DNA of 64,000 nucleotides, taken from the NCBI RefSeq assembly GCF_030177755.1, contig NZ_CP126539.1:644001-708000 (forward strand). The letters run 5' to 3'. Below the pieces are notes generated by a model. The model was not told the origin of the DNA. It searched no databases and worked only from the letters and a program-made list of their open reading frames with translations. The first letter of the stretch is position 1. Each line of letters opens with the position of its first letter. Position numbers and translations under genes: made by a program. Positions 1-64,000 of this stretch are shown here, in pieces. The DNA comes from Devosia sp. RR2S18. Lineage in GTDB: Bacteria; Pseudomonadota; Alphaproteobacteria; Rhizobiales; Devosiaceae.

Positions 1-2845
1 ATGCATTCAACCGATCGCATGCGCCGATGATATCTGCCGCATTCACTTCATGTACTCGCCAGCGCTCGAGGATGGCTTCCGCGCGCTCGAGACGAGCGGA
101 AGCGCCAGGGGTTGAGGTATCCGATGCGAAGATAGCATGAACGGCTTCACCTACCCGCTGCATGTCAGGGGCGCCAGTAACTGGGACGCGCGAGCCGAGT
201 TCAACTCGCTCAACAACTTGATAAATTCTGTCCGACGAGTCCGTGCTTGGTCGCCGATGCAGCGCGGGACGCGTGACTGTCGTGCGCTCTGGACGTACAA
301 AGCTCGGACGTTTTGCCCGGCTAACCAGCTCACTGGGGGGTGGAGCATCGACCACTGCTGGGAACTGATGCGTTCCGGCTTGGATGTGTTCTCCTCCTGG
401 CACAGGTAGCTGCAGGTGCGGTCCTGCTCCGGTGTCAAGCACGCTCAACCACTCAAGCTTTCCGCCATCCGGCGGGGCGAAGCACAGGTAGTCGCGAGCT
501 CTGGTAACTCCGACGTATAGTAAGCGCGTGTCCTCTTCTTGCGCTCTTTGTAGTGACGCCTTGCCAAGCTCCGAGTTCAGGGAGGTTACGTCGAGATGAA
601 CGTTCTTGCTCTGACTGCCGTACGGCCAAGGCCAGAAGCGAATCCATCGCCCTGCCAGTGGATTCTTCCAGTCGATCTCACTCTCGGCTTCCGCCACGGG
701 CTCGAACAGGCGAGGCTTCGGCGCCTGGTGTAGGCCAGTAAGGATCACAAACGGCCACTCCAAACCTTTTGCGCCGTGGTAGGTCATGAGCTTCACAGCA
801 TCACCTTGACGGCTTTTGGGCCGCTGTGGATTTTCCGAGGCAAGCCAGAGAATGAACGCTGAAGGCGTGGCAGGCACGCCAGAGGCTGCACAACCAGCTT
901 CGTAGGCGCGTGCGTATCCTCGTAGAGCTTCAAGATCGTCCAAGCGGGCGACGCAATCCCCCCAGCCCTCAATCTGTCTGAACACGGCAGGCAAGGCGAT
1001 GATGGCGTCCAGCAAATCAGCTGGTGTTAACGTCAGCAGTCTTTCTCGCAGTGCCGCCAGTTCTCCCGCGATCGGAACGGCCGCCGAGAGTGCTGCGTCA
1101 GCATCTTGGGCGCCTGCTGCTTGCAACCAGAGGTCAGATTGGGGATCTGCTGAGAAGTACCGGGCTAGCTCAGCCAGAGCGGCGCGGTCGCTCGGGTCGG
1201 CGGCCCATCGATATGCGGCCATGACGAGCTCCACTTGCGGAGTCCGCAAAAGCCCATCCAGCTCAACAGCGACTTTGAGACCGGCCTGACTCAGAGCCTT
1301 GGAAAGGCTGGCGAGATGAGCTTTTGTGCGGCAGAGGATCGCAACATCTCCTGCGGTTAGGGGCCGCATCGCTCCACTTTTGTCTGTCACCACAGTTCCA
1401 GCCTCGATGGCGGACTTCACGCCACTGGCGAGGGCTGCATGTTGTTCTTGGATATTCTTCCCTGCTAGCCACCACACCGAGAGCGGCGCCTTGTCAAAGC
1501 CGCCATCTCCTCGCGCCGCGCCTGCAAACGAATGCTCCTCGGGTGGCAGCCCCATAGCTGAGAAGGCGGGTTCAAATGCGGAGTTGGCGAACTCGATGAT
1601 CCCTTTGCGGCTGCGGTACGATGTTGCCAGCACATCACGAGCTGCGCTCGAGGAAGCCGCAACCCCTTCGAAAGCGGCCTGAGTCAGGGTGCAATCCGCA
1701 TTCCGAAACCCGTAGATTGCCTGCTTCGGATCACCCACCCAGGTGCTGGAGTCGACCAAATCCGCTAACGCAGTGAAGATCGAAATCTGCAGCGGACTAG
1801 AATCCTGAAATTCGTCAACGAAAACACAGCCGACCTTCTCCCGCAGCTGCTCTCGCATTTCGTTGTCCTGCAGAACCTCCAAGGCCAGCATTTCCTGATC
1901 CGTGAAATCCAGCAAACCCCGCTCGGATTTGTAGGTCTGAAAAGCGTCCAGTGCGTCGGCCGCGCACTCGAACAGCAAATCGATAAAGTCGCTGCACTGC
2001 TGGTGAAGGCGTGGGTGCTCAGGGTGACGACAAGCCGCCTGGGTCACATCACTCAAGGCGTCCAAAAACTCTGCTCCGTCCTTCTTTGCGCAACCTAGCT
2101 TGGAAAGCCGTGCCCAGTCGGACCAGCTGATTTGTCGGCCGGCTCGGAGCGCAGCGGCGGCTTGCCTGAGTGTTTCAAGTGTAGCAGCTCCAGTCTTAGA
2201 AACTTCCACGGGCGCACTGCTTAGAGCCTTGTGAACTGAAACGCTCAGGTCCCGATCATAAGCTTCAGCGGTCTGACCCGTAGGGTTTGTAAGCAAAGCC
2301 AGAAACGACTCCCGCGAAAGCTTGGCGGATCGCCCTAGATCAGCCGCGGAAATGCCGTTCGCACGAGCAAGTTCGATGATGCGGCGGACTGTCGAGCGCC
2401 AGTCGCTCCGATCCGCGGCCGACGGCAGCTTAGGGTCGGTATAGCCCAGTGCATCCGCCAGGGCGTTGAGCGATGGTGCGTGCTTCTCTATTGCTGCGTT
2501 CGCTGCGATCGCGAAAGTGCGCGTGACGCTCTCTTCCGGAATAATTTCGGCGCGTGGCGACCGCCCCAGATCGATAGCGAACTCGGAGACGATCTGCCCG
2601 CAGACCGAATTCACTGTACCGAAGCGTGCTCCTAGCAGACGAGCTGCCGCACCTGCGTTACCGCTCTTGAACAAGGCTGTTCGGGAACGCTCTATCAGCT
2701 CGTCGGCGGCCTTTACGGTGAACGTCGTTGCGATGATCTGTTCAGGATCGCGTCTGGCTACCTCCTGTACGATTGAGCCGACAATCCTGGTCGTCTTACC
2801 GGCGCCCGCCGATGCGACCACGGTCTGTATTTTGGTGTCGATCAT
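1..2845 (-). CDS. AddA/UvrD-like SF1A DNA helicase (partial, runs off the left edge)
   Basis: The reading frame is open from the ATG at 2845 to the window edge, giving about 948 codons; the C-terminus is missing. Superfamily 1A helicase motifs are in order: Walker A SAGAGKTT near residue 14, the Walker B type DEFQD near 344, GDPKQAIYGFR near 370, YHGAKGLEW near 688 and YVGVTRARDYL near 774. This is the UvrD/PcrA/AddA pattern, so the protein should translocate on single-stranded DNA using ATP. It begins 2 nt after the stop of the AddB-like gene, which points to a translationally coupled AddAB-type helicase-nuclease pair. Whether it carries its own C-terminal nuclease domain, as AddA does, cannot be seen here. 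The setting in an accessory island suggests a defence or DNA-processing role rather than housekeeping recombination (inference). Confidence 0.9.
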   Translation of the reverse strand, partial: MIDTKIQTVVASAGAGKTTRIVGSIVQEVARRDPEQIIATTFTVKAADELIERSRTALFKSGNAGAAARLLGARFGTVNSVCGQIVSEFAIDLGRSPRAEIIPEESVTRTFAIAANAAIEKHAPSLNALADALGYTDPKLPSAADRSDWRSTVRRIIELARANGISAADLGRSAKLSRESFLALLTNPTGQTAEAYDRDLSVSVHKALSSAPVEVSKTGAATLETLRQAAAALRAGRQISWSDWARLSKLGCAKKDGAEFLDALSDVTQAACRHPEHPRLHQQCSDFIDLLFECAADALDAFQTYKSERGLLDFTDQEMLALEVLQDNEMREQLREKVGCVFVDEFQDSSPLQISIFTALADLVDSSTWVGDPKQAIYGFRNADCTLTQAAFEGVAASSSAARDVLATSYRSRKGIIEFANSAFEPAFSAMGLPPEEHSFAGAARGDGGFDKAPLSVWWLAGKNIQEQHAALASGVKSAIEAGTVVTDKSGAMRPLTAGDVAILCRTKAHLASLSKALSQAGLKVAVELDGLLRTPQVELVMAAYRWAADPSDRAALAELARYFSADPQSDLWLQAAGAQDADAALSAAVPIAGELAALRERLLTLTPADLLDAIIALPAVFRQIEGWGDCVARLDDLEALRGYARAYEAGCAASGVPATPSAFILWLASENPQRPKSRQGDAVKLMTYHGAKGLEWPFVILTGLHQAPKPRLFEPVAEAESEIDWKNPLAGRWIRFWPWPYGSQSKNVHLDVTSLNSELGKASLQRAQEEDTRLLYVGVTRARDYLCFAPPDGGKLEWLSVLDTGAGPHLQLPVPGGEHIQAGTHQFPAVVDAPPPSELVSRAKRPSFVRPERTTVTRPALHRRPSTDSSDRIYQVVERVELGSRVPVTGAPDMQRVGEAVHAIFASDTSTPGASARLERAEAILERWRVHEVNAADIIGACDRLNA

Positions 2846-2847
2846 GT

Positions 2848-5544
2848 TCAGGCCTCCTCAACGCCTATGCGACAGAGACGAGTAAGCTCACAGTACCGGC
2901 ATGGCTCGTCCGTGGGCACTACAGCGAGGTTCGGCGGGAGATGCTCAGCAGCATCTGCAGCACCCGCCGTCAGTGCGATCCCATTTCCAGCGAAGGAGAG
3001 CCATGTCTGCCAAGTAGATAGCAGATCGTCCCAGGTTTCCTCCAGGGTTCGGCGGCCCGTAACTTCCTCGTCAGCTACCAAGGCTCCTTCCAGGCCGATA
3101 AGGCGCCTTTGATTCAACAGGTAGTAAGCACCTGCAGCCCGCCCACCCTCAGCATCGGCCATGACACCATAGGCGGCCAGCTGGAGCGCGCGACCTTCTG
3201 AGAGCTCGGTACGACGACGACGCGCGCTCTTGCTCCACTTGAGATCGATGACGCCCAACCCGCGTGTGTGATGGCGAACCAGGAGATCGATACGACCGCG
3301 GATTGCCAGCTCCGCGCTCAAGCTTTTTGCGCAGTCGATCTCGGTCCCTACTACCTCGAAGTTCTTGTCAGCCAACCAGCGAGCCAGATGCAGGATCGCT
3401 TCTGGAACACGCGCACGAGCAGCAACAAGTTCAGCGGCAAGTTCTGGTTGCTGTAGCGGAGCGGCTACAACACTAAGCAGATCGTCAAAATGCCATGAGA
3501 TCTCGGCTTCCAGTGCGCTCGAAACGACAATCGGGCCCGGTTGAAATACGCGCCTAGCAACCTCATGAGCCAGATTGCCGATAAGCTGGTCTGGTCCGGG
3601 TAGCTCTGCGAAGCGCCCCCCCGAGAGTCTCAGCACATCTGAGAGAAGCCAGCGAAGTTGGCAGTCCACAAGGCGCTCAAGCGTTGTTGCACTTTCCACG
3701 CGCCCTTGAAGCTTCGAAAGAATGGTTGGGGGGAGCTCCCATTTGGCTCTGGCTTGGGGAATAGGGAGGATCGAAATCTCGGCGCGAGAAAGAGTCCTTC
3801 TGCCCACCGCATGGCTCGGCCCTCGAAGCAGCTCCTCTGCGTTCCATGTCACCAGACGTCCGGCAGCGCCAAGGAGAGGCTGCAGCTGATGGGCAAGCGG
3901 GTGGCTTGTAGTTTCTTGACCTGCACTAAGGGTAGATCGAACGAACATCAGCTGACGCCCTGCCATTTGCACGGCATTGGCGTAGCTGCTCGAGATACGA
4001 TTTGCCGCTTGGCTTGCAGGCTCCAGTTCGCATCCGGCAGCTTGCAACGCCTCAGTTTCTGATCGAGTCCACGGGTGCATGGGAACCCCATCGCCCGGTC
4101 CCTTGAAGTCCCACCAGACGATTCTTTCTGCACGGTCCCAAACTGCAGCTGGACTTGTCACAGCCCGGAGACCACCGGCCGTTGCAAACTGCTCTGGATT
4201 GGCCGCCCCATTGGCCATTACCTGCTCCAGGATCCGCTCTATGAGCAATGCAGGCAGGAAATCCTCGGCAAGTGCGTCGACAGCCTCAATGAAGGTGCTT
4301 GCTGTTCCCATGGCTGCCCGCAGGATCGGATCGCCCTCACTGGCGTCCGTTTCCGCCGCCCACTGAGCCACGCGCGCCGCTATCGAGCGCGCGGCTTCTA
4401 CGGGAATTCCCTCTTGGCGATCATAGAGGCCACCTTGCGTCCAGTCACGCCACCGGCTGACCCGCTTTTCCACCTCGGCTTCCGGAGCTGCCTTTTCTGA
4501 AAAGCGATCCAAAAGGTCGGCTCGTATCTTCTCCCAGGCAGCATTCCAGACCGGACCTCCCGCTCCCGGTTCCTGGATCAATGCGCGGGCAAGTCTGCGA
4601 GCAGCAGAACGCCCGATTGGTGGGCGGGGCAAGAGAAGCAGATCAAGCAAGGGCTTGGGATTGAACGGCCTCCAGACCGCTGCGAAGGCGAGTGGAAGAA
4701 TCTGAAGAGCTCCGCGGTACGGAGACGAGAGCGAATGACCGAGCTTCGGTAAACCCCTGGCAGCCAGAGCCTCATCGAGGAGTGCCGTATCACCGCTGGT
4801 ATCGATTACCACGGTCCCTGAGAGTTCTTCTTCAGGTCCAGCAGCCAGCCAATCAGCAAGAGCCTCTGCCGCCATGAGCGAAGTGTCTGCTTCGATCAGG
4901 ATCGCCGTCCCATCACCGACTAGAACGTCCGCGCAGCCGCCCTCAAGAAAGTGCTGCACCCGATCAAGGTCGGTACCATGGTGATCCGAGCTTGGCAGCT
5001 TTCTGCCTTCGATCTTGGTGCCGCAGGCTTCAAGAGCATCCAGGAGCCGCCCCCAGACTGGAGGCAAAGATTGCCGCTCTTCGACTGTGGTGATGGATGT
5101 AATTGAGAGCTGCGGCTTTCCCTTCAGCGCTTCAAGGGCATCGAAAAGCCGATCACCACTGCCCTTGGCCACGGCCTCGCCGGAACGTTCGACCAGCGCG
5201 ATCTCATCAAGCCGCTTAAGCCCGGTTGAGATGGGTCGCCAGCCTCCGGTTACGAGTTGGTCCCGATAGTTCAGGAGGCTTTTTGCCGTTGCAAAAGGGT
5301 CTCGAGAGAACGATGCGGCGAAGAAGCAATTAGGCTTCACTGATAGTGCTGCGCGCAGCTTGGTCGCATATTCCGCTATCCGCACGGCAACAGCTGCAGC
5401 AGGTGCAGTCAGACCCAATTCGAGTTCCAGCGTTGCGAGCAGCCCACTGGGGCCCACCACGTCAGCGCAGATAGCGCCGGCACCCGAACCGGGGAAGTCG
5501 GGGTAAACCGCACCATCGCAGTGCAGACCGAAAACCAATTCCAT
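2848..5544 (-). CDS. AddB-like protein with C-terminal PD-(D/E)XK nuclease and probable Fe-S cluster
   Basis: About 898 aa from the ATG at 5544. A GTG at 5619, overlapping the upstream gene, would add 25 residues. The C-terminal part has a RecB/AddB-type nuclease core: GRIDLLVR, then VIDLKWSKS near residue 765, then LQLAAYG. A closing cysteine set, CRYCELTRLC near 884, pairs with a single upstream Cys in VDCQLRWLL near 625; this is the four-cysteine arrangement that holds the AddB iron-sulfur cluster. The middle resembles an inactivated helicase, since I see no Walker A motif. It lies between the tandem AAA+ gene and the AddA-like helicase on one leftward operon. Partner and substrate (broken or invading duplex DNA) are inferred from the family. 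Confidence 0.85.
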   Translation of the reverse strand: MELVFGLHCDGAVYPDFPGSGAGAICADVVGPSGLLATLELELGLTAPAAAVAVRIAEYATKLRAALSVKPNCFFAASFSRDPFATAKSLLNYRDQLVTGGWRPISTGLKRLDEIALVERSGEAVAKGSGDRLFDALEALKGKPQLSITSITTVEERQSLPPVWGRLLDALEACGTKIEGRKLPSSDHHGTDLDRVQHFLEGGCADVLVGDGTAILIEADTSLMAAEALADWLAAGPEEELSGTVVIDTSGDTALLDEALAARGLPKLGHSLSSPYRGALQILPLAFAAVWRPFNPKPLLDLLLLPRPPIGRSAARRLARALIQEPGAGGPVWNAAWEKIRADLLDRFSEKAAPEAEVEKRVSRWRDWTQGGLYDRQEGIPVEAARSIAARVAQWAAETDASEGDPILRAAMGTASTFIEAVDALAEDFLPALLIERILEQVMANGAANPEQFATAGGLRAVTSPAAVWDRAERIVWWDFKGPGDGVPMHPWTRSETEALQAAGCELEPASQAANRISSSYANAVQMAGRQLMFVRSTLSAGQETTSHPLAHQLQPLLGAAGRLVTWNAEELLRGPSHAVGRRTLSRAEISILPIPQARAKWELPPTILSKLQGRVESATTLERLVDCQLRWLLSDVLRLSGGRFAELPGPDQLIGNLAHEVARRVFQPGPIVVSSALEAEISWHFDDLLSVVAAPLQQPELAAELVAARARVPEAILHLARWLADKNFEVVGTEIDCAKSLSAELAIRGRIDLLVRHHTRGLGVIDLKWSKSARRRRTELSEGRALQLAAYGVMADAEGGRAAGAYYLLNQRRLIGLEGALVADEEVTGRRTLEETWDDLLSTWQTWLSFAGNGIALTAGAADAAEHLPPNLAVVPTDEPCRYCELTRLCRIGVEEA

Positions 5545-5602
5545 AGCTGTTCCCGAAGCAATTTCAGTGAATGAGCTCCCGAAGCCCTTAAGACTTCGTT
5601 TA

Positions 5603-7696
5603 CTATAGCGAGGCACCAAACCCGACGGGGCGGCTTAAGCTGGTCTGTTTCAGCGAGATTTCATGAGCCAGCATCGACACCAGCTCCAGCGGCTCCAGGG
5701 AGCCAAATACTTCAGCCTTGCGTCGGACGAGTGCAAAGTCTCCGGGGGTTAGTGGATGGAGCTGGGCAAGGCTTTGCGGCGCAACACACCCGAAGTGTGC
5801 CTCGAACGCGCGCGCGGCCTGCTCTTTGCTCATCGGTCCGAACGTCACCTTGAAGAGAAAGCGGCGCATCGTTGCGGGGTCCAAATGGTCAACGTAGTTC
5901 GTCGTTGCGGCAAATGGGCTCGGATGACGCTCCATCCACGTCAGCATCTCGTTTACTTGGCTGACCTCCCAGGAACGCTGAGAGTTTCGGCGGTCCGCGA
6001 GCAGCGAATCCACCTCATCCATAATAAGGAACAACCTGCGATCCGCTGCTTCTTCGAAGGCCTCGGCGATGCGCTTCTCGGACTCCCCTACATACATGCC
6101 AAGAAGATCCGAACCCCTTTTCTCCAGGACATCCAGGCCCAAAGAGAGGGCCAGGTGACGGGCGTAAGCGCTTTTGCCCGTCCCCGGAGCCCCGGAGAAC
6201 AGAAAGGTAAACGGACCAGGTCCTACAGCTTGAACTCTGCGGGTCAGCAGGGACAAGTTTGTGTCTGCTGAGGATTGCTCAGTGTCGAATGGCACCTTTC
6301 CTGGAGCAAGCTCCGGCGCTTGCCGGCGCCCCATGGCCTTCAGAAGCGACTTTGACGAGGCTATTGCGAAGTCTGCTCCGCCACTGGCTAGGCGCGAAGC
6401 TTTCAGACCTGCCTCAATCAGCGCAGGCGGTGCCTGCAGAGAGGCAAGCCGAACTGTCTCCTCATCCGTTAGCCGCAACGACTGGGCATCGGCAAGGCGC
6501 TCAACGATGCGCTGTCTTGAAGATTGGTCCGGCTCCTCGAATGCGACCGCATGTAGCATGCGCCTCAAGATCGATTGGCCCAGCCTCTCCGGAAAATTGC
6601 TGATCCAGATCGTTGGAACCGGGCAACTTTCCACGATGCGGTTCATGAACACTTTGGAACCGGACCGGTTTGAGAATTCCTGGTCATCAATACCGTTGAA
6701 AATGTCGTCGGCTTCGTCGATCACCAGGATGACGCGGCCGATACGGTCCGCGAGCGATGACAGAAGCGAAAGGTGCGCAACTCGATCAGCTCGGCTGGGT
6801 TCAGCTTCGCGATTGCCTGTTTCCCCGACGAAAACCACGTGTGCTTTGAGCTCTCGCCCTAACAAGCGAGCGAATTCCGTTTTTCCTGTCCCTGGAGCCC
6901 CGTAAAAGAGAACGCCCGCTCCCCGGGCCTTCTCTTTGAGCGCACCCCCAATAATATCAAGAACCTGCTGGCGGCCCTGACCAAGGTGCTGAAAATCGCA
7001 GAGTTCCAATGACGTCTCGGCAGGCTTGCCCAAGAGCGCTGCAGTCAATGCTGCTTCCTTGGTGGATCGCTGTGCGAGAACCCTTAGAAGCGTTCGAGAA
7101 GCTGCGAAGTCGCCCCCGCCTCGATTTTCGATTAGGCCGAGTTGGCTTAGTGGCGCATGGGCGCTGAAGATATTGGTTTCAGCACGACGCAGACCACAGA
7201 CCCGCAGTAGGGTTCGGCTGCTTACCTCATCGCTACTTGGATCTTCACCTGAGTACGCTTCGCGCAATTGCTGGAAAGCATCTATATGGGTCAGGCGTAC
7301 CAGCGCACCCACTATCATTGCCTCCCGCCGAGGCAGTTGTAGGGTTTGCGAAACCCAGTCGAGGCGTTTCTGAAAGGAAGATTTCGCAGGAACGCTGCGG
7401 TACGCAGAGGCGATCTGCGAGCGGGGAACTCGGATCACCGTTTCACAAAAATGCTCGCGTTTTGCGCTGTCAGACAATTCGTCGAGCGCTTCAATGGCCA
7501 AGTTGAGCGGCTTGCGGTGGCTTTGGTACCAATCGACGAAATCTGCAGGTAGGCTTACACGAGTGCGGCCCTTCTCCGGGCTGAGAACCGCAAGCGCATA
7601 GGCACGAAGTTGGTACTTCTCGAAGGAACCGAAAGGGACATCTAGAACGTCAGGGATCTCTTGGTGATCGAAGCGGAATACCTGGGATGGCTGCAT
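5603..7696 (-). CDS. Tandem AAA+ ATPase (two complete AAA modules)
   Basis: This 697-aa protein has an N-terminal region of about 240 residues that I do not recognise, followed by two Cdc48/FtsH-type AAA modules. The first has Walker A GAPGTGKTEF near residue 265 and Walker B VILVIDEADDI near 321. The second has GAPGTGKSAYA near 499 and LFLIMDEVDSLL near 553. Both modules look catalytically complete, including downstream arginine-rich segments (ILRRMLH, TMRRFLFK) where arginine fingers would be expected. It sits directly upstream of the AddB-like gene (58 nt to the preferred ATG, or a 17-nt overlap if that gene starts at its GTG), so the two are probably cotranscribed. A role as an unfoldase or remodeller acting with the AddAB-like pair is inference. 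I do not know a named family for the full architecture. Confidence 0.85.
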   Translation of the reverse strand: MQPSQVFRFDHQEIPDVLDVPFGSFEKYQLRAYALAVLSPEKGRTRVSLPADFVDWYQSHRKPLNLAIEALDELSDSAKREHFCETVIRVPRSQIASAYRSVPAKSSFQKRLDWVSQTLQLPRREAMIVGALVRLTHIDAFQQLREAYSGEDPSSDEVSSRTLLRVCGLRRAETNIFSAHAPLSQLGLIENRGGGDFAASRTLLRVLAQRSTKEAALTAALLGKPAETSLELCDFQHLGQGRQQVLDIIGGALKEKARGAGVLFYGAPGTGKTEFARLLGRELKAHVVFVGETGNREAEPSRADRVAHLSLLSSLADRIGRVILVIDEADDIFNGIDDQEFSNRSGSKVFMNRIVESCPVPTIWISNFPERLGQSILRRMLHAVAFEEPDQSSRQRIVERLADAQSLRLTDEETVRLASLQAPPALIEAGLKASRLASGGADFAIASSKSLLKAMGRRQAPELAPGKVPFDTEQSSADTNLSLLTRRVQAVGPGPFTFLFSGAPGTGKSAYARHLALSLGLDVLEKRGSDLLGMYVGESEKRIAEAFEEAADRRLFLIMDEVDSLLADRRNSQRSWEVSQVNEMLTWMERHPSPFAATTNYVDHLDPATMRRFLFKVTFGPMSKEQAARAFEAHFGCVAPQSLAQLHPLTPGDFALVRRKAEVFGSLEPLELVSMLAHEISLKQTSLSRPVGFGASL

Positions 7697-7752
7697 ATTG
7701 ATCCTGTGGGGCTAAGTGGTGCTCTGATTAGGGCCGGGCTAGTCCAGGTCGT

Positions 7753-8031
7753 TCACAGCATGAGGCGCTTCAGCCGCTTGGCGCAGGTGACCAAGGTGCC
7801 TTCGTCGCCCACCACCACGTAAGTATTGAAGCTGCTCTCAATTCTGGCGAATGCCTTGACGCCCAGGCCATCCTTCGCCCGAGCACGAGCCTTTTTGTCC
7901 ATGAAGACAAGTTCCGCGCCGCCACGGCGTCGATAGCTGCCGTAGGTGATCAGCGCGTCCAAGGCCTCAGCCTTGAGGCCTCTCTGCCTGATACGTGCCT
8001 GCGCATGAACGCTGATCTGAATGTCTTCCAC
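7753..8031 (-). CDS. Small DUF4258-like protein
   Basis: A 92-aa protein starting at a GTG (8031) on the leftward arm, 56 nt before the tandem AAA+ gene. It begins with a pattern of the type seen in DUF4258 proteins: VHAQARIRQRG, followed by a predicted helix and YGSYRRRGG, then a basic stretch KKARARAKDG. The C-terminus is a beta-rich segment (NTYVVVGDEGTLVTCAKRL). DUF4258 proteins are structurally related to small RelE/BrnT-like ribonucleases and are sometimes found in toxin-antitoxin or defence contexts, but no activity can be assigned here. It could be the first gene of the leftward operon. The family call rests on the motif pattern alone. Confidence 0.6.
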   Translation of the reverse strand: MEDIQISVHAQARIRQRGLKAEALDALITYGSYRRRGGAELVFMDKKARARAKDGLGVKAFARIESSFNTYVVVGDEGTLVTCAKRLKRLML

Positions 8032-8120
8032 TACTCGGCCTCCCTCGACTGCGTGTTGGGAGAAACTTAACCCGGTCCGACGACAAAATCGGTCGCCCCT
8101 GCTCGGGCTTGGAAGTTTGG
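8032..8120. promoter_or_regulatory. Divergent promoter region between the two arms of the island
   Basis: These 89 bases separate the outward-pointing leftward operon and the WYL regulator gene, so promoters for both arms should lie here. I did not find convincing -35/-10 boxes or a clear palindrome. The WYL protein encoded next to it is the obvious candidate regulator of both directions (inference from position). Confidence 0.35.
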
Positions 8121-9128
8121 ATGTCGTATAAAAAAGCTGCAGAGTTACTTCACCTTGCCGTGGAGCTTTCGTCCTCGCACTTGGGCCTCACTCTTGCAGA
8201 GATCGACTCGCGATCTACGGCTCAAGGTGCTTCTGCCCGAAGGAACACGCAAAGGCTGCTCGACGCAGTTAGGGAAGTGTTTGGCGACAAGCTGATCGAG
8301 ACGCTGGACTACGAGGGCCGCAAGCGCGTCAGACTTGAAAGGGGTAAGCTGCGAGAGCTCGTACACCTCGAAGCGGGGGAGCTGGCTTCTTTAGATCACG
8401 CTATCTCAGCTCTTCGGGCCCAGAATGACCATGCTGACGCGTCTCGCCTCGAGGAGTTGCGCACCAAGGTGCGACTGATGGCTCCTGAACGGAGCAGGCG
8501 GAAGATCGAGACTGACTATGAAGCGCTCCTGGGAGCCAGTAGCCTAATGGTCCGGCCGGGCCCGCGTCCGAGCGTCGAGGCGAAGGTCATGGAGCCGATT
8601 ACTGAAGCGATTCTGGCTCTCAAGAAACTTGCTTTCAAGTACGGCAGCGGACCCAAAGGTGATGTGGAGCGGCTGGTTAGCCCCTACGGTGTCCTAACGG
8701 GTCACCGCGTGTACCTGGTTGCTCAGCTTAACGGCCACGAGTGGGGCGATCCCCCTGTCTGGCGAGTGGACAGGATGAGAGATCTGAGGGTGACCGACGA
8801 GGCATCGAACGTTCCCGGCGACTTTGATCTTGAGGCGTTCTCACGAAGATCGTTTGGCGCCTTCCACAGCGCTGAAGAGTACGGCGAAGTTATCTGGCGC
8901 TTCACCCCAAAGGCAGCGGACCGAGCCAGAAGCTTTCACTTCCACCCAGATCAGGAGCTGAAGGACGAGGAGGATGGATCTCTCATCGTTCGGTTCTCCG
9001 CCTCAGGCCACCTGGAAATGGCTTGGTTCTTGTACGCATGGGGGGACCAAGTAGAGGTCGTGGCCCCCCTCGCGCTCAGGAACATGGTTCAAGGATATCA
9101 GCGGAACGACTTCCCAGGAATGCCGTGA
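8121..9128 (+). CDS. WYL-domain transcriptional regulator
   Basis: A 335-aa protein from the ATG at 8121, preceded by a GGAAG ribosome-binding site; a TTG 12 nt upstream is also possible. The N-terminus is a winged-helix-like segment (residues about 1-80, with SYKKAAELLHLAVEL and GASARRNTQRLLDAV). From about residue 160 there is a WYL domain with FKYGSG, then PYGVLTGHRVYLVAQLNG near 187 and WRVDRMRDLRVTDE near 213, followed by the WCX-like C-terminus (FSASGHLEMAWFLYAWG). WYL proteins are ligand-responsive regulators that are strongly enriched beside defence systems and are thought to sense nucleic acids or nucleotides. Its place at the divergence point of the two arms suggests it controls the island, probably as a repressor (inference). 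Confidence 0.9.
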   Translation: MSYKKAAELLHLAVELSSSHLGLTLAEIDSRSTAQGASARRNTQRLLDAVREVFGDKLIETLDYEGRKRVRLERGKLRELVHLEAGELASLDHAISALRAQNDHADASRLEELRTKVRLMAPERSRRKIETDYEALLGASSLMVRPGPRPSVEAKVMEPITEAILALKKLAFKYGSGPKGDVERLVSPYGVLTGHRVYLVAQLNGHEWGDPPVWRVDRMRDLRVTDEASNVPGDFDLEAFSRRSFGAFHSAEEYGEVIWRFTPKAADRARSFHFHPDQELKDEEDGSLIVRFSASGHLEMAWFLYAWGDQVEVVAPLALRNMVQGYQRNDFPGMP

Positions 9129-9282
9129 AGCAGTTTGTTGGTTTCCATCCGAGACCTGACCGCTTCTCACATACGGTTTGCGCAACAACGTAGGACTTCC
9201 GGGTGCTAGATGGTGTACCCCGTGGGGTATCTTCGACAATACGACGCCTGAAGGCTAGCTCCGCATAGGAAGGAATCTCTTT

Positions 9283-10503
9283 TTGACTTGGGGAATTTTG
9301 GCACCAGATACGGTGATCTCTCAGCGGCGTCAGCAGAACTTGGGACTCGCGGCTGCGGTGCGACATTTCAATGACCGTGCGGTCCCAGGACTTGGTGGGA
9401 TGTGGTTCCCAATGCCCGTTCTCTGGTCGGTTCTCGCAGTCTCAATCGCAGAGGAACTCAAACACCCTGCGCTTCCTATCGGGAACGCTATTGAAGCTTT
9501 GGCTATGCAGCAGGCCAAAGACGGGCCGACAGATCGCCGAGTTCGCGGAAAGAGGAAGCTACAGGGGCTCAATGATTGGAGCTTTCAAAGTCTCACCAGA
9601 CGGGGGACTTACGTTGTTCAGCCGATCCGCATGGCCATGGTTCAGCCGCTTGTTGCCTTGGGATTCGTTGAGGGCAGCCGCTATGGTGCATTCAAGATCC
9701 ATACAGCCGGTAAGAGGATGCTGGAGTTGCCGGTCATGCAAAGGTATCGCCATATTCTGCTTGCATGGGCGAAGGGCGAAAATCCTCGTGGCTTGTCCGA
9801 AGTTGTAGCTGGGCTAAGTGCAACCGGCGAAGTGCGTTCTGAGTTTCGGAAGCTTATTTTAGCACGGTTAGTCGATGGTGATGATGCTGCCAGCATCCGT
9901 AGACGGAACCTCGTTGCGCTCGCTACCGGCCCCTCCGCTGCACAACTAGAAAGCCCACTTCCTCTACGGAGCATAGAACCGGATCATTGGTCGGATTTGC
10001 GAGGCGGAGCTGCGTTTATGGATTTGCGAGATGCAGCACTTTCGGTCTTGGATCAGCTGGAACAACAGTTGCTGCGTCGTCGGGACGCAAACGAACCCGT
10101 CCGTTTGTCCGCTGAAGAGGCTCAAAAGGCAGCGGCGGAACAATTAGATGCTCTATATCAAATTGCTAGTCGCCAAGGCGAGCGCATTACCGCTTCTGGC
10201 GAATCGATCAGTAATGAGTTTTTGTCAGAAATCAACGACCTTAGGGCGGCGGGTCTAGTTCGAGCACTGGCGGAGCGGGATGGTACTGTTATATGTTGGC
10301 GAGGCGGTCATCTTTGTCTCGGCGCAGCGGCAGGCGAGATCAAGGTAAGTCCTGATGCGGAGGAGGAAAGCCATCCCGCAACACAAAACGATGCTTTCGC
10401 CCCGCAGCTATTCCGTCTTTACAACTTGCATTGTCTGGTCAGCGAGTTGAAAGGAAAGCCAAATCCGGGTTCCCGCGACAGTCGAGATCTCGAGGCGGCA
10501 TGA
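9283..10503 (+). CDS. Conserved-looking 406-aa protein of unknown function in the defence array
   Basis: It starts at a TTG (9283) with an AGGAAGG-like ribosome-binding site upstream. The next gene starts inside its stop codon, so it is translationally coupled to the PLD-type gene. The first 150 residues contain FNDRAVPGLGGMWFPMPV and QPIRMAMVQPLVALG, which read like a winged-helix or scaffold region, and the middle is helical. No catalytic motif, signal peptide or membrane segment is visible. The same order (an unannotated protein of this size, a PLD protein, then a SNF2 helicase) is the kind of module seen in DISARM-related and Dpd gene clusters, but that is memory of gene order and not a homology result. 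I do not recognise the family. Confidence 0.8.
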   Translation: MTWGILAPDTVISQRRQQNLGLAAAVRHFNDRAVPGLGGMWFPMPVLWSVLAVSIAEELKHPALPIGNAIEALAMQQAKDGPTDRRVRGKRKLQGLNDWSFQSLTRRGTYVVQPIRMAMVQPLVALGFVEGSRYGAFKIHTAGKRMLELPVMQRYRHILLAWAKGENPRGLSEVVAGLSATGEVRSEFRKLILARLVDGDDAASIRRRNLVALATGPSAAQLESPLPLRSIEPDHWSDLRGGAAFMDLRDAALSVLDQLEQQLLRRRDANEPVRLSAEEAQKAAAEQLDALYQIASRQGERITASGESISNEFLSEINDLRAAGLVRALAERDGTVICWRGGHLCLGAAAGEIKVSPDAEEESHPATQNDAFAPQLFRLYNLHCLVSELKGKPNPGSRDSRDLEAA

Positions 10504-12290
10504 TGCACACTACGCTCTATACACTCTTCATGCCACCGAAAGACTGCTTTGGCGATTTTGGTTTTTTGTGCGGTTTTACCGCAACGCGTCAGATCTTAAA
10601 TCAAATTAAGCGAACCTTTAACGGTGACGTTACGCGGCCATCAATCGCGGCCTTCATTCATCCAAGTTTAGATGTGGTGTCTGACATTCCTGGCCTCGCA
10701 TGGATGTGGATGCGCCTTAAGGATCGAGGGTACAATCTGCTACATGCCAAAGTAGGTTTGATGGGCTTCCGTCGAAAAGAAGGTAGCGGGTACGTCATTC
10801 GACTGGCTGTGAGCACAGGCAATTGGACGCAAGATCCTTTAACGGACAGTATCGATCTATTTTGGTCGATTGATGTGGATGTCGATAACCCGAATTCCCA
10901 GGAGTGTGCAGACGTCCAAGCGGCTTGGGCGATGTTCGTGTGGTTGCGAAAGAAAGCCGATTGCTCGCTGATTGAACGGGACTACGACGGCCATCGCCCG
11001 GATTCTCACCTGTCCGCCGCTGTCGATCAGCTTCCCAGGTCAGATTTGCGGCCGCGTTTCATCGATAGTCGAGAGCAAGCGCTCTTCCCTCAGGTCGTTG
11101 AGCGTCTCGGACGACGGAAGAAGGCGAACCGCCTGATTGTCGGTTCCGGCTACTTTGAGGCGGCGGGGGATGGCGATGCCGGTCTCGTTGAGCGGATGCG
11201 CCAGACACTCGTTCAAAACAATGCACTTACAAGAAACGCGCAACTGGATCTCTTCCTGAATCCGCAGTCGTGCCAAGGTCTGGCCGAGCGTGCCGAGGCA
11301 TTGATCAGGTGCGGCTGGGCATTGCGTCGGCCATATTCGGCACTTCATGGCGAAGATGGGCGGCTTCACGCCAAATTTGTGCTGCTAGCTGGGGGCTCTG
11401 AGGACGCGGAAGGACGACTATATCTTGGTTCGGGCAACCTGAGCCGCGTTGGGTTTGAGACCGCAGCAAGCGGGGGCGGAAATATCGAGGCAGGAGTGAT
11501 TGTAGATTTGCCCAGTGCGCTCCCTTGGCGCGGCAAAAAAGGCCTGTCCAGCCTGCTTCCGGTGCAATTCAACGAAGTTGTTTCTCTGACTTCACTTCAG
11601 TCAGGAGGGGATTTCATCGCTCCAGAAGAGCCTTTGTCCCATCCTCCGGTGAGCTGGCTGATTTGGGATGACGAAGTCCTCTCGGCTCCAGAAGGAGTCA
11701 GTATCAGTGTTATCGGCCAGGACAACCAAGTTCGGTTGACACCTTGCGAATGGCCGGCGCCCGCTCCCGCCATTGTCACTCTGTCAGCACATGGGTGGCG
11801 TTTGCCTGTTATTGCTGACGGTGTTTTAGTGGTCCCACGGTCGCCAGACATGACGGTCGAAGACATTTTGGCTGGACTGGGATCATTCCCTGAGGCTGCC
11901 GACTTAGACGGGCCCGAGGACGGTCCAGAAGGTGGTGAGGCCATTGCTTCCGAAAGTGATCGAGTCGACGCACCTACGGCAACCTACGCCATTCGACGGA
12001 TGATGGGCCTGCTTGTCAGGCTGGGCGAGATTCAAGCCGATGTTGATCCACGAGACTGGCAACGATGGTGCCGTGAGCTTCGACAGAATCTAAGCGCTAT
12101 CGCAAAGCAAGAAACTGAAATGCTGTCGTTTTTTAGGAGTGCAGGAGCCAATCCACTTCCTGTCCTTGCTGATCCGCGCATGTGCCCCGTGGATGCCGAC
12201 ATCAAGCTTTTGAACGACGCGCTTGTGGCCGTGGCGGGCAATTGGGGCCTGGAAGGGTATCCTTCACTTTGGTCGGAGGAGGCGGCATGA
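10500..12290 (+). CDS. Double-HKD phospholipase-D-superfamily protein (predicted nuclease)
   Basis: 596 aa; the ATG at 10500 overlaps the previous stop in an ATGA-type arrangement. Two HKD half-motifs are visible. The first is LLHAKVGLMGF near residue 80, followed by STGNW. The second is LHAKFVLLAGG near 289, followed by YLGSGNLSRVGFE near 310. The His-x-Lys plus Asn/Ser-Gly-Asn form without the usual Asp resembles Tdp1-like PLD enzymes, which cleave phosphodiester or phosphotyrosyl bonds through a histidine nucleophile. PLD-type proteins next to SNF2 helicases are found in DISARM (DrmC) and Dpd clusters. The C-terminal 200 residues are acidic and helical and may bind the helicase that follows. 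Action on DNA is inferred from the family and neighbours. Confidence 0.88.
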   Translation: MMHTTLYTLFMPPKDCFGDFGFLCGFTATRQILNQIKRTFNGDVTRPSIAAFIHPSLDVVSDIPGLAWMWMRLKDRGYNLLHAKVGLMGFRRKEGSGYVIRLAVSTGNWTQDPLTDSIDLFWSIDVDVDNPNSQECADVQAAWAMFVWLRKKADCSLIERDYDGHRPDSHLSAAVDQLPRSDLRPRFIDSREQALFPQVVERLGRRKKANRLIVGSGYFEAAGDGDAGLVERMRQTLVQNNALTRNAQLDLFLNPQSCQGLAERAEALIRCGWALRRPYSALHGEDGRLHAKFVLLAGGSEDAEGRLYLGSGNLSRVGFETAASGGGNIEAGVIVDLPSALPWRGKKGLSSLLPVQFNEVVSLTSLQSGGDFIAPEEPLSHPPVSWLIWDDEVLSAPEGVSISVIGQDNQVRLTPCEWPAPAPAIVTLSAHGWRLPVIADGVLVVPRSPDMTVEDILAGLGSFPEAADLDGPEDGPEGGEAIASESDRVDAPTATYAIRRMMGLLVRLGEIQADVDPRDWQRWCRELRQNLSAIAKQETEMLSFFRSAGANPLPVLADPRMCPVDADIKLLNDALVAVAGNWGLEGYPSLWSEEAA

Positions 12291-12291
12291 A

Positions 12292-14844
12292 ATGAAGTGG
12301 TCACACGTTGCAGATGAACTCGAAAAATACGCGCTTGTAGCATCTTCGCTTCTGGATGACGGACAGCGTGCTACAATCGTGGAACTGGCCGACCGAGTGC
12401 GCTCAGGCAAACGCGCCGCATTACTCGCCGATGAAGTTGGCATGGGTAAAACGCGGATCGCCGCGGCTTTGATTGAGGCGGTGAGGCGGGCGGGTGGTAG
12501 ATCAGCGATTGTCTTGCCCGCCGGGCTGGGGGTGCAGTGGCAAAAGGAAATTCGTCTCTTCAACCCCGATGATAAGACCCTTTTGCCGCTCCGCAGTTAC
12601 GACAGCTTCATTTCTGGCTACCTGCACGTCGGTGACTCAGAGGGCGACGTTCGCCGCCAACGCAGTCATAGCGAATGGCTGACGTCTCGCCGGCAACAGC
12701 GCGAACTGCCAGAAAACGCTTGGGACAATGAGCAGATCGTTATGATCTCTCATACTTTCGCTGCCATGCAGTTTCCTGCCCGCAATGACGGTCCGGCCGG
12801 CGGGTGGAGGCGCGAACTGTTGCCGAACGTTGCGAGGTTAGTCGCGGGACGACGCAGAAATATCCTGCGTGACAATTTTTACGCCAATGAGATGGGGCAT
12901 GTTCACGCTACTCGGCGGGCCGCGCTGGCAATAGCTAAAAATATTGAGAGCCATGAGCTCACGCACGATCTTTCGGGAGATCAGAGGTGGCTACCAGCCG
13001 ATGAATACAAGCGAAAAATTCTACCCCTTATTGGATACGGTCTTGGCCAGTTTGACTTAGTGGTGGTGGACGAGGCGCACAAAGCGCGTGGTAGCAATTC
13101 CAGTCTCTCAAACATCCTTGGACCGATCACTTGGGAAAGCAACGACCCCTTCAGGTTAGGGATGACCGCAACTCCTGTTGAGCTGGACGCAAGCCAGTGG
13201 ATTGATACGCTCGGTCGACTTAGCGGCCGCGATGATAAGCACGATGTGACCGCTCTTGGAGAGCTTGCTGAATGGATCAGCGGCTATGTTGGAAGTGTCC
13301 AGCGCATTCAGCAAGAAGAGCTTGATGAGGGTCTAACGATTGAGTTTGAAAGCGCGGCTGAGGAGTTCCGTAAGGCGCTGAAACCTTTCGTTCTGCGTCG
13401 AGACAAAAGAGATGATCCCGAATTTCGTGCTTTCCAAGATAAGTATGGCGATTATCGCAACGTAAAGGACATCGCCGTCACGCCTGAATCGGAAGGCTTC
13501 ACGATTGATTGGCTTCGTAGGTTCTGCGCAGCGGAGGCGTTATCTCTGCTGCCGCAAAACGACCAGCGAGTTAAGCGAGCTAGGCTTTCAGTTGCGCAAG
13601 GCTATGGATTTGGCCTGTCTAGCGATGAAGAGACTGAAATTGCCTCGGTCCCTGAAGCGACAGGGGAGGCGCCACATGAAATTTGGTTGGACGCTTTCAG
13701 CAAAGGGTCGGCAGATATTTACGACCACCCGGCCATCCTTGCTGCTGTAGCGCTTATTGAAAGTTACGCTGAGCAGGGTAAAAAAGTATTGGTTTTTGGT
13801 CGATTCATCGCACCAATGAACGCTCTCACTCGCCTCCTTGACGCCCGCGAAATGTTAAGGCGTCTAAGAGACGGTAAGCGTTGGCCGGGGAAATCGGTTC
13901 GCAAAGAAAATATTCTTGCAGTTCTTGCTGCGGCACGAGACCACACGCTTAACGTGCCACCCGGGGGAATTACGGCAATAGACCATCTCCTTGAGACTCA
14001 ATACAGCGAATGGGCTAACGCGCGAAGAACTGACTTGGCACGGCTCCATCGTGAAATTGAGGAGCTTGCTCAACACGACGGAAGTGCCGAGCTGTTAGTT
14101 CGCTTTTTACGGCACGATGGCGAAGTGGAGTTGCGAGGCGATATCGGTTCGCTGTTGGAGGCATTGGAAGAGAGACGTCAGGCAACCGACGGATCTTGGA
14201 CCGGGGAGGAGCTCTTGGTCTTGTTCAAGACATTGGTGGCGGAACTTTCTGGCGATGAAGACGACGAAAATCCGGACGATCTTTCATCACGATTGGCGGT
14301 CCACTTGGCAGATTACTCTGGACGCGAAGGCAATTTCGCCCGCATGATGTCTGGCGACACCAGTCCCCAGACAAGACGGCTCCTCCAAGCGGCATTCAAT
14401 CGTCCGGCCAGTTGGCCGATGGTCCTGCTAGCCCAATCACGCGTTGGGCGAGAAGGCCTTAACCTGCACGAAGCGTGCCGTACAATTGTCCTTTTACACG
14501 CGGAGTGGAACCCAGGTGTTGTCGAACAACAGATCGGGCGTGTCGATCGAAAAAACAGTCTGTGGCTGAAGGATTTCAAGCAGTGGCAGCCCAGTGCTGG
14601 CGATGAAGGCCCGCCTCGTATTCTCGTACATCCGATAGTTGTCAAGGGAACTTACGACGATCATCAATGGCAGATACTGAAGGCTCGTTGGTCGGAGCTG
14701 CGAGCTCAACTTCATGGTGATGTGCTCCCGCAGCTCACCAGCCAAACGCCATATACTCCAGAGAAACAGGCGTTTGCTAATCGTATTTCAATAGCCACAC
14801 CAAGCTTCGCGCCGCCGAAGCTTTCGAAACATAGTAAGGAATAA
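12292..14844 (+). CDS. SNF2/DEAH-type superfamily 2 helicase-translocase
   Basis: 850 aa from the ATG at 12292, with GGAGGAGG upstream and 1 nt after the PLD stop. SF2 motifs are present: motif I DEVGMGKTRIA near residue 50, motif II VVVDEAHKARG near 258, motif III GMTATPVEL near 293, then LVFGRFIAPMN near 500, motif V SRVGREGLNLHEA and motif VI QQIGRVDRKNS near 746. The wide gap between motifs III and V (about 420 residues) is typical of the Dpd/DISARM-type SNF2 helicases. It should move on double-stranded DNA with ATP. Tight coupling with the PLD gene suggests a nuclease-translocase complex (inference). Several segments carry more A/T-rich codons than the catabolic genes to the right, which fits horizontal origin. 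Confidence 0.92.
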   Translation: MKWSHVADELEKYALVASSLLDDGQRATIVELADRVRSGKRAALLADEVGMGKTRIAAALIEAVRRAGGRSAIVLPAGLGVQWQKEIRLFNPDDKTLLPLRSYDSFISGYLHVGDSEGDVRRQRSHSEWLTSRRQQRELPENAWDNEQIVMISHTFAAMQFPARNDGPAGGWRRELLPNVARLVAGRRRNILRDNFYANEMGHVHATRRAALAIAKNIESHELTHDLSGDQRWLPADEYKRKILPLIGYGLGQFDLVVVDEAHKARGSNSSLSNILGPITWESNDPFRLGMTATPVELDASQWIDTLGRLSGRDDKHDVTALGELAEWISGYVGSVQRIQQEELDEGLTIEFESAAEEFRKALKPFVLRRDKRDDPEFRAFQDKYGDYRNVKDIAVTPESEGFTIDWLRRFCAAEALSLLPQNDQRVKRARLSVAQGYGFGLSSDEETEIASVPEATGEAPHEIWLDAFSKGSADIYDHPAILAAVALIESYAEQGKKVLVFGRFIAPMNALTRLLDAREMLRRLRDGKRWPGKSVRKENILAVLAAARDHTLNVPPGGITAIDHLLETQYSEWANARRTDLARLHREIEELAQHDGSAELLVRFLRHDGEVELRGDIGSLLEALEERRQATDGSWTGEELLVLFKTLVAELSGDEDDENPDDLSSRLAVHLADYSGREGNFARMMSGDTSPQTRRLLQAAFNRPASWPMVLLAQSRVGREGLNLHEACRTIVLLHAEWNPGVVEQQIGRVDRKNSLWLKDFKQWQPSAGDEGPPRILVHPIVVKGTYDDHQWQILKARWSELRAQLHGDVLPQLTSQTPYTPEKQAFANRISIATPSFAPPKLSKHSKE

Positions 14845-15003
14845 CCATTGCGTGGTCGCATACGACTAAGATTTCAGGGGTCGGTAACTGGCGGAGGGAA
14901 CTTGAGCTAGTGCGGGTTAACTTCTTGTCGACGTCGTATCAGCAGAACGCACCAGCCTCTTGGTCAATCCAAATGAAAGAGCGGTGGCATCTCAGAAGCT
15001 GGG

Positions 15004-15160
15004 TGGTCTGCCCCCACCGAAGTGGTCCTTTTTGAATTATGGGAATGGTCCCATTTGAAAGGATACGCAGATGCCCAGGAGAGGGCCTACGGCTGAAGAG
15101 ATAGTCGCCAAGCATGCAACCGTAGACGCGTTGTCTTACGACTCCCAACATAAAGAACGA
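15004..15160 (+). mobile_element. Vestige of an IS3-family element (left end and start of orfA)
   Basis: The 519 bases from 14845 to 15363 hold no intact gene. Inside them, 15004 begins TGGTCTGCCCCCACCGAAG, which resembles the terminal repeats of IS407-group IS3 elements. From 15071 a short frame opens with RRGPTAEEIVAKHATVD, similar to the usual IS3 OrfA start (EEIVAKLRQVD type), before similarity is lost near 15150. No second end was found. It breaks the rightward arm between the SNF2 and Upf1-like genes and may separate two formerly independent modules. The call rests on motif memory only. Confidence 0.45.
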
Positions 15161-15363
15161 CCGCTAGGCCTCCTCTCTTCGCGAGCTCCGAAGCAACCGC
15201 GTGGTCCAACCTGCAGCAGCAGACTCAGGTACGGGGGTGACAAATACAGTCAACCCAGAAGACCCCGCACCGCTTAAGACGAGAAACTTAGAACACCATT
15301 GCCGTGCAGATACCGGGTGCGTAGGGTGGTGGCGTATTGTATTCCGCATAGTACCCAATCTCT

Positions 15364-18300
15364 TTGTTCGACGTTACCATCAGACGCATGCTCGAAATGC
15401 ACCCCAAAGGGGTGAGCAATGCGCAATTGCTCTCGCGTTTAAGCTCGTCTGGTATTCGGCTGCCACCAAGCGAGTTACTTGCCGCTCTGAGTTCCCTTGC
15501 CGAGAGGGGCGAGATCAGGCGCAATTCGGATGGCCGTTGGGCAGCGGTGAGGGAGAGCAACGGGGAACAGAGCTCTGCGCCAAAGCCCTCCGATCTACAA
15601 GCATCGGACACAGGGACGCTTCATGCGGTAAACGCCCTCGTCCGGAGCGTACAAGCTTCCAGCTTTGAAACTGCTGACCTACTAGAGAGCGGGCGTAGCC
15701 CGGGGGAGCTACCTGAGCTCTCGAGCCTCCTTAGGTACTTTGCTGCAACGCAACGCCAAGACCCACGAGGGCGCATTGAGGAGTATGCAGATCGCCATGG
15801 AAAAGTATGGCAGCTGTTTCATACCCGCGGGCACTGGTGGACAGAAGCTGAACTCACCATCGCAATGGAGCGCCTTCCCGAGGGATTCAGAGAAGCACTA
15901 CAGCGTCGGACCTTAAGAACGGCTGCCGTTGGTTGGCCTGTTTCGGTCTTCCAAACACCAGAGGGTACTGCTTGTATTCCCGGGCTGATCGTACCTGTTA
16001 CCTGGCGCATTGATGGTGCTGATCTCCGCATCATTCCCGAAGCTGTTGAACCTAGTCTCAATCCTGCATGGCTTCAGAGAGCAGCGAGGAATTCAAAGTG
16101 GAACCAGGAGCAGCTTCTCGAAACGCTTCTTAATGCGGAAGAGCAGGGACTCGCGGGCATTGGAGATCGCATTCGCTATGCGCTGGCAACGCTCGGTGCT
16201 GGTGAGCTCCGACCCGCCGATCTAGCGCAATCACTTCCACTTTCGTCGCAAGGAGTTCGTAACGCTGCAGCTCTTTTCTTGTCGGAGGACGCTACCTTCA
16301 CCAAGGGCGCTGCGGCGGATCTGGAAAGCCTAGCGAGCCTGCCGGCGGAAGCTCTACAAGACTCGGCGCTATACCGGATGCTTGTCGGCGGGTCGTCAGC
16401 GGGAGATCCGATTGCTTCTCCCATTCCTATCTCGGACTTGACAGATAGTCAGCTCTTGGCAGCTGACGCATGCCTGGCCGGCCCTCTAACCGTTGTTCAA
16501 GGGCCGCCCGGCACTGGCAAGAGCCAACTGATTTTAACGCTACTGGCGTCAGCTGTTTTGAACGGGCGGTCCGTTTTGTTTGCGGCGAAAAATCATCAGG
16601 CTCTGAACGAAGTAGAAAAGAGACTGGCTGAACTCATTTCTGACGTCCCCCTCTTGGTACGAGGAAGAGACGCCGAAGGGGAACGTGACGTTAGCTTCCT
16701 CGATGTCATGGCAGAATTGGCAAGAGAGGAAGCAGCTCAGAGTGCTGGTGCTGGTGATGTTGATGATCAGCTCAAATCCGTTGTGGATGCCGCCGCTCGT
16801 GCTGGCGAAAACCGGCGTAGAATGCATCTACTGCAAAATGCACATAGTGCACTGTCTGAATTAGCGGACCGTCAGGATGCACCCGAGCCAAAGCGAATGT
16901 GGGGTCATGCCTCGCGACTGAATTGGCTACTAGCTTTATTCCGCCGCATTAGGGCGCCAAGGCCGCAGAATATCTTGGATGCGCTCCCGGCGGAGGCGAG
17001 CCTCGCCAGTGTGCAGGAGCGCAGGGGTGAGTTAAGGGCGCTGATAGCCCGGACTACTGCCGAGCTGGAGAGCGGGAAGGCCGAAGCAAAGCAAACCTTC
17101 GAAAGTGCGCTCGGTCTGCTGAGGAAAGTGGCGGCCCTTCGTACCAAACCGAATGCGGAGCAATGGCGCCGAATATCAGATCGGTATCGGGACCTGGATT
17201 TTAATCGAGTTAAACGCTCCACCGCCCTCTCTGCGGCCGATGCGGCAGATGTGGTGCGCCATCGGCCTATTTGGGCAATGAGCACACTGTCTGTGCCCTC
17301 TCGGATCCCTTTGATACCGGGGCTTTTTGATTATGTTGTTTTCGATGAAGCGAGCCAATGCGACGTTGCATCAGCGCTCCCTCTACTGGCGCGGGCCCGT
17401 CGGGCGGTAATCGTCGGCGATCCCATGCAGCTCCGCTTCATTCCGAGCCTGAGCAATCGAACCGAACATGCATTGATGGACGCGGCGGGGCTGCCAAAGA
17501 CGAGCCGCTTTGATTTTGCGCAAAGCACTAATTCTCTGTTCGACTTCGCGAGCCGTCGAACCATGGCACAACGCTGTTTCCTCCGGGATCAGTTTAGGTC
17601 CGCCCCTGCAATTGTGGACTACCTCAATGCCGACTTCTACCAAGGCCGGCTTGTTGGTCGACGCGAGAACGACTTTTTCAATCCGCCTAAAGCCTACAAG
17701 CCGGGGTTGGCGTGGGAAGACGTTCAAGGACTAGCCACACGCGAGGATGGAGGTACCGTTAACGCCGACGAGGCCAAACGCATCTGCGATCTGTTGGCGG
17801 ACCTGGCTGCTGACGACAGCTTCAGAGGTTCAGTTGGCGTCTTGTCGCCGTTCAACGCTCAAGTGGCACTGATTACGAGGGAAGTGAGCAGCCGTTTGTC
17901 TGTCGAACAGCGCAAGCGCCTTGCCCTTCATGTCGCCACCATTGACAAATTTCAGGGTGGAGAAGCCGACGTTATCTTCTTCTCTCTTGTTCTAACAAGG
18001 TCAGCGCCTTTTTCGGCACGAACCTTTCTATCAAAAGAGCGGCGTCGCTTGAATGTTGCGATCAGCCGAGCCCGCGCCGTCTGCATAGTCGTCGGCGATC
18101 TAGAGTACGCCCAGAGATGCGGCATCAAGCACATTGAGTACCTGTCTGGTAAGGCCAACGGCAATTGGAGTCCTCCACGCGCGCCGTTCGATAGCCTATG
18201 GGAGCGCCGGCTAGACACCGCAATGCGGAATCGAGGACTTCAGCCGGTACCTCAGTACCCTGTTGGCTCAAAATATCTGGACTTCGCCCTCGACCCAGAT

Positions 18301-18513
18301 GGGGCAAAAATCAACATCGAAGTCGATGGACGCCGGTGGCACACGGACGCCGACGGAGAACGCAAAGTAAGTGACCGCATACGCGACGAAGAAATGAGGG
18401 CAAGGGGCTGGCGAGTCATGCGCTTCTGGGTGCATGAACTGCAAGCTGATATGGGGGGCTGTATTGACCGAATCCAACGAGAATATAACGAGCGACGAGC
18501 GGCCAAGTCGTAG
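15364..18513 (+). CDS. Upf1-like SF1 helicase with N-terminal winged helix and C-terminal DUF559/Vsr-like nuclease
   Basis: A 1049-aa protein from a TTG at 15364; an ATG at 15388 is a good alternative and an in-frame stop lies at 15349. Residues 5-60 look like a winged helix (GVSNAQLLSRL, ALSSLAERGEIRRNSDG). The helicase core has Walker A GPPGTGKSQL near 380, YVVFDEASQCDVAS near 658, VIVGDPMQLRFIP, RDQFRSAPAIVDYL, IDKFQGGEADVIFF and LNVAISRARAV near 896. The C-terminal 110 residues carry a Vsr/DUF559-type PD-(D/E)XK fold: FDSLWERRL near 945, KYLDFAL near 975, INIEVDGRRWH near 986, then RGWRVMRFW. A helicase-nuclease fusion of this type (RNA or DNA unwinding plus cleavage) accompanies type III CoCoNuT McrBC relatives, as I recall. 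The next gene starts 50 nt inside its 3' end. Confidence 0.92.
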   Translation: MFDVTIRRMLEMHPKGVSNAQLLSRLSSSGIRLPPSELLAALSSLAERGEIRRNSDGRWAAVRESNGEQSSAPKPSDLQASDTGTLHAVNALVRSVQASSFETADLLESGRSPGELPELSSLLRYFAATQRQDPRGRIEEYADRHGKVWQLFHTRGHWWTEAELTIAMERLPEGFREALQRRTLRTAAVGWPVSVFQTPEGTACIPGLIVPVTWRIDGADLRIIPEAVEPSLNPAWLQRAARNSKWNQEQLLETLLNAEEQGLAGIGDRIRYALATLGAGELRPADLAQSLPLSSQGVRNAAALFLSEDATFTKGAAADLESLASLPAEALQDSALYRMLVGGSSAGDPIASPIPISDLTDSQLLAADACLAGPLTVVQGPPGTGKSQLILTLLASAVLNGRSVLFAAKNHQALNEVEKRLAELISDVPLLVRGRDAEGERDVSFLDVMAELAREEAAQSAGAGDVDDQLKSVVDAAARAGENRRRMHLLQNAHSALSELADRQDAPEPKRMWGHASRLNWLLALFRRIRAPRPQNILDALPAEASLASVQERRGELRALIARTTAELESGKAEAKQTFESALGLLRKVAALRTKPNAEQWRRISDRYRDLDFNRVKRSTALSAADAADVVRHRPIWAMSTLSVPSRIPLIPGLFDYVVFDEASQCDVASALPLLARARRAVIVGDPMQLRFIPSLSNRTEHALMDAAGLPKTSRFDFAQSTNSLFDFASRRTMAQRCFLRDQFRSAPAIVDYLNADFYQGRLVGRRENDFFNPPKAYKPGLAWEDVQGLATREDGGTVNADEAKRICDLLADLAADDSFRGSVGVLSPFNAQVALITREVSSRLSVEQRKRLALHVATIDKFQGGEADVIFFSLVLTRSAPFSARTFLSKERRRLNVAISRARAVCIVVGDLEYAQRCGIKHIEYLSGKANGNWSPPRAPFDSLWERRLDTAMRNRGLQPVPQYPVGSKYLDFALDPDGAKINIEVDGRRWHTDADGERKVSDRIRDEEMRARGWRVMRFWVHELQADMGGCIDRIQREYNERRAAKS

Positions 18514-19909
18514 GCGCAAATCGCCCGCTCAAGGCCTTTGGATCTGGTTGGTGGCCGGCCTGGGGATCTTGGTACTCTGCCTCAACCTCTTTGTGTTCAT
18601 TCTGATTCAGAGCAACCAGCGTGCGATGGATGCTCGCGAAACGGAAGTGCTAAGGCGTGAGCAGCAAGCCGACCTTCTGCTGCAACAGCGCCAGGGGCTT
18701 CTATCTGAGATCGATCAACTCAAAGCTAACCGCGAGGAAGCTGCAGCGGCCAGCACTGACGCGGAGCGGATAAAGCGAGAACGGGATCAGGCGCTCCAAG
18801 CTCTCAATCAGGCGCAGGACGCGAGTGACAGTGCAAACCGCCAAATGAGGGCGGCTGTCGCAGATCGCGACGATGCTAGGGCGGAGCGGGATGCTCTAAG
18901 TGCAGAAGTGGAAGCGCTTGCCCGTGAACGGCAGGCGGTCGAGGAGCAGCTCGTTCCGCTGAGAACTGAGAAGGCAAACCTTGACCGCTCGATAGGAGAG
19001 GCTCGTATCCAGGAGAGGGAAGCCGAAGACGCAGCAGAATCTGCTCAAGAGACATTGGCGAGGTTGACTACCGAGGTAGCCGAGCTACAGGAGCGAGCGG
19101 GGCGGCTCTCCACCCAGGCTGAAGCGTCTCGGCGCAGCATGGAGGAGGCGCAGACTAGAAGTGCCGCAGCTTCCGAAGCAGAAGCTGCCGCGACAGAAGC
19201 TGCTGAGCAGGCCGAGGCCAGGGCTGAGGGCGCTCAGCAACGGGCTGATGATGCGCGAGAACGAGCTGTAGCATCCGAAACGCGCGAGCGTGAAACTCGC
19301 CAGCGCATCTCTGACTTGCAGGCGCAGGAGACGACCCTTGGAGAGCAAGTTGCGGCGCTCAGCGAGGAGCAGGCGGCGCTTCAAGCTCGAGTTGAGGCTA
19401 GGTCCGAAGACTTGCAGGCTGATGAAGAGCGTGCTGCTGGACTCCAACAGCAAATACAGGGCTTGCAAGAAGAGTTGACTAGTGAGCGGGCAAGGTTGGC
19501 AGCTGTGCAAGAGAGAGCCGCTCTGACACAGTTCGACGAAGCCGCTGCCGCCGCCGCTCAGCAAGCTCGCGAAGCGGCGGAAGCCTCTCTGACGACCTTG
19601 CGTGCAGAATTAGATCTGCACCGACGAGAGCTCCAGCAGCTGCAGGCGGAACTTACTGCGGCTCGAGCGCTAGCAATACAACTTGCGGATGTGGAGCTCG
19701 AGTTGCGCAACGCGCAGGCGCAACTTGCAGAAGTAGAAGATCGCATCTTGCGCTCAGGGCAACAAGCTGCGGCTTCTGATGCGCGGAATAGCGGCGCCTC
19801 CGCCAGCATACCGGACCCGCAAGCGGAGACCGACTCTGTTAGTCCAGCTGCTGGCTCTCCCGATAGTGCCCCCTCTGCCGGCACGCATCCTGCTAACCTA
19901 CAACGATGA
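18464..19909 (+). CDS. Membrane-anchored long coiled-coil protein
   Basis: About 481 aa from the TTG at 18464, chosen because GGGGGG lies upstream and residue 1 then begins a short polar tail; an ATG at 18434 would add 10 residues. After a basic segment PSRRRKSPAQG there is one strong transmembrane helix (about residues 25-48). Residues 50 to 430 are an almost unbroken heptad-rich coiled coil full of Glu, Arg, Ala and Gln. The last 50 residues are disordered and rich in Ser, Pro and Ala. It overlaps the helicase-nuclease gene by 50 nt and the next gene by 4 nt, so all are coexpressed. No enzymatic motif is seen. A structural role, perhaps tethering or scaffolding the AAA+ partner at the inner membrane, is inference. 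Confidence 0.88.
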   Translation: MTESNENITSDERPSRRRKSPAQGLWIWLVAGLGILVLCLNLFVFILIQSNQRAMDARETEVLRREQQADLLLQQRQGLLSEIDQLKANREEAAAASTDAERIKRERDQALQALNQAQDASDSANRQMRAAVADRDDARAERDALSAEVEALARERQAVEEQLVPLRTEKANLDRSIGEARIQEREAEDAAESAQETLARLTTEVAELQERAGRLSTQAEASRRSMEEAQTRSAAASEAEAAATEAAEQAEARAEGAQQRADDARERAVASETRERETRQRISDLQAQETTLGEQVAALSEEQAALQARVEARSEDLQADEERAAGLQQQIQGLQEELTSERARLAAVQERAALTQFDEAAAAAAQQAREAAEASLTTLRAELDLHRRELQQLQAELTAARALAIQLADVELELRNAQAQLAEVEDRILRSGQQAAASDARNSGASASIPDPQAETDSVSPAAGSPDSAPSAGTHPANLQR

Positions 19910-21918
19910 TGGCCTCCATGGACGCTTCTACGCTGGTCTTACCAGCCCTCATTGCGCTTTCTCTTCTGGCTATCCTCACCTCCGCCATCGGAATCGTGTT
20001 CCAAATCCGCCGTGAGCGCCTACCCGACGCTACTCGCTACGAAAATGTTCGGGAGTTGCGCCAACAAGAGGAGCGCATTCTCGCAGAAAGGCGAGATGAA
20101 CTGAGCTTGGTCGAGCAGAAGATCCAAGAACGCGACAGGCTAATCGCTGAGGTGACTGCATACGAGGAGCGGATCCTTTCACTGCGTGCTGAGATGGACG
20201 ATCTCTCCTCAGCGCGCATGGACATCGACGCAGCCAGGCGGGAGGCCGCCGACGTCGCGGCAGAGTTAGCTGAGAAGCAGCAGCATCTAGCCGCACTTGA
20301 GGAAAAGCTCAGCGAACGTCAGCAGGCTTGGGATAGCATTGACCAAGAGAGAGAAGCCAAAGAACGCGCCGTTGAGCAGGCGGAGCGAAGACTAGAGGGT
20401 CTTGCTGCCGATATCGACCGTTTGGCGGCTGAACGGCTGGAACTTGACGGGCAGTTGGGGCCTCTCCGCGCTGAAAGAGAAATGGCCTTCAAGGCGCTGG
20501 AGGAAGCCCGTTTGATGGATGCACGGATCGCTGCACTCGCGGTGGAACAAGAGCGCCTCTTATCAGACATTGCAGATGCCTCGGCCCTGAAGGACGAAGC
20601 AGACAACGTTCGAGCTTCACTCACGCAGATGCGAGCTCAGGCCGCCAGTCTTGAAGAGGATGTGACAAGGCTCTCTGCGCTTCGGGCAAAACTCTCGGCG
20701 GAAACTGGCACTGAAGCTGGGCCAGCCAACGATCAAGCGTTGCTTGCCGATTTGCGGCAGCTACCGGGTTCGCTTGCTGAGCCAGCGATACTACGCGCGC
20801 GTAAGCGGGAGGAAGCGGATGCGCTTAGGGAGGTATCACTCTACCTTCGGGATCTTGGGCTCAAGTATCCTGACAGAGCCGTTAAGGCATTCCACACTGC
20901 GCTTAAGATCAATGACTATTCTCAGCTAACCGTTCTCGCGGGTGTTTCGGGAACCGGCAAGAGCCTCCTACCCCGCCGGTACGCGGAGGCTATGGGTATT
21001 CATTTCCTGCAGATTGCGGTCGAACCGCGATGGGATAGTCCTCAGGATCTTCTCGGCTTCTACAACTATGTAGAAAAGCGCTATAGGGCCACGGATCTCG
21101 CTCGAGTGCTTGTACAGCTGGATCCATTTGACACATCCGGGCTCTCTCAGGGGGACCGCGGCGACCACATGGCGCTTGTTCTCCTCGACGAGATGAACCT
21201 CGCACGAGTGGAGTATTACTTTTCAGAGTTCTTGAGCCGATTAGAAGCTCGGCCGCGCCAAGCTGAGGCGGACGATAGTACCAAGCGCAGTGACGCCCGC
21301 ATCCCGCTGGATATCAGAGGATTGAAGCAGCAACTCTCGCTCTTTCCGTCGCACAACATCCTTTTCGCCGGAACCATGAATGACGACGAGAGCACGCAGT
21401 CGCTTTCTGACAAGGTTTTGGACCGAAGCAACGTCATGCAGTTCGCGGCTCCCCGCAACTTCGAAAAACCACCCGCGGATGCAAGAGCACAGAGACCGGA
21501 AGAGGGTCAGAGCTTCACGCAGTGGCGCAGTTGGCTGCAGGCGCCCGACTCAATGAGTGATCAGCGACGCCGCCATCTCGATGGTCACATCGGGAAACTG
21601 GCAGAGATTATGGAACGCTGCGGTCGCCCGTTTGGGCACCGGCTAAGGGACGCAATGTTGGCTTACATTGCGAACTATCCAAAAGATCGAAATGGGCAAG
21701 GTGATGAGGCACCACTGGCCGATCAAATTGAGTATCGAATTCTCCCGAAGCTGCGTGGAGTCGATCTGGAAAGCCGTGGACAGGAGTTCGATGATCTTGA
21801 GCGTTTGCTCCGCGACTTGAGTGAACCCCAGTTTGCCGATCGCCTTGCTGATCTTCGCCAGCAGCAGGAGTCCGGAACAGGTCTTTTTGTCTGGCGGGGG
21901 CTCACTAGAGGCGAATGA
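19906..21918 (+). CDS. Membrane-anchored coiled-coil McrB-type AAA+ ATPase/GTPase (CnuB-like)
   Basis: This 670-aa protein has three parts. A transmembrane helix lies near residues 9-31 (LVLPALIALSLLAILTSAIG), followed by a long coiled coil at about 45-275. The C-terminal AAA+ domain has LAGVSGTGKSLL near 346, RWDSPQDLLGFYN near 370, Walker B MALVLLDEMNLARVE near 423, and ILFAGTMNDDESTQ with SDKVLDRSNV downstream. That last series (DEMN, GTMN, LDR) is the McrB/dynein-like AAA signature. McrB binds GTP and drives McrC cleavage. The following McrC-like gene overlaps by 4 nt, which supports an McrBC-type pair. Coiled coils fused to McrB define the CoCoNuT group as I remember it. Whether it uses GTP or ATP cannot be told from sequence. 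Confidence 0.9.
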   Translation: MMASMDASTLVLPALIALSLLAILTSAIGIVFQIRRERLPDATRYENVRELRQQEERILAERRDELSLVEQKIQERDRLIAEVTAYEERILSLRAEMDDLSSARMDIDAARREAADVAAELAEKQQHLAALEEKLSERQQAWDSIDQEREAKERAVEQAERRLEGLAADIDRLAAERLELDGQLGPLRAEREMAFKALEEARLMDARIAALAVEQERLLSDIADASALKDEADNVRASLTQMRAQAASLEEDVTRLSALRAKLSAETGTEAGPANDQALLADLRQLPGSLAEPAILRARKREEADALREVSLYLRDLGLKYPDRAVKAFHTALKINDYSQLTVLAGVSGTGKSLLPRRYAEAMGIHFLQIAVEPRWDSPQDLLGFYNYVEKRYRATDLARVLVQLDPFDTSGLSQGDRGDHMALVLLDEMNLARVEYYFSEFLSRLEARPRQAEADDSTKRSDARIPLDIRGLKQQLSLFPSHNILFAGTMNDDESTQSLSDKVLDRSNVMQFAAPRNFEKPPADARAQRPEEGQSFTQWRSWLQAPDSMSDQRRRHLDGHIGKLAEIMERCGRPFGHRLRDAMLAYIANYPKDRNGQGDEAPLADQIEYRILPKLRGVDLESRGQEFDDLERLLRDLSEPQFADRLADLRQQQESGTGLFVWRGLTRGE

Positions 21919-23498
21919 GGGCAGTTCCCGAAGTTTGGTTGCGGCCGTGGGCACTCGCTGAAGCAACTGGCAAGCATCGGCTCAGGATCCGCCCCGGAGA
22001 GTTGATCATTCCGGATGATCACCGTTCCTCCTTATGGTTGTTTGATCCCAACTCGGAGCACATCACAACGAGCACGCGGCTAGCAGGCTTGGCGCCGGTC
22101 GCAGGGTTCGGCCTGACGGGGCGCCCGAGAAGTCTTCATCTGCTACCAATGGCTCTTCGTCGTAATGCCCCCACGACGCTTGTAGGACCAATTGGGGAAA
22201 CCCAGATAATCTGGCTCAATGGCTATAGCCGTCCCCCAACTACATTAGAGCCCAAGACGCCGGCAGAAGTTGCCGCCCGTCATCTACTTCTAAGAGCCGA
22301 GTCGGTGTGGGACCGTCTCCGCGAGGTAGAGAATGCCATCGCGGACCCAGCCAATCTGTGGCAGGAGCTGCGACGGCGGTGGACAGAAGACACCGACGAA
22401 GCCGACCCGCGGATGGACGTTATCGTTCGTCAGGCGCTCGAACTTTCGCGCACATTGGACGAGCTCGATCGGTCTCCACGTCGTGTACTACGGCGTACGC
22501 ATGAAATGCTCCCCCTCGCCAGAGTGCAGGAGATGGACCGCCGCGCCATGAATTGGCTGGTTCGCCAACCTGGGGAAACACTTGCGGAACGTGCAGGCGA
22601 CGCTCAGCGCGTCCTGGCTGTGGTCCGGCGTGAAAACTTCGATACTCTCGAAAACCGAGTTGTAAGAGCCTATTCCGAACTTGCTGGTTTTGTGGCTCGT
22701 GACTACCTGGAACGCAACGCTCGAAAACGAGCAACTGGTCGGGCGCTCCGGGTAAAGGACTATGGCAAGCGCGTTAAGCGACTGTCGCGAGATTTCACCC
22801 AGCTAAATATCCGTTCAACCGAGCCCGGCGTAACCCCGAACTTCGTTCTTCAACAGAACCCGAGCTATCATGCCGTTTGGGAAGCATGGCAAGAGCTACT
22901 CGATCAAGATAAGCAGATTGATGACCTGTGGATATGGCAGGCCGCGTCTTGGGAAGAGTTCTGCGCCCTTGCGCTAAATGTAGCAATCGGGACGATCTCT
23001 GGGGCCAAACTAATTGCGTCTGCTCCTCTCATTTTCAGGGAGGAACAGCAGCAAGGGTCCTGGATTTCACACGACAACCCTCTGGGTGTATTCCATCTCC
23101 CAGACCATAAAGTCGTTGTTGAGGTGCAATTTCGTGTCGCCGAGCGCACAAGCGCACAGGCCGATCTCGGAACGCAGCTGTGGGTTCGCTTTGGACATAC
23201 TGACGATCCTGCTGGCTTCCACAAATACCTGCCGGTGTGGTGCTTGTGGGACGCCGCGGGCGGCCTGCCAAGGGGGGAAGTGACAGAAGTCGCTACCCTA
23301 ATCCAACGGTATCGGAGTGCCGGTGTGGTCGGCAGCCTAGTGATCCGTCCTGCTCCTCACGAGACCTTAGAAGTGGTCGAGGCAGAAGGCTCAGCCCTGG
23401 CGGTAAGCATGGCCTCTGAAGGACCAGGGTTGCGGGACGCGATCAATACCATCGCTCAGTTCATCATCAGCATGGTAGAGCGGGAGGTTAGCCGGTGA
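21915..23498 (+). CDS. McrC-like DUF2357-domain protein (predicted nuclease partner of the McrB-type ATPase)
   Basis: A 527-aa protein with an N-terminal beta-rich region, a central DUF2357-type segment (DTLENRVVRAYSELAGF near residue 243, then RALRVKDYGKRVKRL) and a C-terminal alpha/beta region with PDHKVVVEVQFRV near 395, followed by LWVRFGHTD. DUF2357 proteins are McrC relatives that usually end in a PD-(D/E)XK nuclease. Here the core reads D-x(n)-EVQ in place of the usual ExK, so catalytic competence is uncertain. It overlaps both neighbours by 4 nt (ATGA and GTGA junctions), meaning translation of the three is coupled. The association with the preceding AAA+ gene is the strongest argument for an McrBC-like complex. 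Target (modified DNA, RNA or translation machinery) is unknown. Confidence 0.85.
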   Translation: MRAVPEVWLRPWALAEATGKHRLRIRPGELIIPDDHRSSLWLFDPNSEHITTSTRLAGLAPVAGFGLTGRPRSLHLLPMALRRNAPTTLVGPIGETQIIWLNGYSRPPTTLEPKTPAEVAARHLLLRAESVWDRLREVENAIADPANLWQELRRRWTEDTDEADPRMDVIVRQALELSRTLDELDRSPRRVLRRTHEMLPLARVQEMDRRAMNWLVRQPGETLAERAGDAQRVLAVVRRENFDTLENRVVRAYSELAGFVARDYLERNARKRATGRALRVKDYGKRVKRLSRDFTQLNIRSTEPGVTPNFVLQQNPSYHAVWEAWQELLDQDKQIDDLWIWQAASWEEFCALALNVAIGTISGAKLIASAPLIFREEQQQGSWISHDNPLGVFHLPDHKVVVEVQFRVAERTSAQADLGTQLWVRFGHTDDPAGFHKYLPVWCLWDAAGGLPRGEVTEVATLIQRYRSAGVVGSLVIRPAPHETLEVVEAEGSALAVSMASEGPGLRDAINTIAQFIISMVEREVSR

Positions 23499-25897
23499 GG
23501 CGCTGGCTCGGCATCGACATCAACGGTTGGCGCGATACCTCGGCGAGAGACTGGGAGCCAGACACCTCGGGGGCTCTGCTCGCGGAGATTAAGGTGCTCC
23601 AGGGCGGCGTGGAAGGTGTAGCCGTAAAAGGGCAAAGCGGCGATTGGGTGGGTGGCCCACAGGCCTTGTTGTCGCCTCATGGCAGAGGAGCCGGTTGGGG
23701 TCGTGTAGGCGCTTCCGAACGCAGGCTTCTAGTGAGAGAACTCTGGAACGAACTTGTCGCGGGAGCCTCTGCAGGTGACTGGCCAGCTTGGTACGCAGCC
23801 GTTGAGGCTCTGTCGAAGAGCGCCCAATCCATTGTGGTCAACGTACCAGATTCACCCGAATTCGAAGAGGGCGCTCAATCTCGGGTCTTACAGTCACTCC
23901 GCGGGCGAAAGCGCGCTCGGCCAATATTGCTTTGGCGCTCTGTCGCGCTGTTCTTAGAGGCTTTTGCTCAAGGGCGAATACCTCGATCTGCCGAAAAAAC
24001 GGCTACTACGGTGCTTGTCCACGCCGAGAGGGGCATAGAAGTTCAAAAGCTCACCCTCCGGCAGGTGGACGGCTATGCAGACCACTTCGCCCCGGAACGG
24101 GATGGCTATGGGGAAACGCTCTTCTCGGAGTTGGGACTGGACGCTCTACGGGGTCGACTTCTGGCCGAGACACTAGCTCTAAACGACGAACTCAGAGACT
24201 CTCGCGCCGAACAAACCCGTCTGCCAGCTCGACTGCTGTTTGGAGAGGCTTGCCCAGGCGACAGAGAAATCTTGAGAAGAAACAATGGTACCTGGATGGA
24301 GGTGCTTGCGCCTGCACTGCCAGCTGACTTGTTGCCCGAGCCGACCGAGGAAGTTCCACCACGCTGGGTAAGCGAGAGGACCCTGTTAGCCACCCCCCTT
24401 GAGCCACAACTAGCAACTACCCTTGCTAGGAAACTTGAGCCTCATTTCCCCGGCCTTGAGCTTGTCTCTTGGGAGTTCTTGTCGCGTGGGGCGCTTCGCG
24501 CTGGGCGTTTGATTGAAAGAGGCCTTCCACACTATCTTGATCATCTCACACCGATAAGCTTGGCAGTTCTGGAGCATGCGGGGCCAACCTTCCGCAGCCT
24601 GATGCCGGCAACTGCGACTGTTCCAGCGAACCGAGAGTACGTCTCCGACCCAATAACGGGGCATCGTTGGGGCCGCGGCAAAGACCGGATCGATTTCTTT
24701 GTCCTGAAAGGAGCTTCCGAGGTACGCCATTGGACCGTTTCGGTCTCCGAGCCGCCCGAGCACGACGTTGGTGTAGAGCTCACTCTCAAGCAGACACCTG
24801 GACAGAGTTGGGCCAAGCTATCTCTGCTTTCAAAGGACTGGCCCGAACTTCAGCCGATCGAGCTGGAGTGGGATCGCTTAGATCCGGACCAGCGCACTCC
24901 TGAAGAGGTTCTCGAGGCACTCGAGCGGCCGGCCCCTATCATCCCCAACAGGATTGTGGAGGACGCGCATGCAGCAGCTTGGGAAGATGATGCGCGATCG
25001 CCCGGACTGGCTTCGGTGCTGGCTACTGCGTCTAAGGATAAGTCAATCCAGCTTAAGCCGCTCGCGGATGCGATTAGGCGAAGCAAGTGGTTGCCGCAAT
25101 ACGGCCGCAGCTTCAGAACTATCAGCACTGATGGCCATGTGCCTGAAGGCGTTCCAGAAGAAGCAACAGGAAAGTTGGATGCTGCGTTGGCAACCGTGGG
25201 GGACGCCGTCTTGGCGGTTGCGGAAGGACGTCGGTCACCGTTCAAAAACAACACTGCTCTTCTATTCACCACTTGGGCTTTCGGCCGCTGTCCCATAGCT
25301 GTGCAAGAGCAGTTGGTCGCAGCACTGGAGCAGGAGCAGTGTGGGGCCTTCAATCCACTATTGTCCGCCCCTAGATCCAAAACCGTGATCATAGCTGGGG
25401 CGGGGCGTGCAGTAGAGGATGTCGACTTAATTGCGCGCCTGATATCCACCTTGGCGCAGCGGCAGATGAGCAGCACAGTGCTGGGGGCACTGTCTTCTGT
25501 TCTGTCGAGGCGAGCTAGAGCGCCTTATGCGCTTTCCTCCGAGCTTGTCGATGACATAGCAGAGAAGCTCGTGGGAGTACTGCAGGAGCTCAAAACTCAG
25601 CAGAGCTTTCATATAAAGTTCAAGAACACGCTTCTGAGTTTTTCGGGGCTATTGAGGTACCGTGAAGTCGAGCCCTGGGCGCTGGTTCGCGACCGCTCAG
25701 TGCTAGCTGACCAAGCGGCGCAAACGCTTGAGCAGATCAGGGCGACTTTGGAACATCGGCAAAGTCGAATACCCCAGGGGGCAAAGAAGCTGGGAATTGT
25801 CTCTGAGTTGATCGAGCTTCTCTCCGGACAAGGGGGGGACCCCAACATCCTTAGACACATCGATGAACTGAGTGAGGACGGTCCTGAGGAATTCTAG
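23495..25897 (+). CDS. 800-aa protein of unknown function with a possible degenerate actin/Hsp70-like N-terminus
   Basis: It starts at a GTG that overlaps the McrC-like stop. The first residues RRWLGIDINGW resemble the phosphate-1 loop of the actin/Hsp70 superfamily. ARPILLWRSVALFLEAFA near residue 140 and TTVLVHAERGIEVQKLTL near 170 are where a second phosphate-type strand would be expected, but the Asp and Gly residues that bind nucleotide are poorly kept. From about residue 350 on I see beta-rich then helical regions with no motif that I recognise. Hsp70-like proteins are reported partners of type III CoCoNuT systems, as I recall, and that fits this position. The actin-like reading is weak and would need a structure-based comparison. 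Confidence 0.8.
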   Translation: MRRWLGIDINGWRDTSARDWEPDTSGALLAEIKVLQGGVEGVAVKGQSGDWVGGPQALLSPHGRGAGWGRVGASERRLLVRELWNELVAGASAGDWPAWYAAVEALSKSAQSIVVNVPDSPEFEEGAQSRVLQSLRGRKRARPILLWRSVALFLEAFAQGRIPRSAEKTATTVLVHAERGIEVQKLTLRQVDGYADHFAPERDGYGETLFSELGLDALRGRLLAETLALNDELRDSRAEQTRLPARLLFGEACPGDREILRRNNGTWMEVLAPALPADLLPEPTEEVPPRWVSERTLLATPLEPQLATTLARKLEPHFPGLELVSWEFLSRGALRAGRLIERGLPHYLDHLTPISLAVLEHAGPTFRSLMPATATVPANREYVSDPITGHRWGRGKDRIDFFVLKGASEVRHWTVSVSEPPEHDVGVELTLKQTPGQSWAKLSLLSKDWPELQPIELEWDRLDPDQRTPEEVLEALERPAPIIPNRIVEDAHAAAWEDDARSPGLASVLATASKDKSIQLKPLADAIRRSKWLPQYGRSFRTISTDGHVPEGVPEEATGKLDAALATVGDAVLAVAEGRRSPFKNNTALLFTTWAFGRCPIAVQEQLVAALEQEQCGAFNPLLSAPRSKTVIIAGAGRAVEDVDLIARLISTLAQRQMSSTVLGALSSVLSRRARAPYALSSELVDDIAEKLVGVLQELKTQQSFHIKFKNTLLSFSGLLRYREVEPWALVRDRSVLADQAAQTLEQIRATLEHRQSRIPQGAKKLGIVSELIELLSGQGGDPNILRHIDELSEDGPEEF

Positions 25898-25933
25898 CCA
25901 TGCAACGCATTGGCGCTATTTGGGAGATGTGAA

Positions 25934-26332
25934 ATGCCGAATACCAGCCTTCGGATCCAACGGCTCGCGGAGTTCAGAACGCGCTTACAAGACCGAGACG
26001 ATTTCGGGGAATTGAATTCAACCCCCGGCAGCCCCGCATATGTGAGCTTAGGCGATACGGGGCGTGACTTTATTGAAATGGCTTACGAGGCGGGATGGGT
26101 TGAGCAAGACTTCCATTGGATGGAGTGGAACGGAACTGCCGAAGCCGCGCGGTTAAACCGCCTGGAAGGGGTGAGAACAGCGACAGAGACGGAGATGGCC
26201 AGAGTGCTGACGGCGTTAATTAGGGGTGATCGCTTCAATGAAGGGCTGCTGCTAGGCGCCTTTCAAACTGGTTTGCTGACCGCCCTTTCAGAACGGGCCG
26301 CAGTGTTGGACGCCGAGCAGTGTTCAAAGTAG
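25934..26332 (+). CDS. DUF6508-like small protein
   Basis: 132 aa from the ATG at 25934, preceded by GGGAGA. The sequence has the pattern I associate with DUF6508: RTRLQDRDDFGELN, YVSLGDTGRDFIEMAYEAGW, then VLTALIRGDRFNEGLLLGAF and TGLLTALSERA. DUF6508 has no assigned activity and appears often in accessory or defence loci. It is the last gene of the rightward arm; the IS630 element begins only a few bases after its stop codon, so any further gene of this operon may have been cut off. Short, soluble and without catalytic motifs; a ligand-sensing or regulatory accessory role is only a guess. Confidence 0.7.
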   Translation: MPNTSLRIQRLAEFRTRLQDRDDFGELNSTPGSPAYVSLGDTGRDFIEMAYEAGWVEQDFHWMEWNGTAEAARLNRLEGVRTATETEMARVLTALIRGDRFNEGLLLGAFQTGLLTALSERAAVLDAEQCSK

Positions 26333-26423
26333 GTCTAATACCGAATCTCGATAACCGTGACTCGGCGGGGATTCCCAAATCGGTTGGTTTCTGAATCATA
26401 AGTGCGAACGAGGGAGGTTCGCC

Positions 26424-27262
26424 ATGCCGGTTCCGTTACGAGATGATTTCGAGGCGTCGCAGTTGAGGGTGTTTGCCCGCAAGACAAAGGACGCGCCGCA
26501 GGCGCGGCGGCTTCTTGCGCTGGCGGCAATCTATGACGGTGCATCGCGCACCGATGCGGCTCGCATCGGCGGGGTGACGCTGCAGATCGTGCGGGACTGG
26601 GTGGTCAAGTTCAACGCCCAGGGGCCGGACGGGCTTATCGACCGCAAGGCGCCCGGACAGCCCTCCAGGCTAAACGACATGCATCGGGTGGCGATCGCAA
26701 GAATGATCGAGAGTGGTCCGATCCCGGCGGTTCATGGCGTCGTGCGTTGGCGGCTGGTTGACCTCGCACAATGGATCTTTGAAGAGTTCCGCATCAGTGT
26801 GGCCAAGCAGACCCTGAGCCGGGAACTGCGAGCAATGGGCTATCGCAAGCTTTCTGCTCGCCCGCGACACCACTCCCAGGCCGAAGGCGCAATCGAAACG
26901 TTCAAAAAAAGTTCGGCGCCCGCCTGGACGAGATCGCGCTCGAAAAGCGCATCAACTCCGCCGACATAGAGATCTGGTTCGCCGACGAGGCGCGGATCGG
27001 CCAAAAGAACAAGATCACACGACGCTGGGCAAAGCGCGGCACACGGCCCTGCGCACCAAACGATCAGCGCACGGTCTCGACCTACATTTTTGGAGCCATC
27101 TGTCCCCGGCAGGGCAAGGGTGCTGGCCTCGTCCTGCCCTTCTGCAACACCGCGGCCATGAACCTGCACCTGCCGAGATCGCCACGGCAGTCGCGCCACA
27201 GGCTCACGCCGTGCTTCTCCTGGATCAGGCCGGCTGGCACCTGTCCAGGGACCTGGTAATCC
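26424..27262 (+). pseudogene. IS630-family transposase, 5' segment
   Basis: The first 160 residues encode the helix-turn-helix part (ASRTDAARIGGVTLQIVRDW, then WRLVDLAQWIFEEF). At 26904-26911 seven A residues and a G form an A-AAA-AAG slippery site; a -1 shift there joins the frame to KKFGARLDEIALEK and the catalytic IWFADEARIGQ. A second frame change near 27173 looks like loss of one G (HLP for the expected HLAE) and is not explained by slippage. After it comes AVLLLDQAGWHLSRDLV with the second catalytic Asp. The IS66 insertion follows. Joined to the 3' segment, the gene would code for about 352 residues, a normal IS630 length. Confidence 0.85.
27255..27262. repeat. Left target-site duplication of the IS66 element
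   Basis: GGTAATCC directly precedes the left end GTAAGCGG and is repeated exactly after the right end at 29900. An 8-bp duplication is the expected product of IS66-family transposition. Confidence 0.95.
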
Positions 27263-27458
27263 GTAAGCGGTGTTCTGCGGCCACTTGGGCTCAGGGTCGA
27301 GGGAACTGAACGACGTTGTTGCCGCGCATGAAGGCGATGGCTCCTTCGCTGTTTAGAGCGGCTAAGGCAGCATCGCGCGCCTCGCTGTCGGTCTCGAACT
27401 GATTGGGAGGGCGCCTCGTTGCTGGTGGTTTCCGATTATGCCGCCAGAGCCAAGAGCG

Positions 27459-29003
27459 TCAATCGCCCAGCTTTGCAGCATAGTTCCACGGCAGCAGATC
27501 GTTGATGCGGCTCTGCTTGTAGTCGGCGATGATGGCGTGGAGTGTTGCGGCCAGCCAGGCATAGGGATCGACAGCGTTGAGCTTGCAGGTTTCGATCAAC
27601 GAGGCGATGACAGCCCAGTTTTCAGCACCGGCATCATGGCCGGCGAAGAGCGCGTTCTTCCGGTTCAGCGCGATCGGGCGGATGGTCCGCTCAACGGTAT
27701 TGTTGTCGAGCTCGATGCGGCCATCGGTGAGGAACAGCACTAACCCCGACCAGTATTTGGCGATGTAGCTCAAGGCCTCCCCAAGCGGCGCTTTCGCGGA
27801 GACGCGGGCGCGATGAAGGTCGAGCCAAGCCTTTGTCCGGGCGACGGCTGGTCCGGATCGTTCCTGGCGAGCAGCGAGACGCTGTTCGGGGCCCAGGCCT
27901 CGGATCTCGGCTTCGATGGTATAGAGCTCGCCGATGAGCCGCACACCCTCTTCCGCAATCGGGGCGGTGCCGGCGCGCGTGATCTCGATCAGCTTGCGAC
28001 GGGCATGGGCCCAGCAATAGGCGAGTTGGATACCCGCGCCGACGCGGCCGGGCGCGATCAGTCGGTTGTAGCCGGCATAGCCATCCACCTGCAGGATGCC
28101 GCCAAAGCCCTGCAATATCTGTTCGGCATGAAGACCACCTCGGCCCGGGGCATAGGTGAAGGCAACACCGGGTGGTGCGGTGCCATTCCAGGGACGATCA
28201 TCGCGGGCCAGGGCCCAGAAGTATCCGGTCTTGGTTTTGCGGGCACCGGGATCGAGCACTGGCGCGCGAGTTTCATCCATGAACAGCTTGGATGAGCGCT
28301 TCAGATCCGCCATTAGGGCAGCATAGACCGGACGCAACTCGAAGGCGGCCCGACCAACCCAGTCGGCCAGCGTTGAGCGGTCCAGATCAACACCCTGACG
28401 ACTGAAGATCTGCGCCTGGCGATAGAGCGGGAGGTGGTCCGCATACTTGCTGACCAGGACATGGGCGACCGTGGCCTCGGTCGGCAGCCCGCCAGGGATC
28501 AGCCGAGCGGGCGCCGGCGCCTGCACCACGCCGTCGGTGCAGGACCGGCAGGCATATTTGGGGCGACGGGTCACGATCACGCGGAACTGGGCCGGGATCA
28601 CGTCGAGCCGCTCGGAGACGTCCTCGCCGATGCAGTGCAGCCCGCCGCCACAGCCACAGACCAGGCTTTCGGGTTCGATGATCTCTTCGATCCGCGGCAG
28701 GTGTTTGGGGAGTGAACCACGATTGGTACTGCGCGGCTTGGCCGGACGTCGGGCCAGCCGGTCCTCGGCGTCCTCCGCGGCCTGGACAACCGCGATTGCC
28801 ATTTCCAGATCCTCCAGCGCCAGCTCGAACTGGTCCGGGTCGCTCTTTTCCGATCGACGCCCGAAGGCCGCCTGCTTGAACGCGGCAACCAGCTTTTCCA
28901 GTTGAGCGATCCGCTCGTCCTTGCGCTGATCACGCACCTCCGCTGCGATCAGCATCGCCTTGAGGGCAGCAATGTCATCGGGAAGTTCGGCGGCATCGAG
29001 CAT
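27459..29003 (-). CDS. tnpC: IS66 family transposase TnpC
   Basis: 514 aa. The N-terminus is a leucine-zipper-like helix (AEVRDQRKDERIAQLEKLV), followed by the zinc-binding segment with CGCGGGLHC and CRSC. The DDE catalytic domain shows KLFMDETRAPVLDPG near residue 242, QVDGYAGYNRLIAPG near 303 and ELDNNTVERTIRPIALNRKN near 435, the last giving the catalytic Glu. The C-terminus ends in a conserved IS66 block (LIETCKLNAVDPYAWL). Length and domain order match full IS66 transposases, and no frameshift is seen. It is the third gene of the tnpABC operon and cuts and joins the element ends. Confidence 0.95.
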   Translation of the reverse strand: MLDAAELPDDIAALKAMLIAAEVRDQRKDERIAQLEKLVAAFKQAAFGRRSEKSDPDQFELALEDLEMAIAVVQAAEDAEDRLARRPAKPRSTNRGSLPKHLPRIEEIIEPESLVCGCGGGLHCIGEDVSERLDVIPAQFRVIVTRRPKYACRSCTDGVVQAPAPARLIPGGLPTEATVAHVLVSKYADHLPLYRQAQIFSRQGVDLDRSTLADWVGRAAFELRPVYAALMADLKRSSKLFMDETRAPVLDPGARKTKTGYFWALARDDRPWNGTAPPGVAFTYAPGRGGLHAEQILQGFGGILQVDGYAGYNRLIAPGRVGAGIQLAYCWAHARRKLIEITRAGTAPIAEEGVRLIGELYTIEAEIRGLGPEQRLAARQERSGPAVARTKAWLDLHRARVSAKAPLGEALSYIAKYWSGLVLFLTDGRIELDNNTVERTIRPIALNRKNALFAGHDAGAENWAVIASLIETCKLNAVDPYAWLAATLHAIIADYKQSRINDLLPWNYAAKLGD

Positions 29004-29072
29004 GGCCAGAATCTACCAGATCAGGCGCCGCCGATCCCGCAAAAAGACCAGCCCTGAGTCATCCTGCCGCAG

Positions 29073-29426
29073 TTATTCGACCGCTTCTGGTGCCCGCGCT
29101 TCTACCGCCCGAACCCGCCGCCAGTCGAGCCCAGAGAACAGCGCCTCGAACTGCGCGTGGCTCAACGTCATCAGGCCGTCCTTCACCGCAGGCCAGCTGA
29201 AGTTGTGCTCTTCGAGGCGCTTGTAGGCCATGACGAGACCCGTGCCATCCCAGTAGAGCAACTTCAGCCGATCGCTTTTGCGAGCACGGAACACGAAGAC
29301 CGTGCCGGTGAACGGGTCCTCGTGCAACACGTTCTTGACCAGCGCAGCCAGGCTGTCGTGACCTTTGCGGAAGTCGATCGGCTTGGTGGCTACCATGATC
29401 CGCACCCGGTTCGAGGGGAAGATCAT
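29073..29426 (-). CDS. tnpB: IS66 family accessory protein TnpB
   Basis: 117 aa of the IS66 Orf2 family: RVRIMVATKPIDFRKGHDSL, then FVFRARKSDRLKLLYWDG, GLVMAYKRLEEHNFSWP. These blocks are diagnostic for the IS66 Orf2 family. It is needed with TnpA for efficient IS66 transposition, although its biochemical role is not well established. It overlaps the end of tnpA by 4 nt, which implies coupled translation. Confidence 0.95.
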   Translation of the reverse strand: MIFPSNRVRIMVATKPIDFRKGHDSLAALVKNVLHEDPFTGTVFVFRARKSDRLKLLYWDGTGLVMAYKRLEEHNFSWPAVKDGLMTLSHAQFEALFSGLDWRRVRAVEARAPEAVE

Positions 29427-29815
29427 GTGATCGCCGTCAGTGCACGAACGACCGAAGCAATCCGGCGCGCGGAGGCACCTGGCTCCAGCCGGATGACCAC
29501 CGATCCCAGCACGATCTCCGGCCCGACCGCCGCCACTGGTTCCGCCGCCGTTACATCCTCAACGACTGGAGCGACCATCAACGTCGCGAACTCCATCTGG
29601 TCCTTTGGCGCCGGTAGCACCAGCTTCCCGTTTCTAGCCATCGTCCGCCACGAGGAGACATGGTTGGCCTTCAGACCATGCCGCAGCGCGACCTCGCCCA
29701 CCGTGGTCCCAGGTCGAAGTGTCTCGGCGACAATCCGAGCCTTCTCATCATCGGGCCATTGCCGGTTGCGGCGGCGCCTACCGCCACTTGTGAGAAACTC
29801 CAATGGAGCGTCCAT
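29423..29815 (-). CDS. tnpA: IS66 family accessory protein TnpA (helix-turn-helix)
   Basis: 130 aa with an N-terminal helix-turn-helix of the IS3/IS66 OrfA kind: WPDDEKARIVAETLRPGTT, EVALRHGLKANHVSSWR. The C-terminal half ends with the typical VVIRLEPGASARRIASVVRA block. It lies nearest the right terminal repeat and is the first gene of the transposition operon. The HTH suggests binding at the element ends. Confidence 0.93.
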   Translation of the reverse strand: MDAPLEFLTSGGRRRRNRQWPDDEKARIVAETLRPGTTVGEVALRHGLKANHVSSWRTMARNGKLVLPAPKDQMEFATLMVAPVVEDVTAAEPVAAVGPEIVLGSVVIRLEPGASARRIASVVRALTAIT

Positions 29816-29899
29816 GGAGAACCTCCCGCACCAACTTCAATCCGTGCGGAATCTCATGGCTGACAAAAGAACGGAAGGTGGGGCGGGAACACCGCTTAC

Positions 29900-29907
29900 G
29901 GTAATCC
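29900..29907. repeat. Right target-site duplication of the IS66 element
   Basis: GGTAATCC directly follows the right end of IS66 (CGCTTAC) and matches the copy at 27255. Removing one copy and the element restores the IS630 reading frame across the junction as DLVIPPNIT. Confidence 0.95.
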
Positions 29908-30125
29908 CGCCCAACATCACCATCCTCCCGCTGCCGCCGAAATGCCCCGAGCTCAATCCGGTCGAGAACGTCTGGCAGTTCATTCGCGACAACTGGCTCT
30001 CCAATCGAGTCTTCAACTCCTACGAGGACATCCTCGACCATTGCTGCGATGCCTGGAACAAGCTCACCGATCAACCCTGGAAAATCATGTCCATCGGAAT
30101 GCGTGATTGGGCGCACAGGTTCTAA
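29908..30125 (+). pseudogene. IS630-family transposase, 3' segment
   Basis: This is the other half of the transposase split by IS66. It reads NITILPLPPKCPELNPVENV with the catalytic Glu of the DDE triad, then WQFIRDNWLSNRVFNSYEDI and the usual IS630 ending MSIGMRDWAHRF. The frame joins perfectly to the 5' segment once IS66 and one target duplication are removed. It has no start codon of its own in a sensible position. Confidence 0.9.
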
Positions 30126-30235
30126 TCAGTGGGACTTGGTATGAGCGCCAGGGAGAAGACTCCCGCACTCAAAGATTGGCAAGCTGCGCGATTTCCGGTG
30201 GGCCCGAGCGATCGTGAAAAACCGAGCCACGCCGG

Positions 30236-31075
30236 TCATCGATATTTCTGAAGAAGCAGCCCGAGGACGCCTTCGGCGCCGACGGGCGTCAGAGAGAGCT
30301 GCTCGGTCAATGTTTTCGCCGCCTGCCTAGTCAAGGCGGCAAATTCCTCGAACCTTCCTTCGAAATCGAGGAGTGGGATGACGAGGCTGATGGTGGCGAT
30401 GCAGCGGTTGTTGCCGTCCAGCACTGGCGAGGCAAGACAGGCCAGGTGCGGATCAACCTGACCGCGCAACGCCAGCGCATCCATGCCCCGGGCCGCGTCA
30501 ATTGACGCGAGAAATTCCTGGGGTGTCATCCTGCTGCCGTCGCGCAGAACATAGTCTTGTTCCGGGACGTTCCTTAGGATCTCCTCCTCGGGCAAGTCGC
30601 GCAACAGGAAGCGGCTGGATGCGGTGCGCGGCAAGGGATGCCGAGAGCCTTCAGCCGAAAGCAGGTAGGTCGGATTGGGGCCGACCGCCGCGATAAGGAC
30701 GATCTGCCGCCAGTTGTCGACTGACACAAACTCGGCAAGCTGATTGGAATCACGGGCTAGGGTTTCGGTGGCATCGCGAGCGAATCGGCCGAAATCCATC
30801 CGCTTTACAGCAGCTCGCCCGATCAGCGCAGCCTGTCGCCCGAGCTGGAAATGGCGACTGTCGAAGCGATCAATATAGCCCCGACCCGTCAGCTGCTCAA
30901 CCAACAGGTAGGTCGTGGACTTAGGCGAGCGGACCGCTGCCGCGATCTCGGGAATTGTGCACGGCCCATCGTACCGAGCCATGAAGTCAAGAATATCAAG
31001 GACGCGATCCGTGCCTTTGCCCCGCACCGCCGGGCCTTGTTTACCAGGCGTAGTCTTGTTCGTTTCCAACACCAA
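30236..31075 (-). CDS. IclR-family transcriptional regulator
   Basis: A 279-aa protein with an IclR-type winged helix at residues about 22-85 (TDRVLDILDFMARYDGP, IPEIAAAVRSPKSTTYLLVE, then GYIDRFDSRHFQLG) and an IclR effector-binding domain after residue 100 (AEFVSVDNWRQIVLIAAVG, ending with ACLASPVLDGNNRCIATISL). It is divergent from the hydantoin operon across a gap of 127 bases and is the natural candidate to control it, with a substrate or intermediate as ligand. The start region TDRVLDILDF is a standard IclR opening; the first 18 residues before it are likely a flexible tail, or the true start could be slightly downstream. Confidence 0.9.
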   Translation of the reverse strand: MVLETNKTTPGKQGPAVRGKGTDRVLDILDFMARYDGPCTIPEIAAAVRSPKSTTYLLVEQLTGRGYIDRFDSRHFQLGRQAALIGRAAVKRMDFGRFARDATETLARDSNQLAEFVSVDNWRQIVLIAAVGPNPTYLLSAEGSRHPLPRTASSRFLLRDLPEEEILRNVPEQDYVLRDGSRMTPQEFLASIDAARGMDALALRGQVDPHLACLASPVLDGNNRCIATISLVIPLLDFEGRFEEFAALTRQAAKTLTEQLSLTPVGAEGVLGLLLQKYR

Positions 31076-31174
31076 CCCTCTGTATGTGTGCTTTCAGCCG
31101 CAGTTTGTCGTGATGCGCATTAGCAGCTTGACACCCTATAACTTGGATGCCACGTTCATTACAACAGACAGTGT

Positions 31175-31186
31175 CCAGTATATTGG
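31175..31186. promoter_or_regulatory. Imperfect palindrome upstream of the first carbamoylase gene
   Basis: CCAGTATATTGG is palindromic except for one pair and lies just upstream of the GGAGGGG ribosome-binding site of the gene at 31203, in the divergent gap with the IclR gene. A TTGACA hexamer is at 31128, but no good -10 box follows at the right spacing. It could be an IclR operator; this is a weak call. Confidence 0.3.
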
Positions 31187-31202
31187 ATTTTGGAGGGGTG
31201 TT

Positions 31203-32138
31203 TTGTCACGGATTGTTACGGTCGCTGCCGCGCAGCTTGGTCCTATCGCCAGAGACGAGAGTAGGCCGCAGGTTGTAGAAAGATTGATCAATCTGCTGCG
31301 GCAAGCCAAGACACATGGTTGCGAGTTGGTAGTGTTTCCGGAATTGGCGCTTACGACCTTCTTCCCCCGCTGGTTCATGCAAGACCAGGCCGAGATCGAC
31401 AGCTTCTTCGAGCGGGACATGCCGAGCGCGGAGACGCAGCCGCTGTTTGATGCAGCACGCGAGATGCGTATAGGATTTTACCTCGGCTATGCCGAGCTTG
31501 CAGAACAGGACGGCCGCATCCGGCATTTCAACACTGCCATCCTGGTGGACAAAGCTGGGCAAGTAGTCAGCAAGTATCGAAAAATCCATCTTCCCGGTCA
31601 TGCCGAACACGAGCCACAGCGCCCGTTCCAGCACTTGGAAAAGCGTTATTTCGAAACGGGCGACCTTGGCTGGCCGGTGGTGCGCGCCTTTGGCGGCCTC
31701 ATGGGCATGTGCATCTGCAATGACCGGCGTTGGCCGGAAACCCATCGCGTCATGGGCTTGCAGGGCGTCGAGATGATCATGGTGGGCTACAATACTCCGG
31801 TTCACAACCCACCCGCGCCCGACCACGACCGTCTCAGCGACTTCCACAATCACCTGGTCCTGCAGGCTGCTGCTTATCAGAACGGCACCTGGGTGATCGG
31901 GGTCGCCAAGGCGGGCAAGGAAGAGGGATGTGACCTGATCGGCGGCAGCGTCATTGTCGCGCCCTCGGGCGAAATCGTCGCTCGCTGCTCGACGCTAGGC
32001 GACGAATTGGCCGTCGCCCGATGCGACCTCGACATGGGTGTGTCGTACAAGAACACGATCTTCAACTTTGCGGCGCATCGCGAACCCCAGCACTACGGGA
32101 TGATCGTCGAGCGCAAGGGGGCAGTGATCGAAAGCTAA
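31203..32138 (+). CDS. N-carbamoyl-D-amino-acid hydrolase (first copy)
   Basis: 311 aa from the TTG at 31203, chosen because GGAGGGG sits 5 nt upstream and the protein then begins SRIVTVAAAQLGP, the normal nitrilase-fold opening. The catalytic triad of the carbon-nitrogen hydrolase family is visible: Glu near 46 in VVFPELALTTFFP, Lys near 127 in YRKIHLPGHAEHE and the nucleophilic Cys near 171 in GMCICNDRRWPET. These match the Agrobacterium D-carbamoylase pattern, and length agrees (about 304 residues). It removes the carbamoyl group from N-carbamoyl-D-amino acids, releasing D-amino acid, CO2 and ammonia. It opens the operon and is followed by an ABC importer. A second, related copy lies at 41161. 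Confidence 0.92.
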   Translation: MSRIVTVAAAQLGPIARDESRPQVVERLINLLRQAKTHGCELVVFPELALTTFFPRWFMQDQAEIDSFFERDMPSAETQPLFDAAREMRIGFYLGYAELAEQDGRIRHFNTAILVDKAGQVVSKYRKIHLPGHAEHEPQRPFQHLEKRYFETGDLGWPVVRAFGGLMGMCICNDRRWPETHRVMGLQGVEMIMVGYNTPVHNPPAPDHDRLSDFHNHLVLQAAAYQNGTWVIGVAKAGKEEGCDLIGGSVIVAPSGEIVARCSTLGDELAVARCDLDMGVSYKNTIFNFAAHREPQHYGMIVERKGAVIES

Positions 32139-32222
32139 GCCGGGGCGCATGCTCCGTCTTCGAGCAGTGGGAAGCTCGGATGAACGCTTGTGGCGTGGGG
32201 CCGCAAAATCAAGGGAAGGAAA

Positions 32223-33428
32223 ATGAAAATGCCAAAGAAGAATACCGTGCCTCTGGCCATGGCCTTGGCGGCGATGGCGTCGTTGGTAGCCATGGGCACT
32301 GTCAATGCGCAGGAGAAAGTGATCAAGATCGGCCAGCTCGGCGTGATGAGCGGCCCAGCCGCCTCATGGGGGCTGGTGAACCGCTATTCCGCCGAAGCGC
32401 ACGCTGCCATGATCAACGAGGCGGGCGGCTGGGAAGTGGATGGCGAGAAGTATCGCATCGAGATCGTTAGCGTCGATGACCGGAACGATCCGCGCACCGC
32501 AATCGCCGGTGCCGAGCGCCTGATCTACCAAGAAGGCATCAAGTATATCATCGGTACCAACGTCGACGACACCACCCAAGCCATCCTGCCGACGCTGGCG
32601 GCTGGCGGTGCCTTCGCCGTCTCCTATGGTCATACCCGTTCGCTATTCGAGACGCCGAACGACAATACTGGCCTTGGCAATATCGCCGGCTACCAGATGT
32701 CGCCGATCATCTACAAGTTCCTCGTCGAAGACCGCGGCATCACCTCGGTAAGCTTCATTGCGCGCAACGATCTCAACGGACTCGGCAACCGCGATGCTGG
32801 CGTAGAAGCGGCAAAGGCGCTTGATCTCGAAATCCTGTCATCGGACGCCACCTACGAAACCGGCACGACTGACTTCTTCCCGGTACTGTCCCCGCTGGTG
32901 CGGGCCAATCCGGACATGCTCGTGCTGTCGGGCGTGGCGCCTTCCGATGCGGGTCTCCTGATCCGTGCCGCGCGTGAGCTGGGTTACACCGGCATCATCA
33001 GCACCGAAACGGCGCACGACGCCGCAGTTCTCAGGGAAATCGCCGGCGAAGCCGCCAATGGCTTCATTTCGCAGGGCGGTGCCAGCACTCCGGAAATCCG
33101 TACGCCTTACGTCGAAGAGTTCATGGAGAACTATGAAAGCGTGGCTGGTGAGTGGAACGACGAAGCCGGTACTAAGATCTACGCGCTCGAGATGATCCTC
33201 CAGACCATCAGCGCCGCTGGCACCGCGGCGATCACCGATGTTGAGGCCTTCAAGGCAGTGATCCCGGATGTCAGCCTAGAGAATCCGTTCGTTATTGGCG
33301 GTGAGCCGCGCCTGCGTTGGGTCGGTGCCGATTGGTTCGGCCATCCGCGCCAGGTCAGCGTGCCCGTTGTTGTCAATGAGTTCCAGGACGGCGCCTTCAA
33401 GACCCTGGTGGTTACCAGCGTCGAATAA
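32223..33428 (+). CDS. Branched-chain-type ABC transporter substrate-binding protein
   Basis: 401 aa from the ATG at 32223, with AAGGGAAGG upstream. Residues 1-27 form a signal peptide ending at VNAQE, so the protein is periplasmic. The mature part has the type I periplasmic-binding fold used by LivJ/LivK and Urt/AmiC-like proteins: IKIGQLGVMSGPAASWG, EIVSVDDRNDPRTAIAGAE, then VSYGHTRSLFETPND. Ligands of this group include amino acids, amides and urea-like compounds. With a hydantoinase in the same operon, a hydantoin or ureide is the likely ligand (inference). The membrane and ATPase genes follow directly. Confidence 0.9.
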   Translation: MKMPKKNTVPLAMALAAMASLVAMGTVNAQEKVIKIGQLGVMSGPAASWGLVNRYSAEAHAAMINEAGGWEVDGEKYRIEIVSVDDRNDPRTAIAGAERLIYQEGIKYIIGTNVDDTTQAILPTLAAGGAFAVSYGHTRSLFETPNDNTGLGNIAGYQMSPIIYKFLVEDRGITSVSFIARNDLNGLGNRDAGVEAAKALDLEILSSDATYETGTTDFFPVLSPLVRANPDMLVLSGVAPSDAGLLIRAARELGYTGIISTETAHDAAVLREIAGEAANGFISQGGASTPEIRTPYVEEFMENYESVAGEWNDEAGTKIYALEMILQTISAAGTAAITDVEAFKAVIPDVSLENPFVIGGEPRLRWVGADWFGHPRQVSVPVVVNEFQDGAFKTLVVTSVE

Positions 33429-33434
33429 TGTTGT

Positions 33435-33501
33435 CCCGGAGGTTGACGCAAGTCCGCCTCCGGGCTCCCAAACGACCGGACCGCCTGAGCGGTTATTTTT
33501 T
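33435..33501 (+). terminator. Two hairpins between binding-protein and permease genes (attenuating terminator)
   Basis: CCCGGAGG at 33435 pairs with CCTCCGGG at 33457. A second small stem, ACCGC-CTGA-GCGGT (33480-33493), is followed by TATTTTTT. Together they look like a partial terminator with a stabilising hairpin, a common way to keep binding-protein mRNA more abundant than permease mRNA. Confidence 0.7.
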
Positions 33502-33516
33502 CTCGTCGGAGCTTAG

Positions 33517-34377
33517 ATGGAACAAGCGCTGGTAAACGGCCTCGTTCTGGGCATGAACTATGGTCTGATAGCCTTGGGCTTGACGATGATATTCTCGCTC
33601 ATGAACGTGCTCAATTTCGCGCACGGACAGATGTATGTCCTGGGTGGCTTCGTCACCTACTTCGCGCTCAACACCCTGGGTGTTCCCTATATAGTTGCCG
33701 TTCTTCTGGCAGTGCTTGCACTGGCGGCGGTTGGCCTGCTGTTCGAATATGCCCTCTTCCGGCCGGTGCGCAAGCGCAGCAACCGGGAGGAAAGCACCAT
33801 GCTGCTAGCGGCGGGCACGGCCCTTCTGCTCGAGAGCCTCATCCTTCTTTTCTTTGGTGAGAAGCAGCGTGGCGTTCCCCCCGTGGCTTCGGGTGTGTTC
33901 GAGATCGGAGGCGCATTCATTCCGGCTAGCCGCGTGCTGGTCTTCTTCGTCGCGCTCGCTGCAATCATCCTGTTCATGATGTTCATGCGCTATACCCGGC
34001 CGGGACGGGCGTTGCGCGCCATTGCCCAGGATCGCGAGGTCACAGCCCTGCAGGGCGTGAACATCCAGGCCTATTCGGCGCTTGGCTTCATGATAGGTGC
34101 AGGCCTTGCCGGCCTTGCAGGCGCGCTGCTGATCACTGTTCTTTCCGTCAATTCGGGCATGGGTACTTCCATCTCCATCAAGGCCTTCATCATGGTCATG
34201 CTGGGTGGGGCGGGCGTGATCCCGGGCGCCATCATTGGGGCCTTCGTCCTCGGCTTTGCGGAAGCGTTCGGCTACGCCTTCATCCCCAGTTCCATGACAT
34301 ATCTGCTGATCTTTGTGGGCCTGATCATCTTCCTGATCATTCGGCCGCAGGGCGTGATGGGCAAGCCATGGGGTTGA
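33517..34377 (+). CDS. livH: Branched-chain-type ABC transporter permease, LivH family
   Basis: 286 aa, very hydrophobic with about eight membrane helices. Family blocks are clear: GMNYGLIALGLTMIFSLMNV and LNFAHGQMYVLGGF at the start, RALRAIAQDREVTALQGVNI in the cytoplasmic loop that contacts the ATPase, and GGAGVIPGAIIGAFVLG near the end. It forms one half of the membrane channel with the LivM-type partner that follows 22 nt downstream. Confidence 0.93.
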   Translation: MEQALVNGLVLGMNYGLIALGLTMIFSLMNVLNFAHGQMYVLGGFVTYFALNTLGVPYIVAVLLAVLALAAVGLLFEYALFRPVRKRSNREESTMLLAAGTALLLESLILLFFGEKQRGVPPVASGVFEIGGAFIPASRVLVFFVALAAIILFMMFMRYTRPGRALRAIAQDREVTALQGVNIQAYSALGFMIGAGLAGLAGALLITVLSVNSGMGTSISIKAFIMVMLGGAGVIPGAIIGAFVLGFAEAFGYAFIPSSMTYLLIFVGLIIFLIIRPQGVMGKPWG

Positions 34378-34399
34378 TCATGACGCGTCGGTTTTCACT

Positions 34400-35434
34400 A
34401 TGGTTCGGCAAGGAAGCATCGGCATGACCCCGACACGGCGCAAAGCTCTTTCATTTGCCACCTTCGCCCTCGCCTATCTTGTCATCGTACCACTGGTGCT
34501 GTCAGGCTCGCCCTACATGCTGGGCGTGCTCTCGATGTCGGCCGCGCTCAGCGTCATCGCCATGGGTGTCTGGGTAACCTTCACCATCGGCCGCATTAAT
34601 CTTGGTCAGGCCGCCTTCGCCCTGGTCGGTGGCTTCACCGCCGCCATCCTGACCACGCGCTTCGAGCTGTCCTTCTGGATCGCGCTGCCGGCCGCCGGTC
34701 TGGTTTCAGCCCTGGTGGGGGTCGTGCTGGGCCTCGGCATCCTGCGGCTGCGTGGAGTCTATTTCGCGATGATCACGCTCAGTCTTTCAGAAACAATGCG
34801 ACTGGCGTTGCTCAATGGTGGCGATTTCACTGGCGGCGCCACCGGCATCACGTCGATCCCGGTCCCGGGTGAACTCAGCCTCTTCGGCCTCGTCATCATT
34901 CCCGATTTTGCCGGTAGCCATTCGCACCTGGCCTTCTACTTCCTCTCGGCCTTCCTGCTCCTGGCCAGCGTCGTACTGGTCTGGCGGTTGATGGACAGCC
35001 GACTTGGCCGCGTCTTCGCCTCGCTCCAGCAGGGGCAGGAGCTGTCGCAGAGTCTTGGGATCAACATCACCAAGTACCGGCTGATTGCCTTTGGCGTGAG
35101 CTGCTTTCTGGCCGGTATTGGCGGCGCGTTCTTCGCCGCAACCCAGCAGAGCATCTATCCGGGCAGTTTCGTGGCGTCGGATTCGATTTCGTTCACGCTC
35201 TACTGCTTTCTGGGTGGGCTTGCCTACGTCGGCGGCCCGGTGGTGGGGGCGTTCCTCCTCACGCTCAGCTTCCAGTTCCTGCATGACCTGCAGCAGTATC
35301 AACAGCTGGCATATGCGCTCATCATGATCGGCATAATGATGTGGCTTCCCAATGGCCTGCTCAGCCTGCGGTGGCCCTCATGGGGCCGCAAGACGACCAG
35401 TCCAGCCAGTGGGGAGACCGGCAATGTCCAATAG
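34400..35434 (+). CDS. livM: Branched-chain-type ABC transporter permease, LivM family
   Basis: 344 aa from the ATG at 34400, or 336 from the ATG at 34424, which has AAGGA about 10 nt upstream and may be the better start. It has many transmembrane helices and LivM blocks: GRINLGQAAFALVGGFTAAI, LRLRGVYFAMITLSLSE, LGINITKYRLIAFGVSCFLA, and GGLAYVGGPVVGAFLLT. The 3' end overlaps the LivG-type ATPase gene by 11 nt, so translation of the two is likely coupled. Confidence 0.92.
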   Translation: MVRQGSIGMTPTRRKALSFATFALAYLVIVPLVLSGSPYMLGVLSMSAALSVIAMGVWVTFTIGRINLGQAAFALVGGFTAAILTTRFELSFWIALPAAGLVSALVGVVLGLGILRLRGVYFAMITLSLSETMRLALLNGGDFTGGATGITSIPVPGELSLFGLVIIPDFAGSHSHLAFYFLSAFLLLASVVLVWRLMDSRLGRVFASLQQGQELSQSLGINITKYRLIAFGVSCFLAGIGGAFFAATQQSIYPGSFVASDSISFTLYCFLGGLAYVGGPVVGAFLLTLSFQFLHDLQQYQQLAYALIMIGIMMWLPNGLLSLRWPSWGRKTTSPASGETGNVQ

Positions 35435-36221
35435 TGCTGCCGCTTCGCCGATCCTAGAAGTGTCAGGCCTGACCAAGCGTTTTGGCGGTCTGATTGCGGT
35501 TAACGACGTGAGCTTCAGCGTCGAAGCTGGCCAGATATTCACGGTGATTGGACCCAATGGCGCGGGCAAGAGCACGCTGTTCAAGCTGATTGCGGGCTTC
35601 ACCCGCCCCACCGCTGGCACGGTCCGCTTCGGGGGGCGAAACCTGGTGGGCATGCAGCCCCATGCGGTAGCCCGCCTGGGCGTCGTGCGCACCTTCCAGG
35701 AGACGACGATCTTTCGGGAGATGACGACGCGCGAAACGATTGAAACCGCCTTTCACCTGCAGTGCAAGGCCAGCAGCTTTGGCGCGTACTTCAATTCGCG
35801 CCAGGCCCGGGCCGACGAGGCGGAAGCCAGGCGCTGCACAGATGACATTCTCTCGCTGTTGAGGCTTGAGCATGTCCAGCAGGAGCAGGCCAAGAACCTG
35901 CCGCACGGCTATCTGCGGGCCCTTGGCATCGCCATGGCCATGGCGGCGCGGCCTCGCATCCTGCTGCTCGATGAGCCCTTCGCCGGCATGAATCCGGAGG
36001 AGACCGACGCTGCCGTGGACATGGTGCGCCGTATCCGCGACCAGGGGATCACGGTCATGCTGGTCGAGCACGACATGCGCGCGGTGATGCGCATCAGCGA
36101 CCGCATCGCGGTGATCAGCTTCGGGCGAAAGATCGCCGAAGGCACGCCGCAAGATATCCAGAACAACCCAGTGGTCATTGATGCCTATCTGGGACAGGAG
36201 GACGAGGAGTTGGGCATATGA
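35424..36221 (+). CDS. livG: ABC transporter ATP-binding protein, LivG family
   Basis: 265 aa from the ATG at 35424, which overlaps the permease stop; GGGGAGA precedes it. ABC motifs: Walker A IGPNGAGKSTLF near residue 45, the LivG-typical signature LPHGYLRALGIAMAMA near 160 (a divergent form of LSGGQ normal for this family), Walker B RILLLDEPFAGMNPEE, and the switch His in VMLVEHDMRAVM. It energises the importer from the cytoplasmic side as a dimer with the LivF-type ATPase. Confidence 0.93.
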   Translation: MSNSAAASPILEVSGLTKRFGGLIAVNDVSFSVEAGQIFTVIGPNGAGKSTLFKLIAGFTRPTAGTVRFGGRNLVGMQPHAVARLGVVRTFQETTIFREMTTRETIETAFHLQCKASSFGAYFNSRQARADEAEARRCTDDILSLLRLEHVQQEQAKNLPHGYLRALGIAMAMAARPRILLLDEPFAGMNPEETDAAVDMVRRIRDQGITVMLVEHDMRAVMRISDRIAVISFGRKIAEGTPQDIQNNPVVIDAYLGQEDEELGI

Positions 36222-36937
36222 CCACTTTGCTTACCCTCAGCTCGATCGATGCCCGCTACGACAAGGTACGGGCACTCAACGATGTATCGATCCATCTCAA
36301 CGAAGGCGAAGTCGTCGCCCTGATCGGGGCCAATGGCGCGGGAAAATCGACAACCCTGCGTGCCATTACCGGCCTTGTCCGCCCTCAGGCGGGGCAGATC
36401 AGCTGGAAAGGGGAGCGGATCGACTCGCTCCGCCCCCACCAGATCGTAGAGCGGGGTATTTCCATGGTGCCCGAGGGGCGGCATGTGTACCCGTTCATGA
36501 GCATTCGCGACAACCTCCTGATGGGTGCATTCCTGCGCCGGGATAAGGCAGGGATTGCCGCTGATCTGGAACGTCTCTTCTTACGCTTCCCTCGTCTGAA
36601 AGAGCGCTACCGGCAGCAGGCCGGGACTCTGTCAGGCGGCGAACAGCAGATGGTGGCCATTGGCCGTGCCCTCATGGCCCGCCCCCGCCTGCTGCTGCTC
36701 GACGAGCCCTCCCTGGGACTTGCACCACAGGTGATCCGCGAGATTGCCCGCGTCATCAAGTCGGTAAACCAGGAGGATAAGGTCAGCATCCTCCTCGTGG
36801 AGCAGAATTCGCGCATGGCGCTCAAGGTCTCGCATCGTGCCTATGCCCTGGCCACGGGTAGGGTTGCACTTCAGGGCGACTCGGCGGACCTCCTGGGTAA
36901 CGAGGAAATCCGAAAGCTCTATCTCGGGGTCGCTTGA
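36218..36937 (+). CDS. livF: ABC transporter ATP-binding protein, LivF family
   Basis: 239 aa, starting at an ATG within the ATGA overlap with the LivG-type gene. Motifs: Walker A IGANGAGKSTTLRA, MVPEGRHVYPFMS (the family-specific segment), signature LSGGEQQMVAIGRALM, Walker B LLLLDEPSLGLAP and VSILLVEQNSRMALKVSHRA. Length is normal for LivF. It completes a five-gene importer with one binding protein, two permeases and two ATPases. Confidence 0.93.
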   Translation: MTTLLTLSSIDARYDKVRALNDVSIHLNEGEVVALIGANGAGKSTTLRAITGLVRPQAGQISWKGERIDSLRPHQIVERGISMVPEGRHVYPFMSIRDNLLMGAFLRRDKAGIAADLERLFLRFPRLKERYRQQAGTLSGGEQQMVAIGRALMARPRLLLLDEPSLGLAPQVIREIARVIKSVNQEDKVSILLVEQNSRMALKVSHRAYALATGRVALQGDSADLLGNEEIRKLYLGVA

Positions 36938-36978
36938 CCCCAAGATCATGACAACCTGTGAATATGCTGGAGAAGCAA

Positions 36979-38436
36979 ATGAGTGACTTCGACGTCGTGA
37001 TCCGCGGCGGCACCGTGGCAACCGCCAGCGACGTTTTTGTCGCCGATGTGGGGATTGCCGGGGGCAAGGTGGTGGCTCTCGGGACGGGTCTGGCCGCGGG
37101 CCGACGGGAAATCAATGCGACAGGCCGCCTGGTCCTGCCTGGTGGCGTGGACAGCCACTGCCATATCGAAGAGCCGGCTGTCGGCGCGGTCCATAATGCC
37201 GACAGCTTCGCCTCGGGCACGGCTTCGGCTGCAGCGGGCGGCACTACCACTGTCATTTCGTTCTCGCAGCAGGTGAAGGGCGAGGGCATCAGCCAGCAAC
37301 TCGCCGACTACCATGAGAAGGCGCGTCAGGCGCTGATTGACTATTCATTCCACATCGTCATTTCCGATCCTTCGGCCGACGTGATGGCAGCCCTGCCGGG
37401 GCTGATCGATCAGGGTCACCGGTCGATCAAGATCTTCCTGACCTACGACAACGTGGTTCTGGACGACGAGCAGACCTTGAACGTCCTGGCACTTGCCCGG
37501 CAGAAGGGTGCGCTGGTCACGGTTCATGCAGAGAACCACTCGGCCATCAAGTTCATGACCAAGGCGCTGGAAAAGGCCGGGCTCACCCTGCCCAAGCACC
37601 ACGCCTGGGCCAAGCCGATGGTGGTGGAGCGCGAAGCTTGCCACCGCATCATTGCCCTGGCGGAACTGCTCGACGTGCCGATCCAGATATTCCATGTCTC
37701 GGGTGCCGAGGCAGCTGAGGAAATCCGCCGCGCCCAGAACCGAGGCCTCAAGATTTACGGCGAAACCTGCCCGCAGTATCTGATGCTGACCGCGGACGAT
37801 CTCAATCGTGCCGATTTCGAGGGCGCGAAGTTCCTGTGCAGCCCCGCGCCGCGCACCCGCGCGGACCAGGAAGCACTCTGGGACTATATCCGCACCGGCG
37901 TTCTGGGTGTCGTCTCGTCCGACCATGCTCCCAATCGTTTCGACGACGTTCACGGCAAGAAGGTGCGTGGCACCGATGCGCCGTTCAGCGCCATTCCCAA
38001 CGGTGTTCCCGGACTTGCCACGCGTTTGCCGATCCTCTTTTCCGAAGGGGTCGGCAAGGGCCGCATCGATCTGCAGACCTTCGTTGCTATCACGGCGACC
38101 AATCCGGCCAAGCTGTTCGGCATCCATCCGCAGAAGGGCACGATCGCAATCGGCGCCGACGCCGATATCGCCATCTGGGATCCCAACAAGAAGGTCACAA
38201 TCCGCAACGAGCTGCTGCATCATCAGGTCGACTACACCGTCTATGAGGGTGTCGAGGTGACCGGCTGGCCCGAGATCACGCTGTCGCGGGGCGATGTGGT
38301 GGTCGAGAACGGCAAGGTGCTTGGCAAGCCGGGCAACGGCAAGTTCCTCGCGCGTGGTCCCTACGACGCCATCAAGCCTCTTGGACGCCATGTAACGCCA
38401 TTCGACCCGGTCTCCGGAACCCTGGTCGCCAACTGA
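36979..38436 (+). CDS. D-hydantoinase/dihydropyrimidinase
   Basis: 485 aa from the ATG at 36979 (GGAG 6 nt upstream); GTG 36958 and ATG 36964 are possible but less well placed. It is a cyclic amidohydrolase with a binuclear metal centre: DSHCHIEEP near residue 58 (His-x-His), the carbamylated Lys in SIKIFLTYDN near 149, His in VTVHAENHS near 181, His in FHVSGAEAAEE near 238 and Asp in VSSDHAPNRF near 312. These positions match characterised D-hydantoinases closely. The enzyme opens 5-substituted hydantoins or dihydropyrimidines to N-carbamoyl amino acids, which the two carbamoylases of this locus then hydrolyse. The natural substrate is not evident; allantoin-type ureides are less likely given the carbamoylase partners. 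Confidence 0.93.
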   Translation: MSDFDVVIRGGTVATASDVFVADVGIAGGKVVALGTGLAAGRREINATGRLVLPGGVDSHCHIEEPAVGAVHNADSFASGTASAAAGGTTTVISFSQQVKGEGISQQLADYHEKARQALIDYSFHIVISDPSADVMAALPGLIDQGHRSIKIFLTYDNVVLDDEQTLNVLALARQKGALVTVHAENHSAIKFMTKALEKAGLTLPKHHAWAKPMVVEREACHRIIALAELLDVPIQIFHVSGAEAAEEIRRAQNRGLKIYGETCPQYLMLTADDLNRADFEGAKFLCSPAPRTRADQEALWDYIRTGVLGVVSSDHAPNRFDDVHGKKVRGTDAPFSAIPNGVPGLATRLPILFSEGVGKGRIDLQTFVAITATNPAKLFGIHPQKGTIAIGADADIAIWDPNKKVTIRNELLHHQVDYTVYEGVEVTGWPEITLSRGDVVVENGKVLGKPGNGKFLARGPYDAIKPLGRHVTPFDPVSGTLVAN

Positions 38437-38453
38437 AATCCCTGGAGACAGAC

Positions 38454-39188
38454 ATGAAGATCAAGGTTATCAACCCCAATACGACCCAGTCGATGACCGA
38501 CAAGATCGGCGGGGCCGCGCGCGAGGCGGCGGCTGCCGGGACGCAGATCCTGGCCGCGAGCCCGCGTATGGGCCCGGTCTCGATCGAAGGCCATTATGAC
38601 GAGGCAATCAGCGCCATCGGCGTCATCGACGAGGTGCTGAAAGGCGAGCAGGAGGGGGTCGATGGCTATCTCATCGCCTGCTTCGACGATCCGGGCCTCG
38701 GCGCCGCCCGCGAAATGGCCCGTGGGCCGGTGGTAGGCATTGCCGAGGCGGCCATGCACACCGCCAGCTACATCAGTGGCGGTTTCTCGGTGGTGGCGAC
38801 ACTGCATCGCAGCCGCATCATCCTCGAGCACCTCGTGCGCGCCTATGGCATGGACCACAAGTGCCGCAAGGTCCGGACCACCGAACTTGCCGTGCTGGAC
38901 CTTGAGGTCGAAGGCTCGGATGCACAGTCGATCATCATCGAGGAATGCCGTCGCGCCATTGCCGAAGACGGATCGGACTGCATCGTGTTGGGTTGCGCCG
39001 GTATGGCCGACCTTGCGGCGACGATCTCGCGGGAATGCGGCGTTCCGGTGGTGGACGGGGTCACCAGCGGCGTCAAGGTGCTCGAAGGGCTGATCGGGTT
39101 GGGTCTCAGCACCAGCCGGGCAGGCGGCTATGCTCGTCCGCTCAACAAGACCTACATCGGCAGCATGGCGCAGTACGAGCCCAAGTAG
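38454..39188 (+). CDS. Asp/Glu/hydantoin racemase family protein
   Basis: 244 aa. It begins KIKVINPNTTQSMTDKIG, the standard hydantoin-racemase opening. The two catalytic cysteines of this PLP-independent family are seen in YLIACFDDPGLGAARE near residue 78 and IVLGCAGMADLAATI near 181. It would interconvert D- and L-5-substituted hydantoins so that the D-specific hydantoinase and carbamoylase can use both. It starts 17 nt after the hydantoinase stop and has a GGAGACAGAC leader, consistent with one transcript. Confidence 0.92.
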   Translation: MKIKVINPNTTQSMTDKIGGAAREAAAAGTQILAASPRMGPVSIEGHYDEAISAIGVIDEVLKGEQEGVDGYLIACFDDPGLGAAREMARGPVVGIAEAAMHTASYISGGFSVVATLHRSRIILEHLVRAYGMDHKCRKVRTTELAVLDLEVEGSDAQSIIIEECRRAIAEDGSDCIVLGCAGMADLAATISRECGVPVVDGVTSGVKVLEGLIGLGLSTSRAGGYARPLNKTYIGSMAQYEPK

Positions 39189-39211
39189 GCCGTGCAACGA
39201 AGGAGACTTTC

Positions 39212-40525
39212 ATGACACACCCGATAGAGCCGGGTCTGCCTCTGCCCAAACTCACGGACGTCACGGTCGACTATCGCAGCAAGGGCTTGCCGGGCGACCT
39301 GACAGAGACGTCTCTTTCCGCTCTCGGCGGCAAGGGCTGGAACATTCTCGGGGGCGACCTGCCGCTGCCGCTGGCGACTCTTGATCTCGACGCCATCGAG
39401 CACAACAGCCGTTTCATCCGGGCTGTGACGGGTCACTACAAGGTTTCGCTCTGCCCGCATGGCAAGACGACGATGTCACCGCAGCTGTTCCACAAGCAGA
39501 TTGAGGACGGGTGCTGGGGCATAACGTTGTCCACCCCGCATCAAGTTCATGTCGCTCGCCACTACGGGCAGAAGCGAATTTTCCTCGCCAATCAGATACT
39601 CGATCCTGTCTTCCTGAACTATATCGCTAAGGCTCAGGCCAAAGATCCGGATTTCGACTTCTACTTCCTCATCGACTCCCCCGAAGGTGTCGATGCGCTG
39701 GAGCGCGCGGCCGCTCAGCAGGCCGGACACCGTCCTTTTCAGGTGCTGGTCGAAATGGGCAGTTCATTTGGCCGCGCGGGTTGCCGCACAAGTGGCGAAG
39801 CGTTGGCGCTGGCCGAGCGTGTCGCCGCCATGTCTCGTGCAGCCATGCTGGTCGGCATCGAAGGATTTGAGGGCAGCATTCGTGGCGAGGGCCAAGCCCA
39901 GATCGAAGAGCGCATTCTCGATTTCCTCGGGCTAATGACAGAAACTGCCCGGCAGGTCGAAGAGCGCGGACTGTTCGGTGGCCGGGAAATCCTGTTGACC
40001 GCTGGCGGCTCGAGCTTCTTTGACCTGGTGGCCCGCGCTCTCAGCAGCGCAAAATTGAGCGGTCCGACGAGGGTGGTCCTCAGAAGCGGGTGCTACATCA
40101 CGCATGATGCGGGAATGTACAAGCATCAGATAGACCGTGCCATGGAGCGTTCCCCCGAGCTTGATGCGCTGGGCATTCGTCCGCGCCAGGCACTCACGGT
40201 ATGGGCCGTCGTGCAGTCCCGTCCCGAGGACGACCTGCTGTTCCTCAACGTCGGCCGGCGCGATGTGTCTTACGATTCCCACCTGCCCGAAATCCTTGGA
40301 TACGTGGCCGATGGCGTGCTCAGTCCGGTTGGCGCCGGGCACGAACCGATCGCGCTCAACGACCAGCACGCCTTTGTTCGATGCCCGCCCGAAAGCCCGC
40401 TTCGCCCTGGAATGGTGGTTCAGCTCGGGATTTCGCATCCCTGCACGACCTTCGACAAGTGGGATGTCCTTCTGGCAGTGGACCGTTCGCTTAACGTAAT
40501 CGGCGCAGTCAAGACGTTCTTCTGA
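39212..40525 (+). CDS. PLP-dependent D-serine dehydratase-like / D-amino-acid deaminase (alanine racemase N-terminal fold)
   Basis: 437 aa from the ATG at 39212 with AAGGAGA upstream. The N-terminal part is an alanine-racemase-type barrel with PLP lysine in LCPHGKTTMSPQL near residue 87 and LEVMG-like strand FQVLVEMGSSFGRAGCR near 180. The C-terminal domain has the metal-binding pattern of eukaryotic-type D-serine dehydratases: NDQHAFVRC and GISHPCTTFDKW. Relatives include D-threonine aldolase, 3-hydroxyaspartate aldolase and D-serine or D-threonine ammonia-lyases. In this operon the best guess is elimination of ammonia from a D-hydroxy-amino acid formed by the hydantoin route, giving an enamine that RidA, encoded next, can hydrolyse. 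Exact substrate unknown. Confidence 0.85.
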   Translation: MTHPIEPGLPLPKLTDVTVDYRSKGLPGDLTETSLSALGGKGWNILGGDLPLPLATLDLDAIEHNSRFIRAVTGHYKVSLCPHGKTTMSPQLFHKQIEDGCWGITLSTPHQVHVARHYGQKRIFLANQILDPVFLNYIAKAQAKDPDFDFYFLIDSPEGVDALERAAAQQAGHRPFQVLVEMGSSFGRAGCRTSGEALALAERVAAMSRAAMLVGIEGFEGSIRGEGQAQIEERILDFLGLMTETARQVEERGLFGGREILLTAGGSSFFDLVARALSSAKLSGPTRVVLRSGCYITHDAGMYKHQIDRAMERSPELDALGIRPRQALTVWAVVQSRPEDDLLFLNVGRRDVSYDSHLPEILGYVADGVLSPVGAGHEPIALNDQHAFVRCPPESPLRPGMVVQLGISHPCTTFDKWDVLLAVDRSLNVIGAVKTFF

Positions 40526-40549
40526 ACGCGCCAAGCTTGGAGAGAAAAA

Positions 40550-40930
40550 TTGATACAGCGACTACTTCTTGAAGGCGCCACTAAGCGCGCTGGCGCCTAT
40601 GCCCATGCCGTGGTGGCGAATGGCATGGTCTATGTTTCCGGGCAAGGTCCAGGCAATCCCGACACCGGTGCAATACCGGAGACGTTCGAAGCGCAGGTGC
40701 ACCAGGTCTTTGCCAATGTGAAACAAATCCTGGAGGGATCGAAAAGCCAGCTTTCCGACGTCATCAAGCTCAATGTCTACCTTTCCGACCTCGAGACATT
40801 CGGCGCCTACAACCGCATATACGAGGAATATTTCGGCGAGGTCCTCCCCGCTCGGACAACGGTAGGCTGCAGCCTGCTCGGCTTCATGGTGGAAGTGGAC
40901 TGTGTAGCTGCGGTGCGCGCCGACGCCTGA
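40550..40930 (+). CDS. ridA: RidA family enamine/imine deaminase
   Basis: 126 aa from a TTG with GGAGAG upstream. It has the RidA signature: AGAYAHAVVANGMVYVSGQ, DTGAIPETFEAQ, then LEGSKSQLSDVIKLNVYLSD and LPARTTVGCSLL, where the Arg binds the carboxylate of the imine. RidA proteins hydrolyse reactive 2-aminoacrylate and similar enamines released by PLP dehydratases. Its place directly after a PLP deaminase gene supports that role. It is the last gene of the first hydantoin operon, before a strong terminator. Confidence 0.92.
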   Translation: MIQRLLLEGATKRAGAYAHAVVANGMVYVSGQGPGNPDTGAIPETFEAQVHQVFANVKQILEGSKSQLSDVIKLNVYLSDLETFGAYNRIYEEYFGEVLPARTTVGCSLLGFMVEVDCVAAVRADA

Positions 40931-40954
40931 TCCAGGCTTAGGAAGAGCGATGCT

Positions 40955-40989
40955 GGGCGAGTGGCAAGATCTGCCACTCGCCCTTTTTT
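40955..40989 (+). terminator. Strong rho-independent terminator
   Basis: GGGCGAGTGGCA (40955-40966), loop AGATC, then the perfect complement TGCCACTCGCCC (40972-40983) and six T residues. It ends the transcript that starts at 31203 and marks the border with the second operon. Confidence 0.95.
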
Positions 40990-41046
40990 GTCTTCATTTT
41001 TCCTTAACCCGTCAGACGCGCCCCCTGTACACAGCTCATTCGTAAA

Positions 41047-41065
41047 ATCCGATCGAATATCGGAT
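41047..41065. promoter_or_regulatory. Candidate operator upstream of the second hydantoin operon
   Basis: ATCCGAT-CGAAT-ATCGGAT is a perfect 7-bp inverted repeat with a 5-base spacer. It lies 95 bases before the start of the second carbamoylase gene and after the terminator of the first operon, where a promoter must be. The IclR regulator or the GntR/FCD regulator at 49755 could bind it. Two-fold symmetry and position are seen; the binding protein is inferred. Confidence 0.5.
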
Positions 41066-41160
41066 CGACTATTGAATCAGAAATTTGGCGATGTTAGCGT
41101 CCACGATATCGCAGAGGGCAAGCTCGCTTGCACGGTGCGTTGCAGGAGGATTTTGAGAGA

Positions 41161-42075
41161 ATGAGCGCAAGAAAAATGAACCTGGCCGTTGGACAGCTTG
41201 GGCCGATCCAGCGCGCCGACAGCCGCCAGGCAATCCTGGCGCGGCTGATGGAAATGATGCGCGAGGCTAAGTCACGTGGTTCCGAGTTCGTCGTTTTTCC
41301 CGAAGCGGCACTGACGTCGTTTTTCCCGCGCTGGTACATCACCGACGAGGCTGAGCTCGAAAGCTATTACGAAACCGCCATGCCCAACCCGTCGGTGCAG
41401 CCGCTATTCGATCTCAGCGCCGAACTCGAAGTTGGCTTCTACATCGGCTACGCCGAACTGGCCCACGAGGGTGGACAGAAGCGTCGCTTCAACACGTCTA
41501 TTCTGGTTGATCGCTCGGGCCGAGTGGTAGGCAAGTATCGCAAGATCCATCTGCCGGGCCATGCCGACCACCAGCCTGACAGGCCATTCCAGAATCTTGA
41601 GAAGCGCTATTTCGAGAATGGCGACCTCGGCTTCCCCGTGTACGAAATGGAAGGCCACCAGGTCGGCATGTGCATCTGCAATGACCGGCGCTGGCCAGAG
41701 ACCTGGCGCGTGCTGGGCCTCAACGGAGCCGAGCTCGTCTGCCTGGGCTACAATACGCCCATGCTGGAGCCGCGCACGCCGCAGCATTCGCACCTGACTT
41801 CTTTCCATCACCTGCTCAGCGTCCAGGCTGGCGCTTACCAGAACGGCATGTGGGTCGCCGCAGCCGCCAAGGCGGGCGTCGAGGAAGGCTGGCTGCTGGT
41901 AGGCCATAGCTGCATCGTTGCGCCCACCGGTGAAATCGTCGCCCTGTCCAATACCATCGAAGATGAAGTCATCACGGCCACCTGCGATTTCTCGCGCAAC
42001 CGCGATATTCGCGAACACATCTTCAACTTCGAACAGCACCGCCAGCCGCACAACTACAAGATCATCGCCGAATAG
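41161..42075 (+). CDS. N-carbamoyl-D-amino-acid hydrolase (second copy)
   Basis: 304 aa from the ATG at 41161, with AGGAGGA upstream. It has the same triad as the first copy: Glu in VVFPEAALTSFFPRW, Lys in YRKIHLPGHADHQPD and Cys in GMCICNDRRWPETW. Much of the sequence is shared with the 31203 protein, including the MPNP/MPSA region and the closing FNFEQHRQPHNYKII, but it is clearly divergent and is not a recent duplication. It begins the second operon, together with a different ABC importer, so the two copies may serve different N-carbamoyl substrates or inducers. Confidence 0.92.
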   Translation: MSARKMNLAVGQLGPIQRADSRQAILARLMEMMREAKSRGSEFVVFPEAALTSFFPRWYITDEAELESYYETAMPNPSVQPLFDLSAELEVGFYIGYAELAHEGGQKRRFNTSILVDRSGRVVGKYRKIHLPGHADHQPDRPFQNLEKRYFENGDLGFPVYEMEGHQVGMCICNDRRWPETWRVLGLNGAELVCLGYNTPMLEPRTPQHSHLTSFHHLLSVQAGAYQNGMWVAAAAKAGVEEGWLLVGHSCIVAPTGEIVALSNTIEDEVITATCDFSRNRDIREHIFNFEQHRQPHNYKIIAE

Positions 42076-42133
42076 TTTTACCCCGGCGGCGGGCGCCAAT
42101 GCGCCATGCTTCCGACCCAAAGGAGGATACCAC

Positions 42134-43435
42134 GTGCTAAAACCTACTCCCATTCGGACTCTTGCCCTGGCCGGGCTTCTGGGCGGCCTGATGTTCTCGC
42201 CATTGAGCCTTGCGCAGGATGCATTCATTCCCGCTGAGGCCGAGCCTGGGACGGATATTCCCTCGGCTGACGTCAATTTCGGCATGAAGCCATACGCGGA
42301 CAACACCTTCTATATCGTGGGTATCCAGCAGGGCTGGTTCAACGATGTGGGTATCAACATCTTGCCAGAGCCCAATGGCGTGGCATTGTCCGAGGCCAAT
42401 ACCATTCCGCTGCTGCTCAACGGTCAGGTCGATATTAGCAGCAACTGGTGCGTGGGCATGATGCCCACCTATGCCGACACTGACGAACTCAAGTGCATCG
42501 CCTTCATCGATAACATCGTCTCGGCTTCCATCCTTGCCAATCCTGAACTCGGCCTCAAGTCCTTCGCTGACTATATCGAGGAGGGGCTGGATTTTGACGC
42601 GGCAATTAAGGCCGCGTTGGCTCCTCTCGACGGCAAGACCCTCGTGGGTCCGCCAGACGCAACCGCACGGCCGTTCGAATTGACGGCAGGCGACCTCGCT
42701 GGCGTCACCTGGGAATTGCAGGCGATGGAGGATTCCCGCTCGCTGGTCCTAGCCATGTCGGGACGTGCCGATTTCGTCCATCCCAACGGCGCCCCGATCG
42801 TCTACAGCCTGCTCAAGGCCGGCTGGACACCGCTGATCACCCTCGATGATCTTCTGACGCACGGCCCGCGCGGCGAGACCTCGCCTATCGTGGCCCTCGT
42901 AAACAGCACCGGCATTGCCGCCAATGGGCGCTTCGTCAACGAGAACCCGAACACTGTGCTGCGGTTCCTGTCGGTGGTGTGGCGCACGATTGATGCGCTC
43001 GAAAAGGATCCCTCCCTCTATGACCTGCAGGCTCCCTATCTGAACAGCGTCGCCGGCACGAGCCTGGATGGTGCCGAGATCGCCGACATGGTTGCAAACC
43101 TGCACCCCTACATCGGCTTTGACGGCAGCGAACCCTGGTATGCTGACCCGACATCGCCGACCAATATCGACGCCGTCTACAATGCTATCATCGACGATCT
43201 CGTCGAGGGCGGGGTCATTCCCGAGGGCAAGATTTCGGTCGAGACATTCGCCTGGAACCAGCCGATCTGGGAACTGGCGCGTGATTACCGCAATAAGGCC
43301 GAAGAGCTGATCGCTGCCGGCAATGCAGCCGGTCTCGCGGGTGAAAAGGCTGAACTTCTGGCGTCTGCAGAGCAGCACTTCGCCTGGTTCAATTTCCTTG
43401 ACGCCTATCGCTTCGCCCTAGCGGCAAACGAATAG
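42134..43435 (+). CDS. ABC transporter substrate-binding protein, NMT1/SsuA-like
   Basis: 433 aa from a GTG at 42134, with AAAGGAGGATA just upstream. Residues 1-27 are a signal peptide (LALAGLLGGLMFSPLSLAQ). The mature protein has the type II fold: FGMKPYADNTFYIVGIQQGW followed by LPLLLNG-like LLLNGQVDISSNW and a second lobe with TLVGPPDATARPFELTAG. This group delivers nitrate, taurine, sulfonates, pyrimidine precursors and similar small anions or heterocycles to SsuBC-type transporters. Partner permeases and ATPase follow. Ligand is unknown; a cyclic ureide or its carbamoyl derivative would fit the locus. Confidence 0.85.
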   Translation: MLKPTPIRTLALAGLLGGLMFSPLSLAQDAFIPAEAEPGTDIPSADVNFGMKPYADNTFYIVGIQQGWFNDVGINILPEPNGVALSEANTIPLLLNGQVDISSNWCVGMMPTYADTDELKCIAFIDNIVSASILANPELGLKSFADYIEEGLDFDAAIKAALAPLDGKTLVGPPDATARPFELTAGDLAGVTWELQAMEDSRSLVLAMSGRADFVHPNGAPIVYSLLKAGWTPLITLDDLLTHGPRGETSPIVALVNSTGIAANGRFVNENPNTVLRFLSVVWRTIDALEKDPSLYDLQAPYLNSVAGTSLDGAEIADMVANLHPYIGFDGSEPWYADPTSPTNIDAVYNAIIDDLVEGGVIPEGKISVETFAWNQPIWELARDYRNKAEELIAAGNAAGLAGEKAELLASAEQHFAWFNFLDAYRFALAANE

Positions 43436-43452
43436 TCTTGGGGAGGGCGACC

Positions 43453-44313
43453 ATGTCGACACGCGATAATCACACCGCCGTGGCAAGTCCGACGCGATCG
43501 CCCTCCCTGCTCTCTCGAAGCCTTGCCAGGCTCGACCCTGTGGGTGTGCTTGGCTTGGTGTTGACGATTGCAATCTGGCACGTCATTGCCACGCTTCAGG
43601 GGCGAGTGGTGCCCTCTCCCTTGGCCGTCGCCAATGAAATTGTCAGCAATTTCTTCGTCGCCCCGACGTTCCGCTATTATGGCATTGCCGATGCGGGCTA
43701 CCTCGACGCTATTCTCTACACGACCAGCAACGTCCTGATGGCGACAGCTGCGGGTGGGGTAATCGGCATAATCTTCGGCCTGATGACAGCCCGCCGTCGC
43801 CTGCTGCGCTCCGCATTCGACCCGATTTTCAGCACGCTCAGCACCATTCCGATCTTCATCGCGGCGCCCTTCCTGCTGCTGTGGTTCGGCGTCAACCGGT
43901 TCAGCGCGGTCGTCATCGTGGCCTTGTATGTCATGACCATCGTCTATGTTTATGCGCAGCGCGCACTCTATAATCTTCAGCCGATCTACGAGCAGTATGC
44001 ACGCACCCTTGGCGCCAACGAGCGGCGGCTGTTCACCGATATTTTGGTTCCAGGCACTTTGCCCGAAATCCTTGGCGGGCTGCGCATTGCTCTCGCCGGA
44101 GCCTGGGGCCTGGCAGCCATTTCCGAGCTGATCGGCTCGCAGCGCGGTGCCGGCAAGGTGATTCAGTCGCTGGCAAATTCGGTGGACGTGAAGGGCATCT
44201 TCTGCGTGCTGCTGCTGCTCGGCATCACCGCCACCCTGATTGACTGGTGCCTGGCGCTTGGTATTGGGCGGCTCACCTCTTGGGCAAATCAAGCAGGATC
44301 GAAAGATGATTGA
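43453..44313 (+). CDS. ABC transporter permease, SsuC/TauC-like (first of two)
   Basis: 286 aa from the ATG at 43453 (GGGAGG upstream). It has six predicted membrane helices and the cytoplasmic EAA-type loop YEQYARTLGANERRLFTDI, followed by VPGTLPEILGGLRIALAGAW, both typical of SsuC/TauC permeases. The next gene starts within its last codons (8-nt overlap), so expression is coupled. Confidence 0.9.
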   Translation: MSTRDNHTAVASPTRSPSLLSRSLARLDPVGVLGLVLTIAIWHVIATLQGRVVPSPLAVANEIVSNFFVAPTFRYYGIADAGYLDAILYTTSNVLMATAAGGVIGIIFGLMTARRRLLRSAFDPIFSTLSTIPIFIAAPFLLLWFGVNRFSAVVIVALYVMTIVYVYAQRALYNLQPIYEQYARTLGANERRLFTDILVPGTLPEILGGLRIALAGAWGLAAISELIGSQRGAGKVIQSLANSVDVKGIFCVLLLLGITATLIDWCLALGIGRLTSWANQAGSKDD

Positions 44314-45112
44314 CACCCACCCCGCTATTTCCATCCGCAACGTCTCGCGTCTCTTCAGGCGCCGAGATGGCGGTGACGTCATCGCCGCCCGCGACATTTC
44401 CATGGACATCCCGCGCGGACAGTTCGTCTGCCTCGTCGGACCATCTGGATGCGGCAAAACCACAATGCTGCAGATGCTCGCGGGCCTGCTGAGCCCCAGC
44501 GGCGGCGAAATTCTCGTGGATGGCGCCCCTGTATCGGGTCCCGGGCCGGATCGTGGAGTGGTTTTCCAGAAGGACAGCGTCTTTCCCTGGATGAGCGTCA
44601 TAGACAATGTGGAATATGGGCTCAAGAGCCGGGGCGTTCCCGCGGCGGAGCGTCGTGAGCGGGCGCGGCGTTACCTCGCCAGTGTCGGCCTCTCAGAAGT
44701 GGAGAATGCATGGCCGCGTGAATTGTCGGGCGGCATGCTCAAGCGCGTTGCCATTGCCACCGTCTTCGCCAACGGCTCGCGTGTGCTGTTGCTGGACGAG
44801 CCATTCGGCGCGCTCGACTATGTAACCAAACACCAGTTGCACGACGTTCTGCTATCGCTCTGGGCGGAAGATGGCGAGCATCGCACGGTCGTTTTCGTCA
44901 CGCATGACATCGATGAGGCACTGCTGCTGGCCGATCGGGTCCTGGTGTTCAAGAGCGGCGATGTCGCTGCCGATCTTGCTGTCAACAGCGCGAGGCCGCG
45001 AAGCACCGATAGCCTGCTGGAAGCAGAAATGGTCGATCACAAGCATAGTCTGCTTGGCCATATCGGGCTTGGACCGGCCAGTGTGCGTCGATCTCGCGGG
45101 TTGCCGGAATGA
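44306..45112 (+). CDS. ABC transporter ATP-binding protein, SsuB/TauB-like
   Basis: 268 aa from the ATG at 44306. Motifs: Walker [15 protein letters not shown] near residue 43, Q-loop VFQKDSVFPWMSV, signature RELSGGMLKRVAIATVF (LSGGM in place of the commoner LSGGQ), Walker B VLLLDEPFGALDYVTK and the switch His in VVFVTHDIDEALLLAD. It is sandwiched between two permease genes and overlaps the second by 4 nt. It powers import by the SsuA-like binding protein. Confidence 0.92.
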   Translation: MIDTHPAISIRNVSRLFRRRDGGDVIAARDISMDIPRGQFVCLVGPSGCGKTTMLQMLAGLLSPSGGEILVDGAPVSGPGPDRGVVFQKDSVFPWMSVIDNVEYGLKSRGVPAAERRERARRYLASVGLSEVENAWPRELSGGMLKRVAIATVFANGSRVLLLDEPFGALDYVTKHQLHDVLLSLWAEDGEHRTVVFVTHDIDEALLLADRVLVFKSGDVAADLAVNSARPRSTDSLLEAEMVDHKHSLLGHIGLGPASVRRSRGLPE

Positions 45113-45945
45113 ACCGCGTCCAAGGCAACAATGGCTGGGTTGGTCTGCTTGCGCTGATCGGGCTGGCGCTGGTCTGGCAGCTTGCTTCCATGCTGGTGAC
45201 GGTCGAGATCACGCCCGGGGTGCCCATGGTTCCCGGCTGGCAGGTTGTGCTGACCAGCACTTTCGTCTCCATGTCCAATTTCTGGATGGGTGGTTTCGGC
45301 ATTCCAGCGGCAAGCGCGGGGACCGAGCCCAGTTACGGCGTTGCGCTGCTGTCCGTGCTCTTCAACTCGCTCGACACATTCCGCCGCCTGCTTCTGGGTT
45401 GCTTTATCGGCGGCGGGCTTGGCTTTATCCTGGGCCTATTGCTGTCGCTCTCGCAATGGACCAATCGCCTGGTCGGACCAACGATGCGCTTCGTGCGCAC
45501 CCTGCCGCTGCTGGCCATGATCCCCCTGTTCCAGCTCTGGTTCGGCATCGCTGACTTCGGCATGGTAACTTTCATAGCCTATGGCGTGGGCGTCATCCTA
45601 TTTACCTCGGTACTCAATGCCGTGCCGCGCATCGCGCCGATATACCTGGCGAATGCACGGTGCCTGGGAGCCTCGCCCTGGCGCTTGTTCCGTACCGTGA
45701 CCATCCCGGCTATCCTGCCCGAGGTCCGCTCGGCGGCAGTAATCGCCATGGGCGTTGCCTGGGCCGCAGCGCTTGGCGCGGAATATCTGGGCGCTCAGTC
45801 TGGTCTGGGGCGCATCGTGGTGGCGTCGGAAGCTTTCGGCTATCTCGACCGCATGTTCCTGACGGCCGTGATCATTGTGCTCTATGCGGCTGGGAGCACT
45901 TACCTGCTCGACCGCGCCTTCGCTCGGGTGCTGCAATGGGGCTAA
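45109..45945 (+). CDS. ABC transporter permease, SsuC/TauC-like (second of two)
   Basis: 278 aa beginning in an ATGA overlap with the ATPase gene. It has about six helices and the coupling loop YLANARCLGASPWRLFRTV followed by TIPAILPEVRSAAVIAMGVA. Two different permeases around one ATPase suggest a heterodimeric channel. A long periplasmic segment after the first helix (about residues 30-80) is unusual compared with the first permease. Confidence 0.9.
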   Translation: MNRVQGNNGWVGLLALIGLALVWQLASMLVTVEITPGVPMVPGWQVVLTSTFVSMSNFWMGGFGIPAASAGTEPSYGVALLSVLFNSLDTFRRLLLGCFIGGGLGFILGLLLSLSQWTNRLVGPTMRFVRTLPLLAMIPLFQLWFGIADFGMVTFIAYGVGVILFTSVLNAVPRIAPIYLANARCLGASPWRLFRTVTIPAILPEVRSAAVIAMGVAWAAALGAEYLGAQSGLGRIVVASEAFGYLDRMFLTAVIIVLYAAGSTYLLDRAFARVLQWG

Positions 45946-45970
45946 ACCTAAACGCGGTGGAGACGAACCG

Positions 45971-46996
45971 GTGAAGATTACCCAATCGCGTGCCGAAGCA
46001 GTGGCGTTGGCCGTGCTTGAGGCGGCGGGCGTTCCGACGAAAAGTGCGCAGATCCAGGCTGGAATCCTGATCCAGTCGGAAATGCGCGGACTGGCCTCAC
46101 ACGGCCTCCTGCGCTTGCCGCGCATCGTGGAGCGTATTCGCAACGGCGTTGCCAATCCGGTGACCACCGGCACCCATGTCTGGCGCTCGCAGTCCCTGCT
46201 GGAAAGCGATGGCGAGAGCGGCCTTGGACCTGTCGTAGCCATGGCGGCCATCGAGGCCATTACCGAGCGTGCGCGCCAAACAGGCATTGCCCTGGCTGCC
46301 ATATCCAATAGCGGACATCTGGGCGCGATCGGCTGCTATGCCGAAGACATTGCCCGTTCCGGCCAGCTCGCCATCGTGCTGTCGACCAGCGAGGCGTTGG
46401 TGCACCCCTGGGGTGGCCGCAAGGCTATGCTCGGCACCAATCCGATCGCTGTTGGTGTGCCCGCCGACCCAGAGCCGTTCGTGCTCGACATGGCAACGGG
46501 CCTTATCTCAATGGGCAAGGTGCATGATCATGCCAATCGCGGCGTGGCGCTGCAGCCGGGCTGGGCGCTCGATGGCGACGGCAATCCGACAACCGATCCA
46601 GTCGCCGCCAAATCCGGAGCCATCGCGCCGTTTGGCGAAGCCAAGGGTTATGGGCTGGCGCTGGCCTTTGAGCTTCTCGTCGCCAGCCTGACCCGCTCCG
46701 CCGTGGGCACTGATGTGGTTGGAACGCTGGACTCCATCCATCCGGCCAACAAGGGCGACCTCATTATCGTCATTGAGCCAAGGACAGGCGTGGCCGAGCT
46801 GTTGAACGACTATCTCAAAGCCATCCGCGCCTGCCCGCCTCTCGAGCCAGAAAAAAGCGTTTCGGTGCCGGGTGACGGCTCGCGTGCCCGCCGTGCGATG
46901 GCGATGACCGACGGCTTTGCCGTGCCAGAAGTCATTTGGTCGCAACTACTCTCGCTTGCCGGAATGGCAGCCCCTCTCGATACCCCGGAGCCTTGA
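45971..46996 (+). CDS. Ldh2-family (malate/L-lactate/ureidoglycolate-type) dehydrogenase
   Basis: 341 aa from a GTG at 45971, with GGTGGAG upstream. Blocks of the Ldh2/AllD/ComC family: EMRGLASHGLLRLPRIVERI, LAAISNSGHLGAIGCYAED, LGTNPIAVGVPADP and GEAKGYGLALAFELLVASL. These NAD(P)-dependent enzymes oxidise 2-hydroxy acids or ureidoglycolate-like compounds to 2-oxo acids. In this operon it may process the hydroxy-acid skeleton left after decarbamoylation and deamination, or a ureido compound directly; the sequence cannot decide. The next gene starts immediately after its stop. Confidence 0.88.
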   Translation: MKITQSRAEAVALAVLEAAGVPTKSAQIQAGILIQSEMRGLASHGLLRLPRIVERIRNGVANPVTTGTHVWRSQSLLESDGESGLGPVVAMAAIEAITERARQTGIALAAISNSGHLGAIGCYAEDIARSGQLAIVLSTSEALVHPWGGRKAMLGTNPIAVGVPADPEPFVLDMATGLISMGKVHDHANRGVALQPGWALDGDGNPTTDPVAAKSGAIAPFGEAKGYGLALAFELLVASLTRSAVGTDVVGTLDSIHPANKGDLIIVIEPRTGVAELLNDYLKAIRACPPLEPEKSVSVPGDGSRARRAMAMTDGFAVPEVIWSQLLSLAGMAAPLDTPEP

Positions 46997-48211
46997 ATGT
47001 TTGGTACTCTTCGCAGTCCCCGCGCCGTCTACTTCGGAGCCGGGCAGCGCAAACTTCTCGGAGAACTGGCAGCGCGGTTCGGGCGACGTGCACTGATTTG
47101 CACCGACGAGCGCCTGTCGGCCGACTCGATGTTTCAGGCCATGATGGCTGACCTGGTCGAGCATGGCGTCGAGCCGCTGCTGTTCGACCGGACCATCCCT
47201 GACCTGCCTGTCGCTGCTATCGAAGATGCCATCGCCTTTGCGCGCGGCAAGAGCCCAGATTGCGTCATCGCTATCGGTGGGGGAAGCTGTCTCGACATGG
47301 CCAAGGCAACGGCGTTGCTCCTCGCTCATGGGGGCAGTCCGCAGGACTATTATGGCGAGTTCAAGCTGCCGGGGCCTGTCCTGCCGATCATCGCCATCCC
47401 AACCACCGCCGGCACCGGCTCCGAAGTCACCCCCGTTGCGGTTCTCTCCGATCCGTCACGTACGCTCAAGGTCGGTATTTCCGATCCGCATCTCATTCCC
47501 CAGATAGCCATCTGTGATCCGGAGTTGACACTGAGCTGCCCACCCGGACTGACGGCCGTCGCAGGCGCCGATGCGCTCACTCACGGCATCGAGTCCTTCA
47601 CGGCCATTCGCAAGCAGGCCGGCGACAAGCTGGCGCTCCGGCAGGTTTTTGTTGGCAAGAATGCGATCAGCGACGGCTTGGCTATAGAGGCTATCGAGCG
47701 CATTGGCCGCTCCCTGCTCCCCGCCATTGCCGACGGCCGCGATGTCGAGCACCGCTCCAACCTTATGTATGGGGCGATGCTTGCCGGCCAGGCCTTCGCC
47801 AATGCCGGCAATGCTGCGGCCCATGCCCTGCAATATCCAGTTGGGGCTGTCACCCATAGCGCCCATGGCATCGGCGTTGCGGCACTGATGCCCTATGTCA
47901 TGCAGTTCAACCTGGTGGCCCGCGAGGCCGAGTATGCGAGGATCGGCAGGGCCCTTGGGCTCGCTGAAGGGGATGAGGCGGCCATGGCGCGCGCGGCAAT
48001 CGACAAGGTCGCCGAGCTTCTGACCCAAGCCGGAATGCCGGCGACCCTTGCCGAGATCGGCTTTGAGGCAGACCGTATTGACTGGGCTGCCGAGCAGGCC
48101 ATGACGGCGGCCCGGCTGGTCAAAAACAACCCTGTATTCCTGCGGCTCGAGGACATGCAACGCATCCTGCGCGCCGCCTTGCATGGCGACCGCGCCACGC
48201 TCGCAGCCTGA
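46997..48211 (+). CDS. Iron-containing alcohol dehydrogenase family protein
   Basis: 404 aa, starting at the ATG that abuts the previous stop. Group III ADH motifs: nucleotide-binding IAIGGGSCLDMAKATALL near residue 92, PTTAGTGSEVTPVAVLSD near 134, and metal ligands in AGADALTHGIESFT near 190 and the His-rich AHALQYPVGAVTHSAHG near 275. It would reduce or oxidise a short-chain alcohol, semialdehyde or 2-hydroxy acid. Followed by an aldehyde dehydrogenase, so alcohol to aldehyde to acid is the plausible order. Confidence 0.92.
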   Translation: MFGTLRSPRAVYFGAGQRKLLGELAARFGRRALICTDERLSADSMFQAMMADLVEHGVEPLLFDRTIPDLPVAAIEDAIAFARGKSPDCVIAIGGGSCLDMAKATALLLAHGGSPQDYYGEFKLPGPVLPIIAIPTTAGTGSEVTPVAVLSDPSRTLKVGISDPHLIPQIAICDPELTLSCPPGLTAVAGADALTHGIESFTAIRKQAGDKLALRQVFVGKNAISDGLAIEAIERIGRSLLPAIADGRDVEHRSNLMYGAMLAGQAFANAGNAAAHALQYPVGAVTHSAHGIGVAALMPYVMQFNLVAREAEYARIGRALGLAEGDEAAMARAAIDKVAELLTQAGMPATLAEIGFEADRIDWAAEQAMTAARLVKNNPVFLRLEDMQRILRAALHGDRATLAA

Positions 48212-48237
48212 ACCATAACGATTAGACGGATTCAATC

Positions 48238-49698
48238 ATGTCCCAAGCTCATTCAGTCGACTTCAGCGCACTGCCCACCGACCTCCTGATCGGAGGGACC
48301 TGGCGCAAGGGCAATGGTGGGGAGGCGATCGAGGTGATCGATCCCGCCAGCGAAACGGTGCTCGCCTCGGTCGCCAATGCCTCGATCGAGGACGGCATTG
48401 CTGCGGTTGATGCGGCGTCAGCGGTGGCTGCCGCCTGGGCTGCCACGCCGCCGCGGCAGCGCGGTGAAATCCTGCGCCGCGCCTATGAACTGATGATGGC
48501 GAGATCGGAACACTTCGCCGTGCTCATCGCCCTTGAAAATGGCAAGGCCCTGCCCGATGCCCGGGGAGAGGTCGCCTACGCCGCCGAATTCTTCCGCTGG
48601 TATGCCGAAGAGGCCGTGCGAGTTTCCGGGGATATAACCCCTTCGCCCTCCGGCAATTATCGCATCATGGTGCAGTACCAGCCCATCGGTGTTTCGGTTC
48701 TGGTTACTCCCTGGAATTTCCCAGCCGCTATGGCGACGCGCAAGATCGGGCCGGCCCTTGCAGCGGGCTGCACGTGTATCCTCAAGCCGGCGACAGAAAC
48801 GCCGTTGACGGCTCTCGCCGTGGCTCAGCTCCTTGAGGAGGCCGGTGTTCCCCCCGGCGTGGTCAATGTTGTCACGACGAGGTCCGCGGGCAAGGTTGTC
48901 GGCGCCATGCTTCGCGATCCGCGCGTGCGGAAGCTCTCCTTCACCGGTTCGACCGAGGTGGGCCGCATCCTCCTGCGCGAGGCATCGCATCAGGTCCTCA
49001 ACTGCTCGATGGAACTGGGCGGAAATGCGCCCTTTATCGTCTTCGAGGACGCCGATATTGATGCAGCGCTCGCCGGAGCAATGATCGCCAAGATGCGCAA
49101 TGGTGGGGAAGCCTGCACAGCAGCCAACCGGATCTACGTGCATAGCGCGATCTATGATCGCTTCGCCGAACAACTCGCCGAACGCATGTCGCAGCTCGTG
49201 GTTGGAAATGGCGCAGACCCGGATTCCCAATGCGGCCCGCTGATCAACATGGCGGCAGTGGACAAGGTGCAGGAACTGGTCGACGGCGCGGTGTCGCACG
49301 GGGCCAAGATCGTTACCGGTGGCCATCGTCTCAACAGGCCGGGCTTCTTCTACGCCCCAACCGTGCTTCGCGATGTGCAGAAGGGTGCCAAGATGCTCGA
49401 GGAAGAAATTTTCGGACCGGTGGCGCCGCTCGTGCGCTTCTCGGACGAGGATGAGGTGATTGAGGCGGCGAACGCCACCGAGTATGGCCTTGTCTCCTAC
49501 GTCTTCACCAGTGACCTGGCTAGGGGCCTACGTGTGAGTGACCGGCTTGAAAGTGGCATGGTCGGGCTCAATCGTGGTCTTGTGTCGGATCCGGCGGCGC
49601 CGTTCGGTGGTGTCAAGGCCAGTGGCCTCGGGCGAGAGGGCGGCCAGCACGGCATCCTCGAGTACATGGAAGCCAAGTATACAGCACTTGCCTGGTAG
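48238..49698 (+). CDS. Aldehyde dehydrogenase (succinate-semialdehyde-dehydrogenase-like)
   Basis: 486 aa with full ALDH motifs: VTPWNFPAAMATRKIGPALA near residue 158, SFTGSTEVGRILL near 237, the general base Glu in MELGGNAPFIVFEDAD near 259, the nucleophile Cys in NGGEACTAANRIYV near 293, and EEEIFGPVAPL near 388. Overall it looks like the GabD group. It should convert a semialdehyde to the acid with NAD(P). It is the last structural gene of the second operon. Confidence 0.93.
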   Translation: MSQAHSVDFSALPTDLLIGGTWRKGNGGEAIEVIDPASETVLASVANASIEDGIAAVDAASAVAAAWAATPPRQRGEILRRAYELMMARSEHFAVLIALENGKALPDARGEVAYAAEFFRWYAEEAVRVSGDITPSPSGNYRIMVQYQPIGVSVLVTPWNFPAAMATRKIGPALAAGCTCILKPATETPLTALAVAQLLEEAGVPPGVVNVVTTRSAGKVVGAMLRDPRVRKLSFTGSTEVGRILLREASHQVLNCSMELGGNAPFIVFEDADIDAALAGAMIAKMRNGGEACTAANRIYVHSAIYDRFAEQLAERMSQLVVGNGADPDSQCGPLINMAAVDKVQELVDGAVSHGAKIVTGGHRLNRPGFFYAPTVLRDVQKGAKMLEEEIFGPVAPLVRFSDEDEVIEAANATEYGLVSYVFTSDLARGLRVSDRLESGMVGLNRGLVSDPAAPFGGVKASGLGREGGQHGILEYMEAKYTALAW

Positions 49699-49754
49699 AA
49701 GCGGCTAGCGCGTCGGTCTGGGCAAGTGTAGAAGCGGCGCTGCCAGGAGTTAAG

Positions 49755-50450
49755 ATGGTCGGACGTAGTCGGGATGTGATTTCTGAGACGAAGACGGAGC
49801 CGGCCCTGGCCCGCCCCGTCCGCCTGGCCGATGAGGCCTATGATCTCATTCTCGATCAGTTGATTTCGCTGAAGCTTCCGCCCGGCGGGCGTATCACTGT
49901 CGACGAACTGTCCCGGCAATTTGGCATTTCGCAGACTCCGATCCGGGAAGCGCTCGGGCGGCTCGAGTCCGATGGGATGGTGATCAAGACCCATCTCGTA
50001 GGCTATCGCGCCGCACCGCAGCTGACGCGCGAGCAGTTCGAAAAGCTCTTCGAGCTCCGGCAATTGCTGGAGCCCGCAGCGGCCCGTCGGGCCGCACAGA
50101 GCGTGACGCCGGATAGTGCCGATCGGCTACGTCAATATGTGGCGGCCATGCGTGAAGAGGTCGAGCGCAATCTGCGGGTCAAGTATGGCCGCTTCGCGCA
50201 GCACGACAAAGAGCTGCACGTAATGATTGCCGAAATGGGTGGCAATGAGCTGATCGCGGATGCCCTTTCGCGCCAGCATACTCATGTGCATATCTTCCGG
50301 CTGTACTTCCACTCCTGGGTAACCGAAAGCGCGATCCTCGAGCACGAACATATCGTCGATGCGATTCTTGCCGGCGACGCTGACCGGGCGGAGGCAGCGA
50401 TGCGGAAGCATCTGGCCAGTTCGTGGGATCGTGTCAGTCAAGGCTTCTGA
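49755..50450 (+). CDS. GntR-family regulator with FCD domain
   Basis: 231 aa. The winged helix covers residues about 22-85 (ADEAYDLILDQLISLKLPPG, VDELSRQFGISQTPIREAL, GRLESDGMVIKTHLVGYRA). From about 95 there is an FCD effector domain (FEKLFELRQLLEPAAARRAA, HDKELHVMIAEMGGNELI, then EHEHIVDAILAGDADRAEAA). FCD members often sense carboxylic acids of catabolic pathways. It closes the second hydantoin operon, transcribed in the same direction 56 nt after the aldehyde dehydrogenase, and may control the operon through the palindrome at 41047. Confidence 0.92.
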   Translation: MVGRSRDVISETKTEPALARPVRLADEAYDLILDQLISLKLPPGGRITVDELSRQFGISQTPIREALGRLESDGMVIKTHLVGYRAAPQLTREQFEKLFELRQLLEPAAARRAAQSVTPDSADRLRQYVAAMREEVERNLRVKYGRFAQHDKELHVMIAEMGGNELIADALSRQHTHVHIFRLYFHSWVTESAILEHEHIVDAILAGDADRAEAAMRKHLASSWDRVSQGF

Positions 50451-50839
50451 GGGACACTGACCGCTTCGTTGCCCATCCCAAGCGAAGGTGGCAGGCTTTT
50501 CGACCAAGTTGCTCGAAGCTCGATCGGACGCATAGTAAGTGATGTCCATTCGCACACGGGAAGGGAAGAGCGCACGTAGCAATCTTGCCCACCGGATCCG
50601 GTCCAGATCGCAGGATTTGGAGTTCTTCGCCTGAGATATTCTCCATTTCGACAGCGAGAACCTGTTCCCGGCACCTGAGGAAGGCGTGCCCGGTGGCGCT
50701 TGCCGGGCTCTCAGGTGCCGGGAAGTCGGATCGTTCTGTCGGACGACTACGGCGGGGGCCTAACAGGCCTTCGCCTCGGTGGATGCCGCCGGGATCGACG
50801 TATGGTTAGCAAATAGGAAGGTAGTCGGTAGGCGATACG

Positions 50840-51010
50840 TCCGAGGCGTGGGTGACGACCAAGTGGTGGACGGTCGGCACGCTGGACGTGATCGGTGTCG
50901 AGCGGGACAAGGTCCACATGCCGTATGTCCTGCTGGCCGACGAGGACGGCTGGAGGGCGCGGTCTTCATCAGCTTACTGCATGTCCGGAATTGGCTGGAG
51001 TCCCTGTTTC
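50840..51010 (+). pseudogene. Remnant of an ATP-dependent DNA ligase C-terminal domain
   Basis: From 50451 to 51046 there is no intact gene. Within it, one frame reads TTKWWTVGTLDVIGVERDK then PYVLLADEDGW, and another frame continues with LEGAVFISLL, so a frameshift lies near 50957. This matches the OB-fold end of small ATP-dependent DNA ligases (pattern W-T-x-x-x-x-D-V-x-G-V-E-R). The catalytic Lys domain is absent. The call rests on motif memory and is tentative. 50451-50839 shows nothing I recognise. Confidence 0.45.
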
Positions 51011-51046
51011 TTCTCCCTTTTGCGGCGAGAGCGTTCTCGAATTTAT

Positions 51047-51412
51047 CTATAAATGTCGATGAACACCGTTGGCTGAAAAAGAGCCTTCCGAGATCGAGCG
51101 GTGCAGGCTGTGTGTGCTGCCGACGATTGCAACACGTTTGTCGCCCACGATGACCCTGGCAACGACGCTGCGCAGGTAGTTGCGCCGCAACGCAGCGTCG
51201 CCGTTGTAGAGCTTGTCACGCACGGTGCGGGAGAACGCTTCGATGAGTTCGGCGCGTGACGGGTTGGTGCCCGAAACGCCTGCGTCGACGAAGGACTGTG
51301 TCACTGTCCAGCCACGTGCCTGGCAAAATGCTTCGATCTGGTGCTGCTGGCTGGGCAGAGAGACGTCTCCATCCGCCTGACGCATCGTACTGACACGCAG
51401 GTAAGCGGCCAC
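51047..51412 (-). pseudogene. Serine recombinase with large internal deletion
   Basis: 121 residues joined from the two ends of a large serine recombinase. The start AAYLRVSTMRQADGDVSLPS contains the catalytic Ser, and HQIEAFCQARGWTVTQSFVD and GTNPSRAEL complete the beginning of the resolvase domain. It then jumps to a C-terminal recombinase-type segment (SRTVRDKLYNGDAALRRNYL). About 400 residues are missing compared with phage-type serine recombinases, in frame, so the protein cannot recombine DNA. The start is a GTG. It points to an old integrated element near this site. Confidence 0.75.
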
Positions 51413-51635
51413 CCGCCACTTACCGAGGCCAAGTGCTAGCGGCAGTCGAGCGAAACCTCTGTCTGCATATTATGTTGATGCGACATCGAGATAAGTGACT
51501 CGACAGGGAGTCGATCGCGGAGGACGATTGCTTGGAGATCTGAGGCACCGCGTCACGCTTGAACTCGTTGCTGAAATTGCCTTTGCCCATGTAGGCCTTC
51601 TTGCCTCAAAATTAGGGAAGAAGGCGTCTACAAGT

Positions 51636-51965
51636 CTAGGGGCTATTCAGACCATAGCCCTCTAGGGTTGCGACAGTGGCCATCCTCAGTGCCTTCAACT
51701 CAGGGTCCACAGGATAGGGAGGTTGCCCGGCCCAAGGTAACCCATAGCGCTTCGCTCGCCGTTCGATGGCGCGCCACATGTACGCCGCCTTGGCTGGCTT
51801 TTTGGCGAATGGGATGTTGTCCATCTCGACCATGATGGCGCGAACGTTGAAAGGGCGCCAACGAAGGATCAAACCGGATTGTTCGGCCAAGGCAGCCCCG
51901 CGAAGGGCGCTCAGGTACGTGTAAGTGCTCCCCGGAAAGTAGAAGACGTCGAGTGTTCCCGGCAT
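51636..51965 (-). pseudogene. Truncated 2-hydroxychromene-2-carboxylate isomerase-like (DsbA/GST-kappa fold) gene
   Basis: 109 aa, about half the normal length. TLDVFYFPGSTYTYLSALRG resembles the HCCA isomerase opening, with the active-site Ser/Thr in the GSTYTYL segment, followed by LILRWRPFNVRAIMVEMDN and RAKRYGLPWAGQPPYPVDPE. The frame stops after GYGLNSP, and the C-terminal half is not found downstream. A promoter and ribosome-binding site may still be present (GGAGGAAT upstream), so a short protein could be made, but it is unlikely to be active. Confidence 0.65.
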
Positions 51966-52158
51966 CGGTCATTCCTCCAATCACCGGGAGAGGGGAGTAC
52001 AGGCGGACTCTGTCATCGCATAGAGCCAGAGGCAGCGCCTGCGAGGGCCGCATTTGCTCTGGGGTGTTTTTGTGATCGGCTGGGCAGGAACGGGTTCGCT
52101 GAGGAACGGATTATGGGCACACACAGGTCTTAGCCCCTGTGACTTCCAAAGTTCACTT

Positions 52159-52189
52159 GCCCCGGCCTCGCGCTGGGGCTTTCTTTTTC
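52159..52189 (+). terminator. Rho-independent terminator candidate
   Basis: GCCCCGGC, loop CTCGC, then GCTGGGGC (52159-52179, one G-T pair) followed by TTTCTTTTT. The 462 bases from 51966 to 52427 hold no gene that I recognise; this rightward terminator would end a transcript from about 52050, possibly a small RNA or a lost gene. Confidence 0.6.
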
Positions 52190-52427
52190 CTGGTGGCAGA
52201 GGCGATCAGATCGCCTTCGATACTGCGGTCCTTTGCAGATCCCAGTCACTCGCCTCAGCGTCCGTCGAGGACATTGCCGCACGCGAAAACGCTCCGGCGA
52301 GCAATGCTGCCGATCTGAGTGGAGGTCTACCCATCAAAGCGCTTTGCCAGACTGCGCAGGAGTTCAAAGCTTCTCTAGTTAGTTCGCGGCAAGCCAAGGT
52401 CGAGATGCTGCAGGTGTGGCACGCTAC

Positions 52428-52847
52428 TCAAGCAGCGTTTGCTGCTTTCCTTCCCAGCCCGTGAGTCTTGGCCAGCTCCGAACGGCGCTCTGCGTAGGCT
52501 GGGGCTACGATCGGGTAGTCCTTGGGCAGGTTCCATTTCGCACGATACTGGTCCGGCGACAGCTCGTGGTCCGTTCCAAGGTGCCGCTTCAGAGACTTCA
52601 TCTTTCGCCCGCATTCCAGGCAGATAACGGCTTCTGGTGTTACCGACTTCTTTATCGGCACCGCGGGCCTTTGCGGCTCCACCGGTGGGGTGGCCGGCTC
52701 ACCAGCATGAGTGGTGCGCAGCGCTGAGTGCACATCTGCAATCAAAGTCGGCAGGTCCCTGGGGCTGACCGAGTTGTGTGCCACATAAGCCGCAACCACG
52801 TCCGTCGTCAGAGCCACAAAATCTGGTGCGTGTTCCTGTTCATCCAT
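52428..52847 (-). CDS. mucR: MucR/Ros-family zinc-finger transcriptional regulator
   Basis: 139 aa. The C2H2-type finger CLECGRKMKSLKRHLGTDH lies near residue 75, followed by YRAKWNLPKDYPIVAPAYAE and RSELAKTHGLGRKA, the diagnostic end of the MucR/Ros family. The N-terminal half (LTTDVVAAYVAHNSVSPRDL, LIADVHSAL) is the usual oligomerisation region. MucR proteins are H-NS-like global regulators of alphaproteobacteria, binding AT-rich DNA near exopolysaccharide and motility genes, and alphaproteobacterial genomes often have several copies. Confidence 0.93.
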   Translation of the reverse strand: MDEQEHAPDFVALTTDVVAAYVAHNSVSPRDLPTLIADVHSALRTTHAGEPATPPVEPQRPAVPIKKSVTPEAVICLECGRKMKSLKRHLGTDHELSPDQYRAKWNLPKDYPIVAPAYAERRSELAKTHGLGRKAANAA

Positions 52848-53188
52848 TTATGGCGTTCCTCGCTTCTTCTGCGTCCTGCAATCAATCTGGCACGCGTCAG
52901 TCCGGCAAGTTAAATCTGGTGTGCAGGCTGGATGAGGCTGCTCTTATCCATCGCAGTAACAATCGCCCGCCATACCCACAGGCTAGCCTGGCTTTCGGGC
53001 CGCGCTTCCCCTTCAGCAACAGCTGAGTTCTCTTTCACATCAGAAGGAAAACCTCGATTGGCGTCCACCAACCGAGGTCTCCTGTCCCAACGAGCCAAGC
53101 GGCACGTGCACATCGCGCCGCGCTCAAGCTGGCTCCGCCGCGACGGCAGGATAAAGCTATGGCGCTGAGAGGACAACCGGGCAGGCTG
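52848..53188. other. Gap without a recognised gene
   Basis: These 341 bases have overlapping frames on both strands (for example 52932-53168 rightward and 52910-53176 leftward), but neither shows codon bias, a convincing ribosome-binding site or a family motif. A MucR promoter should lie in the first 100 bases. I see nothing else. Confidence 0.4.
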
Positions 53189-53431
53189 CTACGGCGCGTT
53201 GCGCCGCCACCTGTCGAAGTCGTTGTAAACGGCTTCACCAATTCGAGGGCAGTAAGGCTGGGCTTTACCCCCAGCGCCCATCAGATGCGGGCACTTGGCT
53301 CGTAGCTCGTCCGAGAGCCAATAGGTGAAGCCCTTCTCGCGCCGAACCCACTCCGACGTTGCGCCGCATGTGCTGCATGTCGCGGCCACTATACCTCTCC
53401 AAGCTGCTTTCGAACGGGCCTTCTGCCACAA
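53189..53431 (-). CDS. Small cysteine-containing hypothetical protein
   Basis: 80 aa. Two Cys clusters (ATCSTCGATSEW, then KCPHLMG and YCPRIG) could bind a metal ion, as in small zinc-ribbon proteins. The remaining sequence is basic with several Trp residues. No family recognised. It is supported by its length and by the cysteine spacing only; expression is not certain. Confidence 0.45.
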   Translation of the reverse strand: MWQKARSKAAWRGIVAATCSTCGATSEWVRREKGFTYWLSDELRAKCPHLMGAGGKAQPYCPRIGEAVYNDFDRWRRNAP

Positions 53432-53567
53432 ACTGGCGGACTCGGTCGAGGCTGGCTGCGGGCGAATCCTCGCAGCGAAGCCGTTGCGCTCCGTGGTGCT
53501 GCGGCTGAAACGTGTCAGCAGACTTTGAGCCGCTAAAGGAGCGAGCTCAATGCAAGGGCGGTCTCGT

Positions 53568-53792
53568 TTAATGGCCTCGATACAGTGGCAGCACGTAGTT
53601 GGCTACCAGCTGGTCTGATGCATCCGGTGCGACCAGACGGAAGCCAGTAGCGGCAACCCAGGCTGCGATCAGGAACACGGAGATCAATAATGCGAACGCT
53701 GCTATTGCTGATGCGCGGGAAGTCCGCTCCAGGGGCACAATGGTGACCTTTGAAAGAGCGGGTCTGCACGAAGATTGCTGTTGTTCAGTCAA
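53568..53792 (-). CDS. Small single-pass membrane protein
   Basis: 74 aa with one clear transmembrane helix at about residues 28-52 (AAFALLISVFLIAAWVAATG), a polar N-terminus (QQQSSCRPALSKVT) and a short outer tail (DQLVANYVLPLYRGH). No family recognised. The hydrophobic segment is well formed, which argues for a real gene. Position near a diguanylate cyclase may be coincidental. Confidence 0.5.
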   Translation of the reverse strand: MTEQQQSSCRPALSKVTIVPLERTSRASAIAAFALLISVFLIAAWVAATGFRLVAPDASDQLVANYVLPLYRGH

Positions 53793-53889
53793 GGCACTGC
53801 CAGAGTGTTCAAGAGCGCCGCACCTGCTTCGATTAAGTCGGCGTCATAAACAGGGATACCATGGCGCAGACTCGTGCTGTGATCACAAT

Positions 53890-53906
53890 TGTTCCACAGC
53901 GGAACA
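53890..53906. promoter_or_regulatory. Perfect short palindrome in the gap before the small membrane protein
   Basis: TGTTCC-ACAGC-GGAACA, a 6-bp inverted repeat with a 5-base spacer, in the 205-base gap between 53793 and 53997. It could be a binding site for the leftward promoter of the small membrane protein. No regulator can be named. Confidence 0.35.
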
Positions 53907-53997
53907 GTTATTTGTTCTCGAATTCAGTATGCGGCCGGTGAGACGGCGGCGAGGGGCTTCGGGTGGGATCATGGATCATTTCACTCGGAGCGGCCTT

Positions 53998-55197
53998 TCA
54001 GCGGGGCTGCACTGAGGCCCTGTTAGTCTCAACCAAGCCAGCATTCCCTGAGTGGTGGACGTTCGTCTCATGGCCTCGCTGACAAGTTCGGTTCCGCCCC
54101 CTCCTTTTCGCCCGGTAAAGCTGGTGATCTGCAGCCTCAAGCAAGCCGTCGTAGTCATGCCCTTGTGTGGAATGACAGATGCCCGCACTGGCGGTCACCT
54201 CAATGGCTACCCCGTCCTGGGTAACACTTGCTGTTGCGATGGACTTCCTCAAACGCTCTGTCGCTTCGAACGCTTGATCAGCCTCCACGTCGGAAAGGAT
54301 CACAGCGAACTCCTCTCCACCTATGCGAGCAACAAAATCACCATTGCTGATCCCCTGAAGGAGAAGAGCGGCAATTCTTCTCAGCACGACATCTCCTGCG
54401 GCATGACCATGCCGGTCGTTGACCCTCTTGAAGTGGTCGATGTCGAACAGCACCAGAGCGAACTGGCTGGAGCCGGCCTCCAGCTTGCTTCGAAGATACG
54501 CATCGAAAGCCCGGCGGTTGCTGAGTCCAGTCAGCGGATCCATCATCGCGGCCCGCCGCAAATCGTCGGCAGCACGCTCCGAAGCCAGCGAGAGCACGAG
54601 AAGAGTGCCGGTGGCGAGGTGGAAGAGGGCTACAATGAGGTGCACCTCCAGGAGGGTGTCGTACGGAATGTAGCTGCTGATCTGATCTGCGGCGGCGATG
54701 CCTTGGAGGGCCCGGGCGCCAAACGAGATCGCCATAAATAGATAGGCGCCGATCAGACCAATTCGGGACAGGAGCCCGTCATGGCGGTCACGCCAGAACT
54801 CGTAGGCCACAAGGAAGGCTTGGGCAGTCAGCACAACATTGGCCGCTGAATAGTTGGCGGCGCGGTCTGATGAGAGCAGCGCGAGGACAATGAAGGCAGG
54901 AGCCGGCGCCCACACCATCATATTCTGAACGGATCGTCCGCTAAACTGTCGAGCTGCGGCAAGACGGAGGCTGAACCCCGCAATCAGGAGCGCATCCGGC
55001 CAAACCGCCAAATGCGGGGGTAGATCTGGTGCGGTGAGATAGAGGACCAGCCCAGCCGCAAGAGCGAAGTTGGCAGCGATCCAGCTCAGCCAATGGCGGT
55101 CTGCTGGAGAGCGTAACCACACCCCCATATAGGCTGCGACCGATACGAGCAGGATGACAATGTTCGCCACGAACAAGGTCGAGTTGTCCAGCCCCAT
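53998..55197 (-). CDS. Membrane diguanylate cyclase (GGDEF)
   Basis: 399 aa from the ATG at 55197 (GGGAGGCGACC before it); a start 84 nt upstream is less likely. Residues about 1-190 contain several transmembrane helices (NIVILLVSVAAYMGVWL, ALLIAGFSLRLAAARQF, AFIVLALLSSDRAANYSAAN). The C-terminal GGDEF domain has LVLFDIDHFKRVNDRHGHAA and the active-site loop RIGGEEFAVILSDVEA, so it should make c-di-GMP. I see no RxxD inhibition site clearly. No EAL domain. It stands alone on the minus strand. Confidence 0.93.
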   Translation of the reverse strand: MGLDNSTLFVANIVILLVSVAAYMGVWLRSPADRHWLSWIAANFALAAGLVLYLTAPDLPPHLAVWPDALLIAGFSLRLAAARQFSGRSVQNMMVWAPAPAFIVLALLSSDRAANYSAANVVLTAQAFLVAYEFWRDRHDGLLSRIGLIGAYLFMAISFGARALQGIAAADQISSYIPYDTLLEVHLIVALFHLATGTLLVLSLASERAADDLRRAAMMDPLTGLSNRRAFDAYLRSKLEAGSSQFALVLFDIDHFKRVNDRHGHAAGDVVLRRIAALLLQGISNGDFVARIGGEEFAVILSDVEADQAFEATERLRKSIATASVTQDGVAIEVTASAGICHSTQGHDYDGLLEAADHQLYRAKRRGRNRTCQRGHETNVHHSGNAGLVETNRASVQPR

Positions 55198-55409
55198 GGT
55201 CGCCTCCCGGTAGTCAATTCGGAGCCCATAGTCGAGCGGGAAGGTTATTATAGTGCTTCTCAACCTGCATCCGTCCGGCATGGGTGCCCCCTCAATCGTG
55301 GAAAGTGCTTAGGACTTCGTAACCTTGCTCCCGCATGTGCTTCACAAGGCCAGCCATGCTGCTGCGCAACCCAGAGCCTCTTCTACCGTTCTCCCAGAAG
55401 GAGGATGCC

Positions 55410-55820
55410 ATGGAGGTAGGCAGAGATACTGCCCAGCGAGCGGGTACCGGGAATCAGGAGAATTCAGGAGCAGGCAGGTCAATGCTGCCGAGTGGCCTCT
55501 ATGGCGTGCGCTTCAGGTACCAAGGCAAACAAGCTTCGGGCGTTGTGACCATAACAGGCGACAGCTTCGCTGGCGGTGACAGCGGCATGGCGTACCATGG
55601 CAAACTCATCCGAAGTGGCGGGCAGCTCAGAGCCAAAGTGACGACGCTCCGGCACACCGATACCGGCGGTGTTGCCCTTCTGGGGAGCGATAATTTGGAG
55701 TTAGTAGCGGAAGGCCAGCCCACCGCGAGTGGCGCGATCTTCTCAGGTGACGCGCCTCACACCGGCCAGCGGTTCGAGTTTTCCCTCAGTCGAATCCGAA
55801 CTCCAGGTCTCACCTTTTGA
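55410..55820 (+). CDS. GrlR-like regulatory protein
   Basis: 136 aa from the ATG at 55410 with AGAAGGAGG upstream; other starts are possible. After about 30 variable residues comes a small beta-barrel pattern: GLYGVRFRYQGKQASGVVTI, GDSFAGGDSGMAYHGKLIRS, LRAKVTTLRHTDT and LELVAEGQPTASGAIFSGDA. This is the GrlR-type fold, with GGDSGMAYHG as the best marker. In pathogens GrlR binds the activator GrlA; in environmental bacteria the role is unknown. Confidence 0.75.
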   Translation: MEVGRDTAQRAGTGNQENSGAGRSMLPSGLYGVRFRYQGKQASGVVTITGDSFAGGDSGMAYHGKLIRSGGQLRAKVTTLRHTDTGGVALLGSDNLELVAEGQPTASGAIFSGDAPHTGQRFEFSLSRIRTPGLTF

Positions 55821-55959
55821 ACTCTATCTGTGGCGGTGTGCCCGCGCCGACCAAGACACCCCAACTCGGTAAAGGGGGTGGAACGGCTGCTGGCAGCTCA
55901 CCGGAGTACGGAAGCCCTGCTAACTGGTGCAAGGGGCACCTGGTGGCGCCCCATCAATC

Positions 55960-56172
55960 TCAGTCGAGTAGCTTTAGATTGGTAGCCGACTCTTTGCCGT
56001 CGCGACCCGTCTCGAGTTCGTACTCTACCTTGTCGTTCTCATAGAGGCTGTCGAGCCCCGAACGCTGAACTGCTGAGATGTGAACAAACGCGTCCTTGCC
56101 ACCGCTCTCCGGAGAGATGAAGCCGAAGCCCTTGGTGGTGTTGAAGAACTTGACGGTGCCTTTGATAGCCAT
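55960..56172 (-). CDS. cspA: Cold-shock protein (CspA family)
   Basis: 70 aa from the ATG at 56172. It is a single cold-shock domain with RNA-binding motifs KGFGFISPE (RNP1) and DAFVHISAV (RNP2), preceded by AIKGTVKFFNTTK. It binds single-stranded RNA or DNA as a chaperone. The leftward transcript probably has a long leader from the 56173-56548 gap, which is normal for CspA-type mRNAs. Confidence 0.95.
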   Translation of the reverse strand: MAIKGTVKFFNTTKGFGFISPESGGKDAFVHISAVQRSGLDSLYENDKVEYELETGRDGKESATNLKLLD

Positions 56173-56548
56173 ATGGAAGTAGTCCGTTATGCTCTCGTGC
56201 GAGCGGTTAAGCCACGTGCGACATGCAGGTGGGTGACGTTCGCATGTAGTGGAGCCCGGAAGCCGAATGTGCTTCGGCAGTGGCAGCCGACTTAGGCTGC
56301 AAACGTGTGCGCGCAAGATATCCGATCACCGCGCGGCTGCAAGTGAAAGCCGCATCTTCCTGCAGTCCGGTCTAGGTGGCGCGGCCCGCGGACGGCCCGC
56401 CGAGGAGCAGCAAGTGCGACAAGGTTTCACTTTCTCATCCGATGCTGAGTTCCGAGTTTGCGAGCGCCTCCACATCAGGGACAAGCATCGGAAGGCTTGC
56501 CAATCACATGAATGGTGGACATTGAGAGCGGCTGATCAGGAGTAGCTA
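56173..56548. other. Gap between divergent cspA-like and LacI genes
   Basis: These 376 bases should carry the leftward promoter and long 5' leader of the cold-shock gene and the rightward promoter of the LacI-family gene. Open frames here are overlapping shadows. I did not find a clear promoter. Confidence 0.4.
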
Positions 56549-57610
56549 TTGTCAAAGCGACCGACCCTCAAGGATGTGGCTGCCATTGCTGGTGTAACAA
56601 CCGCTACGGTTGCCCGTGTTCTGAAAAACTCTGGGTACGTGGCCGCCGAGACCCGCGAGCGCGTGTTGAAGGCGGTTGAGCAGACCGGCTACAGGGTGAA
56701 TTCACTCGCCCAGAGCCTGAAGCGGAATCGCAGCTACGTCATTGGCCATCTGCTCAAGTCCACCGTGCCCAACCCCTTCTATGTTGAGGTCGCCCGTGGG
56801 GTGGAGGAGCACGCCCGGGCTCGCGGCTATACCGCTCTCACCTACAATGTGCAGCATGATGCCAAGGCCGAGCGCCAGGCCATCAATACGCTGTTGGGAT
56901 GGCGGGCCGACGCCCTGATCTTCAGCACCCCTGTAGAGGCGGCCAATGTGGAATATGTCGCCCAGCAGAAAGTGCCGCTGGCCCAGGTGGAGCGGCCAAG
57001 AAGCCCCCTCGGGCACCGCATCGTGGTCCACAACTATCCCAGCGCCGTGGCGGCCATGCGGCACTTGACCGACATGGGACACCGCAGGATTGCCTATGTG
57101 GGTGCAAGCCTATTGCCCGAGGACGGGCCTGCGGCTCTCTACGGGTATGTAGAGCGGGAGCGCTTCGAAGCTTTCCGGGATGTCATGCAGCAGGTCGGAA
57201 GCCTCTCGGAAGACCTCATCAGCTTTGGAGAGGCCTATATAACGGACGTGCCCACGGCGCAGGGCCACGGTTATCAGGCGACCCGAGCGTTGCTTGCCCG
57301 TCGCGATCGGCCTACGGCGATCATGGCGAGCAACGACATTCTTGCCGCTGGAGCGCTGCAGGCGATCCACGAGGCTGGCTTGAGGGTTCCTGACGATGTT
57401 TCGGTGATCGGGTTCGACGACACCATCGCTGCCTTCCTGACACCCTTGCTCACCACCGTGCGCCTGCCGGCCCGAAGGCTCGGGGAAATGGCAGCTCGGC
57501 TCGTTATCGACCAAATCGAAGGTCACGGCGAAGTGGCGCCGGATGGCCTGGCTCTCGAAGCCGAGCTGGTCATCCGCAAATCGACAGCTCCTCCACCCGC
57601 TCGCCCCTAA
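56549..57610 (+). CDS. LacI-family transcriptional repressor
   Basis: 353 aa from a TTG with CAGGAGT upstream. The helix-turn-helix is TLKDVAAIAGVTTATVARVL (residues about 5-24) and the hinge NSLAQSLKRNRSYVIGHLL. The effector domain is of the periplasmic-binding type with GHRRIAYVGASLL, TAIMASNDILAAGALQAI and VSVIGFDDTIAAFLTPLLTT. It sits 107 bases before the sugar operon and in the same direction, and a LacI-type operator lies in that gap, so it most likely represses that operon until a sugar or sugar derivative binds. Confidence 0.93.
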   Translation: MSKRPTLKDVAAIAGVTTATVARVLKNSGYVAAETRERVLKAVEQTGYRVNSLAQSLKRNRSYVIGHLLKSTVPNPFYVEVARGVEEHARARGYTALTYNVQHDAKAERQAINTLLGWRADALIFSTPVEAANVEYVAQQKVPLAQVERPRSPLGHRIVVHNYPSAVAAMRHLTDMGHRRIAYVGASLLPEDGPAALYGYVERERFEAFRDVMQQVGSLSEDLISFGEAYITDVPTAQGHGYQATRALLARRDRPTAIMASNDILAAGALQAIHEAGLRVPDDVSVIGFDDTIAAFLTPLLTTVRLPARRLGEMAARLVIDQIEGHGEVAPDGLALEAELVIRKSTAPPPARP

Positions 57611-57647
57611 CTCAACGTCTTGACAAGCGTTCGAAGCGGGCAGAACA

Positions 57648-57661
57648 TGTCAACGATGACA
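57648..57661. promoter_or_regulatory. LacI-family operator with overlapping promoter for the sugar operon
   Basis: TGTCAACGATGACA is a 14-bp palindrome around a central CG, with only one pair mismatched, close to the classic LacI/cre-type consensus. A TTGACA -35 box is at 57620 and a weak -10 (GAACAT) at 57643, so the operator overlaps the start of transcription. Binding of the LacI protein encoded at 56549 is inferred. Confidence 0.65.
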
Positions 57662-57717
57662 CATGCCCGAACAGGGGCAGGTCGGAACGGCGGCTAATCA
57701 CCGCCAAGGGAGGAATT

Positions 57718-58944
57718 ATGACCAAGTTGACGAGGCTCGCAGCCGCGAGCGTACTGTCTATCTGCGCCACCGGTGTTCTGGCTCAGGACACCGTGACCCT
57801 GCGTGTATGGGACACCTTCACCGAAACTTCCGAAGGCATGGACGCCCTGATTGCTGCGTTCGAGGAAGCCAATCCGGACATCGACATCCAGCGTGACGTG
57901 CAGTCAGTGGATGACATGAGCCCCACCATACAAACGGCCCTTAATTCTGGGTCCGGTCCCGACGTCTTCTACTACGACACTGGCCCGGGTTTTTCCGGCG
58001 TTCTCGCCGATGCGGGCCTCCTGCGACCGCTGGATGAGCTCTATGACAGCGGCGAACTCGACCATTTGTATGAATGGACCCGTGAGCGCTCGACATTTGG
58101 TGGTCAGACCTATGGCATCGGCAATGCCGTTGAGTTCCTATCGGTCTACTACAACGCGGACATTTTCGAGGAGCATGGCCTATCAGAGCCATCCACCTAC
58201 GAAGAGTTCCTCTCGGCCTGTGACACGCTTAAGGAGGCTGGCATCATTCCTGTTGCCTTCGGCAACGCCGCCGGTTGGCCCGCATTCCACATCTTCAGCC
58301 TCTACGCGAACAATCTGGTGCCGCAGGACCAACTGCAGGCGATGATCCGAGGCGAGCAGTCCTGGGATGCGCCTGAGGTGGTGGAGGCGATTGATGCCGC
58401 TTTCGTCGAGATGCAAGATCGTGGTTGCTACAGTCCTTCGGTGAACGCGGCGAGCTATGACGATGCCAATGCGTTGTTTACGTCGGGTATGGCGGCGATG
58501 ACCATGACGGGGAGCTGGATCATCCCAGTTTTCAGCGAAGCACCGTTTAACGTCGACTTCTTCTTTCTGCCCGCGCCTGAGGGTGGCACCACGACCCCTC
58601 CTGCAGGGCTGGGGTCGGGGTATTTTGTCTCGGCTACGACCGAGAACCCGGAAGCTGCGGAGCGCTTCCTCACCTTCATCTTCGATCCTGAGAACGCCTC
58701 GTATTGGGTGGAAGACATGTCGATCCTGCCACCTTATCCAGTTGAGGCGGGGGAAGTGGATGCCACGCCACTGCTGGCCAAGACCATGGAGTCGCTGGAT
58801 CCAGACGCCATGGGGCTCAACATCGACGTCCTGACGCCCGAAGCATTCAACACGACGATGCTTGACGGCTTCCAAGCTGTGCTCGGCGGTGATCGCACTG
58901 CCGAAGAACAGGCTGCGGCCCTCCAGTCCTCCGTGGGTCAGTAG
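57718..58944 (+). CDS. Sugar ABC transporter substrate-binding protein (family 1)
   Basis: 408 aa. Residues 1-23 are a signal peptide ending ATGVLAQ, so it is periplasmic. The mature part begins DTVTLRVWDTFTE and has the UgpB/MalE-like features EEANPDIDIQRDVQSVDD and FNSG-like LFTSGMAAMTMTGSWIIPVF, where the last block is diagnostic for this group. AGGGAGGAA precedes the ATG. It is the first gene of the operon and delivers a sugar, polyol or glycoside. Confidence 0.93.
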   Translation: MTKLTRLAAASVLSICATGVLAQDTVTLRVWDTFTETSEGMDALIAAFEEANPDIDIQRDVQSVDDMSPTIQTALNSGSGPDVFYYDTGPGFSGVLADAGLLRPLDELYDSGELDHLYEWTRERSTFGGQTYGIGNAVEFLSVYYNADIFEEHGLSEPSTYEEFLSACDTLKEAGIIPVAFGNAAGWPAFHIFSLYANNLVPQDQLQAMIRGEQSWDAPEVVEAIDAAFVEMQDRGCYSPSVNAASYDDANALFTSGMAAMTMTGSWIIPVFSEAPFNVDFFFLPAPEGGTTTPPAGLGSGYFVSATTENPEAAERFLTFIFDPENASYWVEDMSILPPYPVEAGEVDATPLLAKTMESLDPDAMGLNIDVLTPEAFNTTMLDGFQAVLGGDRTAEEQAAALQSSVGQ

Positions 58945-58950
58945 CTCAAG

Positions 58951-58983
58951 GGCCTGCCAGGAGCGGCAAGCTCCTGGCAGGCC
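58951..58983 (+). repeat. Perfect 14-bp hairpin after the sugar-binding-protein gene
   Basis: GGCCTGCCAGGAGC, loop GGCAA, then the exact complement GCTCCTGGCAGGCC. There is no T run, so it is not a simple terminator. It most likely stabilises the 3' end of the binding-protein mRNA segment within the operon. Confidence 0.85.
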
Positions 58984-59016
58984 ACCGACCCGGTGTTGCC
59001 AAGCCGAGGACCCATC

Positions 59017-59943
59017 ATGTCACGACCCAAGCGATCGCGCCTCCAGGCCCGCCAGCGCGCAGGCCTCTGGTTCGCCTTGCCTGCTCTTATCGTCTACCTG
59101 GTCTTCTTTGGTCTGCCGTTTGCAGCAACTGTCTGGCTGAGCTTCACCGAATGGAACGGTGTCGGCTGGCCTGATTTCACGGGCCTTGCAAACTATCTTC
59201 GGCTGGTCACCGATCAAGCCATGTGGGCGGCCCTGCGCAACAACATGATCTGGGTGGTGATCGGTACTGCCGTGCCAATTTTCGTCGGACTGATCCTGGC
59301 GGTGATGCTCTGGTCGGACCCCCGGCAGTCTCTCGTCTACCGTACAATCTACTTCCTGCCGGTGGTGCTTTCACCAGTGGTGATCGGCATCATTTGGATG
59401 TGGATCTTCAATCCTATCTTTGGGCTGCTCAATACCGGCATTCGAGGAGTGGATGCGGCCCTGGTCGGCATTGGACTCGATCTCGGGCTTGATCGGCTGG
59501 CCATCGGCTGGCTGGGCGAGCGGGGAACAGCCCTCTACGCCGTCCTCATTCCAGCTATTTGGTCCTATCTGGGCTTCTGCATCGTAGTGCTCTTTGCGGG
59601 TCTGCAGAAGGTCGACCCGGAACTCGTGGCCGCTGCGCGGGTCGATGGAGCCAATGCCCGGCAGCGCTTCCGTCACGTCATTGTTCCGCAAATCCGCCCG
59701 GTCCTGACAATGGTGATCGTCTACACAGTCATCGGCGGCTTCAACGTTTTCGATCTGGTCTGGGTGATGACGCAAGGCGGGCCCAACAACGCCACCGAAG
59801 TCATTGCCACTTACACCTACGAAGTCGCCTTCCGAGCAAACGAGTACGGCTATGGAGCCACCCTTTCGATGGTGATGTCCGTCGTAGCTCTGCTCGCGGC
59901 CTGGCTCGCCATGCGCATCCGCCGCGGGGAGGCACCGGTCTGA
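59017..59943 (+). CDS. Sugar ABC transporter permease, MalF/UgpA-like
   Basis: 308 aa from the ATG at 59017. Six membrane helices are predicted, starting at AGLWFALPALIVYLVFFGLP, and the EAA loop is VAAARVDGANARQRFRHVIV, which contacts the ATPase. It shares the TGA/ATG junction with the next permease, so both are translated in a coupled way and form the membrane channel together. Confidence 0.93.
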   Translation: MSRPKRSRLQARQRAGLWFALPALIVYLVFFGLPFAATVWLSFTEWNGVGWPDFTGLANYLRLVTDQAMWAALRNNMIWVVIGTAVPIFVGLILAVMLWSDPRQSLVYRTIYFLPVVLSPVVIGIIWMWIFNPIFGLLNTGIRGVDAALVGIGLDLGLDRLAIGWLGERGTALYAVLIPAIWSYLGFCIVVLFAGLQKVDPELVAAARVDGANARQRFRHVIVPQIRPVLTMVIVYTVIGGFNVFDLVWVMTQGGPNNATEVIATYTYEVAFRANEYGYGATLSMVMSVVALLAAWLAMRIRRGEAPV

Positions 59944-60815
59944 TGAACGTACATTCCACGAACCTTCCAGTCACACGAAGAAAGACCCGCTCCAGGCGCC
60001 AGAGCGCCACGCGGTGGTGGCGCCACATCGTTCTGTTCTTCTTCGCGGCGTTGTCTTTCTATCCGATCCTCGTGATGTGGTTCACGGCGCTCCGGCCCAT
60101 GCAGGAGGCGATGCGGAGCCCATTCGGCGTGCCAAGCTCGCTCTATCTCGAGAACATTACCACCGCTTGGACCCGTGGACGCTTTGGCGCCTATTTCCTC
60201 AACTCGGTGATCATCACCGTGCCCAGTGTCATCGGTGTTGTCGCTCTATCGGCACTGGCCGGCTACGGCATCGCGCGGTTCCGCTTTCGCGGGCGCATGG
60301 CGATTTTCTTCCTGATCCTCCTCGGGCTCACCGTGCCGTTCCAATCGGTGATGATCCCTCTTTACTACCAGCTTCTCGCCATGGGGCTCCTCGGCACGTA
60401 CCTGGCCGTCATTCTCCCCTCCATTGCGTTCGGTCTGCCATTTGGCGTGTTCCTGATGCAGTCGTTCTTTGAGGACCTGCCCAAGGAGCTGCATGAGGCT
60501 GGCAGGACGGACGGCTGCAGCGAACTGCGCATCTTCTGGTCCATCATGCTGCCCCTGGCCCGCCCAGCAATCTCGACCCTGGTGGTGTTTCAGTTCATGC
60601 GCAGCTGGAATGAGTTCCTGATGCCGCTGCTCTACCTGCAGAACGAGGAGCTGCGCCCCATTCCTTTGGGACTCATGTTCTTCCAGGGCGCGTATGCCCG
60701 GGACATCGGGTTGATTGCCGCGGGCGTCTCGCTGGCCACCATTCCGGTCATCATTGTCTATCTCATCTTCCAACGGCAGTTCGTCCGCGGTCTCACCGCC
60801 GGCGCTGTCAAATAG
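59943..60815 (+). CDS. Sugar ABC transporter permease, MalG/UgpE-like
   Basis: 290 aa from the ATG at 59943, overlapping the previous stop. The N-terminus is basic (RRKTRSRRQSATRWWRH), followed by six helices. The EAA loop is LHEAGRTDGCSELRIFWSIM followed by PLARPAISTL, and the C-terminus QFVRGLTAGAVK is typical of the MalG/UgpE group. Confidence 0.93.
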   Translation: MNVHSTNLPVTRRKTRSRRQSATRWWRHIVLFFFAALSFYPILVMWFTALRPMQEAMRSPFGVPSSLYLENITTAWTRGRFGAYFLNSVIITVPSVIGVVALSALAGYGIARFRFRGRMAIFFLILLGLTVPFQSVMIPLYYQLLAMGLLGTYLAVILPSIAFGLPFGVFLMQSFFEDLPKELHEAGRTDGCSELRIFWSIMLPLARPAISTLVVFQFMRSWNEFLMPLLYLQNEELRPIPLGLMFFQGAYARDIGLIAAGVSLATIPVIIVYLIFQRQFVRGLTAGAVK

Positions 60816-60824
60816 AGGCCCCGT

Positions 60825-61898
60825 ATGAACGAGCGTCCCGTGCCGCTGAAGCCCAATCTGCCTTTTCAGCTCACCATCGAAGCCCCCGGCAAGGTGGGTT
60901 TTGAGACCCATGATCCGCAGCCCCTTGGGCCCCATGAGGTGCGTATCGCCACACTCTACTCCGGGATTTCCGCCGGCACAGAGATGACAGCCTTTCTTGG
61001 GACCAGTCCTTTCCTCAACCGCCATTGGGATCCGCAGCAGCGCCTCTTTGTGGAAGGCGAGCAGAGCTGGACCTTCCCAATGCCTGCCATGGGTTACGAG
61101 GAGGTGGGGCGCGTGGTTGAAGTGGGCACAGGCGTCACCAAGGTCCACGAGGGACAGGTCATCTGGGGCACGTGGCGGCACCGCAGCGAGCATGTCGCCT
61201 CCGAAGACTGGGCCGCGATGCGGGTGCTTGCTCCCGACGTGGACCCAAAGCTCGGGATCTTCTCACAGATTGGGGCGATTGCCCTCAACGCGGTGATCGA
61301 CGCGAACATTCATCTTGGCGAGTATGTCGCCGTATTCGGCCAGGGCGTGCCGGGTCTGATGGTGACGCAACTCGCTCGTCTCAATGGGGCAACGGTGATT
61401 GCGGTAGACCGCATGGCGTCGCGTCTCGAACACGCAAGAGAGCTGGGCGCCGCCCACACCATCGATGCGTCACAAGGAGATGTCGCGGCACAGATCAGGG
61501 GCATTACTGGTGGACGTGGCGCCGACGTGTCCATCGAGATCTCGGGTGCCTGGCCGGCCCTGCACGAAGCGATCCGGTCCACAGCCTACAACAGCCGCGT
61601 CATTGCCTGCGGCTTCTTCCAGGGAGAAGGCCAGGGGCTGCGCCTGGGGGAAGAGTTCCACCACAACCGGGTGGCGATCATCTGCTCGCAAATCAGCGGC
61701 CTCAACCCAGGACTTGACCACCGCTGGGACCGTAGTCGCCTGGACCGCACCGTGATGGGGTTGATTGGAGAGGGCAGGGTCGATTTCGGGCGTCTGATCA
61801 GCCACGTGGTTCCTGCACTGGGTGCGCAGGACGCCTTTGACATGCTCCGCGAGCGGCCAGGAGAATGCCTCCAGGTTGTGCTCGATTTCCAGGGATGA
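60825..61898 (+). CDS. Medium-chain (zinc-type alcohol dehydrogenase family) oxidoreductase
   Basis: 357 aa. The Rossmann domain shows YVAVFGQGVPGLMVTQLARL near residue 165 and VIAVDRMASRLEHARELGA, and the catalytic part GHDWVG-like MPAMGYEEVGRVVEVGTGV near 85. The usual first zinc cysteine is replaced by SGISAGTEMTAFLG near 46, as in several sugar or polyol dehydrogenase-like MDR proteins that lack catalytic zinc. It probably oxidises the imported polyol or sugar with NAD(P). It overlaps the next gene by 4 nt. Confidence 0.88.
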   Translation: MNERPVPLKPNLPFQLTIEAPGKVGFETHDPQPLGPHEVRIATLYSGISAGTEMTAFLGTSPFLNRHWDPQQRLFVEGEQSWTFPMPAMGYEEVGRVVEVGTGVTKVHEGQVIWGTWRHRSEHVASEDWAAMRVLAPDVDPKLGIFSQIGAIALNAVIDANIHLGEYVAVFGQGVPGLMVTQLARLNGATVIAVDRMASRLEHARELGAAHTIDASQGDVAAQIRGITGGRGADVSIEISGAWPALHEAIRSTAYNSRVIACGFFQGEGQGLRLGEEFHHNRVAIICSQISGLNPGLDHRWDRSRLDRTVMGLIGEGRVDFGRLISHVVPALGAQDAFDMLRERPGECLQVVLDFQG

Positions 61899-62698
61899 CC
61901 ACCATGAAGCTTGCTGTTCAAGAGAACCTCATCCCCGGCAGAGACCTGATCAGCCAATGGAGGCTTATCCAGGAGATTGGCTATGAAGGCATCGAGCTGC
62001 GCGGCAGCACCGGAATGCGGGAGCGGCTACCCGAACTGCAGCGGGCTCGTGCTGAAGGGGTCGTGTTCTCATCAATCTGCGTGATTTCCGATCGGTTCAT
62101 CGGTGACTTCGACGCCGACCGCCGCGCTGAGGCGCTCAGCGCTATGACCGAGCTGTGCGACGTGGCGGGGGAGGTGGGCGCCACAGGCGTTATCACACCC
62201 GCATCCTATGGCATGCACTCTGATCGGCTGCCGCCCTTCAAAGCGCCACGCGAACCGCAAGAAGATCGCGCCATCCTGCTGCAGATGTTGGGCAAGCTTG
62301 GAGAGCACGCTCGCAGTCGCGGCGTAACTGTGCTCCTCGAGCCGCTCAATCGCTACGAGGACCACATGGTGAACACGTTGCGGCAAGGGGCGGAGCTCTG
62401 CCGATCTCTGGGGCTCCACTCAGTCCGGTTGATGGCCGACCTCTTCCACATGAACATCGAAGAAGCGAGTTTGGCGGCAAGCTTGAGGGAAGCGGCTGAC
62501 GTCGTCGCTCATGTGCATCTCGCGGATAGCTCGCGCTTGGAGCCCGGCACGGGGCACACCGACTTCGCGAGTGCCTTCGCGGCTCTCGAGGAGATTGGAT
62601 TTAAGGGGTGTGCGGCAATGGAGTGCCGCTTTTCAGTAGACCCTGAGGCAGCCCTGCGGTCCGCGTACCAGGTCCTGCGCCGCTCGGCAGCCAGATAG
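61895..62698 (+). CDS. Sugar phosphate isomerase/epimerase-like TIM-barrel protein
   Basis: 267 aa from the ATG at 61895, overlapping the dehydrogenase stop; an in-frame ATG at 61904 is also possible. It has the xylose-isomerase-like barrel: LIQEIGYEGIELRGSTG, VTVLLEPLNRYEDHMVNTL with metal-binding Glu, RLMADLFHMNIEE with the Asp and His ligands, VAHVHLADSSRLEPGTGH and CAAMECRFSV. This group includes tagatose and psicose epimerases and inosose isomerases. The substrate would be the oxidised sugar made by the neighbour dehydrogenase. Confidence 0.88.
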   Translation: MTTMKLAVQENLIPGRDLISQWRLIQEIGYEGIELRGSTGMRERLPELQRARAEGVVFSSICVISDRFIGDFDADRRAEALSAMTELCDVAGEVGATGVITPASYGMHSDRLPPFKAPREPQEDRAILLQMLGKLGEHARSRGVTVLLEPLNRYEDHMVNTLRQGAELCRSLGLHSVRLMADLFHMNIEEASLAASLREAADVVAHVHLADSSRLEPGTGHTDFASAFAALEEIGFKGCAAMECRFSVDPEAALRSAYQVLRRSAAR

Positions 62699-62710
62699 GA
62701 GATCGGCAAA

Positions 62711-63787
62711 ATGGCAGACGTCGTCTTGGAGCAGGTCACCAAGTCCTTTGGGTCAACGCAGGTCATCAAGGGCGTCGACCTGCAGATTGCCTCCCATGAG
62801 TTCGTGGTCATGGTGGGGCCATCTGGTTGCGGAAAATCAACCCTGCTGCGGATCATCGCGGGGCTGGAGGATGTCACCGATGGGACCATCCGCATCGATG
62901 GCGAGGATGTGACGGACTTCGAACCCGTGGACCGGGGCATCGCCATGGTGTTCCAGTCCTATGCTCTTTATCCCCATATGACCGTTGCTGAGAACATGAC
63001 GTTCGGCCTCCGGGTTACCAAGGTTCCTCCTCAGGAAATTGAGACCAGGCTTGCCGAGGCAGCACGGATGCTGCAACTCGATGACTATCTGGATCGCCGC
63101 CCAGCCCAGCTGTCGGGTGGGCAGCGCCAGCGGGTTGCTATCGGACGGGCGATTGTCCGCGATCCAAAGGTCTTCCTGTTCGATGAGCCGCTGTCGAACC
63201 TCGATGCCGAGTTGCGCGTGCACATGCGCCTCGAACTTGCCAGACTTCACACGCGGCTCGGCTCGACCATGATCTACGTGACCCACGATCAGGTGGAGGC
63301 GATGACCCTGGCCGACAAAATCGTGGTGCTCAACGGCGGAAGAATAGAGCAGGTGGGGCCACCCCTGCAGGTGTTCGACGACCCCAACAACATGTTCGTC
63401 GCCGGGTTCATTGGCTCGCCGAAGATGAACTTCCTGCCGGCTCGCGTGACAAGTAGCACCGAGCCGACTTTTTTGATCGAGGGCAGGGAGGAGGCGGCGA
63501 TTGCATTGCCGTGGCTCAAAGGATCACTTGAGACGGGCGAAGAAGTGAGGATCGGAATCCGTCCGCAGCACCTACGCATTGCGGATGGGGGGCTGCTCCG
63601 CGTGCAACCCGATGTCGTCGAGCAGCTCGGAGATGTTAGCTATTTGCATGGCCTTTCCCCTGGTGGCGTCGAGATTGTCGCCCAGCTTGCAGAGCGTCTG
63701 CCCTCCGTTTCGACAACCGAACTCCGGCTGGACTTCGATCCTGCACAGGTATTTGTCTTCAACGACGAGGGACACCGGCTTCGGTGA
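62711..63787 (+). CDS. ugpC: Sugar ABC transporter ATP-binding protein, MalK/UgpC family
   Basis: 358 aa. Walker [15 protein letters not shown] near residue 38, Q-loop [14 protein letters not shown], signature [16 protein letters not shown] near 134, Walker [18 protein letters not shown], switch His in [16 protein letters not shown], and the C-terminal regulatory TOBE domain ([22 protein letters not shown]). The subgroup powers import of sugars, polyols and glycerol-3-phosphate. It is the last gene of the LacI-regulated operon. Confidence 0.95.
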
Positions 63788-63866
63788 GGGTCAATTCTGT
63801 GCTGCACCAATCCAGGTAGCAGGCGAACCACCAGATCGTGCTGGTGACTGCACCAGCACCATCGGC

Positions 63867-64000
63867 TCAGTGGAAGAGGCTACCGGGGCTCTCTTGCAGG
63901 GGAGGCCGCTCCGGCAATCGGGAGAACACGAGCGCAGCTTGCTCCCGGCGCATGTCCTCCTCGAGAGCGGCGATCACCTTGTCGGTAAGTTCCGCAATGT
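63867..64000 (-). CDS. C-terminal end of an unidentified protein (partial, right edge)
   Basis: A leftward open frame enters from the right edge and ends at TGA (63867-63869). It encodes about 44 residues with a helical start (IAELTDKVIAALEEDMRREQ) and a proline-rich tail. Codon choice looks like real coding sequence, but no family can be recognised from so little. The 79 bases between it and the MalK gene stop are a convergent gap without a clear terminator. Confidence 0.55.
   Translation of the reverse strand, partial: IAELTDKVIAALEEDMRREQAALVFSRLPERPPLQESPGSLFH

Follow-up and report, generated by a model that had tools for sequence, protein, structure and literature searches.

AddAB enzymes load at DNA ends and degrade DNA processively. 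DISARM is made up of DrmA/DrmB (DUF1998) plus a methyltransferase, and Azaca (ZacABC), in which ZacA (DUF6361) is followed by a PLD nuclease and a helicase, reportedly goes back to Millman et al. in 2022. The part of PMC12458937 that delimits DISARM likewise names DrmA/DrmB (DUF1998) together with a methyltransferase. Type III-B CoCoNuTs, in the passages devoted to them by Bell et al. 2024 (PMC11090510), have a UPF1-Vsr CnuH, a coiled-coil CnuA, a CnuB with an NxD motif, an inactive CnuC, and a separate CnuD with Hsp70-like and HEAT parts. We describe here the left 26 kb of the window, i.e., the whole stretch of 64,000 nucleotides of Devosia sp. RR2S18 that was analysed (NZ_CP126539.1, 644,001 to 708,000). 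The reading that we favour, and hold to be probable as a whole, is that these 26 kb contain two neighbouring defence systems and not one array. System 1, at 15364-25897, would be a Type III-B CoCoNuT. System 2, at window positions -388 to 14844, would be a methylation-free nuclease-helicase cassette (tandem AAA+, WYL, g05, PLD and SNF2) that is coupled here to an accessory AddB-AddA-like pair.

Gene content of the 26-kb stretch

From the open reading frames and scans with Pfam, PADLOC and NCBIfam, 13 genes were counted in positions 1-26332 (Table 1) and not fourteen as in the first-pass annotation, whose two outward arms and domain classes were confirmed by the same scans. The NTPase classes that it had named were also borne out, namely UvrD-like, two-module AAA+, SNF2-type, UPF1-like and AAA_5/McrB-like. 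Domain scans found no methyltransferase among the 13 genes, and the claim that there is no modification gene is true for these; three Type I R-M-like ORFs (hsdM/S/R, judged by eye) lie at genome positions 629083-635404, some 8 kb further left than the AddA end. A promoter/terminator scan of the g07-g08 gap gave nothing, and Rfam at gathering scores gave no match within the window. The DUF6508 gene was rejected as a CoCoNuT part because the annotated III-B records L057 and L062 have no such gene next to CnuD.

Table 1. Genes in positions 1 to 26,332 of the window
Feature	Position	Strand	Match or mark
AddA-like: UvrD/REP SF1A helicase + RecB-type PD-(D/E)XK nuclease	1..2845	-	PF00580/PF13361
AddB-like PD-(D/E)XK nuclease	2848..5619	-	PF12705 8e-25
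Tandem (two-module) AAA+ ATPase	5603..7696	-	PF00004
WYL/WCX transcription factor	8109..9128	+	PF13280/PF25583
g05, 406 aa, first gene of the trio	9283..10503	+	no Pfam, PADLOC or PDB match
PLD-superfamily nuclease	10500..12290	+	partial ZacB match, two HxK...(S/T)xN half-sites
SNF2-type SF2 helicase	12292..14844	+	PF04851/PF00271/PF00176
CnuH: UPF1-like SF1 helicase + C-terminal Vsr/DUF559 nuclease	15364..18513	+	PF13086/PF13087, PF18741, PF04480
CnuA: N-terminal transmembrane helix + long coiled coil	18464..19909	+	hydropathy 2.87
CnuB: transmembrane helix, coiled coil, McrB-like GTPase	19906..21918	+	PF07728, PDC-M26A 3.7e-37
CnuC: DUF2357, degenerate PD-(D/E)XK site	21915..23498	+	PF09823
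Putative CnuD	23495..25897	+	position and length of Hsp70-like CnuD
DUF6508, right of CnuD	25910-26332		

The Type III-B CoCoNuT and its neighbour

The window holds a CnuH-Vsr fusion, a separate CnuA, a CnuB with NxD and a probably inactivated CnuC, and thus shares with the III-B type, as set out in the relevant passages of PMC11090510, the features of these four proteins and a protein of CnuD length, in a comparison of parts, and also Alphaproteobacteria as hosts. The C-terminal nuclease of CnuH belongs to the MTES_1575/DUF559 family and its EVDG motif was found in 6/6 homologues; the N-terminus is wHTH-like by eye only, with no Pfam match there. CnuA gave only weak coiled-coil-type matches, and CnuB gave coiled-coil-type profile matches and carries the NxD motif (GTMNDDES) in 6/6. 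In CnuC x-V-Q replaces D/E-x-K at the site read as that of the nuclease, and since the lysine is missing in 7/7 aligned homologues this nuclease is probably inactive. Of the nucleases announced by the first-pass annotation, PD-(D/E)XK_1, PLD and MTES_1575/DUF559 were recovered, and the possible fourth, McrC-like, is the one that is probably inactive. The putative CnuD had no PDB sequence match; 153 homologues were found among the candidates scored, and it stands immediately 3' of CnuC in 6/6 loci. A strong N-terminal hydrophobic helix is present in both CnuA and CnuB in 6/6 loci, which agrees with the two membrane-anchored coiled-coil proteins claimed earlier, and the six passages of PMC11090510 on transmembrane segments do not mention such helices for III-B. 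As part of the reading that we hold probable, CnuA and CnuB would anchor the CoCoNuT in the inner membrane, and the predicted helices thus place Type III-B CoCoNuTs there.

The earlier claim that all 13 genes form a single integrated composite machine was not supported, because the CoCoNuT and the PLD-SNF2 cassette are each found without the other and their arrangement varies where both are present. Both do occur together, about 20 kb apart in Devosia YR412 and about 0.5 kb apart in Yoonia. CnuD matches were found in 2/25 g05 genomes compared to 1/385 class genomes (the own genome only), but this comparison is not like for like since at most two candidates were scored for each of the 385 genomes among the matches listed, where distant relatives could escape. 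However, the order and orientation of the two systems are unlike in all three genomes, the CnuD match is absent in 23/25 g05 genomes, and no homologue of g05, PLD or SNF2 lies within 14-20 kb of three Rhizobium/Sinorhizobium plasmid III-B rows (all 4/4 CnuD plasmid contexts were viewed). In the window itself a gap of 519 bp, between the SNF2 and CnuH genes, parts the two systems. A single 26-kb machine was rejected on these grounds and we consider it very unlikely.

The PLD-SNF2 cassette and described systems

There was no Pfam, PADLOC or PDB sequence match to g05 and no NCBIfam match above cut-off; the single NCBIfam match reached 15 bits of a 273 cut-off and, like the one BrxC match (E 0.038) that PADLOC gave in 1/25 relatives, it was read as chance. 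Homologues of g05 numbered 100 among the candidates scored. The PLD protein matched no Pfam family and no PDB sequence, and its assignment is based on a partial PADLOC match to ZacB (5.8e-8) and on the two half-sites, both of which were found in 15/16 printed homologues when near-duplicates were excluded. The SNF2 protein has the motifs DEVGMGKT, DEAHK and QQIGRVDR. The PLD-SNF2 module claimed before is thus right in its two classes, but they are encoded by separate genes. In the tandem AAA+ protein, whose nearest relative is in Devosia sp. 919 (63%), Walker A/B are intact in both modules. The WYL protein matched the PDB entries 9pfq (1.3e-53) and 8tp8 (1.5e-53), the latter being DriD with ssDNA, and by these matches the window factor resembles the ssDNA-activated DriD.

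When 26 genome loci were compared, g05-PLD-SNF2 was complete in 25/26, with an AddA-like gene near this trio in 21/26 and an AddB-like gene in 19/26, standing upstream, downstream or divergent relative to it. When frames are taken from stop to stop, those of AddA and g05 adjoin or overlap in 17/21, with no more than 186 bases separating the two ends. The tandem AAA+ gene was near the trio in 11/26 genome loci and in 5/5 plasmid loci viewed for PLD (5/7 records). A single row AAA-WYL-ADPRGH-AddB-AddA-g05-PLD-SNF2 was found on the conjugative plasmid pBMJM1_5 and, with an added HEPN, in Fuscovulum, and the minimal AAA-WYL-g05-PLD-SNF2 with no AddAB was found on a Pantoea plasmid and on a plasmid of Desulfosarcina, which is of another phylum and has WYL divergent. 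Distance matrices correlated with r 0.98-0.99 within the trio, 0.94 between AAA and WYL and 0.98 between AddA and AddB. Between AAA/WYL and the trio r was 0.53-0.57 (permutation p 0.0005-0.006), and between AddAB and the trio it was 0.14-0.17 (p about 0.25), or 0.25-0.37 (p 0.07-0.16) after removing the window. These tests excluded 15 near-duplicate loci (L006-L013, L016-L018, L020, L023, L028, L058), still included the similar pairs L003-L060 (92-94%) and L015-L019 (89-90%), and used label shuffles, which ignore common descent. The tandem AAA+ and WYL are core genes of the cassette; the arms AddAB-AAA+ and WYL-g05-PLD-SNF2 belong together, and AddAB is the most freely exchanged part. Relatives of the tandem AAA+ free of the trio also exist: a partial match was found in the same genus in genome G463, which has no g05, and the trio was not seen in four further AAA2 plasmid contexts (L084-L087; 4/19 records viewed in addition to the 5 covered as PLD records).

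It is possible, if on the unlikely side, that the trio is merely a diverged Azaca system. Trio and Azaca have an identical order, alike sizes (about 400, 600 and 850-1000 aa) and no methyltransferase in the trio; PADLOC matched the trio to ZacB (as given above) and to ZacC (2.3e-16), hhalign gave 91% for SNF2-ZacC over the helicase core and 13% for PLD-ZacB over the HxK...SxN stretch, and AddAB is often near both. The likeness to ZacB and ZacC is however only partial: the trio PLD scored 30 bits to ZacB compared to 401 for the Azaca of Methylocystis (L082), and SNF2 scored 58 bits to ZacC, in the helicase core only, compared to 880, so that neither ZacB nor ZacC was matched over its full length. 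ZacA was not matched by g05 or by any of the 25 rows of the g05 alignment, Pfam gave none either, and hhalign of g05 with ZacA, of low power with these small alignments, was no better than controls. Because g05 has no ZacA match, membership in Azaca was rejected. The window cassette also differs in adding WYL and the tandem AAA+; in L109 and L101, AddAB-Azaca likewise has a WYL gene next to it.

The first-pass annotation was right in recalling Type III CoCoNuT but not ARMADA, which was rejected because the 13 genes have no YprA-like DUF1998 helicase and no PglX-like methyltransferase; in the part of PMC12458937 on ARMADA, the one thing shared is the SNF2/RapA-like helicase class. DISARM was rejected as there were only generic helicase-core matches to DrmA/DrmD and neither DUF1998 nor a methyltransferase. 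That AddAB and the trio are an auxiliary nuclease set of BREX is highly improbable. PglZ-BrxL, as of Type 1 BREX, fill the slot directly ahead of AddB in 8/26 loci, where AAA+/WYL were not seen, and in Kaistia BrxC and PglX stand upstream of them. But these eight loci are one near-identical cassette (92-100% in PglZ, BrxL, AddB and AddA) in eight genera, domain scans found no BREX gene among the 13 window genes, and section 35 of PMC12839542 does not name AddAB. In the 2023-2026 model libraries that were scanned and in listings and passages from open-licence PMC papers, no description was found of an AddAB-like pair and tandem AAA+ with PLD-SNF2, as had been suspected. The AAA+-WYL-g05-PLD-SNF2 cassette seems undescribed, and what is new is its coupling to AddAB.

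The AddAB-like pair and its possible role

The AddA-like gene extends past the left edge of the window to genome position 643612, giving a protein of 1077 aa, and its RecB-type nuclease motif RID...VIDHK lies in this left extension, outside the window. The AddB-like protein has a D...DxK site and CxxCx5C. The pair shares with the AddAB/RecBCD end-resection nucleases a UvrD helicase with nuclease, a PD-(D/E)XK partner and intact motifs, but it is far from the alphaproteobacterial models and the host has its own AddAB elsewhere (C1:103011-109384). The housekeeping AddA (C1:106052-109384) scored 1033 bits to addA_alphas, whereas the window AddA-like protein scored 127 bits, short of the curated cut-off of 861; matches below this cut-off are common, as matches were found in 12/14 control genomes with 1 above it. 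The AddB-like protein had no match to addB_alphas. The pair was therefore rejected as the housekeeping alphaproteobacterial AddAB and the AddA-like protein is, by these scores, an accessory copy. Since an AddB profile from other cassettes fails to find the window AddB, the pair is, as judged from sequence, exchanged and not co-inherited with the trio. Three AddB lineages, not alignable over their full length, were found near such trios.

This leads to the question whether the pair could be a mobile passenger, or a spare repair enzyme, that tends to insert into defence islands and is functionally unrelated to PLD-SNF2, which we consider rather unlikely. In its favour, AddAB distances do not follow those of the trio, and window-type AddAB was found on 26 plasmid records, where the A-PLD-SNF2 trio was absent in 8/9 viewed contexts (9/26 records), the exception being Methylocystis; a PLD-family gene of another kind was near it in three other contexts (L081, L088, L091). 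Against it, the AddA-like genes near the trio stand mostly in one row with it, more than one AddB lineage has arrived there, and AddB-AddA is near Azaca in 7/12 loci viewed, or 6/11 when L082, a locus picked up by way of its AddB, is set aside. These were 7/10 alphaproteobacterial loci and 0/2 others, in a set flanked on one side by 5 kb or more of sequence and with plasmid picks that favoured Alphaproteobacteria. What the sequences themselves show is the domain content, the predicted catalytic motifs, the conservation of the cassette, and the presence next to such cassettes of AddAB-like pairs from several lineages.

As part of the reading that we favour, a likely mechanism of System 2 can be proposed. 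The SNF2 motor and the PLD nuclease would break foreign DNA, with g05 and the tandem AAA+ serving as guide or gate, and AddAB would load at the resulting ends and degrade the DNA processively. The ssDNA so produced may, by homology, activate the DriD-like WYL factor and thereby raise expression. A more tentative explanation, which may well not hold, is that this is a modular methylation-free immunity. Here PLD, SNF2 and g05 would be the initiator and the tandem AAA+ its gate, the AddAB would be dedicated to the system, distinct from the housekeeping pair and apparently recruited from three or more AddB lineages, and the WYL activator would act in a feed-forward loop; Azaca would have this coupling too.

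For the CoCoNuT, the transmembrane segments predicted in CnuA and CnuB are a concrete lead on where the Type III-B systems are located. If the coupling of AddAB is functional, end-resection machines of the AddAB/RecBCD kind would have been drafted repeatedly as effectors of restriction-like initiators, Azaca-type systems would be linked to DNA-end degradation, and a likely ssDNA-responsive regulator would stand at the centre of the cassette. This may also explain how such cassettes can manage with no methyltransferase.

Window inventory and the Type III-B CoCoNuT row

The array, 1..26332 of the window (G000:C1:644001-708000 of the 3.97 Mb single-contig host genome), had been described in the first-pass annotation as fourteen genes in two arms, and reading frames and domain scans upheld the arms, the WYL gene at the divergence point and the gene classes but gave 13 genes. 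The UvrD-like (AddA-like) gene runs past the window edge, and its full-length protein carries its own RecB-type nuclease motif. Outside the window the gene's immediate neighbours encode a fusion of an inositol phosphatase with an ADP-ribosylglycohydrolase, a protein of metallo-beta-lactamase fold and a protein of unknown kind, and about 8 kb past its end lie three ORFs resembling Type I restriction-modification genes. On the right, the array is bounded by transposase remains, namely an HTH_33-type ORF, presumably IS630-like, and an ORF that by eye resembles an IS66 transposase.

From 15364 on, the right arm belongs to a type already described, Type III-B CoCoNuT, and adds a member to it, as judged from the protein sequences, with CnuH, CnuA, CnuB and CnuC present and CnuD predicted by length, which bears out the CoCoNuT type III parts named in the first-pass annotation. 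A PDB sequence search with CnuD gave no match. In PMC11090510 this type comprises a UPF1-like helicase fused to a Vsr nuclease, a coiled-coil protein encoded separately, an McrB-like GTPase that carries a coiled coil and an NxD motif, an McrC-like protein whose nuclease is inactive, and an Hsp70-like protein, also separate; its hosts are mostly Alphaproteobacteria. Five further rows keep this order: those of Devosia YR412, Yoonia, Rhizobium tropici (where the N-terminus of CnuH is shortened), R. leguminosarum and Sinorhizobium meliloti. The R. leguminosarum and S. meliloti rows are near-copies of each other (CnuB 98%). The NxD motif of CnuB was retained in 6/6 loci, and the CnuC nuclease site reads x-V-Q in all seven homologues, including a Jannaschia fragment. 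Both CnuA and CnuB have an N-terminal hydrophobic helix at all six loci, the window and five homologous ones (highest hydropathy over 19 residues 2.2-3.1; other subunits 1.2-2.0), and these predicted transmembrane helices agree with the earlier proposal of two membrane-anchored coiled-coil proteins. They differ from the published account in that, in the available text of PMC11090510, III-B is not among the subjects of the six passages on transmembrane helices.

Features and their positions (L, loci viewed; C1, host contig)
Feature	Position	Remark
Three HsdM/S/R-like ORFs	genome 629083-635404 (L002:1083-7404)	left of window; by eye only
Fusion protein and two neighbours	genome 638768-642848 (L002:10768-14848)	
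AddA-like gene	to genome 643612	full protein 1077 aa
g05	window 9283..10503 (+)	406 aa
CnuH	window, starts 15364	PF13086/87, MTES_1575/DUF559
CnuA	window 18464-19909	separate gene of the III-B row
CnuB	window 19906-21918	NxD motif as GTMNDDES
CnuC		DUF2357; nuclease-site lysine absent
CnuD		CnuD-length protein, last of the III-B parts
Transposase remains	window 26424-29003	
Housekeeping AddAB	C1:103011-109384	
ThiF modules near AddAB	L110:320-2665, L111:287-2626, L100:895-2085, L081, L083, L089, L092	
Genes preceding g05, Limnohabitans	L025:6660-9735	
Tandem AAA+ row, Croceicoccus plasmid	L084:9596-14504	no trio

The g05-PLD-SNF2 cassette

Without its CoCoNuT part the array is a second conserved cassette. 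The g05 protein had no match in Pfam, PADLOC or PDB and none above cut-off in NCBIfam, and of 136 genomes in the host family just one besides the host had a relative, G483, a member of the same genus that corresponds in place to Devosia sp. YR412. When a profile of 25 relatives was used, 26 genome loci were obtained (L003-L028), and g05, PLD and SNF2 matches lay in one row, the trio, at 25 of them, with some g05 copies incomplete or split (L020, L023) and L026 cut off within g05 where its contig stops. Near the trio, 21 loci have an AddA-like gene and 19 an AddB-like gene, L007 and L009 breaking off in AddA, and AddAB is absent at L020, L022, L025, L026 and L027. The pair precedes the trio on the same strand, follows it (L003), is divergent as in the window (L021), or precedes it with the WYL and AAA+ genes intervening (L024). 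By tblastn, tandem AAA+ was found at 11/26 loci and the WYL gene at 9/26; besides these, L025 has a WYL domain and L027 matches weakly. At L025 (Limnohabitans), a distant cassette that lacks AddAB, g05 is preceded by a WYL gene, a C-terminal piece resembling RecG/Fic and a DUF2779 protein with a Cas4-like PADLOC match; perhaps another nuclease occupies the AddAB slot there. An ADP-ribosylglycohydrolase protein lies inside the AddAB-trio row at 6/26 loci; in L016 it carries a fused phosphatase domain.

The genes of the array co-occur in other genomes as the trio and, in the five other rows, as the CoCoNuT. CnuD was matched in 2 of 25 genomes with g05 (Devosia YR412 and Yoonia; L006 outside the count), compared to 1 of 385 class genomes (the host), in a class-wide search that scored fewer candidates per genome and may have missed distant relatives. 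In YR412 the AAA+ gene follows the CoCoNuT row at a distance of about 20 kb; in Yoonia the row is reversed and lies 0.5 kb past SNF2; and in the window it has the orientation of SNF2 and again lies 0.5 kb beyond it. These differences in distance and orientation speak against the single composite system first proposed; the CoCoNuT and the PLD-SNF2 cassette share islands and move separately.

At 8/26 loci (L004, L006, L008, L010-L013, L028) PglZ and BrxL immediately precede AddB, the families having been read in L004 and assigned by similarity in the other seven. PglZ, BrxL and AddAB are 92-100% identical among these loci, which lie in eight genera, and therefore they were counted as one recent spread; the PglZ-BrxL-AddB-AddA-g05-PLD-SNF2 block is a mobile, BREX-linked haplotype of recent date. 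In L004 the BrxL sequence has a PLD-like domain (PF16565) at its end. In Kaistia, BrxC and PglX stand ahead of PglZ-BrxL (PDB matches 9zdx, 4.3e-154, and 8c45, 1.4e-230, respectively), preceded by two ORFs of about 200 aa at the place expected for BrxA/BrxB, one of which matches 3bhw (3.9e-8), titled only 'uncharacterized protein' in PDB, which we take to be BrxA.

On plasmids, where seven records had a PLD match and five contexts were viewed, the minimal form is that of Pantoea At-9b, ATPase-WYL-g05-like-PLD-SNF2 with metabolic genes on both sides. Desulfosarcina BuS5, of another phylum, has a divergent WYL followed by AAA-g05-like-PLD-helicase. The conjugative Leisingera plasmid pBMJM1_5 carries AAA-WYL-ADP-ribosylglycohydrolase-AddB-AddA-g05-PLD-helicase in a single row, Fuscovulum pRsa has this row with HEPN, and in Paracoccus versutus profiles matched tandem AAA+, WYL, AddAB and the trio. 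In the four annotated records (Leisingera, Pantoea, Fuscovulum, Desulfosarcina) the core row is free of annotated methyltransferases. With near-duplicates mostly removed, distance matrices correlated at 0.98-0.99 within the trio, 0.98 between AddA and AddB and 0.94 between AAA and WYL, moderately (0.53-0.65) between AAA/WYL and the other two modules, and at 0.14-0.17, not significant, between AddAB and the trio (0.25-0.37 without the window). This pattern points to three submodules, of which AddAB is the most freely exchanged. Tandem AAA+ serves other rows too, since a Croceicoccus plasmid has a relative with DUF6508, HEPN, WGR and a small PD-(D/E)XK gene.

AddAB-like pairs beside A-PLD-SNF2 trios

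In Methylocystis parvus (L082), Azaca, the known A protein-PLD-helicase system (ZacA 2e-84, ZacB 1.9e-120, ZacC 6.4e-265), lies directly upstream of window-type AddAB with one small gene between, and therefore Azaca loci were examined for AddAB. ZacA matched 7/385 class genomes, six strongly, and 0/14 controls. AddB-AddA was near Azaca in 7 of 12 loci viewed with enough flank, including L082, which was found through its AddB. The pair is directly upstream of ZacA in L100, L101 and L109-L111 (in L109 as WYL-AddB-AddA-ZacA-ZacB-ZacC) and divergent in L112, with a toxin-antitoxin pair between; none was near Azaca in L113, L114, L115, G060 (L105/L108) and G065 (L107). Near AddAB pairs, whether Azaca is present or not, ThiF modules are found repeatedly, and some of them come with genes for multiubiquitin and DUF6527 or DUF6791.

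The housekeeping AddAB of the host scores above curated cut-offs (AddB 826 bits, AddA 1033 bits), and the window pair falls below them (AddA 127 bits, AddB no match). A profile built without the window relates its AddA to that of other cassettes over most of its length (227 bits, 3e-70); the AddB profile of those cassettes did not find window AddB. Among the three groups (window/Methylocystis, g05-type cassettes and Azaca-type), AddA keeps 25-30% identity and AddB gives weak local matches and no full-length alignment. The plain reading of these comparisons would be that AddAB-like pairs of three lineages were placed beside A-PLD-SNF2 trios. An alternative is that AddB diverged fast within one old AddAB-trio pairing, but the window, with a g05 trio, and Methylocystis, with Azaca, have one AddAB lineage in common across two trio types, which shows exchange.

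The two strongest rival readings make AddAB a passenger in defence islands, or the trio a remote branch of Azaca. Relatives of window AddB occur in 26 plasmid records and one other genome among 397 of the order (host included), and in eight of nine plasmid contexts viewed the surroundings differ: WYL together with a methylase and a restriction endonuclease, ThiF modules, CBASS or SIR2. This speaks against AddAB being firmly tied to PLD-SNF2; in three of the eight there is a nearby PLD-family gene, but of a different kind.

Both AAA+ Walker A/B pairs, the SNF2 motifs and the DxK motifs of AddA and AddB are present, and PLD has two HxK...N half-sites in 15/16 homologues printed (one in L064). 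PLD-SNF2 would make a break in DNA from which AddAB would degrade. The best PDB matches of the WYL protein include 8tp8, which is DriD with ssDNA according to the available part of PMC11804915, and ssDNA may induce expression. Neither the AAA-WYL-g05-PLD-SNF2 cassette nor its coupling with AddAB was found in Pfam, PADLOC, NCBIfam or the other model libraries scanned, or described in the open-access literature searched, as far as its text was available, and the available parts of PMC12839542, the paper nearest in subject (backup nucleases of BREX), do not mention them; the earlier suggestion that AddAB-like genes combined with tandem AAA+ may be undescribed is thus upheld within these sources. 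The main new observation is the recurrence of AddAB beside A-PLD-SNF2 trios.
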